NCBI RefSeq assembly: GCF_028858725.1
Contig: NC_084774.1
Span: forward strand, 9,894,001-9,958,000
Direction: 5' to 3'
From: Colius striatus
Lineage: Eukaryota > Chordata > Aves > Coliiformes > Coliidae
DNA length: 64,000 bases
The notes beneath the pieces are model-generated. The model was not told the DNA's origin. It made no database searches and saw only the letters and a list, made by a program, of their open reading frames with translations. Both the position numbers and the translations under genes were made by a program. Position 1 is the stretch's first letter. Each line of letters starts with the position of its first letter. Shown one piece after another: positions 1-64,000 of the stretch.

Positions 1-2315
1 TCAACTGTAATTATGGCCCCAAAAAGCCACAGCATGAAAAGTACCACTGGCCCCTGAGGGGGTGACAAGCCCTTGGGTCTCTGTGTCTTCCTAAGCAAGT
101 CAACAACTAGGTTCACATCAGCAAAAGCCAGGTCTCCAAGTCACTTGCAATCCTGCAACAACAGGCAGGTTCTCAAGCAATTGGGCTTCAGCATCACCTG
201 AATGTGAAAGCAAACTTTGCCTTGCTCCCCACAGGGGCATGGAGACAGGAGTAAATGTGGCAGCAGCAGTTTCCAGGACAGATGTGATCCCCTCTCCTCC
301 TCTTCCTCTCTCACTACATCCCTCCCAACTGCCACACCTCCCCATTCTGACCAAGTAAGGAGCACACACTGCACAAAGCCAAACCAAAACCACGAGGCAG
401 AGGGGTTTTTCTTTCCTTGACACTGTTTCTCATCTGATTTTTCCTTCCACTCCATGCATTTAGCAAGGAGCAAGCTGCATGGCCCAGGCAGCGTGACAGG
501 CAGCATGCACATACAGATGAGTCCCATAGATCAAGTGTAATTTTAAGATATCTTAAATTAAATTAGGCTCCCCTATCACCAGTAATGAGACACTCTTGTC
601 TTATCAAGGGCAGCAGAGCCGTGGCAGACGTGAGACTGTACTGGGCTTCAAAGCCAATGGGAGTAAGGACAGCACGAAGCTGTTCATTACTGAGGCTTGT
701 CTAGCTAAGCTGCTAGCAGGGAGAATTTGGGAGAGACAAGGAAAGCACAGATTCCTGCCTTGTTGGCCACAGGCTTGTGATGAAATTGCCACAGAATTTG
801 TTTAGGAAATAAGTAAGCACTGCTTGAACACCACTGACACCTGGTTAACTAAGCAACTGGCCTCAGACCTCACAGGCAATCCCAGTGTCCACTTTTCTTC
901 GTGCTATCTCCCAGACCTCTGCTTCTCTCTTTGCAGATGGGGCATGGGGGACAAACTATTTTTGAGGTGCTGCTTTGAGGCAAGGGAAGTTGTAAATCAA
1001 TTGTTGAGCTCTTTATCCCTGGACTTGCAAAGCTACGAGCAGAGCCAAGGAGTAAAATCTACACATAACCTGTGACTTTCTGCAGTCCCACGAGTGCATT
1101 GTGAGTGATGAACTTGCCCTTTACTCTGCATATAGAACCATAGAATTGTTTTGGTTGGAAAAGACCTTTAATATTATTGAGTCCACCCCCTGCCCAGCCC
1201 AGCACTAACCCCTGGCCCTCAGCACCTCAGCTCCATGGCCTTGGGATCCCTGCAGGGCTGGGCACTCCCCCAGCTCCCTGGGCAGCCTGGCACAGGGTCT
1301 GACAACCCTCTCAGGGAAAAAGCTCTTCCTCAGCTCCAATCTAAACCTCTCTTGGGGCAATTTGAGGCTGTTTCCTCTTGTCCTATCACTTGTAGCTTGG
1401 GAGAAGAAACCCACCTCCATCTCACTGCAGCCTCCTGTCAGGGAGTGTCAGAGTGCTCCTGTCTCTCCTCAGCCTCCTCTTCTCCAGGCTGAACATTCCC
1501 ATTCCCTCAGTCCCTCCCCATCAGACTGATGCTCCAGATCTTTCCCCAGCTCCACTGATCATCTCTGTACCAGCCTATTTAACACTGCTGTTTTGTGGTA
1601 TGGCAGCAGACTGCCAGGCAATGGCATACATGGTGTTTTTGCCCTTGGGACCATGCACTGGGCTGTCACTGGGCATCACACCAAGCCCATACTCCCCTCG
1701 GTTCTTCCCTCTTGCATGGAGCAGGCTCTGCAGGGCTGCACAACGCAGTAAGGACAGACCCAGAGCCTGGCACCAACTGATTGGGTTGGGTTGTGGGTTT
1801 TTATCAAGTAGCAGCTGACAAAATGCCTCTGTACTGATTTTTTGCCTGTCATTTGCATGCAGATAGACAAGCCCAAACACACTGGAGACTGAAGCAGATT
1901 CAGCTTTCAGCCACTAGCATTTCCCAGCATCACTCTGTGGGGGCTGATAGACACAACCTTCCCTTGCAGAAGCAATTCCCATGTCCTTCAGCACCTCAGT
2001 GCAGGATCTGTGCTTTCCCAGCCCTCAGACTACATAACCAACTGAAGGCACCTCCAGTACATGCTGCTGCTGCTGCCTCTGATTGCAGCTCTCAAAAAGA
2101 GGTAGGAAGTGAAGGGGAGAAACACCGTGCCAGAAAAGCTCATTAAAACCACAGAGATCAGCAGGATCAGGCCAGGGTCACACGTCACAGCAGCATTTGG
2201 AGGCATTCAGAGCGAGAATGATACAAGAGGACACTCCCCTCCATCTGCCTACCCCAGCCAGCTCCACATTTCAGCCCCTCTGCTCTCTGGCAGCACGTGG
2301 CAGCCGGGCACTCAC
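1..2315 (-). other. COL20A1 intron leading to the collagenous exons (left edge of window)
   Basis: I searched the minus strand for the short Cys-containing exon and Gly-X-Y exons that should follow the TSPN domain and found none. A CR1 copy occupies about 1,133-1,590; the rest shows no recognisable feature. Confidence 0.6.
1133..1590 (-). mobile_element. CR1 LINE, 3'-truncated-type fragment
   Basis: Begins with the reverse complement of the CR1 3' end (cataGAATtgttttggttgg...) and continues through the region shared with the copies at 46,873 and 60,568. It has the 5' truncation typical of CR1. It lies in a COL20A1 intron, same orientation as the gene. Confidence 0.85.
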
Positions 2316-2474
2316 CGCTGCAGACCCGCTCCTGGGCCCTCTGCTCCTTGTCACTTTTCCCAGCATGATGAAGCCAGCGGTGGAGATGCTCCCGAGGGTG
2401 TTGATGGGCTTCTCAGCTATTTTCTTACAGTCCAGATAGAGTTTAACCTTGAAGTGGCTCACGGCCACATGCAC
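2316..2474 (-). CDS. COL20A1: COL20A1 coding exon 24: end of TSPN domain
   Basis: 159 nt, phase 0 to 0; last exon recognised in the window. It codes [20 protein letters not shown] and ends [15 protein letters not shown], as does the matching exon of collagen XIV before its collagenous part. Acceptor ctgctgcccag, donor GCG|GTGAGT. Confidence 0.94.
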
Positions 2475-5400
2475 CTGGGCAGCAGGTGGAAAGAGGCTGG
2501 TTGGAGCTCCACGACGAGATGAGGGAGTCTCTTACAGACTTATTGCCTGCTGCCCAATTCCCAGACTGCTGCTCTTACTGGTGGTGTGTTTCTAATGAGC
2601 AAATGGATCAAGGGAGCTCAGCAATAAGTTTCAAGATGTGCCATGTCTGCTGTGCAACACTGCACTGTTCCCTGATATTCTCTCACCTCTTAAGAGAAGC
2701 CTTTCTGGAGTTGTAACCTTGAATCTTTCAGTTTTCAGAGCTAGCTCAATAGTAAAAATGCTTACAGTTACCAACAGAAAGTGCTCAGTGCTCATTTGGG
2801 TGGAATACCTTTGCTCTGAGGACTCAGATGGCCAAAAAGTACCGTCATGACTGATAAAATGGCTTCTAGATTCATTCCTTCCTTCCCTCCCTCCTTCCCT
2901 TCCTTCCTTCCTCCTTCCCTCCCCTCTCTTCCTTCCCTTCCTTCCTTCCTCCTTCCCTTCCCTCTCTTCCTTCCCTTCCTTCCTCCTTCCCTTCCCTCTC
3001 TCCCTTCCTTCCTTCTTCCCTTCCTTCCTTCTCTCCTTCCTCCCCTCTCTTCTTTTCTTCCTCCTCCCTTCCCCTCTCTTCCTTCCCTCCCCTCCCTTCC
3101 TTCCCTCCCTCCTTCCCTTCCTTCCCCTTCCTTCCCCCTTCCCTTCCCTTCCCTTCCCTTCCCTTCCCTTCCCTTCCCTTCCCTTCCCTTCCCTTCCCTT
3201 CCTTCCTCCTCCCTTCCCCTCTCTTCTTTCCCTCCCTTCCTCCTTTGCTTCCCTCTCTCCCTTTTCTTCCTTCCCTCCCCTCCCTTCCTTCCTTCCCTCT
3301 TTCCCTTCCTTCCTTCTCTCCTCCCTCCCCTCTCTTCCTTCCCTTCTTCCCTCCCTCCTCCCCTCCCCTCTCTTCTTTCCCTTCCTTCCTCTCTCCCTCC
3401 CTCCCCTCTCTTCCTTCCCTTCTTCCCTCCCTTCTCTCCATGGTCACTCCAACTTCAAAAACCTTTTTAACACACTATTTTTCCTTTTTGCCCTTGTTAT
3501 TACAACCTCAGCCCCCCTCAGCTTGGGAGCTTTTAGTGGGGAAGGGAAGCAATCAATATGTGGAAAAGCCATCTTTCGAACACGGGATGAACCTGAATCC
3601 CTTACAATTACAGCCATCAGCACATCAAAGACGTTTGCCAGTTCCCTGGCAGATCAGATGCAAAGCACGTGCACAATCACTCCTCACTTTGAACAGCACA
3701 CATTGATGGCATAATACTGCCAGACCGGAGTGAGATCCTGAGCCACATCTCTCCCTCTCTTGATAAGGACCTTATGAAAGCTCCCATAGAATATCCTCTT
3801 CACTTCCTGCTGGTCAAAGGAGACCTCCTGGAAATCAGCCTTGTAGTCATGGTTGAAATAGGTCAAGGATTTCTTACTGGCTACAGGGAAAACAGGAGAA
3901 ACAGCAGCTTAGGATGAAAATAGAAATGGATTTCACCCACATGTGAACAATGGCAAATAAATGGTAAGAGGCTTGGTGTGTTATAATGAAATCCTTTTAA
4001 GCAATGGACAAGAAAATGAGTGTGTAAACATAGAGAATATGTTACAAGTAGAATAAGAATGACAACATGGTGCTTAACTGGTTAAAATGCAAAGCTGGGA
4101 GCAATAGCAAGGCTTCCCAAAAAACCACTGCTGCATAACACAACCATTGAGGCTTCCCAAATGAGGTCAATGTATGGAAATGCATTGAATGCATGTGAAT
4201 GTGCTCAACAAGAAAGCTTACGGTCAAGGTTAACACCCAGGAGGGGCTGGAAGTCCTCATCTGTGATTTGCCACACAGCAAAGGGCTCCTTGGGGGTGTC
4301 GGGCAGGAGGCGCAGGAGGATGCTGATGGTGTGCTCAGGTGGGATGGTGAAGAGATGGACGTCACTGGAAGGAGACAAGCCAAGCATCAGGGGCTTCAAG
4401 CAGCGAGAGGCAGCAGGGAGAATCCTACAGACAGGGCTCATCCATCGTGTTTCTTGGGGGAGGTGGCAGGGAAAAGCTTTACCCCTGGGAGCTCAACATG
4501 ATACACCAAGAGAGAGCCTGGTCCCTGTTCTGTGCATCCCTCTCAGGCTGTTGGAGCCTGGGTTGAGTGATGGGCTTTCGGTTCGTGCTGGGGGGGATAC
4601 CCAGGGGAAGCAGTTGGTGTCAGTCCATCACTGCCAGAGCTGCCTCAGGGAATGTCAAGACACAGCTAGTGCAACCTTCATGCTTTTCAAAACAGAGATC
4701 AGCAGTAGCTTAAAAAGCATCCCCACCAAGCTCCAAAACACCTCCCCCAGGTCTCCTCTTGAAGGAGGAGGAATAGCCACCACGTATCATGGGGTAAATC
4801 TTTAAGCCTTGGCAGAAATCAGTATAAGAAGTGCTCTTCAGGGATAAGCATAGACCCCACAGTAAGTCCCCTCTGGGTCCCCATGACCCAGCTGCATCAT
4901 TTGGGGTCAGTGGTGGAAGTCATGAAGGTGCAGGGATGCCTGTCAGCACAGGGATGCCTGTCAGCACAGCCCAGCTCCCTCTGCAGCTGCTGCCAAACCT
5001 GTCAGAGCACACTGAGAGGATGCAAGGCAACGGGGAAGGTCGAATTGGTTATGCCTGAAATACATCTGTAATCTGAAGCAGGACACATTTGCATGGGCAT
5101 ATATACACAACTCATCAAGCATCTTTTCAGGACTGATTCATAAGTAATGTCAGGTTCTTGTTCCTGCTTCTGAAGGAGCAGTGTCCTTGAAGGGCTTGTG
5201 TGCCAGTTGAATAACGAGAAAGGATTTGCCCATAATTTTCTGAGTATTTAAACCAAAGAGTTCTCTGAATCTCCCCCATTCTGTTTACTCTAAGAAGCTT
5301 GGGTTCTTTAACTAAGATTAAACTGAGCCAGTGCCTCAGTAATTAGGCTTTAAACAAAGCAGCAGGGAATGTCAGGAGTCACATCATTCCTCATTCATAG

Positions 5401-8400
5401 TAGTAAAAAATGAGTGAGGTCATGGGAGTCTCCTGGCCCATGTGGGACCCTGTGGAGGAGCCTCACACACAAGGAAACAGGGTCAAGTCACAAAGCAGAG
5501 GCAGTGGTTATTCCCTCTCATCAATAAGGACCAAGCTGCAGAGAGCAGCTCTGAGGCAAAACCTTTCTAAAGCAAAGATCTGTCTCCAAACCAGATGATC
5601 TCCAAACCAGAGATGCTGAGAGATGGATTTGAAGATGAAAATGTGACCTCAGACTGCCATCACTGAAGTGCACGTGGCTGTGGACAGAACACACACAGAA
5701 TATTGCACTGTCCATCCATGGCATGACCCTTCTGTCCATCACAGCAACCAAAGCTGCTGAACAAAGGGATTTAGGGAAAGGGAAAAAACCTCCCTGGGGA
5801 AAAAGTGTGGCTGCACAAAATAAATTGCAATGAACATCTCCCCTTAACTTCTGTGTGACCTACTCCACATCCATCTTGAGGAAAGTCAGGGGTTAATTTC
5901 TGGCTCTATTAAGGAATCCTGTGGGATTCTTCCCAGCCCACCTCTGCTTGGCATTAGCTCAGCATCTCTGGCATTTCCAAGCTGCCAGTGGGGCTGCATC
6001 ATTCAGCCACAACGCAGTGATCTTCCTTGGCTGTGAGCATGGCTACATGTGTATGCCTGAGTGATGGTGAAGGTGACACTGGCCACAGCTCTGCTCCCAC
6101 CTGGTCCTCTGGGTGAGTTGAGTGTCTCTGAAGAGGGTGAAGGTGCGGGAACCGCTGAATACAAACGGCTCCATGGCGACGCCTTTAATAGAGGCATATT
6201 CCTTCTCCACTAAGCCAAAAGCTTCCATCATATCAAATCCTGCAACAGACACACAGAAAAAGAAGCCATTAGAAAAGAGTGCAAAAGAAGAGTTGTTGAA
6301 GAGCAGCTAGAATCAGCCTTTAGCTAGCACAGAGGACACCATAGCAACACTGACACCAACAAGGCTGTGCAGGCTCACTGGAAAGCTGGAGCCTACTCCA
6401 CATGTGGCAGCCAAGGAAAATAGATTGTGTCTGAACCCTCTGTACACATTTGCTGTAATCTCCTCCTCTAGAAGGGTAGACTAACGCTGGAGAGTTTCAC
6501 AGTTGTGTTTGCAAATCTTCAGAACAAAAGAAAACCAAAATGAGAAAGAAGTTGCTCCAACAATTTCTCCTTTTTGACCAGAACCACAAGTATTCTCCTC
6601 AAAAGACACAGAATCAGTCCAGTAATTGCTGACAGGGAGGTAATTACTCCTGATCTGAAATGCCTTAAATGGAAGGGTGAGAAAATTAGGAAAGCACTTT
6701 AAAACATGAGCCTTTGCATTTGTCTGCTTTCACAAGACACCCAGGGCTCACCTGCCTCCTGCAGAGGTTCTGCCCTGACAGCTCTGACATCACCTCCCTG
6801 GCTCGTGCTGCTTCATCTCACCCTCCCAGCTCATCACTTCAGCTGAGAGGCATTTTCTCATTTCAGTTTTCTGCTCAGTAAGACAAGATCTTGCAGTAGG
6901 GATTCTTTTTCCTTTTAGTTTTTTGCTCCCCCAGTTTATCAGGCTTTGCAGCAGGCTGGGGTGAGGGAGATAGCAGCTTCTTTAGCAAATGGAAAGGCTA
7001 CAACTTCATTACAACGTGGTGCTTTCAGTCTGGATTGCCTCAGCCCTTTGCCATTCACAATCTTCTGCAGCTTCTTTTGCCTGGGGACTGGTCCAGGGTG
7101 GGTTTGCTTTCTCTTTTTTTGCATTTTCCAACAGTACTATGGAGGTTGCCAAAAGAAATGATCTACCTGAGAGCCATTTATCTCTGTTATGGAGCCTCTG
7201 GCACTGGTTCTTCCTTTAAAACATGCAGGATTTAAGTGTCAAGACTGAAGATAAGGCTTGAGTTACCAATATAAACCTACTATCATATTGTGAATCTGCC
7301 ATGGAATAGTTTCAGTGAGCTGCCGAGGAAATGGGCTACTCCTGTTTGTCAAGGAGGAGGAGAAAAAGAGGTCAACATTTATTGTGGCTTTGGCTTCTGC
7401 ATCCATAGACAGGGCAACAGCACCAGGAGCCTTCCATGCAGGAATGCTCATCTCCATGAGCTGACAGAGTCAGAGGTGGGAGCTGAGCAAAGATGAAGTG
7501 TCTCAGCCCTGGGGTAACAGTGGAGCTGAGAACTGAAGGCAGATTCTCAGTCTCATCCACATCACAAAGGGAAGGTGATTTTACTTTATCAGCAGGACTA
7601 ATTGCTTTCTAAGTAACAAATGCACACAGCAATCCCAACAACATGAACAGGGGTTACAGCACAGACAGGAGAAACGGGAACTTGCTCCCCTACAAGCAGC
7701 CTGACTGCAGAGAGCTCTCTGGGCACCTACACCTCCTCTAGAGGATTCTACAGGTGATGCTGGTGACAGGCTGAGAGTGTTTCTTAAGGAATGTGTATGA
7801 ATTAAGAATCTAAATCCTCTTGAAGTTCAACAGCCTTTTGGAGCATTATCTCCCTGAAGGCCAATGACAATCCCAGCATTCAGCACCAACAGCCAGGAGC
7901 AGGAGCTGCTGGAACAGCAGGGACATACCAACTCAGTCAGTGCAGAATATACTTCTACCAGATGGAGATTTGCCTGTTTCAGTTCTCAGACTTGTCTCCC
8001 TCAAGAGAGGGAAACCACTTCCCCTTACAGAACCCCAGAGTGAAGAGGGTGAGAAGGGTCTTCCAGTGCTCATCCAGCCCAACCCTCTGCTAAAGCAGCT
8101 TCCCCTCAGTCAGGTTCACCACTGGGGCTTGACATGCTACTGTACCTCGTAGGGAGCCTTGGGTAGAGCTGATGGTGGGGCAGACTGTGAAAAGAAAATG
8201 AAAAGGGAAAACTGTTAGGGGAAAAAAACAAGACAATAGGGGATTATGGAAGCCAAGTGAACACAGTTCCTCTAGGCAGAGCAGTGGGAAAATACAGCAA
8301 AACTGTATTCTGCAGGTTAATTCAGAGCTTGGACTTTGATCTTATATATATGAGGAGGCAGAGTTTGTGTTTCTGCAGACATAAAGGCTGTTACTTGGCT

Positions 8401-11400
8401 TGCCCATCACAAAAACAGGACTACTGTCTGTCATCATCAAACATCTCCATGATCACTTCCTTCTGACTATCTCAACTTACAATATGAAATACAAGAGAGC
8501 TTAATGTCCTGCAAGTTTCTCTTTAAACAGAGACATGAAACCACCTGACCCTTTTAAACAGAGCTCCTCCTGACCCTTTTAAACAGTGCTTTGACTGCAA
8601 CATGCACCTTAATGGTGTCAGAAAATAAGGGTAGCTGCAGTTGCAAACGTTGTACCTGAATCTCAAACCACACACAGCAAAGAAATGTGTATCTCAACTG
8701 GAGATTTTGGCTGTTGAACTCTTCAGGGAAGCACAAGGAGTTCTGGCAAAGTTTTGCAGCTTGCCTTTCAGAAATTCCCTTGATGAACCTTCTGATCTGC
8801 CACAGGACAGAAAGCAAAAGCAAAGGAGAAAAGGCTGGAAGGAGAAGCTGGAAGGTGAGGCACCGTGGTGGTGAGCACTCTCTGTTTAAGGCTCAGGTAA
8901 GGGGCTGTTTTAGGAAATAGCAGAAGAATCTTCACTTCAATTATCTGCTGCCATGTAAATCTCAGGCCATGGGTGCCAGATGGAGCTGGGACAAAGGGAA
9001 TGCTTGATGCAAAATGAGAAATGTCTCTGAAAATCAAGGACACTGGAAGAGATGGGTGATTTCATAAATGGTTTTCTAGGTCATGAGTGTAATAGAATCC
9101 AGCAGCTTGTTATTCTGAGGCTTTGTTATAGCCTTGCTATTGCTATTCTTGCACCAGGGCTGTTTCATACCTCATCAGAAGGGCAGGGCTTCCAATTTTC
9201 CATACCTAACTTCTATATGTGTTAGAAAAACTGAAGGGCACTTGAGAGTCCTAAATATACAAGGCTTTCAATGCTATTCTTCATGATCAGGACATACATC
9301 AAAGAAAGGGCACCCAAAACTGTGACTTTGATGGTCAAGGGGAAGGGGAAGGGGAAGGGAAGGGAAAGGAAAGGAAAGGAAAGGAAAGGAAAGGAAAGGA
9401 AAGGAAAGGAAAGGAAAGGAAAGGAAAGGAAAGGAAAGGAAAGGAAAGGAAAGGAAAGGAAATTCCTCTCAAACTCTTAGAAAGAGGCTGTAAACTTGTC
9501 AATTTGCCAGATATCTGACATTCTTGCTTGGGAATCAGGGAGCTCCTCCTGACCCTTGCCCAGACCCCTCTTGCTGACATCCCTGGCAACCCTCTCTCCT
9601 TCTGAAGCTGGAGTCACTTGAGTTGCTCATAGCTCTTTGATTTGGCAGTGTTCAGCTTAGAGGATGCATATCAGAGTCAGGGTGAGGATCCCTGACACTG
9701 CCAGTTTGCAATTCTACTTTGAAGCTTTTTTTTCCCCTCCACTTCCCAGCCTCAGGTTCCTGCTGTCTTGTTGTTCTCTTTGGTTGTTGTTTTTCTCCCC
9801 AAGTCCCAGCCAAATGCAGTTATTCACTGTACAATAAAGACCCAGCCCTGCAGTTTCAGATCATTGCTCTCATAGTTTGGTTACATATCAACATTGGAGT
9901 CTCTTGCTGCACATCCCACTGTTTTCTCAGCTTTATTACATATCATCTCCTCTTCTTCCAAAGCAAAGAAGGGACTTTATCAAACACACAGAGTGTCATA
10001 TTTCTTCTATTGCCTTCTCAGCCATCATGACCAAGCAGCTGTATTAAATCCTACAAGGTGACTCATCAGCCTTATGGGAAGGTTGTTTTCTGGTTGCAAG
10101 TTCACAGGACATTTCCAACGTGGTCTAAACACCTCTAGATTTCCTCAATAAGCCACTTGAAAATGCAGTCTGATACATTCCTTGTTGGTTACATCACTTC
10201 ACTCTTCCTTTGGGGCTTCCCTCAAGGCATTTTGAATCTGAAGTGTTGTTTAGAATCATTTCAGACAGACAGGAAAAGGCATTTTGGCCTTTTATTGCTT
10301 TTATTACTGCCACAATATCTGTGTCCTAATATTTGCTTCCTAACAACTTTTTATGATCCAATTAATTCAAGGTTTTCTCACTAATCCATTTCATAGTTTG
10401 CTTTGTATCAGCTATGAGAACATATGCTCATTAAATTTAATAAGGGATTTTACAGGGAACTTCAGTTTTAAATGTCATCCTTCCCTTCGCTCTGTTTTAG
10501 TCAAGTTGTGCAGAAATCCTGTACAAATACTATCAGCCCCTTTACCAAGTGAATCTGAGTTTAAGAAGTGATGTGGTTTCTGGCTGTCCTTGGGCAGTCC
10601 CCAGAGGTATCTGTCAAGAACTGACATGCCCACTCCTGCTTTCCCTGCAGAGCCCACACTGTGTGATTTGTTACTCAAATAAAAAGCCCCAGAAGAAAGC
10701 AAGAGTTTACAGGAGGTGATTTACCCTCTGCTTTGGATGGAATGAATCCTCTTATGGAAGGGAATTTAGACAACACAGGAGCTGGAAGAGAAAGCAATGC
10801 ACACATGAGCTCTGTTATTCAGGGTACTGATGCATAGCTCAGAACCCAGATGGTCACCAGCCCTTCCCAGCCATCCTGACATTGCAAACAATGCATGGGA
10901 GGAGTGCAGAAGCTGAGGGAGCCCTCTTTGAGGCTGAGCAAAACCCCAACCTTGGCCACAGCCCAGTGAAAGCACAGACATTGCTGCCCCAGTGTGTTGC
11001 CTCCGGGCTGATGGCTGGAGGGTTGTGAAGAACAGGCAGGTGCTGACTGATGCACTCACCCGTCCTGCCCGTGGTGGCTGTGCTCTCGCTCTCTCCTGTG
11101 TAGTGGATGGCAGACAGGGTCACCTTGTAGGCTCGATCAGGCAGCAGAGGCTGCAGGGTCACACTGCTGCTTTTGCCAGGTGCCATGATCTACAAGGGGT
11201 AGAAAGAGAGCCCAGAATTTGGGCAGGCTTCATCTTACAGCTCTTACTCCTCAGAGGCATGTGGAGGGGCTCTAGGAGAAAGTTCTGGAACAGTTTACTT
11301 CGGGTAACAGTGAAAGCAAGCCCAGGGAGTCTGGCTCTGCACTGCCATCAGACTGGCCATGTCCAAGAGTATTTCCCTGTGTAAAGATCTCAATATTCCC

Positions 11401-14400
11401 CATGCCAATGGGTCAGAAGGGCCTTGTGACACAGTAACCAGGCTGGGTCTGAGTAGAAAATCTGGGGTTTAAAAGGTTAACGTTGAACCTCCCTCAGTCA
11501 GAGAGGCAGTCAGTTTATCTTCAACTCCTCTGCCTCCAAGAATCCGCCATCACCAATTCAAGGAGAGGAGAAGGCTTTGAGGGACACAAATGACTTAATC
11601 ACAAAGAAACATGGAGGTCTCCTTCACCAAGCAACACACCAGCAAGTCAAAGGAAGAAGTTGGCTTTGTAGTCCTGCAGACCATCTACCCTCACAATAAG
11701 CTCTGCCAGAGTGAGCAGAGTTCTCCTGGGCATGAAATCCTCCCTGTGTCCCTTTGACCCAGTGCCTGTCACCTGCAAAGGAGATGAAGACTTACTGTTT
11801 GCTGATCACTGGTGTCAGAAACAGGGTTGTAGGTGATTTTGTAGTGCTGAACACGGCCGTCAGGAGGGGTCCAGTGGACCTGGAGGCTGGTGGGGGTCTC
11901 AGAGTCGATGAAGAGGTTGGTGGGTGGGCTCCTGGAATCTACAGCAGGGATTAAAGGTGAACAGCATGAAAGGTAGGAAGTAATGACTATAAACAGGGGC
12001 AGCAGCACTTGCTTCCAGGCCTGTTTCTGGATGCTTCAGTGCTCTGCTGTGCTGTTCAGCAATGCTCAGAGCACAAGCAGTCACCTCGAGGACCAGGCAA
12101 GAGTGAAAACAGATTCAGGAGGAATGAGGTTTGCATAAGTACATCACTGTACAACCCAACCATTCCACAATCCAAATCCTAGCACCTGGAAGAAAAATCC
12201 TAGGAGTGAAGAGTCCTAGAAGCACAAGGGAAACAAATCCTCTGCTTGTATCATGGACAAATACCAAAGGATACCCTTGCTGAAGACCTGAGGATCTGGA
12301 GACACACTGGCCAACAGCTTTAAATATGGATCACACATCAAAGTTAATCCATCCTAATTGGACCTATCAAGGTCCCTTCCAGCCCTTGAGAGTCTCTGAT
12401 TCTGTAATTCTAATGCTTTCCAGCTTTTTCATTGTGTTTTAACTCTAAAAAAGCCTGGGACAGCCAGCAACCACAGCAGTCTAGTGTATCTCACACCAAA
12501 CAGCTGACAGCCTGGTCAGCAAGAAAAGGGTTTGCCAGAGACCAAAGCTGAGCAGCTTCTCATTATGCAAATGCATTTCTTTCCCTGAGGTCCTGCTGTG
12601 TAGCAAACTGGAGCTGGTGACAGGGGCTGTTATGCTGGAGTGATTTCTCTGAGCCGGGGCTGAGAGTTGGGAAGAGAAAGGCAGAGGGGGTTAAATGCAT
12701 CCAAACTCCTGGAGCTTGTTTGCAAGCACTGTCTTGCTCTGCATAAATGCATGTGCCTGGCCTTGGACCCGGTGCTGGTGTGAGCACACAGGAGTTTTGG
12801 ATAGAGAAAAGGAAGCATTTTATTCAGAAGAGACTAAAACTGATGGGTGAGCCCTAAAGACTGTCAAGGACACACACCCAGGCCATGAGATTTCCTTCTA
12901 TTCTGCAGTTTTACCTGTAAGGCTCTTCTGTCCACTTAGCAAAGTTCAAGGAGACCTTAGAGGACAGGTTGGTGAAGATCATTTGCCTTTCCATTGATCC
13001 TCCTTCCCTTTGCTGTATAAAATGAGCTTACTTTTACTGAAGCTAAACCAAGCTTGCTGGCAGCTGAATCAGGCTGGAGGCTGTTGCTGTGCCTCACTGC
13101 AAGGTAAGGTGGAGAAGAAAACAAGTGTGGGAGGTAAAGTCACTTCAACAGCACTATTATTAGTGCTATGCTGTACATCTGTGTCTTTGCCTGTGGCACT
13201 GGCTATTTCCTTCAGCTGAGGTAAGTGGAGACTCTGTTGAAATGAACTTTAAAGGGAAAGTTAGGGAAAGCCTTCTGAGTTGGGTTTATTCTGGAAAGCC
13301 CCTAGGCCTGGCAGAATGTGATGGCATGGATCTGACAGCCAGGAGAAAGGTCACCTCCTCAACCTGCCCAAGAGGATGGAAGCATCTCTGAACCAGAAGA
13401 CACCAGCTGGGTCTTTGATTACCTCTTGAACCTCTGCTCCTTCAGAGGAGGGATCCCAGCCTGCTTGCTCTGGGGCCTAAGCAGCACCACAGACACATTT
13501 TCAAATAAAAGTAAAGCCCTGGAGCCTGCTCCATCAAAACACTCCTCTGCAATGGTTGTATGGGCCATGGAGCTTTTTCCCTCTTTGCCATGGGTTGAAG
13601 TTTCTTCCCCACATTTCAATCCCTTTCACTTGCAGTGTTTGCTCTCCTAAGAGCTCGTTGAGGAGCTGGATAAAGAACTGAGAGTCATTTATTAGCCTCA
13701 CCCTGGAGATGCTGCTGGAACAGCTTAGTTAGAGGAATGGGGCACAGATGCACTTTGTAATCCACTTCAGTGCAGAGTCAGCCAGGACGGCTCAGCTCAG
13801 CTTCAGCAGCAGCTCCCATCCAAATTGCTCTCTTGGTTTTTTGCACAGAAGAGGATGAGACACGTTCACGTGCTCTGCTCTGGTGGCAAAAACTTCAGAG
13901 AGAGACTTTCTGAGCAGATGGCAAAGATGAGGAGGGGTGACATTGCTCAATTTGTCAAGAAGATCTTCACAAGGCCACATATACTAAAGTTTATTTCCTC
14001 TTGCCCAAGCTGAGGGACTGCTTTCGTGTCCCTAACTCTGTGGCTCACATTCTGATCCCCTCTTCCACATCCATTCACATCACCATTGCCTCAGGGCCTC
14101 AATCCTGAAGCACCATGAGAGAAAGAGACTCCAATGTCCTTGTCCTTCAGAAGAAACAGGTGACCCTTTTGTTTTGTTCAAGCTCCTTTCCCTCAGTTGG
14201 GATGAAGGAAATTCCCCTCAGTACAAAGGAGAGTTCCCTGTCTGCTTCTCAGCAGGATCAAAAGCCCATCACTTCCAGCACCTTTCAAGGATCACCACTC
14301 AGCATCACCACAATGTCCCATCATCTTCCTCACCAAAGAGCATCTTCTGCACCCCCACTAGCTCGTGTGAAAGGTTTGTGTCTGTTTGAAGCACCACTAA

Positions 14401-17400
14401 TGTCATTTATTGAGATGACAAAAGATCCCTGTGTAGAGCTTCTGGTCAAGGGTAAGGACTTTGTTACACTTGACAACTTGCAGTAACGTGCTTAGAGGAG
14501 AGCTCTTAACCCAAATGAGAGTCTAAATATAACAGAGAGAGAAGAAGAAACGTCTTAACCATGAATAAGCACATGGTAGCCATTCTACCAGCAGTACCCA
14601 AGCACTGAGACCTGCTTTGGCTGCCCAGCTGCACACCTGATTGCTTTGAGCTCTTTGCTTTCTCTGTGCAGGAAAGCAAAGCCTGCCAGCCCTAAGGCAT
14701 CCTTGTAACTGAGCAAGGACAGCAGCAGACAAGCAGAAGTCAAACTCCTCTCCATGTCCCACCAGCATGCTCACACCAGCAGGGACTGGCTCCTTCAAAG
14801 ATGCCCAGAAGGGCACCAGCACATGTCATTTGCAGTGACGTGTGATTTGCCCACTGACATTTTGCAATTCATGGCTTAAAACGTAGCCATTCATTTTCTG
14901 AGGGCTCTAAACATCTCTAACAGTCCCTTTATCATGACATGTACTTCTAGGACACTTTTTTGGTCAGCATGCAGCTCCTGGGTACTTGCCTGAAGTACCT
15001 TTCTATAAACAAACATTATTCATTATTAATAAAACCTGAGCTCCTTATTCCAGGATTGCCACTTACTTGGAGCTTCATCAGCTCAGCACCAGCCTCAATT
15101 AGTTTATTCCATAAAAGAGGTTGAAAGCTGAGAGATGGAGGAGAGGACTGCTGCTGTTGAATGGATTGTATTCCATTGACTGCCAACAAAGCCATTATAC
15201 AGGCAATATTAATTAAGAGGACCTCTGGGAGTGCCACTCTTTAACCTCATATCCTGGACAAAGCAAGATTTAGATAATGCATCCAAGGCAGAGTCTGCCT
15301 GCAGGATTCTCACTCATTTTTGTAAGTGGCCTCAGATGAAGCACAACTCAGCAACAACATGGCCAAAGAAATCCTCACCCTCCTTAACAGAAAACACTTC
15401 AGTAACAGCACACATTCATTAGGCAGCGCAGTGACACATCCAGCTGAACACCCTGCAGGAAGGCAATTCATTTGTATCAACACACCACACAGAAGAAGGA
15501 GGGAAAGCAATATATTCCACATGAAACACATTGCAAAGGTGTCAGATGCTTGTAAGATGCACCAGCTGGCTTGTGTTTGCCCAGCCTATACTTCCCAGGA
15601 TAAATTCACAACAAGGACAGAGATATTCAGCCTTTAAGACAAAGGGTAAATATCTCCAGCCCCTTTCAGACATTCAGGTTTGGGTTTTCAGAGCTGGAGA
15701 TGAGCTGGTTCATGATGGGTTGTGAAGCACCCCATGCCCTGTTTATTATGCCCAGGCTGTACTTACTGGTCCTGTGCTGAACAGAAACGGTGTCACTTCG
15801 AGCACCATCTTTGTAGTAGGCCCAGATGGATATCTTATAGTCAGTGTTCTTCTGCAAGCCTGTCAGGACAGCAGTTGCCACATTTCCAGCGATGGAAAGC
15901 TGCAGCAAGGGAAGAAATGAGTCAAATGAGTGACTCCCAGGCATCCCCAAGCTAGGTCATGCCATCTGAGTGCCTGGCTCACAGATTGCCCATAGGCACA
16001 AATGAGTTAGCACTGGGTTTTTAAGACAAAGTCTGCTGTTGTGGGTTGCACAATTAGTGCAGCTGAGCAGTGCAGAGTAGATGCCCATGCATTGCTGCAC
16101 AGTTGTGTTCAGCAGCTACTTCAGTACCACAGTGCAGTGCTCTGACACAAATCAGTCAGCCTACCTGGAGCATGAAATCCCTTTGCTTGGTTTAGAGCCT
16201 TTCAGTGTTCTGGTGGCAGAAGCCCCAATACCTTTTGTTCCAGCCCAAATGTGAAGCATTGCACGAGTGACTCAGATTTAAGCCACCACTTCAACTCCTG
16301 TTTGCACTCATACAGAAAATAGTGGCTTGAGATGAAGGAGGTTGCCTGGTTCATCCCTGCCCCTCCTGCACCAGCTCTGTCTCAGGTCATTCCCCTCTGT
16401 GTGCTCTTCAGTTGGATTTCATCCTTCTTGAAGAGCAGCATCCCAAAAGTAGTCAGTGCTCACCAGCACTGAGGAAAGCAGAAGTTGCCTCACCTGCCTT
16501 AGAGGCAATACCTCTAGCTATAAATACTTGAGTATTACCTTTGACTTTTCCACAACAACTTGACATTGTGGGCTGGTGATTCTCTGCAGCCCCAGATCTT
16601 TTTTCTACTGAATTGCTTCCTAGCTGTTTGTTCTACATCCTGTATACCTGTAGTTAATTATTCCTGCCTAAGCTTAATACTTTCTGCTTGTCCCTATTGA
16701 GTTTCATCCTTGAGATTTTCCAGAACACTTCTGCAATCTTCCCAGAGCCTGTAGGACTTTGTCCCACTGTGCCTCCTACTTCCAGCACTCAAGGTGACTG
16801 CTCCACTGAACAGAGACAGACTCAGGACAGACCCTGTCCTATTCCATAGGCTCATTTGACTGGGTGCTGAAGTGTTTAATTGCTGCAGTGAATTAACCTC
16901 AACAAGTTTCACACCGCCCTGTGCCACTCTTGCAGGTGAGTTCAGAGCCATTAAAGCAGGAACAAGGCCAAGCCAACCTCCCCAGAGCTGTATGTGGGGT
17001 CCATACCTCCTGAGGCTTCTCTCCAGTGACTGTGCTCCATTTGATCTGATAGACAACCACATCAGAGGCAGCCACAGCTTCCCAGTGCAGCCGCAGGCTG
17101 TTCCCGGAGAGCTCAGTCACCTTCAGTGCTCGCGGCGAGGGGACCTTTACTGAGGGATGCAGAAGGAAAAGGAGCTGAAGCTCAGGCACTGACAGAGCCT
17201 TGTCAGAGCCAAGGTGGGGAGGCAGATGGTTGGGGACCAAAACATCAACCAGGCAGATGTCTGGGATCAGCCTGGCTTTTGCTTCTCCAGGCCCATGTGA
17301 CAGCAGCCATCAGGACACAGAGGGGTACAATATTTTTAAACCTCTAATTAAGGAGGATTATCTCATTTGTGGAGAGGACACATGTCAACCCAGCATTATC

Positions 17401-20400
17401 AAGAGGAGGAGGCTTGGGAGAGCTCTGAAGGACACAGAGGTGCTTTTTTCTTCATTTGCTTCCCTACTTTATTTCTTCCACCTCATTTTAAACACAGTTG
17501 GCATACAAACGGTCATCTGGGGCTTGTGCAAAGGTTCTGCTGCTGGGATCAGTGTTTAAAACCTCCCAGCTCACACACACACACAAGCCAATTTGTCACC
17601 TCTTTCTGGGACCAAAAGCATTTCCATTCCCTACTCACAGGTGGTAACATTGCCAGTAATTGGAATGGAGTCTCCTTCATCATACGTAGATCTGACACTG
17701 ATGAAGTATTGGGTAAGGGAGGACAAAGGTGTCAGGACAGTGGATGATGCAGTGCCAGGAACTTCCACCTGTAGGGAAGGAGTTGTAGGAGTATTGTAAG
17801 AGAAAAGCTGAGAGAGTTGGGGTTGTTTGGTCTGGAGAAGAGGAGGCTCTGGGCAGAACTTGTGGCTTTTGATATTTAAAGGGAACTTACAAGAAAGATG
17901 GGGACAGACTTTTTAGTAGGACTTGTAGCAATAAGGGGTAATGACTTCAAACTAAGAGAGGGTGGATTCAGACTAGTTATAAGGAAACATAGTTATGATG
18001 AGGATGGTGAAACACTGGCACAGATTGCCCAGAGAGGTGGTGGCTATGTCATCCCTGGAAGCATTCAAGAGCAGGTGGGATGGGGGTCTGAGCAAAGTGA
18101 TCTGGCTGAGGATGTCCCTGCTCATTGGGTTGGACTGGATGGTCATTAGAGGTTCCTTCCAACCCAAACTATTTTATGCTTCTATGATGTGGAGAGGAAC
18201 ACGGGCACAGCTGCAGAGGGGAGAGCACAAGGGTGACAACTGCATCCATTAACACACTGCGTGCAGATAAACCCTCCCTGAACCACGCAGCTGAAGGAGA
18301 ACAAGGCATTATCTGAGCTCCCATGTTTCTTTTCCTTCCACCAGTCCCTGGAGGACTCACCTCACCAGCGTTGCTCCCTCTGCCAGAAACGTAGGTGACG
18401 TGGTGAGCTCTGACGGCCGCGGACGCAGCGTCCCAGCTGACCCGGACGGACGCGTGGCTCAGCTCCGAGAAGCTCAGGTACCTGGGAGGACTCAAGGCCA
18501 CTGCAACGACAGGCAGTGACAGCACTCTGAGCTCTCACAGGCTGCACCACGGCAATGGCACCCATTGCCTCCTGCTGCTCCAAATAACCTCACTTTGAAC
18601 CTCATGTCGCTACCATGCACGTGCCTCTGGGGGTGTCACAAAAGGCTACCTGGGCTTTAGGTGAAGGAACAGCCCAGTAAGTCCCTTTTGCTCCCCAGAG
18701 AATAGCTGGAACAAGAGAAACAACTCAAGGAGTCCTCAGCTCCCTGAAACACTTTCAGGAGTCCTTTTTTTTTACCAGTAGAAAAGTCACTCCTTTTCCA
18801 CAGGGATTAGAGATCCCCTCAGGGACCAATATTCACCTAAGATCAGGCAGGGAAGGGGCAGTGTGTTTACAAGCCACATGCACAGTATGGGAAGCAGCTC
18901 ATTTAACATGTCTCTCCTGCCTTAAACACTTAATAACAACTCAGTAAGCAGCAGCACTTACAGGTGGTTTCCTGGATGCTGGCTGGATCACTTGCATCCT
19001 CCCCATACATGGCATACACTGCCACAGAGTACTCGGTGCTGGGTGACAGCCCTTCCAGCACAACCTCAGGCTGGGACACCTTCACCTGTCAACAGAGAGA
19101 TGTTTTGGGATCCCCTTCAGCTCTCAACAGAGCAAGACCTTGTAGAAACACAGGCCAAAGGTCTCTTTGGTTACACTAAGGGGACTTCACTCCTTGGGTA
19201 GCTGCTCTGCAGCGGTCAGTGCTTTGTGTCTCTTCCCAAGGGACAGTGAGCACGTTGGGGATACACATCACCTTCTCCTCCCCTGGTCTGTAAAGGTAGA
19301 AGTCTATTACACAAAAAAATGCTGCTGCTGTTGTCATTTTGGGCTGGATCAGAGAGCACGTGAGAGATGTGATCCCAGTTTGCAAAGACACACGGGAAGC
19401 TCTTGGGTCACAACAACCCCAGTTGATGCTACAGGCATTGCCAGAGAGAAAAGACCTGGGGGTGTTGATCAATAGTGGCTGAACATGAGCCAGTAGTGTT
19501 CCCAGCTGGAAAAGAAGGCCAATGAAATCCTGGCTTGGATCAGCAATTGTGTAGCCACCAGGACCTGGGAAGTGACTGCCCACCTGTACTCAGTGCTGGT
19601 GAGGACTTGAGCATGGTGTTTAGTGTTGGGTCCCTCCTGAATTTCCCACCTGAAACCCACAGTTACAAATCTCCTTGAGATACACCACTGGAAAAAAACC
19701 ACCCTCCATGAAAGATGTTGCTGGCAATAATGCTGGCATTTAAACAAACCAGCTGTTTGAACACAATTCACAAAGGTTAAAGCTGGAATGAAACTCAGCC
19801 AGTGAAAAAGTGATATTGTCATTATTCTCATGAACTCTACCTCTGTTGTATAGTCCTCTGCTCCATCAGGGGCTGCAGAACAGAGCACCAGGTACTGTGT
19901 GGCTCCCTGGGCTGCCTTCCAGCTCAGCCTCATACTGTTGTGGCTCAGCTCAGACACACGCAGGGAGCGAGGGGAAGACAGAGGCACTGAAGGGAAAAAC
20001 AAGGCAGAAAGAGATCTTCAGTGTATGAGGTCTGCAAGAGCTCAGACCTCTGAGATCTAGCTTTGCAATGGTTCCTGCAAGATGATGGACATCTGCCCTG
20101 CATCTACCTCAGTGGAGCAGTCACTTAAAGAGACCAGGATAAAAAGGCAGCATGGTGTTGTGAGATATTTCTAGCATGATGTGTTACTGCCACATCAGGG
20201 CTCTGCTTTGTGAAATGACAGAGGTGGAAATGGACCTCTGAAGGTCTCCAGTCCAACCCATTGCTCAGGGTCTTGTCTGGTCAAGTTCTGGACATCTCCA
20301 CAGGCTGGAGATAGCTGTACAGCTCAACTTGAGACAGGGGGAAAACACAGTGTCAGGCTCCTGTCTGAAGTGGTTACAAAGAGCTTTGCTCCCCCATCAT

Positions 20401-23400
20401 GACCATGCACCAGCATAAGCCTCTCTACTCATGACCTACATGTGGAAGTGATGCCTCTCAGTCCATCCCCAACAACTGTGTCATAGACAGGGAACACTGA
20501 CACCAGGTACTCCGTGTGTGAGGTCAGATTGGAAAGCTGCAAAGAGGAGACTCCTCCATCCAAAAGCACCTGAAAGCACAAAGGAGGGCTGTCACAACAG
20601 CGTGCTGCTGGCTGCTCTGTAACAAAGAAATGGCTGAAGTGGTGTTCCCCAGCAAGAGTGACTTCTTTGTGCCTGGAAACATGAAATCCAGTTCCCTTCT
20701 GGATTTTGTGCCAGCCACCATTTCCCCAAAATGCAGAGGTAAGAGGCAACAAGCATTCCTGCCCTCTGGGGCTGGCATCTGTGCAAACACCAAGCACAAG
20801 CCTCTAACCATGGTCTCAACAACTTGGATTTGCTTTTGTAAGTCGTGTCCATCCCTGATGAGCATCCTTGTACAGCTCTGTGTACCTGTGGATCCTCTTT
20901 GAGTCAAAACAGATGCTTTAGGGAGGGGATAACACTACATAAGAGAAAAACTGACATCAGCATGGCTTGCAGTATTCCCAGCAAGATGATATTTATCTGA
21001 TGTCACCCTCTATCTTGTCAACCAACCACATTTACACTCACTGTGTGTTTCATCTCACCTCTGGCTTTTTTTTTTCCCCACAAAAACTGAACTTCTACTT
21101 TCCTCTCTGTCTACTTAACCCTACTCAAACTCCCAGACATCACCTGGAAGCTACTGCAGTCTCAGGCACCCAGAGAAAGGCCTCTCACCTCTTTGGGGAT
21201 ACCCCCCTTCGATGGGCTATACACAACCCGGTATTTCCTCGGTGGTCTCGGAGGAGGACCCCAGCTCAAGTGCATGCTCTTAGAGGTCACAGCTGATATT
21301 TTAAGGTCAGTTGGGCTCAGCTGGGGATCTGTACTCACAGGGATATCTTTCACAGCGCTGCCTAGGAATTAAAAACACAGTTACTTTCTTATATTCAGGA
21401 CTCCTGATGCCAAATGCACTTTCCAGCTCATAGACACGAGTATGAGAAAGGGTCAGTCCCGATGGCGAGGAAGGTGGATGATGAAGTGAGGAGGTTTCAC
21501 CTCACCTGTGCTTTCCTTGTTGCTCCTCTCTTTGATCCTGGTGCACAGGACCCGGGTGAGCTTGCCCACCAGGGAGCTCAGCAGTGGGAAGTCCAGGACG
21601 TTGTACACAGTGAGCTCCAGGGGCTCCGAGGCCACTTGCTTCAGCTCTGCCTCGTCCGCGTTCTTCACCCCTGCAACCGAGCAGACAACGACACTGAGAG
21701 CACTCCCCTCAGAGCTTCTGCCTCCTGCTCCTGCATGGTTTCTTTGGGGGCAGGATGGGTCCATCACCACACCCTGCTCTCCAAGCAGAGCCTCCCAGTC
21801 ATTCCAGTGAGGTGGTGGTGTCTGAGAATGGCCGTGGGCTTTCCTGCAGCAACAGCCTCAGTTCAGCCTGGGAAGTGCTTTTGACTCTGTGGGCTCAGAA
21901 GGACTTTTGTGGTCTGGACACAGTCCAGTGAATCCTCCTTCTGTTTTCTTGCCTCTTCATCACTTGCAGGCTTTGCTACCAGGCAGGCAGATACTTTTCA
22001 CCCTAAGAGGCAGTTGGCATAAATATAGGAAGGAGTGAATGAATATACTACAGCTTTCTATTTCTGAGATGCCAGCACTCCCCACAGTCTGCTGCTCATC
22101 AGAACATCACACTGCATTTCCAGAGAGTTTATTTTGCAGAGCTTCACCATCACAGAGCACCCTGCACCCCTATCCTTCTGCTCCCCATCCTCATTAACCC
22201 TCTGCAGGCTGAGCTCCACTTATTTTGCTTCCCAGTGCTGGGCTCAAAGCTGCCCTAACACTGCCCAAGCAGTATCACTACCAGATGGGGATCCCACTGA
22301 GTTTCTCCAGTCCAAGATCATTACCTTAGCAGCTTTGCCAGCCTCCTTCCTCCTTCTCTTGCAGTGAGAGTCAAGGTGCTATTGAGATTAATACTCAGGT
22401 CCTGATGTCTAAGGACCAAACATTATGATCTTCCTCTAAGCAGAGGGGAAAGACAAAGACCTCAGCTAGGACCAGAACTCCAAGTGATTGCAGGTACAGT
22501 CTGTTGTGCTGCACAACATGCAGCTGAGGCTCAGCAGCTCCTCTGAGTCCATGAAAGAAATCACAGTGCCAGCCACTGAGATACATACCCCATGCAATGC
22601 ACCCTTGTGAGTGTGTTCCCAACCTAAATTGGCATTTCAGTTTTGTGGATTGCAATTTTGAGAGAGTTTTCTATGCAACATAATTGCTCTTGTATTCATC
22701 TCCAGCAGACTTGTGTAGTCATCAAGGACAGAGCTGCTCAAGGCCATTTGGTGTCTTACCATTGCTGCCAGATAGCAAAGAGCAGCTAATGTTATTATTC
22801 AGAGAAACGGAAAGTTGTGAGGGGCAGTAATTATAAAGGAGGCCTCCAGCTCTCCCCACTGCAGTGTTCTCCTTAATCCCACACCTGAGAGTTCTGGGCT
22901 CCTGGCACAGGTCTCGGAGGCTCACACAGGGTTTTAGATGGAAGGTGTGAAATCTCTCATGTCAGTGACCTTTTCTTTTCTAAACAAACAAAACATCCTT
23001 CAAAGACACTGCATGTGATGAGTAAAGTAGTTCATTTTTATCTCAGCTAGAATGCAACGAGGCCTTATGCACTACCTTAACTTTATATCCTCTGGATGCT
23101 TCTTCCAAAGCTGGGGTAACATAACGTTCAATTTGAAGAAGATCAGAAGCAGGTTGGCTTTATCCTACAGCTTATCTATGACTGTGATCTTACCAATGGC
23201 AAATATCTCTATGCCCAGGTTTTTCAAGGTCTGAGCAGCCAAGTTGGCATCATCCTGGGACTTTCCATCAGTCAGGAGGATTACCAGCTTCTCAGCCTCC
23301 AGCCTGGCACCAGCAGCTGGCTGCAAGTTCTGCTCCAGGACGTGGGTCAGGGCCAGACCTGAGGAGGAACAGAGATGGATGGTGCACAACAGCCTTGCAG

Positions 23401-26400
23401 ACAGTCCCCTCCTTTACCCTTTTCTCTGTCCCCAGTGGCTTTGATCCTCACAGGCATGTCATCCCATGGGAACAGCTTCCCCCACTGCAGGTGGAGTTAC
23501 CTGTAAAGGTGTTGCCACCCTTGTAGCGCAGGTTCCTCACAGCCTCCAGCACATGGTCCCTCGTAGAGTAGGTGCTGAGATCCCACTCAGTGCGGGGATC
23601 GCTGCTGTACTGAGACAGCCCTGGGGAAGGCAAGAGCTACTGGCATCATGCAAGCCAAGGTAAGCTGCAAGACAAGACCTACTCTGGGGATGCAGAGTCA
23701 GGCTTGTTATGGGAAGATGTCAGAAAACAGTGAATGTGATGTTGTCACCACTCCTGCGTGGTGCTGTGGAGGCTGAGCACCTCCTCAGAGGGGAGCAGCA
23801 AAGCACAAAGGTATAAAATCCATTACAACGCTATTAAATCCAGTCTCTCTCGTCTCAGCACCACTGCCCGACCTGGAGCTGCCCAAAAGATGCTTCAGTT
23901 CACCGTGCAGCTACTGCTGATGGCCACTAGAGGCCAGAGCTGGCTACCAGATGGGAAACCTGTGAGGAGCAGCAAGCAGCATCCTACACTCAAGGAGCAC
24001 AAGAGGAGCACACAACTGCAGGAACACAAAGCAAAGTTCTTACAAACACTGACTTCCCAAGGCCAGGAAACAGGAGAGTGTCCTACCTACTCTTATCTTG
24101 TCTTGGGCAATACTGAATGGGGAAAGCAAATTGCTCAGAAACTCCTTAATGAGCTTGAAATTGCTGCGCCCGATGCTCCAGGATCCATCCACGAGCAGGA
24201 TGAGATCTGCCATGGCAGATGTGTCACACTGGAACTGCGAACCTGGGGGCAGGAAAAAGGTTTGGTGTTGAGAGAAGCAATTATAAAAGAGGAAGAACTG
24301 CTTCAGATTGAAGAGAGGAAGAAAATGTGCACTGTAAAGCCTTGTCTGGATGGTGGATTGGACCATCTGCCAGCCTGACACACCCCAGCATCCTGGGAAA
24401 ACCATGTAGCTAAGGGTGACCCACTTCAGTATCAAGAAACTGAGTGGTGTGTGGCTGGATTTCTGCCACAAAATGGTTAAAGCTGTCAGGAAGCATGTGC
24501 CTAACTCAGGCATTACTCTCTGCAAGCTGTCAGCTCCATTACATCTCAGCCTCAGCCCCAGTGCACCCCTTTTATCTTCCCCAAGTCTCCAGGAATCACA
24601 GGTGATTCCTTCATTCCATTCCATCACAAGATCCCCTGTGGGCTGGAATGATTTTGTGGCTTTATGTTAAATTCAGTCTCTCCATAAGAAAACCTACTGA
24701 TATCACACTCAAGCCCTGCCTTTCTGCCTTTCTCCCCACCCCAGACCTGCAGGTTAAGATGGTTAAGATGGGACAAATTGCTCATCAAATGCATCTTCCT
24801 TGACTGGTTTTTTGGATGGGGGATTCTCCATCTTTGGGAGGGAGAAATAGATGATCCCATAAATATTCAATGGGCTCCAAAGAGGTTACTCACAGCCACA
24901 GATTCCCACTGGTCTCAAGGGACCAGGTGAGAATGCTCTGGCCAGTCCCCATCCCATTGCCATGGTTTCACAGTGCTGTGAGTCATCTGCCCTGCCACAG
25001 CCTCAACTGATGAAGCTGAAGGATCATCACGGATCAGTTACCTGTGAAACACGAGGAACAAGCCCAGAAGGTGGAGCAGCTCAGGTGACAAACATCACTG
25101 ACGCTCTCCTCCCCTTCTGAAGGCTTGGAAAGGTCCATGGCTGGAAGGGTCTACTGAAGAATACAATATCAGAAGGAGGGGGAAGTAGCAGTTTGAAGAG
25201 GGAGAAGAGTGACAAACCAACATATGAAATCATCTGGAAGGAGTTTTTGGCCTAGCTCCACTTTGTCTTAAAATCTGTGACGTTCTAGAGACTCCTGATT
25301 TCTCCAGTGACCCTTGACAGTTCCCCAAAGCAGGACCTAGCAATTGAAAACTGTATCCCTGAAAATCCCTGTGACAGCAAGGAGGATGGAAAGGTTGCAT
25401 TCCATGAGCATTAGGGAGAACAGTAGGGAAAAAGGATCAAAACACGTTTGGAGCTCCTCTCACCTTTCCTCAATGAATCCTTTGTGGGTTTTTCCTTCCC
25501 TAGAGATTCTCTCTCTGAGTTTGCAGGAGCACGTTGGGATGGCTTTGTGGTTGGTGTTGTTTCTGTCACTCTGGCCTCCACACTGGGCTGGTTTCTTGTT
25601 GTTTCTCCTGAGCCCTTTGGTTGAATCCCCTTCTGCCTTTTCTTTTCAGTTCTGTCCTTTGCTGTGCTCCAAAGAGAAGAAAATGTATTGTCCTGGTTGT
25701 GTTATCCCTGTGCAACCTGCTCCACTCAGCAGAGTTGTTAGGGGCTCAGAGAGGGTGAAAGTCCTGACAAGGTTTATGCAAAAAGGCTCCTAGATAAAGG
25801 AGACCATCCTCATCCATGGTTCTCAGGAGTTCATAACCATGTTAGCAGTGGATCACATCAACAGGTTGCCCTTTGATGATGAAAAACAACGAAAGCTTGT
25901 CAAATATGAATCAGGGAAACATCTTGAGCTGGTGCAAACCTTTGGTGCACAATGGCCCTGATGGATCTTTCTTTCATTCAACCCTTTGAACTCCTGCAAA
26001 TCTTGTTGCCAGCCACATGAGAATTTATGCACTTACAGAGTCCTCAGACACAGGGGAGGGATCACACCTTCTTATAGACCATCTGCAGCCAACCTTGGGA
26101 CACAGCTTGTTCTCTAATGATCCACTCTCAGCTGAGGGATATGACTATAAGTGCTGAATTGGAATACCAGTCAGCCCCATGTGCCCATGGATGTGATTTT
26201 TCAGGTTGGCTGGCATGAAGGGCAAGTATTTTTGGGTTGCTTACTGTGTTTAAGAGCTGCACACAAGGGATAAGACTGAGCTGGCATACCTCAAGGAATG
26301 AACATCCCTGATGAAGGTTGCAGGGAGACGGTAGCAGTGGTTTTAGGGACAGCAGTGCTTAGTGCCCCAACTAGGGTAGCATGACAGAGGTTGTGGCTCA

Positions 26401-29400
26401 AAATCAATCCAACATGACTCCAGACTCATCAGTGCACCTACCTGGCTGTGTCAGGAGGGTGTTCAGGGGTGCTGGGGTGGCTTCTGACACCCCACTGTGC
26501 TCAGCTGCTGAGCTCCCCAGTGAGGTGAGATTCTTTCCTGACACAGCTCCTGAGTTTCTTCGGTTATTTCTCAGCTGGGATGCATTTTTGAGTTCCTCTA
26601 CTGTAGAAAACCAGCAAAAAGAGATTCAACCTGGGCAGGTCTGGGAATCACAGCCTATCCCTCCCCTCCTGAGCCTTCACCATCCCCCTTTCTAACCTCC
26701 CAACCAACTCTGAGGAGCCACATCTCCAGGAGCCTCATGGAGCTCGCTGGTATGATGTTGCTGTGCTGTACTTACTCACAAACTTCCTCTTGGCAAACAG
26801 AGCTTCCTGGGAGCCGTTGAGCACATAAACCTGCAGCGTGTACTCCTTGGCTGGGCTCAGCCCCCCCACCGTGGCTTTGGGAGTCTTGGTTTTCAGCATG
26901 ACTTCTTGCTCCGAGTCCCCTGAGGTGGGATGAAGCCACTGTTTAGAGCCTGGCAGAGCTTACATTGAAGCTGACAGTAGCAAAAGCAGTTGTGCAATGG
27001 AGGGAATGTCTGCCCAGGGACCTCAGGCAACTCCTGTCTCTTTGTTTCTGATTCTGTGCATCTCTGATTTTCACTCTTTTCTCCCAGCCCATAGTGGAGA
27101 ATGTTTAGGTTGTGGGGTTTTGGGGTTTTTTAAAATCCCTTATACATGCCTCAAAAGGAAAACCAGTCCCCACCCAGCATTAGTGCAACTCTCACCAACT
27201 TCTCAAGCTGCTGAGGGAAAAGCTGTTCCTCACAGGCTGAGACACTGGGCAACAGGCATTAAAGGCTGATCACAAAAATATCCAACCAAATTGAGCTGCT
27301 TGAGGTCATATGTGACAAAATGAGGTAGTGGCTTGATGACTCCAGTCACTACTGACGCTTGGAACTCATCTTGTTAACCCAGCCACTCTTGCTGTGCTGT
27401 CTCTCAAGATCCATCTCTCCCCAAGGGCAGCTGCTCTCTGCAGGGAGACAGCTCATTTCTGGGGCTGCCACTGCCTCCAGACCCCTCCAGCCATGTCTCA
27501 CAGTGTTGGGACCTGTCCTGGGTCTGTGATGCCTTGAACTGGAGCATTTCTGTGCTGCCACAGCACTGAGCAGATGGAAGGAGGGAGCTCTGCAAAGCAG
27601 CAGCAAACTGGGCTCTGTGCTACACAAAACAAAGGGAAAGACAAACAAGCTCCCTAAACCCTCCAGTTAGGAAAGGTCTATGAGCTTTAAAGCATGGAAG
27701 TGGATGTGTTCCTGACCCCACCATCCCTGTGCTCCTGTTTAGGGCTGGAGATGGAGGTCCCCAGCTCAGGCAGAGGGAAAGCCTCAGGCATTGTGCTGGC
27801 AGCCTGGCAGGGATTCCCTGCATTCCCTGAATGCTCAGTGCTCCCCAGAGAGCTGAGGCCCAGGGAGGAGCAGGGCAGGGAAGGAATGAGAAACCTCCTG
27901 CTCCAGCTTGGGAAACAGGTGGGGGCTGAGCTAAAAGCAGGGGGATAATCACAAGAGCTCTGCCACACACGCTGCCGTCTGGCAGCTCTCTTCTGCAGCT
28001 CTCTGGTAGTGGCTGAAAATCAAATGCCAGCCAAGACCAAGGCTGCCTCCAACCACTGCTCTTGTTGAGGGATGTCATTGCCCTTCCAACAGCATCAGCT
28101 TCAGTGTCTGAAGTCAGGGAGCCAGGAGGATCAGTCACATACACATATACACTCACACAAGGTCAAGGGCTTCCTATCTCATGTCCCTATAGGTGTAGGA
28201 AGGGCTGGGAGCTCCCACAGAAGAACCAGGCAATGAATCTTTCCTCATCTTTTTGTTCCTCACACAATCCCAAAATGCAACTTTTTCTGGCTAAGGCTTT
28301 CCCCTGGGATGAAGGGGGATGAATTTCTTGCTACAGACTGCTCTCATGGTGACCAGAGGGTCTGCCTCTGGTCCATACCACATTTACAGCCCAGGAGAAA
28401 GCTTTGTTCTAGACAATCAACACAGAACAACCAGTGGATTATTCACTCTGCCTTATCTCCATCACCTTAAGGTCTAAGCAATGCTCTTGCTGAAGTCCTG
28501 TTGCCCACCAACCAAAAAGCTCAGTACACAAATCCCTGCTGGGTCTGACATCCAGCACTTGAGCACACACCTGCCATGGGCTTTACCCGAACTTTGTAGC
28601 CATTGATGTTCCCTTCAGTCTCTTTCCACTTCATTTGGAGCCTGTCTTCTGAAAGGACAGTGAGTTTCAGCCGGCCTGATCCTGGGGAGGAGGAGACATG
28701 TCTGTACCATTCATTATGGGTGCAATTCCTCCCTCTGTCTTTGCACCCACAGAACACCACACACAGCATTTCCTCTACAGACAACACAACAGTTGCAGTG
28801 CAGGGGAAACCTTCACCTATGCAAGTCCTCAGCGTGCTCTGACACGACAAAGCAACTCCTGCAGTCCCCAGCCCCTCTGCCAGGAAACCCACTGGGAGTC
28901 ACTGCAAATGTGCAGCCAAGAAGGGGTTCTCAGGCACTCAAAGGAGATCTCAATATGTACTGCTGCATACAGCCAGGAAAACAGTCTGCCACAGAGGTGA
29001 GAGCTTTCTCTGCACCCCTCACTTCTTGGAGGGTTCTCCTGGGAGCTTCCATGCAGAATGTTTTGTTTCAGCAAGTGTGTGCAGTGCAAGCATCTGAAAT
29101 GGGAGGAACCAGAGAAAAAGGCTCAGTGAGGCTCTGATGGGCTTGGGCTGCTGAGGAAACCTGATAAGGTGTAAATAACAGTTCCTGGCAGGACCATAAC
29201 TCCTGGGCACCAGCTTGTATCAGTTTGCTACAGGGAACAGCAAACTAAATGACAAATGCTGAGGAAAAAGATCCCATCAGACAATGAGGTAAAAAGAAGA
29301 GCACATTCCCTTATCATCTCCACATTTCACAGATGCCTGTTAAACCCCAGCTAGTTGTCTGAGCTCGTGTGTCACTCTTGAATCAATGGTTCCTTGGTAA

Positions 29401-31046
29401 AACATAGCTGTACTGACATAGAAATGTCACCATATGAAGCTTTTTCACTTGACTGGAGACAGGATGGCAAATCAGCAGATTTCTCTCTCCTCCTTCCTGA
29501 CACTGTACCTACAGCTGCCTTTCCAGCCCACTGCCCTGATTCACAGTGAGTGAGCACATCCTGCACGCTGTAAGCATCTGCACTCAGATTCCCCTCTCAT
29601 TTGCAGTTGTTACTGATCCCCTTTACCATCACTCATTTAAAAAAGCTTAAGGTGTCCAGGAGCATCCATCTCAGTACCAACAAAAACTGCTGCACAGGAC
29701 TATCAGGTCCCTAATGTGGTCTTGCATGATGTCCAGACATCTCCATGAAGTCAAAGCCCAGGAAAATGTGAGCTGGCAGGGAGGATTTGCTTGTCTCAGC
29801 CCAACATCTGTGCCTTAACCTTTCCTTGCAGAGACTTCCTGCAGGCTGCCCAACAAGCAGATGACTATTTTGGGGAAACAAAGCTCAGATTCACATCCCA
29901 CCCCAGGCAAATCTGAAGGGGAAGGAAGAAAACAGGGAGAAGAGGGGTGAGGGGCAAAATCAAATCCCAGAATCATGTCTAAGAGAAATGGTAAAGGATC
30001 ATGGAACAATAAGGGGAATTCATAGTTAGATTAAACATGGAGCTCTCTTCTTTTGACCAAGTGTGGTCCAGCTCCTCAGCCATCACTCTAGGAGCCCAGA
30101 AGCTAAAAAGGCAAGAATGTCCCCAGACAGATGAGAAAGAACAGCATCTTCTAAAGAGCCATTATGTACAGGATGCAAATGAACCCCAGTGCCATGAAAG
30201 CTCCACTGTTTCCCTGCCCTGTGTTGGATGTGTGCTATTTGATGCTGTAACCTTGCTCTCCAGCTGACAGTGAGTTAAGTCCTGACTTAACTGCAGAGGC
30301 TGGTCTGAAAGATACACAGCATGGAGACACATCTGCCCAAACTCTGAAAGACCATCACCTCTCTCAAACTTTTGTGCTGATTGCTTCCACAGAAGGTTCA
30401 AACCTCATACAGAGGTACTTCTTCAACATCAGAAAGGCAGTGGTGAGGTGCCAGAGGTGTTTTCTGGTCATTTACAGTACTATGGGAGCACTATATGTCA
30501 CAGCAGGAATGCACCTCCTGCTTTCTTATCCAGATCTTACACCACATCTCACCATATACATCCAAAGCAATAGGTTCAGACCAGAGGACAGATGCAGTGA
30601 CTCACAGAAACAACACCCTTGCTCTTCTTCTTTCTCAAGCCTCATTTGCAGATCACATAAGCATCCTCCATTGCTTATAGAGATTGGAATGCATCCCTGG
30701 TGTGAGGGAGCAGCATGCTGACCTGCTGCCAGTGATGAGGACAGACTTTGCAGGGTGAGGAGGGGTCAAGATGCTCTCTCTAAATGGGCCCCCGTATTGC
30801 CTGTTGCTCTTCATCTGGGGAAACAGATTTGGAGCTTCACCAACACACAGCCACCCCATGAAATCCTGTGTGTGATTGGGAATGACCCTCACATGTGGGA
30901 AGGACTCAGGCTGACCCAGGGGATGGCCAGACCACAGGGAATTGCCCAGAGCAGGGACAAGTGCGCTCCTTACCTTGGCCAACTCGTCCCCAGACATGGC
31001 TCACCACAGGCAGGCAGGCAAAAAAGAAACAAATGTGAATCAGCAT
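2316..31046 (-). CDS. COL20A1: Collagen alpha-1(XX) chain, N-terminal 24 coding exons (gene continues beyond position 1)
   Basis: This is a secreted FACIT collagen of the extracellular matrix; this group binds to the surface of fibrillar collagen. The 24 exons join in phase to 1,044 residues with no stop: signal peptide 1-24, FN3-1 25-109, acidic/Ser-rich linker 110-162, VWA 163-364, FN3-2 to FN3-6 365-828, linker 829-860 and TSPN 861-1044. The VWA keeps a complete metal-binding (MIDAS) set: D181-x-S183-x-S185, T252 in GGNT, and D285 in TDGKS. FN3-2 to FN3-6 are each coded by two exons with phases 1-0-1. Possible N-glycosylation sites include NGS, NLT and NVT motifs. One VWA plus six FN3 is the known layout of collagen XX; collagen XIV has a second VWA, and none lies between FN3-6 and TSPN here. 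The collagenous and NC1 exons are missing because the window ends. The gene lies head-to-tail downstream of the DEPTOR-like gene. Confidence 0.92.
2870..3440. repeat. Long polypyrimidine tract with a pure (CCCTT)n core
   Basis: About 570 bp of almost only C and T on the plus strand, mixing CCTT, CCCTT and CTCCCTT units. A pure (CCCTT)13 block runs 3,136-3,200. On the COL20A1 sense strand this is (AAGGG)n. It lies in the intron between exons 23 and 24. The long open frames through it are low-complexity artefacts. Confidence 0.97.
3771..3880 (-). CDS. COL20A1: COL20A1 coding exon 23: TSPN domain, third part
   Basis: 110 nt, phase 1 to 0. It codes [19 protein letters not shown] and [10 protein letters not shown]-like [10 protein letters not shown]. 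The exon is placed to end at AAG|GTCCTT, an unusually weak 5' splice site. The product matches collagen XIV across this junction, so the border itself is fairly secure. Confidence 0.9.
4222..4364 (-). CDS. COL20A1: COL20A1 coding exon 22: TSPN domain, second part
   Basis: 143 nt, phase 2 to 1. It codes [20 protein letters not shown] and [18 protein letters not shown], the signature strands of FACIT TSPN domains. Acceptor ctccttccag, donor GACC|GTAAGC. Confidence 0.95.
6101..6239 (-). CDS. COL20A1: COL20A1 coding exon 21: start of TSPN (laminin-G-like) domain
   Basis: 139 nt, phase 1 in, 2 out. It codes [20 protein letters not shown] and [19 protein letters not shown], closely matching the start of the TSPN domain in collagens XII, XIV and XX. 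Donor CCAG|GTGGGA. Confidence 0.94.
6240..8145 (-). other. COL20A1 intron between exons 20 and 21
   Basis: About 1.9 kb. A possible short CR1 fragment (about 8,056-8,130) lies near its upstream end. Open frames on the plus strand around 6,946-7,235 look like chance. No other feature seen. Confidence 0.6.
8056..8130 (-). mobile_element. Possible short CR1 fragment
   Basis: Contains the CR1-like phrase 'ctcatccagcccaaccctc' followed by 'tgctaaagcagc'. It is short and degraded, and ends close to COL20A1 exon 20. Confidence 0.45.
8146..8184 (-). CDS. COL20A1: COL20A1 coding exon 20: 39-nt linker micro-exon before TSPN
   Basis: 39 nt, phase 1 to 1. It codes [13 protein letters not shown]. The Cys-Pro resembles the CP just before the TSPN domain of collagen XIV, and the spliced product then reads straight into [14 protein letters not shown]. 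Acceptor tcttttcacag, donor CGAG|GTACAG. Confidence 0.82.
9337..9459 (+). repeat. Pentanucleotide tract: AAGGGG, AAGGG, then (AAAGG)19
   Basis: Three AAGGGG, two AAGGG and about 19 AAAGG units in a row. It sits in the COL20A1 intron between exons 19 and 20; on the sense strand it reads CCTTT. Confidence 0.97.
10725..10781 (-). CDS. COL20A1: COL20A1 coding exon 19: short linker after FN3-6
   Basis: 57 nt, phase 1 to 1. It codes [19 protein letters not shown]. It sits where collagen XIV has its second VWA domain; here the domain is replaced by this short linker. Support is the acceptor tctcttccag, the donor GAGG|GTAAAT and matching phases. Confidence 0.78.
11060..11189 (-). CDS. COL20A1: COL20A1 coding exon 18: second half of FN3-6
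   Basis: 130 nt, phase 0 to 1. It codes [20 protein letters not shown] and ends TATTGRT, the end of the last FN3 domain. Acceptor ccccttgtag, donor ACGG|GTGAGT. Confidence 0.93.
11796..11938 (-). CDS. COL20A1: COL20A1 coding exon 17: first half of FN3-6
   Basis: 143 nt, phase 1 to 0. It codes [20 protein letters not shown] and then [11 protein letters not shown]. Acceptor ccctgctgtag, donor ACA|GTAAGT. It follows the longest intron of the gene in this window (about 3.8 kb). Confidence 0.93.
11939..15766 (-). other. COL20A1 intron between exons 16 and 17
   Basis: About 3.8 kb, the longest COL20A1 intron seen here. Apart from a short CR1 3'-end remnant near 12,345-12,415, I recognise nothing in it. 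Confidence 0.6.
12345..12415 (+). mobile_element. CR1 3'-end remnant
   Basis: Contains 'ggtcccttccagcccttgag' and 'gattctgtaattct', a typical CR1 3' end. Old and short. Confidence 0.5.
15767..15899 (-). CDS. COL20A1: COL20A1 coding exon 16: second half of FN3-5
   Basis: 133 nt, phase 0 to 1. It codes [20 protein letters not shown] and ends QHRT. Acceptor cttgctgcag, donor ACCA|GTAAGT. Confidence 0.93.
17007..17149 (-). CDS. COL20A1: COL20A1 coding exon 15: first half of FN3-5
   Basis: 143 nt, phase 1 to 0. It codes [20 protein letters not shown] and then [17 protein letters not shown]. Acceptor atccctcag, donor GAG|GTATGG. Confidence 0.93.
17639..17768 (-). CDS. COL20A1: COL20A1 coding exon 14: second half of FN3-4
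   Basis: 130 nt, phase 0 to 1. It codes [20 protein letters not shown] and ends ITGNVTT, with a possible N-glycosylation site at NVT. A CR1 copy begins about 40 nt upstream of its acceptor (see findings). Confidence 0.93.
17800..18187 (+). mobile_element. CR1 LINE, 3' portion
   Basis: Reads from 'ggtctggagaagaggaggct' through 'ttccttccaacccaaac' to 'gcttctatgat', the standard CR1 3' end. Antisense to COL20A1, in the intron between exons 13 and 14; its 5' edge is about 40 nt from the exon 14 acceptor. Confidence 0.85.
18361..18500 (-). CDS. COL20A1: COL20A1 coding exon 13: first half of FN3-4
   Basis: 140 nt, phase 1 to 0. It codes [20 protein letters not shown], an Ala-rich turn and HHVTYVSG. 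It is more CpG-rich than the neighbouring exons. Acceptor tcgttgcag, donor GAG|GTGAGT. Confidence 0.93.
18962..19085 (-). CDS. COL20A1: COL20A1 coding exon 12: second half of FN3-3
   Basis: 124 nt, phase 0 to 1. It codes [20 protein letters not shown] and ends near QETT, as does the matching FN3 of collagen XIV. Donor ACCT|GTAAGT. Confidence 0.93.
19345..19660 (+). mobile_element. CR1 LINE, internal portion without 3' end
   Basis: Contains 'gacctgggggtgttgatcaa', 'tggctgaacatgagccag' and 'aaggccaatgaaatcctggc', all typical of CR1 just downstream of the reverse transcriptase region. Intron between COL20A1 exons 11 and 12. Confidence 0.8.
19841..19986 (-). CDS. COL20A1: COL20A1 coding exon 11: first half of FN3-3
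   Basis: 146 nt, phase 1 to 0. It codes [20 protein letters not shown] and ends DYTTE before GAG|GTAGAG. Acceptor cccttcag. Confidence 0.93.
20218..20335 (-). mobile_element. Short CR1 3' fragment
   Basis: Contains 'ggacctctgaaggtctcc' and 'agtccaacccattgctcagg', the reverse complement of a CR1 3' region. Intron between COL20A1 exons 10 and 11. Confidence 0.65.
20440..20569 (-). CDS. COL20A1: COL20A1 coding exon 10: second half of FN3-2
   Basis: 130 nt, phase 0 in, 1 out. It codes [20 protein letters not shown] and ends before a GTAGGT donor. NLTS is a possible N-glycosylation site; the Tyr in TEYLVSV is the conserved FN3 tyrosine. Confidence 0.93.
21189..21361 (-). CDS. COL20A1: COL20A1 coding exon 9: first half of FN3-2
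   Basis: 173 nt, phase 1 in, 0 out. It codes [20 protein letters not shown] and a proline/arginine-rich turn, then [12 protein letters not shown]. Acceptor aattcctag, donor GAG|GTGAGA. Confidence 0.93.
21506..21670 (-). CDS. COL20A1: COL20A1 coding exon 8: end of VWA domain
   Basis: 165 nt, phase 1 to 1. It codes [17 protein letters not shown], the NVLDFPLL segment and VLCTRIKE, whose Cys would close the VWA disulfide with C168. Acceptor ggttgcag, donor ACAG|GTGAGG. Confidence 0.94.
23194..23358 (-). CDS. COL20A1: COL20A1 coding exon 7: VWA domain, third part
   Basis: 165 nt, phase 1 to 1. It codes [20 protein letters not shown], with the second MIDAS aspartate (D285), and then LGIEIFAIG. 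Acceptor ttcctcctcag, donor ATTG|GTAAGA. Confidence 0.95.
23501..23620 (-). CDS. COL20A1: COL20A1 coding exon 6: VWA domain, second part
   Basis: 120 nt, phase 1 to 1. It codes [12 protein letters not shown] and [11 protein letters not shown], both typical of FACIT VWA domains; T252 of GGNT is the MIDAS threonine. Acceptor ccttccccag, donor ACAG|GTAACT. Confidence 0.95.
24087..24242 (-). CDS. COL20A1: COL20A1 coding exon 5: start of VWA domain
   Basis: 156 nt, phase 1 to 1. It codes the first beta strand and metal-site loop, [18 protein letters not shown]. This holds the DxSxS motif of the MIDAS (D181, S183, S185) and the Cys (C168) that normally pairs with one near the domain end. Acceptor tgcccccag, donor GTAG|GTAGGA. 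Confidence 0.95.
26442..26600 (-). CDS. COL20A1: COL20A1 coding exon 4: Ser/Asn-rich linker between FN3-1 and VWA
   Basis: 159 nt, phase 1 to 1. It codes a low-complexity hydrophilic stretch starting (I)[16 protein letters not shown] and ending ...NTLLTQPG, with NAS and NLT sites. The open frame, the acceptor ttctacag, the donor CCAG|GTAGGT and matching phases support it. Linker sequences evolve fast, so homology gives little support. Confidence 0.8.
26776..26919 (-). CDS. COL20A1: COL20A1 coding exon 3: second half of FN3-1
   Basis: 144 nt, phase 1 to 1. It codes the FN3 pattern [18 protein letters not shown], with a possible N-glycosylation site at NGS. The donor chosen is GTGA|GTAAGT. The GTGAGT four bases earlier would end in phase 0 and run into a stop in the next exon, so it is rejected. 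Unlike the other FN3 domains, FN3-1 is split in phase 1 rather than phase 0. Confidence 0.88.
28571..28681 (-). CDS. COL20A1: COL20A1 coding exon 2: first half of FN3-1
   Basis: 111 nt, phase 1 in and 1 out. It codes the N-terminal strands of the first fibronectin type III domain, with the core Trp in QMKWKE and the Tyr in NGYKVRV. Acceptor ctccccag, donor GCAG|GTGTGTG. It directly follows the signal peptide exon, as in the COL14A1 product. Confidence 0.9.
28682..30973 (-). other. COL20A1 intron between exons 1 and 2
   Basis: About 2.3 kb with no recognised repeat or coding exon. Introns between signal peptide and first FN3 exon often hold regulatory sequence; nothing specific can be pointed to here. 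Confidence 0.55.
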
Positions 31047-31058
31047 GGTGAGCAGGAC
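30974..31058 (-). CDS. COL20A1: COL20A1 coding exon 1: signal peptide
   Basis: Coding part is 30974-31046 (73 nt, leaves in phase 1); 31047-31058 is 5' UTR of the same exon. The product begins [20 protein letters not shown], a hydrophobic secretion signal. The ATG at 31046 has A at -3. A good 3' splice site (pyrimidine-rich, ttgcag) ends at 31059, so at least one untranslated exon should lie upstream. The frame stays open upstream of the ATG, but across the presumed splice site. Donor is AAG|GTAAGG. Confidence 0.85.
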
Positions 31059-34000
31059 CTGCAAGAGGGCAAACACCAGGGAGGAGAAGCAAAAGTTACA
31101 CTTCAGCATGTCAACACACATTTTTGTGCATTCCTCAGTTAAGGGACCACAAGCTGAGATCTACAGCTCTGTGCATCATTGCAGCACTGAAAGGGTGGAT
31201 AGAGAGCTATGTGGAAGTTCTCTTGCCATTCCTGTGTATTACTCTATATTCTTGCTCTCTGCATAATACTGTTCAGTGCCTTGGCCCAGTACTAAACTGT
31301 GTTTATAAATCTGATGGGGAGTAGGCTTCCACCCAGTACTCATCCTGCTTGGTCCTGGAGATGGGTGGGATGATAGGTGCTGTGGTCTGCTCTGGTTATG
31401 GAAATAAACAACATTGGCCAAATCACTGTGCAGCCATAGATTGCAGAACAACTGCTGGTTTCAGCCATACAGAAGTAATTCATTCCAATGATCCTGACCA
31501 AAATCACTGTAATTACACAAACACACAGCACCTTGCTCATGTCCCTGCAAGGCACCCACTGATCAGAAAGGGAGAAGCATTTAGAGGAGCACTCTTTTCA
31601 GACAGGCTTCTCACATCATGGATGTAATGACCCTACAGCTGCTGTGATAAATTCTCCCCTAGGAAGGGTACTGCAGACCTGTCTGAGTTTATATGCCAAC
31701 AGTTTAGAAACAAAGCTTTCCTTCCTGATTTTGTGATGGAGTCCCTGAGAAGTGACATTCAGGGCTTGTTGGGATTGACTTGTTTTGATTTGTTCCTCTG
31801 AATAGGTTAAAAACCAGATGCAGTTACAGAATTAATCATGCAGATCAATTGGACTTAGGAGTAACCTGCAGCTGGGTGGCTAAGGCCAGCCCACAGACCT
31901 CCAGGATCTTCAGTTCCCATTGCTTTGGCTTTCAGTTATACTCAGGTTGGGTCAGAAATGTTAGCTCAGCAATGAACCCACCCCCATGGAAACCTTGCCT
32001 CCCTCTCATCTCAGTCCCAATGCACCAGGTTGGAGGCACACGCTATTGGCCTTTTGCAACACATCACTGGCATCTGTCATTTCTGAGCTGCTCTTTTCAA
32101 CCTCATTGCTTTTGGCAGAACCACACCAGGCACAAGTTTCCTCTGCTGCTGTCTGCAGTGACATTTCATTGCTCTTCACGTGGATGGAGAGGTATTTGGA
32201 GGCTCCTGGCAAATGCCTGTTTCCATTCACATAAAAACAAATATGCACTCAAGTGACCCAGCCTGATCTCCTGGGGTTTCAATCAGTTCCAAACTGCTGC
32301 AAGAATGAATGGAAAAGCATGCAAGTTGTAACAGGGAGATGTTAACCACCCTGCTCAGCCTGGGATGGGTGGGTTGTTTTCCCCTTTTGATTGAAGATCA
32401 GGTTATAGAGAACAACTGCAGTGTAACTGAAGCCCTTAGCCATGGGAAACACCTGCTTTTTTTCTTTCTCCAGCTAAATGAAGTCATTGCTTTTAAAAAG
32501 AGCAAACATTCTACAGGTGGGTTTCAGGCATCTGACTGGCACCTCAAGCAAAGCAAAGGCTGCCCTGGCTGCAGAGACATGTGCCAAACAACAGCAAGAA
32601 GCTTGAAAAATGTCCCTGAATCAATAATGGACAAAAGTCAGTTTGTGACATTTTGCAAGGCCACCAAACTGCTCTTGATTCCCTTGAGAATTCCCCACCT
32701 ATCTTCTGGCAAATGGGGTGCCAAACTGTGGCAAAAGCCTGGCACTTTTCAGGTCTTTTCACCTTAAGCAGGGTTATCTGGGACTCCAAAGTCCAGTGAA
32801 ATAAACACACAGACTTTTCCAGCCTGTGCTCAACTGGGCTCACTGCAAGGTCCAGTTCAGCCAGGAGCTTCCACTCTGATGTGCCAGTAAAGAAGAGTTA
32901 AACTAGATCCAACCCGGGTTCATAAAGTCCACAGGAGTGTGGATTTTTACTGAGATTAAAGCAAAGTACAGAGACGTCATCTCTTCTTCCTCCTTCAGAG
33001 GCAAACCCACTGCTATTTTGCCTCTTCTCCAAAACTGTTTCATTTTCGTGCCTGTAAAGCAGGAGTAACAAAGGCATCTGCTTGAAAGGGTGGAAGATCT
33101 GGGGCTGGAGGAGCTCTCTGCTCCCCACAGGTTACCTGCTGGACTCCAAGCCCCCATTCTAGCTCTTTGTGGTCTTTCCCCATTCATTTTTACCCCAGCA
33201 TCCAGCCAGGCTGAGCTGGGGACACTGGGACTGAGGGGATGACGGTGACATCAGCCCCCTGGCAGGCAGGGAGCCTCTGGCACGCCGGTGCCCCTCTCCT
33301 GTTACTTGCCCAGGGAAGGAATTTGGAGCCAGTAACACATGGAGCATGTGGTGAGTATTTCCAAGGCTTGGAAAATGTTGAGGGGGGACACGAAACACCA
33401 CTCCCAGCTGTGTGCTCAGAGGGGATGGGGAGCTTGAGGCAGTTGGACATCCCCTTATTTGTGCACAAAATCTTAAAAGGAGTCACTTCAACTCACTAGA
33501 GACCAAAAAATCACCTGTACAAAAAACCCCTGGCAGATGTTTCACCCAGCACAGCTAAAAATGGGGCTTTGGAGGATACTGTGAATTGTTCCCACCCTCC
33601 ACAGTCACAGTCTGGGGACGTTTTCTCATCCCAGAGGTCATCACTGTCTCTACACAGAAGCACTGGCAGAAGCTACAGCATCTCCTGTCTTGCTCACTGC
33701 AGAGGGACAGCCCTGCAGAACAGCCCAGCCACCTGCCCAAGGTGCTCATGGGGAGTAAATCTGTCCCACACTCCCTGAGTGCATGGACCTGACACAGCCT
33801 AAAACAATTACACCACGTTCATCAAGCCCTTTCTGCTCTCTCCTGGGAATCTGCTGTATTTCAGCTCAGCTGTTGAATGAAAACTCTGTTACCTCAACAC
33901 CAGTCTCAAAAAAAAGTCAGGCACAAGTTTCACTTCCAGGCTGAGCCTTTGCAGCTCCCCATAGCCCAGGCAAGGCTTAGTCCCATCAGCTTGATTCAGA

Positions 34001-34974
34001 CCCACATCACAGCTCCAGGTAGGAAAAACCCACCCAGACAACAAACCCTTCCAAGCAGAGTCCTCTCTGGCAGCAGCTTCCCACGGGTTTGATACAATTA
34101 AGCATGAAACAGAAGGAAGAAAAAAGAAAAACCAATCCAACAAGCAAAGCACACTTCTCCCAGCCAGCACTCCAACAGAACTCCTGAAGCAGTCCTGCCA
34201 ATATTTAGACCTGACCTGCAGTGGGTGAGTCTCGAAGCTGCTTCACCACGAGAGGCTGAGAGCCCGTGCAGCATCGCAGCCCTGCCCCGAGCTGAGCTGC
34301 ACCAGCTCCAAGTTTCCCAGAGAGCAAAACCCTGCACAACTTCCCTGCTCTGACTATCCCCACACACCTCCCCCAGAACAAGGCAGCCCCTCCTCTGCAT
34401 CCCTGCAAACCCAGCCCCAAAGGGACACGAAGCACAGACCTCTGGAGGCAGCCGGGAACGCGACGGAGTCCAGCTACATTCTGACAGGGTGGGAGAAGCA
34501 GCTCTGGTGCCTCATCTGCTCCTCGGTGTGAGCAGAGAGTTCAGTTCCCACACGTCAGGAGGGATAAGGAAGGGGAGGGAGAGCAGAGGGAGAGGGACGG
34601 CGATTCCCTCACCTCGCAGCCAGAGCACTGCTTGGCCCCTGCCTGCAGGAAAGGCAAGAAACAGCTTTGAGTGGGTTTAGCTGGTTTTGGTAACTAGATG
34701 CTAAAGCTCTGTCTGGGAAGCTGCAGGGTGATTTCCTAGAGTGCAGCAACAAGTCATGGCTCCCACCCACCATCAGCCTCCCGGGGATGGAATCAGTCTG
34801 GCCCCGGTCACATCCCATTACACATTTGAGAGCCCGGGGTTTGCACTGAAGGCAAATCACGTTGCATGTGTTGAAGTAAATTAAGCACATCTGTAAGTTT
34901 TGCAGGGCCAGAGGCTGAATCATGAACTGGAGCTCGAGGGTGCTGCAGATTTCCCAGCTGTGGGATACAAACCC

Positions 34975-35413
34975 TGAGCTCCTGTGGTCCCCAGCCCTGG
35001 GAAGATCCTGGGAGAGCCCCCTCAGCTCCTGTAGTTCCCAGCCTCAGAAGAGCCCTGGGAGAGCCCTCCCTGAGCTTTTGTGGTCCCCAGCCTCAGAAGA
35101 GCCCTGAGAGAGGTGTCTCTGAGCTCCTGTGGTCCCCAGCCTCAGAAGAGCCCTGAGAGAGGTGTCTCTGAGCTCCTGTGGTCCCCAGCCTCAGAAGAGC
35201 CCTGAGAGAGGTGTCTCTGAGCTCCTGTGGTCCCCAGCCTCAGAAGAGCCCTGGAAGAGCCCCGCCTGAGCTCCTGTGGTCCCCAGCCCTAGGAAGATCT
35301 TGGGAGAGCTCCCCTTGAGCTCCTGTAGTCCCCAGCCCTGGAAGGACCCTGGGAGAGTCTCCCCTGAGCTCCCATGGTCCCCAGCCCCAGGAAGACCTTG
35401 GGAGAGCCCCCAG
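34975..35413. repeat. 49-bp minisatellite, about nine copies
   Basis: Tandem units of about 49 bp beginning 'gagctcctgtggtccccagc'. Three central units (about 35,068-35,265) are almost identical; outer ones have drifted. It lies upstream of the COL20A1 start exon. Confidence 0.95.
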
Positions 35414-36496
35414 ACTCCATGCCAAGACTTCTTTCAGAAAGATTTTGTCATCATTACCAGGAATGGAACAACTGACAATGGAGCCCAGATTTTCAGCTAC
35501 ATCTCTGGGGACTGTCAGCAGCAGTCTCCCCTTGCAAACAAGCAAACTGCAAGTGCCACTCCAGGGGAACACAGGCACCTTTAAAAGTGTCAGCTTAGAG
35601 AGGAAAAACACCCCACCCATAGTTTGCAAATATTTTGCACAGTAAGCAAACATTTGGTAGTTCCCTGCAGAGTTGGTTTATAATCTAGTAAGTATTTAAA
35701 AGCATCACAATATAGGGGTTAAAGGATAAAACCAAACCAAAGCACTTCAATCATTGAAACCAAACGTGGAGCATTGTGCAGAGAGGGTTGTCACTGCACC
35801 ACAATGTAAATGCCACAACTTACCTCTTCTGTAATTCCTACTGGATCTCAGAAGTTGCTCAGATTTGCCACAGTTTACTCTCAAACTAGAAGGGGTGAGA
35901 AAGGGATGAGCACACACCTCCTGCACTTCACTTCCAAGGAATTCACATCCAGGGCTAAAACTCGTGCTCTGCTCACGTCAGACAAATCTGGAGCTGCTTC
36001 CAGTGCTTATGTTCTCCTTGTTCCTTTCTGGTCTACCTTTCCCAAGATGCCCACAACATAGATTTGACTTCAGTTCAAGCCCAACACTCTGGATTAAACC
36101 TTGGGGCCACCACAGACACACAAACCCTCCCTGCACAGCAACACAAGCCAGAACTGAAAAACCAAAAAGACAAATGGATGCTGCTTTGCTTCAGCTCTGA
36201 AGGGCTGGAAATAACAACTGTGAGTATAGACAAGTGGCTTAAAAGATTGTCTGTTTTCACTTAGGGGCTGGAAGGACCCCAATGGATTATCAATGCAAAT
36301 ATCTTGCTTGGACCATGTTCCAGGAATGCTGAGCTCCAAGCAGTCCTATCACCTCTGCACCAGGGCTGGGGGAGAACATAACACTTTATAGCAAGGGAAA
36401 AGAAGGGCAGCCAGCAGCAATGCAACACCAAACACACAGCTGACACCAGGCTTTCCAGGAAAGTCAGCTCCCACTTTAACACAAATCACCACCACT

Positions 36497-36515
36497 TTGT
36501 TTGTTTGTTTGTTTG
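36497..36515 (+). repeat. Short (TTTG)n microsatellite
   Basis: Four to five TTTG units in an A/T-rich stretch between the two genes. Confidence 0.8.
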
Positions 36516-37414
36516 TGGTTGATTTATTTCTAAGACTTGGTTGTTGGCCAAAACTGCTGCACTGAAAGACTTGCCCTAAGCTGGAGTGCTGGCAATCAGC
36601 ATTGCAGGCTGATCACAAGCAGGATGCTCTGTGAACTGGAAAGCAAGAAACCTCCCCCCTTTTCTTGTTGTTACATGTCATTGTATATTTAGTTCACTTT
36701 CAGGGTATTCTGCATGTGAATATTCTGCATGGCCTGCAGATGCAATCATCTTGGGAGCAGCAAGGCACAGAGGGGCTGGGTTTTTGGTGGCTTTCACTCC
36801 TTTCTGTTCCTTTCCAAAGTCAAACACGTTTCTTTTTGGGCAGACACTGTTCAGGGTCTCTCCCCCACTGCCTCCCATCACTAGGTTTAACATCACTGCC
36901 TGGCTTCACACCAAGATGAAGCTGGACAGTGAATTTAAGCCTTACTGGGGAGGTGGGGGCACAAAAAGAGCAATCACAGAAGTCTCACCTTTTCAAGAAC
37001 CAGTTGGGAAGAGCAACCAGTCCTGGCTGTGGACGTGGCTAAGCCAAGGGAATAGCAGCAGCCTTAGACTTTCTTTCCAAGGGAGCATTCATCACACTGC
37101 ATTCCCTTATTTTCTTGACAGAGTCGATGGCACAGCTTATCAGGCCATCTGGAAAGCACATTGTGCTCTCAGTAGACTGCACAGACAGCACAGGGGAGCT
37201 CAGATGTATTCACTTGCTTGGTATCAAACTTCTTGCTGCTTACCAGCTTGTACCACCTGCCCTGCAGCTTGGCTGGGTGCATGTCTCTTTCTAAGGCTTA
37301 GTTCCAGGCTGAACACTGCTACTGGCATTGAAAAGGACCTTAGACTCCCTCAAGATCAGTTAGAGCCAAATATCTCAACACCACCAAAATCTGAGGCTTG
37401 TCCATTAGAATGTG

Positions 37415-37420
37415 TTTATT
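37415..37420 (-). terminator. Polyadenylation signal of the DEPTOR-like gene
   Basis: AATAAA on the minus strand, 131 nt after the stop codon. It implies a short 3' UTR of roughly 150 nt; a more distal site is possible. Confidence 0.65.
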
Positions 37421-37551
37421 TGAAAGGACACTAAAATGCCTGGCCAATGTTTCAGAGGGAATGGTCGAGCTAGATCCCTCTCCACTGTCCCTCCTGGCTT
37501 AGGAGATGGGGTCCTGCCTTTCCACACAGCCCTGGGATGAGACTCCTCTTC

Positions 37552-37677
37552 TCATTCAACAGCTTCCATGACTTCCATCACCAGAGTTCGTGGTCCTGTC
37601 ATGATGAGGCTGCTGATGGTCTGATAGTCCAGATGCAAAACATACATCCCATTCACTGAGAAAACAAACTGGCACAC
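37552..37677 (-). CDS. DEPTOR-like coding exon 9: end of PDZ and stop codon
   Basis: 126 nt including TGA (37552-37554). It codes VCQFVFSVNGMYVLHLDYQT and ends MEVMEAVE, one residue short of the human ...EC ending. Acceptor ctccttgcag. Confidence 0.96.
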   Translation of the reverse strand: MCQFVFSVNGMYVLHLDYQTISSLIMTGPRTLVMEVMEAVE

Positions 37678-40600
37678 CTGCAAGGAGAGGAAGGGCAGGT
37701 TACCTTCAGCAGATGTCTTTGTGGGAGCTTCTGCCTGTGACTGACTGCAGACAGAGCTTTGCAATGCAAATAACTTGCTACAAAATCCTGCAAGCCCTAA
37801 AGCATTAGCACTCCATAAGCTGCACTAATAATCACTGTGCCACGATCACTGTATCATAAAAAAGGGACCAAAGGGATTTAGACTGTGAGCTAACAGAGAA
37901 AAAAGAAAGGCTCACTTATGAGCAGTGCTTCATTTCACAGATGGAAATGAGGGACAATATTAACATCTAGCAATTTGGTAGCAAATGAGATTAGGTAAGG
38001 AGAAATTAACTGGGCTCTTGAGTAAATGAAACAAATCCATCCATCCCCTTCCCATCCTGCCTGAAGCAAACACGGAGTCACACTCTGCCTCTGAAGAATC
38101 CCATTATTTCAAATACCCACATGACTTAGACTTCTATCAGCTTGTGGAAATCACTCCCTGGCTGCTGGGCTTTGCACAGGGAGCTGTGGAACTCAACATT
38201 CCTTTCATTCACGCCTCAAACTCTGCACACACAACCCAGGCATGCCTGGGTCTACAAGGAGCTTCAAGGCTCCAGTTCATTTCACCTGAGCTGGAAATAC
38301 TGGAAGCTGCTTGATGAATCAAACCAAGGCATCAGTCTAAGGTTCCTAAGCTTGCATATACATGTTAAATAGTTCCACATGGAACATAGCTGATAGCAGA
38401 GAAACACAAAGGGTGGTACATCTCAGGAGCTGTGAAAGCAGCGATTGAGGATAAAGCTCTGCCCCTTCCCTGCTTCATTGGGGTTACATACAGCTCCTGG
38501 AGCTGAACTGGGAATTCTCTGCTCTATTTTTAGCAGCTCAAGCACTCTTAACAGCTCCAAAGTCTACCACAGAGACAGCTTAGTTTGTTTGACAGAGATT
38601 TTTGCAGTTTTGGCTGCCCACAGCCCCTGTGCTGCTCTGGCAAAAGGTAAATGTGCTGCTGTGCAGCCTCCCACGGAGGATGCTGCAGAGAGCATCCCCC
38701 CTCTGCCAGCCACCACACTGCCAGAGCTCCACACGCTGGCTGGAGAGGACTGGTCTCCACTGCAGGATGTGAGAGGATCACAGAGGATGTGCTCAGCCTG
38801 AAAAGCTCAAGCAGGACTAGAGGTCCTGCCTCCTGTTTTAAGTCACCATGGCTAAGAAGTACCTTCATCCCTGCAGCAGCAGCAGGTCCTCCTGGGTCCA
38901 CTGCCTGGATGTGGCAAGGTCTTCCTCCTCGGACCACAAACCCCCAGCCCACTGCATCCCCCACAATCTACAAGCAGAACAAATGGGTTTTAAAAAACAA
39001 GGAATGGGCTGGATAGAGGAAATGTAACAGTTCCTAGTCAGATGGAGAGCTCTGCTCATGATCCTAGTTTGTCATGGGTGGGAGAGAAAGGGCAGTGCAG
39101 CAAGATGCAGAATCACAGCTTAATTGCTCTCTGCAAAGCTGCTTTTTGGTTAAAATTCCCTGCCAGCAAGTGCAGAAGAGTGAAGCATAGGCAGCATGCA
39201 GCTGCAAGGCATGCACCAAGAGCATGTTGAGAACATTTCCAGAGCACGCCCAGGGTGCCTTTTCCTTGGCACAAAGAGCATTTCCAGGGGGGAAGTAGCT
39301 GCTATTAATTTTTGCCACTCTGATCTCAGGCTGTCAGAGCAGTTTGTTGTGACACTGTGGCCATCTGATGTGACCAAAAGAGAAAAGGAATTCCCAAGGG
39401 ACTTTGCAAGTTACCCATATAAATAAATAACAGCAACTGCACAGCTCGGCAGAAAGAAATGAGGCATGAAAGGCCCAGGCTGGCAGAGTTGAAGGGCAGG
39501 GCAAGAGCAACCCAGAGGAGAACGAACAGCACGTCCTCAGACATGCCACACTCATCACCTGCTTTATTTTTCTTGCTCCTTCCCACCAATTTCTACAGCA
39601 CAGTTAATCTGGGAACCTGATCCACATCTCCTCTGTAAACCCACTTATGCCAAGCCAGTATGGCAACAACACTCCTAATGCTTCCTGCACTGGCTACCCT
39701 CAGATTCCCCCTGTCAAAGGAATGGGCTGAGAAGATTTACACAAAACCAACCAAGCAGGATAGGATCTGCACAGGGCAGGAATTGTCTTGCAACACTCAC
39801 ACCCAGCACCCACTGGCTCTGCCTTGACAGGTCCTACAGCTTTAGGAGCAGCTTGAAAAAGCAAAAGCCCCAAACTCGGGTTGTCTGCAGCATCCTGGAG
39901 ATGTTGGAGTGTGTTTGTTTATTTTGTCAGTGAAGAAAAGCCCTTCCAGAGGAAAGGCAGAGTGGCCCTCAGGTGCTCCCAGATGCTGATGGATTGTATC
40001 AACACAGGTAATCTGCAGCAGGAGCATGAGAGGTGCATAAAGGTGGGATCTGAGTGACAGAGAGTGAGTGTCAAAGTCTCAACTGTCACAAGACTTGATT
40101 TATTCTATGGAAGAATTCTATGGGAGTTTTTCTGTCCAGGAAACATTCTCTCTCCTGACCTACCCCTTTGATCTACATTCAACTCAAGCAGAGGCTGCAC
40201 AGGTTTTCACACACAGGGATATCTGCAGACATTGACCCACTGAGACTCACCAAGACAAAGCCATCATGATGTGACATGCAATCAAAGTCCCAATGTAGAG
40301 AGGTCAGAGCAGCAGGCAGAAAGCTGCCAAAGAGCAGCCAGAGAGCTGAGGACTGTTGGGTGAGCAATCCCATTCTCAATGGTCACTTACAGTTAAGGTT
40401 TTCTTGATGTAGGGGGCCCCAGGGGACAGGAGCTCTTCATTGGTGACGGGTCTCTTTAACACTAGAGCAGAAGGTGACAGATCCTATCAGAGTCAAGGGT
40501 TTCATACAGTGAAGGGCATATTGAGGCAGCCTGGGGATTCTCATGGGCTGGGGAGTAGATGTTAGGACCAGCCCCAGGTACTGAAATCTTTGCATTCAGC

Positions 40601-43600
40601 CCAATGCTTTTTGAAACACTTGCACAGCTTTTCAAACCAAGGCTCAGAATTGAGGCTGACCCTCTCCCTCTTGCAAGTCGCTGAGCTGATGGGTTTGGAC
40701 CTGAGGCTTGAGCTAGCCCATGCCCTGAGGGAACAGATGTATCCTGTGCAAGGACAGGGCAGTGCAGGAGCCCAGACCTGATTTGGGGTTGCACTCGGCC
40801 ACGGGAGGGAATATCAAGGTAGGAGCAGTGCTGAAGTAAGGGTTGGAGTTCCCAGCGAGGGAAGTGATGCTGCTCCTTCGAACTGCTGAGACGATTTTGA
40901 TCTCCTTGTTGGTCTGGACTGAAAGAGGGAGAAATAAGCATTAGCAAAAGAAAGAACAGATGACAAACTTTCCCCAGCAGCCTGGCCCACGTCTGGAAGG
41001 TAGAGCATCCACTGAAGCATCTGAGCCTATAAACAAACTACCTTCAAAGAAAGAGCAAGAGCTAGGTTGCTGACAAGTTGAGTTACATCCCTGGGATGAG
41101 GAGCTCTGATAGAAACTACCACTACGTCATGACACCCACCACAAACCAGTGACATGGGTGAGGACTTCATGGGACACCTGGAGGAACACCCTACGATCTA
41201 CCAGTGCAGCACCCTCCGAGCTCTGGGATACCCCTGCTAACATCACCCTTGCTTTCCCATCCCTCCAGAGACACATTTGCAGGTACCAGAGAGAAAGCTG
41301 GTGTTGCCTGGGTCGGGGTTGAGCTTTCGGAGGCAGAAGGGGCTGTCTGGGCTCTCGGAGAGGGCGCGGGAAGAGCTCTCGTTGAGCAGCTCGGTGAGAC
41401 GCCGCCTGCGGCGAAAGTTGATCCAGAAGTGGTAGAGGATATCACTGTCAAAGAAGTGATGCCTGTTGGAAACTAGGAGAGAAAAGGGGAAACTAGGAGA
41501 AGGGAGAGGTTGCAAAATGAGGCAGCAGATATACAGAGGGGAGGGGGCAGATGGATTGTTTCAACATCTCTGGGTGCTGCTGAGGGTTTTCTGACTGACT
41601 GAAACAGGGAAGGAGGAACAGCAGAACCAGCTCCCCAGGAGAAGTCACCTCCCAGGGCTGCATCCCCAAGTCACAGCCCTCCATCTGCCCCTGTCCCAAC
41701 ACACTCAGAGGACTCCCTGCCTTCTGGCTGAAAGGTTAATTCCTACAGATGGTTACGATCTCCAGCCAAGCTGAGCTGAACTCTGCATGGTCCCAAGCCA
41801 GCCCTCCCAGCCCAGGGCTGGATCCTCACCCTGCAGCCAGAGGCTTTGAAGAACTGAAAAGCAATAGCTCACATTTCAACTCAAAGCCTTTGTGAGTGGT
41901 GGAAGACTGCTCCAGTTTCAAAGGTCAGCAGCTCCAAAGATAGAACTAAAAGGCCCCATTGCCATCTCCAAGTGGGCACTTGACCAGCACTTGTTATGTG
42001 ACATGAATGGGGATTTGTTCCCAGCACAGCTCTGACAGCCATGCTCATCTCCTGCTTCCCACAGCAGCCCCAGGCAGACCCCCACTCACCGTGCTGAATG
42101 ATCCCGTGCTCCAGCAGCACCCGGCCCAGCTCCACTGCTTCCTTTCTGGTCTCCACTTCTCCCTCCTGGACCAACCAGTCGATCATCTCACAGCCCAGGA
42201 AAGTCCTCTGGTACTTCACTGAGTTCTCCTCTCTCACCTTCAGGATGGACTCTTCCCCACTCACCAGCCTGGCACAGAGGTGGGACAAGGCTCCCGTGCT
42301 GCTGTGCAGCTCCGCCGGCCCACGCGGGAGCTGCAGCCTCCCCAAACGCAGCCACGAGAGGTGGGCAAAGCCTTACAGCCAAAACACTGCTGCCTGGGAG
42401 CAGTGGGAAGGGAGGGAGAAAGGCAGAGCTGCTTTTTAAACCTTCATCACAGCAGAGGGAGAAGCTTCAGCACAATCAGTTCAGCTGCGACTCCAGAGGA
42501 AAGCCAAGCAGGCAACAGCCAGCCTGAACTGATGGAGGAGGTGCATTGCAGCAGACACTGTGTTCAGTACTGGGACCCTCAAATGGACACTGAGGTGCTG
42601 GAGCATGTCCAGAGAAGGGCAGTGAAGCTGGGGAAGGGGCTGGGAAAATGAGGGTGTTCAGCCTGGAGGAGGCTGAGGGGAGAGAGGAGCACTCCCTGCA
42701 ACTCCCACACAGGAGGCTGCAGTGAGCTGGGAGTCAATCTCTTCTTTCCAGTAATCATTGATAGGACAAGGGGAAATGGGCTCAAATTGTCCCAGGGGAG
42801 GTTGAGATTGAAGCTGAGGCAGAACTGTTTCCCTGAGAGGGGTGTCAGCCCCTATGCCAGGCTGCCCAGGGAGCTGGGGGAGCCCCCAGCCCTGGAGCTA
42901 CTTAAAAGACACAGAGATGAGATGCTGAAGGACATGAGTTGGTGGTGGCCTTGGCTGTGTAAGGTGAGGGGTTGGATATGATGATCTCAAAGGTCTCTAA
43001 CCAAAATGATTCCACGATTCAGTTTGCAGCTCAATCCAGTGTCTCCACGAGAGGGAGCAGCGGGCTCAGCCATGAGATGAACACTCTTCCCAGCCCACAG
43101 CCCAGCTGAAGCACAAGGGCTGCACATCTGCCAGAGGCTCAGGGAAGCAGCTGAGAGCATTGCCTGCCTGCCTGCAGTTTGTGCCTCTGACTGCCAGGGT
43201 GTGAGGATGCAGATGATGTGAAGAGGCTGCTGAAGGAAATGAGTCCAGAGGGTGGTCTGTGCTTAAACACAGTCTAATGAAAGGACTGATGATGGCTTGG
43301 ATTTAGAACCAGAAACAGTCCATACAAAGAGGACTAAACACATGGAGCTGGGAGGACTTTTCTTTACTGAGCATTACTTTTTCCATTCCAAATTGCAGAG
43401 AGGCTCAGTGAGGTGCAGGGATCCAGGGCCATGAGGGTCCTGTACCCTCCTGATTCTGGAGGTGCTGGTGGAAGCAGCTCATGCAGGGAGGCTGGGGAAA
43501 GGGACTGGATGTCCCCAACCCAAGAGCACTCAAACTGCAGAGTGGACCCTGGTGCTTCCAAGTACCAGATCCCAGAACCTACACTGCGACTGGAGCCCTT

Positions 43601-46600
43601 GAAAGCACCTGTGAGAGTTCAGAGTCCCAGCCCCAAAGACAGGGCAGAGGACACAGCATTTGCCAACACTGCAGGACGGGGTGCAGAGAAGGGACAGAGG
43701 AGCCAGCTGTAGCCACGGCTCTCGTGCAGAGCATCAGCAGCAAGCACAGCCAGCCAAGCTCCCCAGGCTTCTCCCTGAGAGGTGTTTTGCAGGGGGAGGA
43801 CTCACATACTTCTCATAGAGACTCTGCCCTCTGAGGAACACCTTCACGTCCTTGGTGGGAGGGAAGGTCCCGTCGTCCTTGCGGAAGCGATACAGCAGTT
43901 TGGCGTCTTTGTAGTCCGAGTGCTCGTCACAGACTGAAAAGAGCCCAGAGCAGGGACATCAGTGCTTCAAGCAGCTGCCAGGCTGTGGCAAACACACAGG
44001 CAGAGCTGCACAGAGCACAGACATCTTATCTCCAGGTTAAAAGCTATGAGGGCTGCATGTCACGTCCTTCTCCCTGCCCCTCGTACCATGGAGCAACCAG
44101 CATTTGACCTTCAGTGCTGAGGAACATCTGCAGCCCATGCTGCTGGAGAGCTCAGTCCCACTGGGAAAGCTTGAGCTTGGTCCTACCTTTCGACCCAGAC
44201 ACTAAAACATTCATTAGAACAAGCAGGGATTTGGGGGTTTTTTGGTTACATGTTGATGTTTTGGTTCAGACTGAAAGAGAACAAAAGGAATTGTGTCAAA
44301 CAGGTCTTTTTTCAGAAGGATGCTGTCACAGGTAAGGAGATTTGCAGGACAAGGGGAGATAAAACCCCACAGTGCATCCAAAACCCCATAAACCCCTCTG
44401 TCCCTATCAAAACCACTAAGATGTGTAACGACACCAGCTTGTGCCAACCCTACCCAACATTTGCATGGCAAACTGACCTCAAGAAAGATGATTGTTCTTC
44501 GAAGCTGGGTGCATGCAACTGGAATAATCAAATCTGTACAGAAAACCAACTCAGTATAATGTTGAGGATAAGCACACAGTCTGTAAACACAGGGCTGCTG
44601 AGTGCATGCAACATTTAGCAGGTAAATATTTGAGATATGGCTTGGAGATAAACCTGCCTGCAACAGATTATTTCTAGACTACAAGTGGGCAAACAAACAA
44701 AGCCAAACCAGCCCCAGAAATCAGTTGAGCTTTTAAATCAGTCAGTCTCCAGCTCCCAAGGAAGCAAGGAGGAGAAACTTCAGTGGTTACAAAGAAAAAA
44801 AGGGTAAAAGATGTGCCCAGAAAACACAGAAAATTGGTTAAAGGGGGAAAAAAAACCCACAGATCTCCCTAAAGTAACATAACCCACTAGAGGCAACTTT
44901 GAAAGATGTGAGATAGGTCTTGGGAGAATTGCACTTGTTCCTTCTGTGCAGACTGGCAGAGCTTCATTCCTCTGTTGGTGAGCAGCTCCATGCTAAAACT
45001 TCAGATTATCTGGACTTCTTCATTCCTCCTGAGCAGCTGAAGTGTGACTCACTGAGCACAAAGGCAGGTCCAGAGAGTCGTTGTAAGAGGTGAAAGTTTG
45101 CACCTTCACAACTCCAAGGAGCAACAATTGAGAATCAGTGATTCAGAACTCAGTCACTGTAATCAGGAATCACACACAAAGCCTCAAGGGACTGAGCCCA
45201 TAGCAGAAGAAAGTGGGGTTGTTATTTGAAGGCCAATTTCAACGTGTTTCCAGCGTGGAATGGAATGACAGCTCAAACCACATCAGACCATTGAGAGGCA
45301 GCACAATGATCTTCATGAGATAATTATTGTCTTCTGGATCCCAGCACAGAAGAAGGCAAACAGTTTAGACAAGTCAATTGCAAAGCACTCAGCACAGAGC
45401 TGCTGTTGGAAAGCAGCTTCATTTCCACAGGACTAACAGAAATGAATGGTCATAAGGCACGTTGGAAAGTCGACTTGTGTGTCCTGCCAGGAGTAATCAC
45501 AGGAGCAGGAGGGATGTGGCTGTGACAACCAAACCAGCACTGGTATTCTGGGCTGCACAGGTTTCCTTAACTAATAGATTGATTTGAAACTGTCACTGGA
45601 GGTGGAAAAGTAACCAGTTTAAAGTGTTAATGGTTAACTGAGAACTCACTACTTCAGCTCTAGGCTTTTGTGATAAAGCACAGCAGAGGTTTGCTTTTGT
45701 TCAAGGCAGCTTAATGTAAAAGGCATTAACCTCGGCAAGTAGCAGATGGCAACAGAGAGTGTTTGCATTGCAGTGGTCCAAAGCAGCTCTTTGTGGACCA
45801 TAGAGAGGAAAAGGGATGAAGTGTGCTATAGTTGTCCTCTGCATCTGACTCCTCAGCTTCATCCTCTTGTGACAAGCTGCCACCCAACTCCAGGACACCA
45901 TTGCTCATGTCCCAAAGCAAGAGAGCTCAGCCAAGGGTCAGCAGCTGAGCCCCAACCCTTCCCACTGAGGACAATGGTCTCCCAGGCCTGTTTGACAACC
46001 CAGGACTTTTGTTCCTGACTGGCCCTGCAAAATCACAGAGAGAGAAACAGCTCTTCACTGATCTGAAGCACTTGCTTCTCGTTGTGTCAGGACCAAGGGC
46101 TGGAGCCTGGGGATTGCTCTGCAGCTCAGGGACAGGCACAGACCTCATGACCCAAGTTAATCCAACACCGCTGAAAGTTCCAAATAGCATTTAGTCTTTG
46201 TTCTTTTAAGACCTAGGGCATCAAGCTGCTTCTTACCCTCCTTTTTCTTCCCCTCCTCCCCACCCTTTTTCCTTTAAGAGACTCCATGGAAAAGCCTTTG
46301 AAATTACATCACACAGTGCCCAGGGGAGTCAGGCCTCCAGGATTACCTCAGCTTTCAAACAATAGTAACTTCAGACACTGTTTTCCCAGGGCACAGCCCA
46401 AGTCCCTTTTCTGTGGGGCAGGGAACTGGTACATCCCCCAAAGCACTGCAACTTCCCACAGATCCAACCCCATGCAGCATCATCCCTGCTCATCATCTCC
46501 CAGCTTCTCCAGGAGCCCTCACCCACAGCAAGGTTGTGAAGAGTGACCTTCCCAATGCTTCAGCCCCCTGGGCACGAGCAGCCCCACAGCCACATGCCCA

Positions 46601-49600
46601 GGGAGGCTCAGGGCTGGCAGAGGAGCCCACGCACCGTGGTGGATGATGAAGTGGTCCATCAGCTTCTGCATCAGGCGGATGCCGGTCTCCCTGTCCGGCG
46701 CTTCCTTGCGGTCGATGAGCCAGTCCGTGAGCTCCTTGGCCACGAAGCAGTTGGGGTACGTGCGGAGGTGGTACCGTCTGTCCTTAATGAGCTTCCCATC
46801 GTGGAGGCGAAGCCTGCAGAGAAAGATGCACTGAGCTGCTCTGACAAGGGACTTTGGGTCTCATAGGCCAGCATCATAGAATAGTTTTGGTTGGAAAAGC
46901 CCTTGAAGCTGCTGCAGTCCCAGCCCTGCCCTCACCCTGCCCAGCCCAGCACTGACCCACAGCCCTCAGCACCTCAGCTCCACGGCTTTGGGATCCCTGC
47001 AGGGCTGGGCACTCCCCCAGCTCCCTGGGCAGCCTGGCACAGGGGTTGACACCCCTCTCAGGGAACCAGTTCTGCCTCAGCTCCAGCCTCAGCCTCCCCT
47101 GGGGCAACTTGAGCCCAGTTCCTCTTGTCCCATTGCTTGTTATTTTGGAGAAGATACTGACCCTCACCTCATTCCAGCCTCCTGTCAGGGAGTGTCAGAG
47201 TGCTCCTGTCTCCCCTCAGCCTCCTCTTCTCCAGGCTCAACACCCCCATTCCCTCAGCCCCTCCCCAGCACCCTTGTGCTCCAGCCCCTTCCCCAGCTCC
47301 CCTGCCTGGCTCTGGCCACGCTGCAGCCCCTCAGTGTCTATTTTGTAGTGAGGGGTTCAAATTGAACACAGAATTTGAGGTGTAGCCTCACCAATGCCCA
47401 TCACAGGGCTCGAGAAACCTAGAGAAACCATTGATGAGTTGGAACTTCTGGCAAGCACACAGTGACTTCTAAGTCCAGCCCAATCCCTTGGCTTTAGACT
47501 TGGGGTAGAAGCAGGAATGGGAGCACTCATTTCTTCCAAGAGGATCCCATGCACTTCTTACTAATCCATGTAGCCATTACTCCACAGTTTCACTGGACAG
47601 CAGGCCTAATGTTTACTGGTTCAAACTGGGACAGAGTTTACCTAAAAGTATCTTGAAAACCCCAACATTATGGACAGTCTGTGACTGCAACAGAAAGGTA
47701 CATGTGGGTGATGGGTACTCAGGTGAGCATGGCTTTGACTTTTAAAAGGACCTTAACAACTGAGCAAAGCCACAAGGCACAGAGATCTTCTGTGTTCAAG
47801 CCAAAGCCAACCCAACTTGGCAGGAGATCTGTTCAGGAGCCAAACTTTTGCCCTGTAGACATGACTGTTCCCAAAATTCTAACCCTGGAAAATACCCAGG
47901 GACTGCAACAGACTGAGAGGAGAGATGTTAATTAAACATCTCCTCCAGGTTGTTTCTGACTTCAAACCATTTCAATTCCCAGTTTTGCCCCAGGCCAGTG
48001 TATTTTACAAAGGCATTAATCACTGCAGCCTCTCTGTGTTTCATGCCTCAAGTTCTGTTCTTTTTGAAGAAGTTTTACTAAAACACAGCATGTTGGACAA
48101 CAGTCTCAGGCACAAGTAGTTTTTCATCCCCTCACATTCAGGTTATAATGGATTCTCCTATGTTACAGGATTTACTAACACTGGGGGCTCAGAAGCCTTA
48201 AGAGAAAACCTTTTGTTGGGTGAAGAACTAGCAATTGATTGCTGAGATTAATACTGAGGCTACCATGAGCCAACATCAATTCCTAGCAGGTGTTTTCTGA
48301 TCTTCTTGGTAACTAAAATACTACAACCAAAGATTCATGCAGAACCAGCTCCTGGCATTGCTTTTGACAGGCCTCCTTTAAATCCTGAGCTCTACAGAGT
48401 TAGTACTTTATACTCTCTTTAGCTGGAAGGCTCGTTCCCACCAGTGACCAGCAGCCATTCTGCACACAACTTTTACCTGAAGAGAACAGTTCACAGACAA
48501 CTACCTGCTATTTTTAGAGCTTTTAGCTTTTTCCTTCCCTTATTTCATGGTCCCATGTCAAAATGCAATCAGACCCAGGCAGCAGCAACTGCAAATAGAG
48601 AGGCTTCCCAACCCAGCATCCCTCTGCTATGGGGGAAGACAAACAGTCACTTTGTTATATGTTTTCTTTCCTTCATAATCAGCAAGATGCCACTCCAGAG
48701 GCATGTTTGGGAGAGATAAGAAGTGTACTAAGAGTATTCCATTGCTATCAAGAGTCTGCAGGAGCCTATAAAAGACTATATATACACAGACACACATCAC
48801 TCATGATATCACACAGACCATAATCACACAAGGGCTGAGAAGAAACTGAGTGGGAGACTTCTGTTTCCCCTAAAGGTCTCCTTTTTTAATCACTTTTCAC
48901 TATAGAAAATGCACAAATCTTGAGGGGGGGGAAGGGAAAAAGAGAAAGAAGATTTCCATCAAACAATACTAGTAAATAAAACCCCCAAAAACAAGAGCAA
49001 GAGAAGTCCAGCACACATAAACCCCTCAAAGCCTCTTATTCTGACACTGTTCTGTTAGGACAGTTGCCAGGGCAGGAGTTAAGTGGTGCTGAAGCAACTC
49101 TGGAGCAGCAGCATCCTGGACCCCCCGTGGGCTGTTTTAGGTTTGTGACACTTGTCCTCTTGCCTGCAGCTCCAGGGTACCAGAAGATACACCACTGGAG
49201 TGTCCTTGGGGTCTTTCCACTTTCCTCTTGTTTACCATTTCCCATCAAGGAGACAAGTTGTCCTTCAGACACAGAAGGACGTGCAGCAGCAACTGTGCCT
49301 TTGAGCAGCTCAGCTGACACCCTCTGTAAACCAGCCCATGTAAAAACAAACCCTGTGAGCTTATGAGTGGTTTGTGCTTCCAGAGAAGAAGTTTGAAGGA
49401 AGGCTGTATAATGCAATACCATGAGTTTCCTAAGTGCCAAAGCTTACCCCATGTACACTTTGCACCTTCAAAGGAGGAAAAGAAGAAAGAGAAAGAATAA
49501 TGCAAGGTTAAAATACTTGCTGGAACATGAGAACAGGCTGTTATGAGCCACTCCTGGCTTGGCAGTCAGTGCTCTGCTTTCACATGCACTGGCTTTCAAT

Positions 49601-52600
49601 AGATTGCCTCAGGTAATCAAATTGGTTCTTTGTCAAGGTCACCACAAAGACATCATTATTCATCCCATGTAACCTTGTAGAAAGGGAGATCTGCAGCAGT
49701 GTAAACAGAAGTGGGGAGGGGGGGAAATCCCAACACATAAACCTCTCAGGAATCAGGAGTTTAAGTCACTGTAACAGCTTCCTTGTTCCTCTGGCAGAGC
49801 AGCATTTGCCCAGCAGTGTTACAGATGTCCACTGCTGGAGAGCAACCCAAGGAACTCCTCTTGATTACTTCTGGTCACGTTTAACACAGCTTCAGAAGAG
49901 AGTCTGAATCCAGGCATTTGCTGAAGGAAAGGGCTTACCTGTGCTGGAAAAGCTGCTGCTTCTACTGTGTGGTAGTTGCACAGTAGTTGTATCTCTAGTA
50001 GTGGTTGTATCCCTAAAGTGGGAGCCCTTCTGCACCAACAGCTCTCACGTGCCTTCAGGGAGTGGGAATGTCTCCCTGGGATGCTCCCCATCACCTCCTA
50101 CACATGTAAACAGACCCTGAGCATCTCAAATGCCAAGGTGGACCTTTCAAGTGTATTAGCTCCAGTTCACATTCCCACAGCAGTTTAAGTACAACCTGGC
50201 AAGATCCATCACCCCAAAGATCTTTTCTATTCCTATCTTTACAGGAACAAAGAAAAATATTAACAACACAAAGACCCCAAACCACAAACAAACCCAATTC
50301 CACCATTCCTCCAGGCTGACATCCCCTCCTCAAGAGATTCCAGTTCACCAGAGAATCCCCTAAAGCTCCTGTGGACCCAAGATGTTTTGGCCAGGAATAG
50401 CTATTTAGGCATGTTCAACTACACACCTTTAAATGAGACACATTTCATTTACAGTGTCTCCATCTGAGCATCCAAGGAACCTTGGGAAAAAACTGGACAG
50501 TGGCTGAAATCACAATTTCCTTCTCCAGAGAGGAAAACCTGGCTTCAACTCTCACTTTTACTGCCTGAGACATAAAGTTACCAAGTCTATTTTACATTTA
50601 AGAGTGATTAATGCAGCTTAGCAGAGTTATTAAGAACAGCTGGTGCACCTGACCATGAGCCTGCACAAGGGCTTGTCTATACTTGAGAAACTCTGATTAC
50701 AGCAGGGTGTGAATTCAAAGAGCAAGTGGCTGTTCCAGAATACCTGTGTGCAGATAAGCCATTTGTTGCAATTAGAAGTGACTAATTGAGCCTCTCTTAC
50801 AGGCTGTCACCCAGGAACACACAACACCCAGTAAAACTAGTGGGATTCTCCTGCAACTTTATGTACTTGAAACAAAAGAAGACTGAGAGTAGGAGATGTG
50901 AGGAAGGAGCCTGAGGCAGCAGCTCTCTCAAACCCACAATCCAGATGCTCTCAACCAGCAGCTCTCAAACTCAAGACCCAAAGCTCCTCTTCCACCTCCA
51001 TGGGCAGCATCCCCAAGGAAGCAAAGGGACCCCAACTGACAGACAGCCCAAAGCACAATGTCCAGTCTCCCCTCAATTCCTCCAGGGTGTGTTTCACTCC
51101 CAGCTACCCCCACGATGCTCATTCCCTCACCCCTCATTCCTGCAGCTATTTCTGGCTGGGAAACATCCTGATCCTGAGCAGACTCATCCCTCTGCCCAAA
51201 CCAAACTCTGAGGGATTTGCAAACTTGCTGGGGAGCCAAAGAACTGTAAAGATGGAGCAAAGGTTTGTTTGTTTAAATACAAAGCAAAGAGGCTGAGCAG
51301 GAAGCAGAGAACAGGGCACAACACATGTTTGAGGTTTTATGTAGGTACAACAGTGCTGTTTGCTGATCTAGGTTTGCAGAATCAGGGCAGGACAAGAGGC
51401 TCCTTTACCTGCTTCTTTGTTCCTTACCTGAGGAAAAGTAAGGGAGCAGAATGAGGATGTTTAGCCCTGTCCCATCTGCTGTTGCCTGAGTCATCATCCA
51501 GCCCCCCTGCCTCAGTTTCCCCATTGCTATCTATTGGGCATCCAGGCCCCAGGAAGACTCAGTCACCAACTCCTTACCTGCCAGGCTGCAAGATCCCCAG
51601 AATACAAGAGGCAAACTTGAGCACTCAGCTTGTTCTGCTCTGCACCATGTAACTCTCCTTTCACCAGGATGAGCTACAGGGGAAAGAGAAGCCCATCTGC
51701 AGGCTGGTGTCCATCTCCTCACCCTCCTCCCCAGGTTTCACAGCAGCTCCTTCCAGTCTTTCTGCACTGAAAACAGGATCCTGACCAAAGCAGAAGGATG
51801 TGACTTCTCTGTGCCAAAGCACCCCTGTCACTGTGAGGGCTGGCTACTCAGGGTCCTGCCCTGGCACTGGCACCCACCACCCAGAAAGCCCAGCTGAAGA
51901 GGACAGCAGTTGTGCTGGATGAAATCCACCCACTCTTCTCCAGGCAACAATGAGCTCCAGCACTCCAAGAGCAGGTCAGGGGCATGAAGCAGTCAGTGCT
52001 GCCCAAAAGCAGATTCATTCTGTGGTGTTTGCAAAACAACTTGTGTCTCCCAGCAGCTGCCAGCTTCCCAGGTGAAAGCTCCCTCCTCTTCTCTTCACTC
52101 CTACCAGCTTCCAACTCGTCCTCTCACCCCTCCCAGCACAGATAACCTGCAGCAGCTTCACCCTGGGGTAGCAAACTGAGCAGGAGCAAGCAGCTCAGGA
52201 TTGCAATATGCTGCAATGTGCTGTCTCTAAAGACTCGCCAACTTTAGGGAGCTTCCTAAGCAGGAGACACAGCAACACTCCAGCTACAGGGGGAAAAAAT
52301 ACAATAGGATAATTGGTGTCCCAAAAACTACAACACATGTTGGGGGTTTTATTCAACTCCTGCCCTGCAAACGGCACAAGGCAGCCACGTCCTTCCCCTT
52401 GCACACACACCTTGATTATTTCATTTCTCTCTGAATACCTGACCCCTTCCTTTGGCCCAGCCTATACAACCCCTTTGAGACTTCAGTCCCTCCAGATGAG
52501 TGCAGTACTAGAAACAGAAATATAAACAAGCCTGCCCAGCCCATGGGATGATAAAAATCAGCACTGTCTCTTGCACCAAGTTCTTGAAACGAGGGAAGTC

Positions 52601-53860
52601 ACTGCTTTTCCCCTATAAGAAAGTTCAGTTGCTTTTCAAAGCCTGACTTACAATGTGCACTGTAAACCCTGCAAGGGCAGAGAGGCTGATGCAGCCTCCC
52701 CCAACAGCATCTCTTCTAGGAAAAGATTTAAATTCTGGGGCTAGGAGAGTGATATTTGTGAAAGACAACAGACTAGAAATGTGCCTGACCACCACTGCAT
52801 GCTTAAAATCCAGCCACTTTGGGCATTGGCTGTGGTTTCAAGGTGGGATTCTGATCTTTAGTTGGTGATTATCACTCCTTGATGCAGCACAAATACAGAG
52901 CTAAGGTTAAAATGACTGAGAATGGCCAACACAGCAGCAGAGAGCTAATTTTAGGAATCTGATGGAAGCACACTTAAGCTCTGGGCTCTCAAGGATGTAT
53001 TTCCTGTTTTCCATCCATATTTCAAACCAAAACAGAACAGCTCCAGATACAAACAAGCAAACTCAGCTCAAGGGCTGGAAAAGCCTCCAGTTGCATGCTG
53101 AGAAGCAAGAGGGGAGTCTGTGATCCCAGGTACACAAGGAACACCTTTTCCCAGCCACACAGGTTTTCTGGCACAGGATGTTTTTCCTTATGAATGCAGG
53201 AATATAAAACCCCACAACTCAGAAGCTGCTCAGGATTTGGGACTAAAACCAGCAGAAGTTCCCAAAAGTGACTTTCAAGTGAGGAAAGATTCTACATATT
53301 GCTGTAGAAAATAATCCAGGTGCATGGCACCCATTGGATGATCTCCCAAATCGCCCCAAACAACCCAAATAGCCCTGGGGATGGTGTCATCCCAGCCAGC
53401 CAGGGACCAGGGACCTCAGGAAGGCTGCTCAATGGCAACACTTCAGGGTCTGCACTTGAGGGAAGATGCAAAGGGAGAAAAAACCTCCTGTTGCTATCTA
53501 AAACCACCTGCAAGTCCTCTGGCACCTGGAAGGGATGGCCAAGAGCTGCACAGAGAGGAGAGGCAGGAGTGAGTAATATGGGAAGCACTTGGTTCATCAC
53601 TGATTTGGTGGGTGAAGGAAGGATCAGTAGATACTGGGGAGGGGGATGCACTGACACCTGGGAGGAAAGAACTTGCCTAAAGATAAACCTTGGAGCCTCT
53701 TGCTAACAGGATACAATCCTGAGCCCCAAAGCACAGCCCTGTCCCAGCCTGGAGAAGGGCCCATCACCTCCTACCTCAGTTGCTCTCCAGCAATCATCAC
53801 CTCTGCTCTGTAGTGCTGCTCCGTGGCTTTCTTCTTCAGGCTGCTGCTCAGGCTCTCCAT
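37552..53860 (-). CDS. DEPTOR-like protein (DEP-DEP-PDZ), complete nine-exon gene
   Basis: DEPTOR binds mTOR and restrains mTORC1 and mTORC2 in the cytoplasm. Nine exons join in phase to 398 codons plus stop (human DEPTOR: 409 residues). Order: short N-terminus 1-29, DEP1 about 29-130, DEP2 about 130-230, linker about 230-322, PDZ 323-398. DEP1 contains TYPNCFVAKELTDWLIDRKE and YRFRKDDGTFP; DEP2 contains RTFLGCEMIDWLVQEGE and NFRRRRRLTELLNE; the PDZ starts IVGDAVGWGFVVRGG. These patterns, and the junction PKS-VLKRPV, are specific to the DEPTOR family. Many positions differ from mammalian DEPTOR, most in DEP2 and the linker, and the neighbour is COL20A1 rather than COL14A1, so I infer a paralogue. 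No established symbol is known to me. It could be the species' only DEPTOR if the other copy is lost; the rest of the genome decides that. Confidence 0.9.
38863..38967 (-). CDS. DEPTOR-like coding exon 8: first half of PDZ
   Basis: 105 nt, phase 0 to 0. It codes IVGDAVGWGFVVRGGRPCHI and QAVDPGGPAAAAGMK. The carboxylate-binding loop is GWGFVV in place of the usual GLGF, as in DEPTOR. Donor AAG|GTACTT. Confidence 0.96.
40391..40461 (-). CDS. DEPTOR-like coding exon 7: linker before the PDZ domain
   Basis: 71 nt, phase 1 to 0. It codes VLKRPVTNEELLSPGAPYIK and KTLT, close to the human segment that leads into the PDZ. Acceptor ctgctctag, donor ACT|GTAAGT. Confidence 0.94.
40778..40918 (-). CDS. 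DEPTOR-like coding exon 6: linker with the altered degron region
   Basis: 141 nt, phase 1 to 1. It codes NKEIKIVSAVRRSSITSL, then NSNPYFSTAPTL and ECNPKS. The stretch that is SSGYFS in human DEPTOR reads SNPYFS here (about residues 276-281). The donor is TCAG|GTCTGG, a weak site, but the protein reads PKSVLKRPV across it as in human DEPTOR. Confidence 0.92.
41287..41472 (-). CDS. DEPTOR-like coding exon 5: end of DEP2 and start of linker
   Basis: 186 nt, phase 1 to 1. It codes VSNRHHFFDSDILYHFWINF, then RRRRRLTELLNE and SPDSPFCLRK. The basic run RRRRR is shared with human DEPTOR. The acceptor is ctctcctag; the cag 9 nt further in would break the phase match. Confidence 0.94.
42090..42268 (-). 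CDS. DEPTOR-like coding exon 4: first part of DEP2
   Basis: 179 nt, phase 2 to 1, the same length and phases as the first DEP1 exon, as expected for duplicated domains. It codes KYQRTFLGCEMIDWLVQEGE and ELGRVLLEHGIIQH. Acceptor cctctgtgccag, donor CACG|GTGAGT. Confidence 0.95.
42530..43022 (+). mobile_element. CR1 LINE, 3' portion
   Basis: Ends 'aaccaaaatgattccacga', the CR1 3' end, and shares most of its last 350 bp with the copies at 46,873 and 55,815. It lies in intron 3 of the DEPTOR-like gene, antisense to it. Confidence 0.85.
43810..43933 (-). CDS. DEPTOR-like coding exon 3: end of DEP1
   Basis: 124 nt, phase 1 to 2. It codes VCDEHSDYKDAKLLYRFRKD and DGTFPPTKDVKVFLRGQSLY before donor GAA|GTATGT. 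Acceptor gctcttttcag. Confidence 0.95.
46635..46813 (-). CDS. DEPTOR-like coding exon 2: first part of DEP1
   Basis: 179 nt, phase 2 to 1. It codes LRLHDGKLIKDRRYHLRTYP and NCFVAKELTDWLIDRKEAPD, then RLMQKLMDHFIIHH. It is the most CpG-rich exon of this gene. Acceptor tttctctgcag, donor CACG|GTGCGT. A CR1 3' end lies about 60 nt upstream. Confidence 0.95.
46814..53774 (-). other. First intron of the DEPTOR-like gene
   Basis: About 7 kb, the longest intron of this gene. It starts (downstream end) with a CR1 copy at 46,873-47,410. I recognise no exon or other repeat in the remainder; long first introns of signalling genes often hold enhancers, but nothing here shows one. Confidence 0.6.
46873..47410 (-). 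mobile_element. CR1 LINE, 3' portion
   Basis: Starts 'catcatagaatagttttggt' (reverse complement of the CR1 3' end) and extends to 'gaggtgtagcctcaccaatg'. It lies in intron 1 of the DEPTOR-like gene, same sense as the gene, about 60 nt from the exon 2 acceptor. Confidence 0.88.
53775..53860 (-). CDS. DEPTOR-like coding exon 1: N-terminus
   Basis: 86 nt, leaves in phase 2. It codes MESLSSSLKKKATEQHYRAE and then VMIAGEQLR, matching the VTGEQLRLRL region just before DEP1 of human DEPTOR. The ATG has G at -3 and G at +4. The frame is open for about 80 codons upstream, to another ATG at 54,109, so a longer N-terminus cannot be excluded; the Pro/Ser/Gly-rich upstream reading does not look like the family. 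Donor GAG|GTAGGA. Confidence 0.8.
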
Positions 53861-55814
53861 GCCAGGCTGGGGGTGGGCAGCAGTGGGGAGATGTGCTTGA
53901 GGCAGGAGGGAGTCCTGGGGGGCTCCACACACCCCATGGGTTGAGGGTTGAGAAGATGCTGACCCCCAGCAGAGTCCCCAGCCCGGCTGGCAAGGTGCAG
54001 GGAGGCAGCCTGGAGCTGCTGGCTCCAGCTCCCCGCCTCTCCTTCCCTCTCTGTAGTCTCTGGAGGAGGAGCTTGCTGCAATCTGATCCTGGCTTTGCTG
54101 GTTTCTCACCTATTTCTCTCCAGCCAGGCTTCAGCTGGGAGAAGGAAAGGTGGCAGGTCTGCTTTTCAGCAGGCTGGGGACAGTGTCCCTCCTGCTTGCT
54201 GTGTGTAGATGACTCCAGCAGGCTCTGGGAATCCATAGGCTGTGGGATGAAGAGTTTGATTAGCAATTAGATGGACAAAACATCTCCCTTCATCCCCTAT
54301 GAAGGGTTCAGGGGACGTGACTTGCCCCTAACCTCTTCCCTAAGGGCTCTTCACCTCTCTCCCAAACAGGCTCCATATGACACCATGGCCAAAACTTGCT
54401 AAAAAGTGGGCTTGAGCCCTTCCTCATTGCAGCAGCCAACACAGAGCTTGGATGGAGAAGCACAGGCTGTAATTAGCAAGAGCTGGCACTGCCAAGTCAG
54501 GGACTCTGCTGGTGCCAAGCTGTTTGGCTCTGTGGTGCTACTAGCTACAGCCTTTATAATCCACCTCCAAGCACTGAGACCTGCCTCAGCTGCTACCACT
54601 CATTTCCAGTACTTGAGATGTTTTCTGCAGGCCAGAGCTGACCTGAGAGTGACAGTGTTCAGCAAAGAAACAGGCAGAGGAACTGGGAGGGGGAGATGGT
54701 TAACTACATCCATCATTATCATCAGCTGCATGTGCAATTATACATCCATTAGAGTGAAAATTAGTGCCTGGCATAGAGCACCAAACCTCAGAAGCACAAA
54801 AGAGAGGTTGGGGGTGGAAACCTACCAAAAGAGAATGTGGAGAAGATGGGGGTGAGTGAAGAAGAGGAAATTGTATCAGCAGAGGAGATTCTGCTTCAAT
54901 TTGAAGCCTCATAAATAATTAGATCATCTTTAGCAGCCATTCATCAGCCTGCAGCTACTTAGCCAACATCCCCATCAGCACAAGCAGACCCTTCCAGGTT
55001 TACATTCCCCCTGCACCATAATATCACTAAATCAAGCTGAGGTTGGCATTTCCAGAGAGCTGGGTGCCTCCTGCTCCAGGGGAGCACACTTGGCAGTCCC
55101 AAAGGAGCAACCCCTCTGGCTGCTGGATGGCCTGGGAACAGGGCAGCTGGAGCTTTGTCAGCCTGGCTGCTGTCCTGGCTCCAGTGGCCCTGGGCTGGCT
55201 GTGCCTCCAGGGTCTTTCTTACCTTTTGTGAGCTCTCACCCAGAAGCCAAGCATCAAAATGCTTTTGTCACAGAGTCCTAAGCAGGTTTCCCAAGAGGTG
55301 GATGCTGAGACATTTCAGAGGGCAGTACAGAGCTCTCCAGGCTGGGGTGCAAAGCCCAGTAACAGCCAGCTGTTGATATGGTCACTGACAAACGCTGCTA
55401 ATTATTGTCAAGTCAGGAGGGGACGGGGCCAGGTGAGTGCACAGGGACAACCCTGCCTGTCCTGGGAGCAGAGACTGGCACAGAGACACACCAGCATCAG
55501 CTGTGTCAGACCAAGCTCCTGGAGACATCCTGAGAGCTGCCCCAGGGCTGCTGGCTGAGCCTGCCCCTGTGCACAAGGGGAGCCTGTGTTCCTGCATGCA
55601 TGGCACGGTGTGAGCAGCAGGACACGGGAGTCAGTGTGCTCCAGGACAGCCTGGATAGAAGGAGCCTTGTTGGTGGAGCCCAGCACTGCTGCTCTCCCCA
55701 CAGCTGGGCTGCAGCAGCTGTTTGACTTGGACAGCAGCACTGTGACTGAGATTTGTTCAGCCTCACCAGCTCCATCTCTCCTGCTCCTGCAGCAGCAGTG
55801 GTGATGCTGGCTGG

Positions 55815-56060
55815 AGGAACTTGTGCCAGGGGAGGTTGAGATTGGAGCTGAGGCAGAACTGTTTCCCTTAGAGGGGTGTCAGCCCCTGTGCCAGGCTGCC
55901 CAGGGAGCTGGGGGAGTGCCCAGCCCTGCAGGGATCCCAAAGCCGTGGGGCTGAGGTGCTGAGGGCCAGGGGTTAGTGCTGGGCTGGGCAGGGTGAGGGC
56001 AGAGGGTGCACTCCAGGAGCTTCAAGGTGTGTTTCAACCAAAGCAATTTTATGATTCTTT
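55815..56060 (+). mobile_element. CR1 LINE, 3' end
   Basis: From 'tgtgccaggggaggttgaga' to 'caattttatgattct'. Very close in sequence to the copies at 42,530, 46,873 and 60,568. Confidence 0.85.
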
Positions 56061-59000
56061 TTCCTAGCTCACAGCAAAAGTGGAGTTTTCCAAACTCCAG
56101 CATCTGTAGGCAGCTGCTCTCCTGCACCCACTGCATGCACAGAGCTGCTTTTGGTGGTATAAACACCAGCACAGAGCTAAAAGCAGAAAGATGGGAGGTT
56201 CCTGTCACCTCCTTGCAGCACAAGGGGTTGTGAGGACTCACCTGCTGCTCTGGCCATGCTCAGGACTATCTCCTCTCACTGTGGAGATGTACTAGAGATC
56301 ATGAGAGTCCCTTTTGCTTTGTTTCTGGGCCAGGTATTCCTCAATTCAACTAGGGAGAAAGTGCTGCTGTTTTATTCATTGACTATTGAATGTGTTTCTA
56401 AAGACTGTTTTCAGAGAGACTCTTGCCAGTGAAACTCCAAGCCCCAGAGTGAAGATTCTGCTGTTGCAGTAACAAGGTAAAAGATCTCAGCTCTTACCAG
56501 CTGCTTTCATGAAAAACACAAAAGGGAAAAAAACCCTATTGCTTCCATAAATAACCCTGTAAAAACATGCCCTTCAATTAGACATTGGTGATTCCACTTA
56601 AGCCAGAAAAACAAAGAAGAGAAGCTACTGAAAATGTATTATCTCCCCCTTTTCAAGCTGTGAGAGCAGCAGGAAAGGCCAGCAGGCAGCAATCTGCAGC
56701 TCTGAGGATGGAGGAGTCACACTCAGAAAGCTGCCTGTGGAGATGATGGGCAGCCAAATGGACTAAAACTCATCAGAGCACAGAGGACCACTGTCAAATG
56801 ACAACTGTTACAGAGAAGGTGACTGTGGAGTAGTTGTTCTCCCAGCAAGGGCCAGGGCCAAGCTCATGAAGTGGGTCAGCAGGCTCAAGACAAGCTACAG
56901 GATTTTCTTCCCCCCCTTTTAGCAGCACAGAATGAAGATGTGAAGTGCATCACCTCTAGATATTAATCCTCAAAAAGCCAAGCAGAGTGAAAAAGGGATT
57001 AAGCAAATTCATGCAGGACAGGTCTTGGTATTGATCCAGATGCTTACTCCCATCTTCATTGCTGGAAGGAGAGGTTAGTGGAGAGGTTACTCACTGTTTC
57101 TCAGCCTCTTTCCCTGGCATGTGCTGCTGGTTCACAGCAGAGCAGGGATCCAGCTCTGGAGGAACTTCTGCTCTCCATCAGCACAGCTGAATGTCACAGC
57201 CTGGGGGTTTTTACACTGGCATTTAGGAGGAAGAGTATCTCGCCAGTTCAGGACACAAGGGATGTTGAACCAAAGCCAGGAGTGCCCCATGCTCACAGCT
57301 CCCTGTTCTTATTTAGCCTCAGGAGAAGTTAAACCTTGCAGATTTGACACCTTTCCCTCAGTACTTTGTGTCACTGCAGGAAACACCCACCAAGGCAGCT
57401 GCTGTTAACACCATCCTGGAAGGAACAGCACTGGGAGGCTGCAAAAAGCAATCCCTAATTTGTCTCCCCCACTCCCCAGACATGCAGGGATTAATTAGAT
57501 TTAATTAGCTATCAGCCAGAACTACAGATGAAAAGTTCTATTCATAGCAGGGCTCTGGAGGCCAAGGCTCCCACGAATATGCAGACAGCACTGCAGAGGC
57601 ACTGCAGCTAGGTCTCCTCTCCAGAGGAACTGTAGTGTCTGGGTTTTTCTGTTTCAAGGGATTTGTAAGTACTTTGACTCATTAAGTGTTCTGAAAAGAC
57701 AGAGGCACCTCTGGGCACAAACAGGTACCTTGGTTTTCAGCTCTCAGCACTGTTACATCAAGCAGAAGGTTTAGCATCCACTCTTTTTTTTCCCCACTCC
57801 TTTTCTTTGTCATGCTTTGCCCCAACTGGGCTGAGGAAAAGACAGAAGGGAATTAGATGACTTTGGTTTTGAATTATAAACTCACAAGTTGGCCAAAGAT
57901 AAAACCCCTTTGTAACACACTCCTGCAGCAGCAAGTCAGTACTGAGCACAGAGGACACCACGAGCTGTCCTTGCCCACGACTGCCAAGTTTGCCTTACTC
58001 CTTTGCTGAAGTTGTGTCCTCCCCATGGGCTCTGCATTTCAAGCAGAGAGTTGCAGCAACCTCCCATGCAGGGCAGGAGAAGCCTGGCAACAGCCTGGCA
58101 TTGAGATCCTTCCTGCTCAGAGCTGGCAGGCAGGATGGCAGCAGGCTGCAGCTGGTCAGCAGCCATCACCTCTTGCCCCACACACTGCTGTGGATTCAGC
58201 TTAGCAAAAAAATAGAGTTCACAGCCAACATCAACACAATACAAATCCCTGGTTTTGCAAGGCCTGTGTTTCCTTGGAGTGAGCAGAACCTCCCCATGCC
58301 AAGTGGCAGTGAGCTGTTCTTGCCAGAGATCATTTTCCCCAGGGACAGAGCCCTTGTCCCCAGGAAGGTGTGTTCACCTGGGCTGGTCTGCAGGGAGCCC
58401 CAGCCTGGCTTAGGGGGTCAGGTTCTCCTGCTGCTTTCAGAAAATAAGTCTCTATTTGCTCACAACCCACACCTGAGGCTATTTTGCTGCTTCACTCATT
58501 GATACCAGCACCACAACAAATGCAGGAGGATACCTCACAGCAAAGACCTTGATAGAAAAGCAGTTAAAAGAGCAGATGAGCAATACTGGGGGCATCTTGC
58601 ACCAAGGAGACCTTTCATCAGCACCCAGGGGCATGGTGTCATAGCCATTAAAGCCAGCCTTGAGGTTCCTGTGCAGCAGGGAAGTGTGCTGCAGCATGGA
58701 CATTCCTTCACTCCTGGGGTGGGAGCTGACAATGGGACTTGTCAGCAGTGTCCTTAGAGCCTGAAAAGTTTGGGAAGATTTATGACCTTCTACTGGCACC
58801 AAATGAGATGAGTTATTCAACAATTTCTCATTAGCCAGTTATGAATCTTAAGCTGGAGCTCTCATGTCATTGAGTGTCCTTCCTTTTGTTCCTGAAAATA
58901 AGTCTGGATGTCAGAGCAATATCTGTTGCTTTCTTCCACAAAGAGGAGGACTGCTGCTGAGTGGAAGACAAAAGCTTCAAAACTGCAAATAGGGAGCTCT

Positions 59001-60567
59001 TACTGCCCTTGAAACTTTAACCAGTCCCAGTTTAGTCCTGTTTATCCCAAACTACAAAGACCAGAACTTCAGCTTGACACAGAAACAAACCCACAAGCCC
59101 AAAACATTGAAACATTCAACTGTCCCACAGTTGCATTGCTTTGGGAGCTGCACCCTGAAGGAAGCACCACTAAACATTCACCTGCAAAAGGACCTAATAA
59201 AAGCTTTTATTGGAAAAAAACCCCTCAACCCAAAGAGCAACATCAACAAAAGAAACACTCCCCTGGAACAAGGCAGCAACCTGCGTCAGCAGCTCAGCTC
59301 TGGCACCTCCCCATTCCTCAACAGCCAGTACAACCTTAAAACCTTTCAACACTCCTTAACTCTCAGCTCCCACCCCAGTGCTTGGGTGTGAGACTTTAAA
59401 GCAGACCAGATGAGTTGAATCCCCTCCATTCAGACCACTCAGATGGGGATGTGAAGACTTTGGGGGGGGGTTGTGAGCTGCACCTCTGCTGCTCCAGCTC
59501 CAGGAGAGGCTCCCAGAGAGGAGCAGAGCTGCACCCACAGCTGCCCAGCACTGTCTGGAAACCCTCACCTGGACCAGGGCCATGGCAGATTCTGCACAGT
59601 TCATGCAGTGGCCAATTCCAGGCTCACATTTCTCTCCAAGAAACCCTCAAAGCTTCAGAGGGTGGGAAAGTCTCCAGTCTCATGTTATAATGGGAATGTG
59701 CTAATTAGGTTACAATTAGCCTTCACTAAACACAGCCAAAGGAACAGCTCCTGGCAGGGGAAGTATAATCCTATCATCAACCATTAAACAGAGGTGTTAG
59801 CTATTGCTCTGTGTTTTTCCATCAGGAGTGATGGAGAGGACAGCCTCTGTATCACTAGTCTGCTGCTTCCTCAGCATAAGGAAAGGGCTGTTACACTGGT
59901 TTAACAGTAAAGGGTTGGGATAACAGGGGTTAATGAAACAGAACTTGGGGTTTGTTACAGCCTGAACTTTAAACTGCCTCCATCCAGCCTAGTGCACTGA
60001 ACCAAAGCCCAAAGGTAGGAAGTGAAATCAAAGAAGTCTGTGTGTATGGCTGGGCAGGAGGAATCTGTGTCGTGTTGGCTTTACACAGCATAAAAGTCCA
60101 AGTCAGAGGGCAGGACGGGGCTGGGATAAACAGACACAGGAGCAGAAACCCGTTTCTAACCCTGCCTCCAGCATTCACTCGAGCTGGGCTCCCTCGAGCC
60201 ACGCACAGTAACACAATCCCCTCTAGAGGAAGAAAGCAGAAGTGATGCTCCCCGCCCCAAAGCAGCATCTGCCGGGTGAGGTGGTATATTGTCCCAGCCC
60301 TTCATCACAACCAGTGCAAGAGAGGGCTTGTGCCAGGACTGATCCGGAGGAGCTTCAGCCCAAGGAATGCACCCTGCAGAGCCCAGGGCAGCAGGCATGT
60401 ACCAGGCATAGGGACAGGGAAGTCTATTCTGCAGAGGTTTCATTTAGCCAGCTGTCACTAGCAGCCCAGGCTACACAAGAAGTATTTATTCCACTTCAGA
60501 ATGCTTTGTGTGAGTACAAAGTTCTATGAGCAGCTTAGACACACACCTTGGAGTGGGAAAGTTTAGA

Positions 60568-60835
60568 ATCACAGAATTGTTTCAGTTGGAAAAGCCCTTC
60601 AGGCTGATGGAATCCAGCCTCTGCCCAGCCCAGCACTAACCCACAGCCCTCAGCTCCACAGCTTTGGGATCCCTCCAGGGCTGGGCACTGCCCCAGCTCC
60701 CTGGGCAGCCTGGCACAGGGGCTGACACCCCTCTCAGGGGAAAAGTTCTGCCTCAGCTCCAATCTCAACCTCCCCTGGAGCAACTTGAGGCTCTCTCCTC
60801 TTGTGCTGTCAGGTTACTTGGGAGCAGAGATCAAC
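60568..60835 (-). mobile_element. CR1 LINE, 3' end
   Basis: Starts 'aatcacagaattgtttcagt', the reverse complement of the CR1 3' end, and continues through the block shared with the other copies. Confidence 0.85.
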
Positions 60836-61884
60836 ATCCCCTCAGCCACAACCACCACAGGGTCGTGTACTGAGTTAAACCAGCAATTCACTCTTCAACT
60901 GTAACAAGCTTCTATGCAATAAAGACACTCAGAAAGGCAACTTTAGAGAAGAGAATTCCAAGCCTGACCTTATCACAACAGCCTTTATATAGTCTGGCAC
61001 ATCTATTTACATGTATCAACCATTCAGGCCAGTAGAATGGGGAAAGAAAATTCACATACAAGTGGGTTTTGCCCCAGGGAGCCAAACACTGTTATGTTCA
61101 AGGTAGCTCCAAGTGGCTACCTTGCTCAAGGAGCAACCAAGTGCAGGATTGCTGATACTAAGCAGTGGCACTTCAAATCAGAAGTGGCAAAACTTTTTTT
61201 CCCTAAAGCCAAACTGTAGCCTTTCTGTGTTTCCTGGCAGAAGCAGAGTTGTCTGTTGCACAGCTCAGCAGCCTCAGCACAGCTGCAGAGGCTCTCAGAG
61301 GCAGCACGTGCTTTGGCAGAGCTTAAAGGGACAGACAAAAACCAGTTTACAAACTGTGAAGAGCTGATAGCACTGGATTTTCCTGCTTGAGCAGTGATGA
61401 TGATCCTGGCAAGGTAAAACACAACTACATCCTTGGCAATCCTTGTAACCAGCCCCACCAGAGGCTCTGTCTCTCCCACTCATTCTCAGTGATTCCAAGT
61501 AGGCTTCTCCCAGGAGGGCTTTTAACTATTTATCTCATCTCTTCCTTTTTCAGCCAGTTTAAACATGGCTGTTGAAGCAGCACTGGTGGGATTCAGAGCT
61601 TGGCAGCACTGTTAAAGGAGGGAAAGCCACAGTGCTTTCATCTCTAAACCAAACACCAACCCTCAGAAGGGGCAGCTGACCTTTCCTTTGCTGCCTTACT
61701 GAGGTGATGCAGCTTCTTGCTGACAGAGTACAAATAGCTGCAGCCAAGTCAGACAGGCAACGTGTCTTGGCCTCCTTGCAAATCTGTGACTCAATAGATG
61801 ATGAATGATGGTGCTGCATCTACATGAGAGCTCTGGGTGTCACAGCTTCTCAACAGCACAACACAGCCCCACTTCTCCTTCCTT

Positions 61885-62540
61885 ACAGGACTTTGTGCTG
61901 CCATTCAGCAACATTCTGACTGGCCTGAGAGTTGGGCAGAGAGGAACCTCATGAGGTTCAACAAGGACAAGGGCAGAGTTTTGCAGCTGGAGAGGAGAAA
62001 CCCCACGCAGCAGGAGAGGTTGGGGGTGACCTGCTGGAAAGCAGTTCTGCAGAGAGGGACCTGGGAGTGCTGGTGGGCAGCAAATAAACATGAACAGCAA
62101 CGTGCCCTCATGGGCAAGAAGCCAATGGCAGCCTGAGAGGCTTGAAGAGAGTGTGGGCAGCAGGTCAAGGGAGGTTCTGCTCCCCCTCTGCCTGGGTGAG
62201 GCCTCATCTGGAGTCCTGTGTCCAGTTCTGGGCTCCCCAGCTCAACAGGGAACTGCTGGAGAGAGGCCAGTGCAGGACCACCAAGATGATCAGTAGATAG
62301 AACATGTATGTGAGGAGGAAAGGCTGCAGGACCTGGGGAAGAGAAGCCTGAGGGTATTTCATCAACACTTGTAAGTACCTAAAGGTGGGTGTCAGGAGGA
62401 TGGGGCATCACTTCCTTTGTCATGTCCAACGACAGGACAAGGGCTAATGGACATGAGCTGGAACACAAGGAAAAACTTTGCTCTGAGGGTGAGAGAGCCC
62501 TGGCACAGGCTGCTGGACACCACAACTGCAGCTATCTGTT
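61885..62540 (+). mobile_element. CR1 LINE, internal to 3' portion
   Basis: Contains 'aacctcatgaggttcaacaa', 'ggacctgggagtgctggtgg' and 'gagaggccagtgcagg', in CR1 order. The longest CR1 piece in the window; the extreme 3' end is not clear. Confidence 0.82.
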
Positions 62541-64000
62541 CCCCCACAAGACAATGACTATGATATTTCCTAGTCCACTGACTCCACTTTCTACCAGCTT
62601 TTGCTGATTGTGCTCAGTTTAATATTCAGACCACACATTGCTGCTTCCCAAGGCACTCTGTACGTTTCCAGGCCATTGGCCTCCAGATGCTGACAGAACT
62701 GAGGGCCAAAAAATCTCCCTCCAGAGCCAGCAAATCCTGTTTACTCAGGTTTACATAAAGCTCAGTCATGATCATCTGCAGTACTCACGTGACTGTTTGG
62801 CTGCTGAAGGGATCTGGGTGTGCAGCATCACCACCAGCTGAAGGCTTTGTCAGAGACACCTCACTTCTTGGAAAGGAAAACTGCTGTAAAAGGGACCTGT
62901 CTCTCCTGGGACAAGTGCCTCTGGAGCTAATAAAAATCTCAGAGTACATAAATCTCTTTGCAACCATTTTCATTTCTATTTTAAAGTTGTCTTTAAATAA
63001 AGGAGGCAACCAGTGTTGTGTTAAAACTGTTCCTCATTAACATAGGCCTTAAGTTAGCAACTAAGACTAAGAGGCTCCAGTGAAATACAGCTGAGGCACC
63101 TGGCTTTGGCTCTGTCATCAACACTGGCAATAAAGAATATGCATGACAGCAGCACATCAGGACATGCAGCCATGCTGTTAATGTCAGTTCACCTCCTCCA
63201 ACATGACAGCTTCACACTCAGATGGTAACAACACTTCCCTGCCTTCTTAATTAAGTGTCCCCATTTAGGGCTCACTCTCTGATGTTAACCACAGCAAAAA
63301 CTAACTTCCTTCACCCAAAAGACCAGAGAAGCCCTGATAATGGGGGATTTAAAGTCAGCTAAGCCTCCTGAAAAAGGGCTAAACACCATTCTGCTCCATA
63401 TCTCTTTGCTTTATTATAATGCTCTTTAAAAGATGACACTGCAGTCCGAGTCTGGTACCACTCTACAGAACAATGAGGAGTGTTCACTGAAATTGCCATT
63501 CCTGTGAACTTCACAAAAAACACACCAGGAAAATTAAAGATACAGTACTCCAATACTGACCAAGATTCTGCTGGCATGAAAATGAAAGAGGGCTCTACAG
63601 CTAGAGGTCACTAAGCCATTACAATTGAACTCTGATAATAAATGGACAGTCAAATGTTTCTTGATTTTGGTTTAAATCACTCATCTCTCAAACCTTTCTT
63701 ACCAGGGTCACTGAAGTTGAATATTGCCCAAGTAAAGGTGAGAACTGAAATACCTGGGTAGCCTGCCATTCTCCAAGAGGACCACTGTATCTTTAAATGG
63801 ATCCTGGATTAAACAACAAAGGTTTTATCTACACTTGTTAAATTATTGCACAGATCATTACATTGATAAAATACATCATGAACCCACGGAATGTTACACA
63901 GGCTGGCCTGGAAAATAAAAGCAGCAGCATTGTCCTTGAGGTCTCAACCATGAGAAAAGAGCTGAGCAACCAAGCATTTCTTGAAGTGATGTAATTATTA

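Follow-up and report, generated by a model that had tools for sequence, protein, structure and literature searches.

DEPTOR restrains the growth-controlling kinase mTOR, and we take the human gene (DEPDC6) to lie at 8q24, adjoining the collagen gene COL14A1. In the window, i.e. the whole stretch of 64,000 nucleotides from Colius striatus analysed here, a DEPTOR-like gene lies beside a different collagen gene, which raises the question whether it is the ordinary DEPTOR in a new place or a second DEPTOR gene, and how its protein would act on mTOR. A preliminary description of this DNA had placed a DEP-DEP-PDZ gene directly upstream of a gene with the collagen XX layout, in the same orientation, the two spanning positions 2316 to 53860. 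Indeed, both genes were found on the minus strand, the one with a nine-exon frame and the other with the order FN3-vWA-FN3-TSPN, and the span agrees with the ATG of the DEPTOR-like gene at 53860 and the end of the last TSPN exon in the window at 2316 (Table 1).

Table 1 Positions of the exons and domains of the DEPTOR-like gene and the neighbouring collagen gene in the window.
Feature	Position	Strand	Evidence and remarks
DEPTOR-like exon 1	53775..53860	-	ATG at 53860, 28 codons and two bases, reads to GEQL(R) as in human
DEPTOR-like exon 2, DEP1	46635..46813	-	tblastn 46/60 identical to human, 2e-25; GT-AG
DEPTOR-like exon 3, end of DEP1 including mTOR-contacting 116-125	43810..43933	-	tblastn 5e-17
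DEPTOR-like exon 4, DEP2	42090..42268	-	tblastn 5e-18
DEPTOR-like exon 5, rest of DEP2 and first part of long linker	41287..41472	-	tblastn 1e-14
DEPTOR-like exon 6, part of long linker, SNPYFS at the degron	40778..40918	-	tblastn 5e-10
DEPTOR-like exon 7, linker preceding PDZ	40391..40461	-	tblastn 2e-7
DEPTOR-like exon 8, first half of PDZ	38863..38967	-	tblastn 9e-17; D336, R345, Q353, D356 kept
DEPTOR-like exon 9, second half of PDZ and stop TGA	37552..37677	-	tblastn 3e-15
AATAAA, likely poly(A) signal of DEPTOR-like gene	37415..37420	-	
COL20A1 first FN3	26780..28673, exons about 28673-28569, 26919-26780	-	tblastn with COL14A1, 1.5e-4 each
COL20A1 single vWA	21540..24249, exons about 24249-24085, 23621-23499, 23362-23192, 21671-21540	-	tblastn with COL14A1
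COL20A1 FN3-2	20441..21320	-	human COL20A1 5kf4 best of 22 PDB matches, 3.8e-27
COL20A1 FN3-3	18963..19990	-	human COL20A1 2dkm, 1.9e-15, joined FN3-3 to FN3-5 query
COL20A1 FN3-4	17640..18489	-	human COL20A1 2ee3, 6.1e-23, joined FN3-3 to FN3-5 query
COL20A1 FN3-5	15767..17150, exon limits approximate	-	reading frames; splice signals in part; without tblastn match
COL20A1 FN3-6	11061..11930	-	tblastn with COL14A1
COL20A1 TSPN	2316..6252, exons about 6252-6097, 4372-4223, 3872-3762, 2477-2316	-	tblastn with COL14A1, 7.5e-11 to 7.2e-9

The DEPTOR-like gene is intact, with a coding sequence that runs from 53860 to 37552 on the minus strand in nine exons, encodes 398 amino acids, ends in TGA and has a GC3 of 0.737. 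All eight introns are of the GT-AG type, with lengths from 316 to 6961 bases. The exons of human DEPTOR were matched in order on the minus strand of the window by tblastn (best exon E=2e-25), using a human query that agrees with PDB chain 7owg_O everywhere except at residue 389. Exon 1 was picked by scoring upstream 18-codon stretches ending in a GT or GC donor, among which the candidate at 53830-53775 scored 37 and the runner-up 21. Exons 2 and 3 together comprise 303 nt, or 101 codons, and are therefore as long as the span of residues 42-142 absent from isoform 2 of human DEPTOR, described in passages of PMC5237168 as two in-frame exons, which suggests that the intron positions in this part are common to both genes.

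The encoded protein is 66-68% identical to human DEPTOR (269/397 by BLASTP; 268/409 human residues end to end) and has the layout of the DEPTOR family, i.e. two DEP stretches (Pfam, 1.8e-43) and then a PDZ domain, without DH-PH, the Pfam match to PDZ_6 being slightly below the cut-off of 27 with 26.4 bits. It has the order DEP-DEP-linker-PDZ in common with human DEPTOR, as well as 67 of the 86 PDZ residues, whereas its N-terminus is 12 residues shorter and its second DEP is identical at only 43 of 74 positions. When the protein was compared with PDB by phmmer, human DEPTOR came first (3.3e-178), and the next-best relatives for the DEP-DEP-PDZ part, far less alike, were PREX2 (5.8e-42) and PREX1 (1.3e-38). 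The latter two are Rac exchangers with the full layout DH-PH-DEP-DEP-PDZ-PDZ; PREX was rejected as the identity of the gene, based on the weaker match and on the nine-exon protein, which holds only DEP and one PDZ. As expected, neither viral contigs (query, the entire protein) nor prokaryote genomes (query, the 59 aa of exon 2) yielded a confirmed relative.

The collagen gene downstream of the DEPTOR-like gene extends between about 28.7 and 2.3 kb, likewise on the minus strand, and its domain order in the window, derived from reading frames, tblastn and splice signals, is one FN3, one vWA, five FN3 and TSPN. We take one vWA and six FN3 to be the layout of COL20A1, and two vWA and eight FN3 to be that of COL14A1. 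Multi-domain fibronectins headed the PDB matches of the joined FN3-3 to FN3-5 query (1fnf, 2e-31; 3t1w, 6.5e-24), and the collagen matches of the same query were all to collagen XX, with 2ee3 third and 2dkm fourteenth of 18. FN3-2 is identical to human COL20A1 at 47/86 positions and to COL14A1 at 41/85, and FN3-4 at 43/88 and 35/88, respectively, in a comparison that took in two of the six FN3 domains and a provisional COL14A1 sequence. Since the control comparison of human COL20A1 with this COL14A1 sequence gave 43/85 for FN3-2 and 29/88 for FN3-4, FN3-2 discriminates XX from XIV weakly and FN3-4 does so better. No triple-helix exon was identified within the window, and the triple helix is expected past its left end, so that the label 'collagen' rests on the FN3, vWA and TSPN parts. 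COL14A1 was rejected, its FN3 identities being lower and its layout of two vWA and eight FN3 differing from the window. The preliminary description had staked its reading on the collagen being something other than COL14A1, and judged by PDB matches of the FN3 domains, identities and layout, the collagen is COL20A1. It is like human COL20A1 in its FN3-vWA-5xFN3-TSPN layout and its PDB matches, and differs in its upstream neighbour, which is DEPTOR-like here and presumably ARFGAP1 in human; a human ARFGAP1 query gave no tblastn match in the window.

The window also contains several repeats. A 49-base minisatellite of nine copies (or a 147-base unit repeated three times) is located at 34972-35411, between the 3' end of the DEPTOR-like gene and the FN3 exons of COL20A1, and a TTCC/CCTTC polypyrimidine array at 2871-3434 in a TSPN intron of COL20A1 is open in several frames through its composition only. 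A GGAAA pentamer array occupies 9353-9462 (22 copies, 99% matches). Five intervals, 1126-1557, 42627-43029, 46870-47304, 55818-56058 and 60564-60839, are each matched four times in other parts of the window and resemble what we take to be the 3' ends of CR1 retroposons, in keeping with DNA from a bird or reptile. An Rfam scan of the window at gathering scores was empty. Upstream of the DEPTOR-like gene (54001-64000), no Pfam domain was found on either strand in read-through translation, a negative that is worth little, since the same method missed the short exons known from 1-10 kb and 28-38 kb, which are home to the TSPN exons and to FN3 and PDZ parts.

The gene, its layout, its neighbour and its residues are observed directly in the window. 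Ordinary DEPTOR adjoins COL14A1, whereas the neighbour in the window is COL20A1; the pair matches the DEPTOR-FACIT order and orientation, in a comparison that covers the one neighbour in the window. In a chicken association study, ENPP2, TAF2, DSCC1, DEPTOR and COL14A1 are all listed at 136.7 Mb of chromosome 2 (passages of PMC11507135), and the same five genes are given in the same listed order in dog (passages of PMC5418765). PMC6354393 assigns the regions around CHRNA2 and CHRNA4, on human chromosomes 8 and 20, to one 2R paralogon, in passages that name neither COL20A1 nor KCNQ2, and the genes of a 20q13.33 segment include both CHRNA4 and COL20A1 (excerpt of PMC6995492). A block duplication predicts just such a pair, with a DEPTOR-like gene directly upstream of COL20A1 and both in one orientation; the link lies at the level of chromosomes and of one neighbour. 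Judged by the chicken listing and the 8/20 paralogon, as far as these sources go, the window gene is best interpreted as the second of the two DEPTOR duplicates. The genome duplications of early vertebrates would have copied an ancestral block of DEPTOR and a FACIT collagen, with DEPTOR-COL14A1 deriving from one of the resulting blocks and the DEPTOR-like gene of the window with COL20A1 from the other.

It would also be conceivable that a plain DEPTOR orthologue has moved beside COL20A1 in this lineage, or that the collagen is COL14A1, as the 66-68% identity to human DEPTOR and the same architecture would fit an orthologue. However, the collagen is identified as COL20A1 by its three PDB matches and by its layout with six FN3 and one vWA, the chicken study (PMC11507135, in the passages cited above) lists DEPTOR and COL14A1 side by side on chromosome 2, and it would be an unusual coincidence for a moved DEPTOR to settle directly upstream of, and in line with, the paralogue of its former neighbour, which makes such a history very improbable.

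The divergence of the two DEPTOR proteins bears on the timing. Rooted with PREX2, informative differences are distributed 10:8 between the window gene and human DEPTOR (P=0.81; 42 more sites are uninformative), and rooted with PREX1 they are distributed 8:9 (P=1.0; 43 more sites are uninformative). On these few sites the divergence appears symmetric relative to the PREX outgroups, and nothing points to a copy that evolves fast or decays. A later, lineage-specific duplicate of DEPTOR, segmental or small-scale, which landed beside COL20A1, is compatible with such values insofar as divergence by itself gives no date. This scenario is nonetheless very improbable, because the order and orientation of DEPTOR-COL14A1 are matched and yet the neighbour is COL20A1 and not a copy of COL14A1, because the divergence is high and the branches are symmetric relative to PREX (18 and 17 informative sites), and because chromosomes 8 and 20 have a 2R paralogon in common according to the passages of PMC6354393. 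The duplication of a DEPTOR-FACIT pair, which the preliminary description had put forward, is thus partly supported, namely by order and orientation, the COL20A1 identity, the chicken DEPTOR-COL14A1 listing and the 8/20 paralogon, as far as the cited passages describe them, and the symmetric divergence.

Human DEPTOR anchors with its PDZ on the FAT domain of mTOR, after which activation is suppressed by the DEP tandem; in the PDZ interface, D336A partly and R345A/Q353A/D356A fully reverts inhibition, and in the DEP tandem, D120A/D121A or the replacement of 116-125 by a glycine-serine linker turns the effect into stimulation (passages of PMC8439649). All residues named there are kept in the window protein, i.e. 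D336, R345, Q353 and D356 of the PDZ-FAT contact (4/4) and 116-125 of the DEP tandem including D120/D121 (10/10). The hypergeometric probability of 14/14 identical residues is 0.002 relative to the whole protein (268/409) and 0.009 relative to the folded domains only, values that rest on two sequences and on a stretch, 116-125, that was swapped as a block and not singly in the mutants described. In addition, 17 of 19 residues are identical to human DEPTOR in the part 305-323 (exon 6 into exon 7), the linker portion of the construct 305-409, reported to stabilise the PDZ (excerpt of PMC8439657). Most likely, to judge from these residues, the window protein works as DEPTOR does: its PDZ would anchor on the FAT domain of mTOR, stabilised by the linker, and the DEP tandem would then dock on FAT and partially restrain activated mTORC1 and mTORC2.

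The control of stability should be different. According to passages of PMC5237168, mTOR phosphorylates DEPTOR at S293/S299, which promotes phosphorylation of S286/S287/S291 in SSGYFS and binding of betaTrCP; in another account, mTOR primes the degron at S299 together with T295, and degradation routes outside the degron are described as well (passages of PMC8933699). In the window protein, SSGYFS reads SNPYFS (S287N, G288P), and S293 and S299 are replaced by A and P, so that the betaTrCP phosphodegron with its priming sites, a feature of the control of human DEPTOR that is not known to define the family, is missing in its human form. A simple pattern search for another betaTrCP-like motif in the window protein found none. 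Unlike their human counterparts S265, S287, S293 and S297-S299, the corresponding residues are not phosphorylatable, whereas S286, S291 and T295 are retained, and 7 of the 13 S/T sites of a 13A construct, as named in an excerpt of PMC8439657, are still phosphorylatable. The block 284-304, which was picked after the alignment had been viewed, is identical to human at 9/21 positions compared with 61/96 in the linker (P=0.026). The retention of S/T in this block (4/9) does not differ significantly from that in the remaining linker (14/21; Fisher P=0.42), and a special S/T depletion around the degron was therefore rejected as a count.

In human, SCF-betaTrCP binds the phosphorylated DEPTOR, which is then destroyed. 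With SNPYFS and the loss of S293 and S299, the window protein should resist such feed-forward destruction and be a steadier brake. If T295 is a priming site, as in the S299/T295 account (PMC8933699, in part), one such site may survive, and with one sequence at hand the altered degron may be peculiar to this species. Human S235, the ERK1/USP7 stability site in passages of PMC8933699, aligns with a serine in exon 5 (41472-41287), and the proline that follows it is replaced by serine, so that the ERK1/USP7 control may differ, too. Kept interface residues and an altered degron together predict a partial inhibitor that binds mTOR and resists the destruction triggered by mTOR, and a conserved mTOR brake with a weakened feed-forward destruction is what we would expect from this one sequence.

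The altered degron and the several altered serines of the linker could also mark a decaying, non-functional duplicate, and if mammals do lack the gene, this would demonstrate that it can be lost. Decay is, however, very improbable in view of 398 open codons in nine exons, eight of eight canonical introns, a poly(A) signal, a GC3 of 0.737, no rate excess relative to the PREX outgroups and the full retention of the interface-mutant residues described in the cited passages. We consider it probable that the window holds a second, intact DEPTOR that arose as a 2R duplicate, acts on mTOR in the manner of DEPTOR and resists feed-forward destruction, whereby we infer the age of the duplication, the mTOR binding and the stability. 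A wider reading would be a half-billion-year-old second DEPTOR of non-mammalian vertebrates, which kept its mTOR surfaces and shed its degron, serving as a feedback-immune brake of mTORC1 and mTORC2, and which was lost in mammals, where human DEPTOR covers both jobs; this we put forward tentatively, as a possibility open to considerable doubt.

Among the matches listed in the open-access literature, no second DEPTOR gene is described, and automatic database annotation may name the window gene DEPTOR-like. New here is the combination of 14/14 kept interface residues, as defined by the mutants in the cited passages, with a changed betaTrCP degron and the absence of S293 and S299. If the gene is a second DEPTOR, work on bird mTOR that measures one DEPTOR captures part of the system, and the gene would be a natural experiment in which binding to mTOR is separated from the destruction that mTOR triggers, as well as a testable case of a duplicate from the COL20A1 block that was lost in mammals.

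A known system for comparison is that of the 'elusive' genes, defined in passages of PMC10208646 as human genes lost in at least two other lineages and enriched among the orthologues on chicken microchromosomes. That study, as described there, began with human genes and so could not include a gene that human lacks, in which respect the window gene is unlike them. Like the elusive genes, a DEPTOR duplicate that birds retained and mammals lost would presumably be loss-prone in a similar manner.
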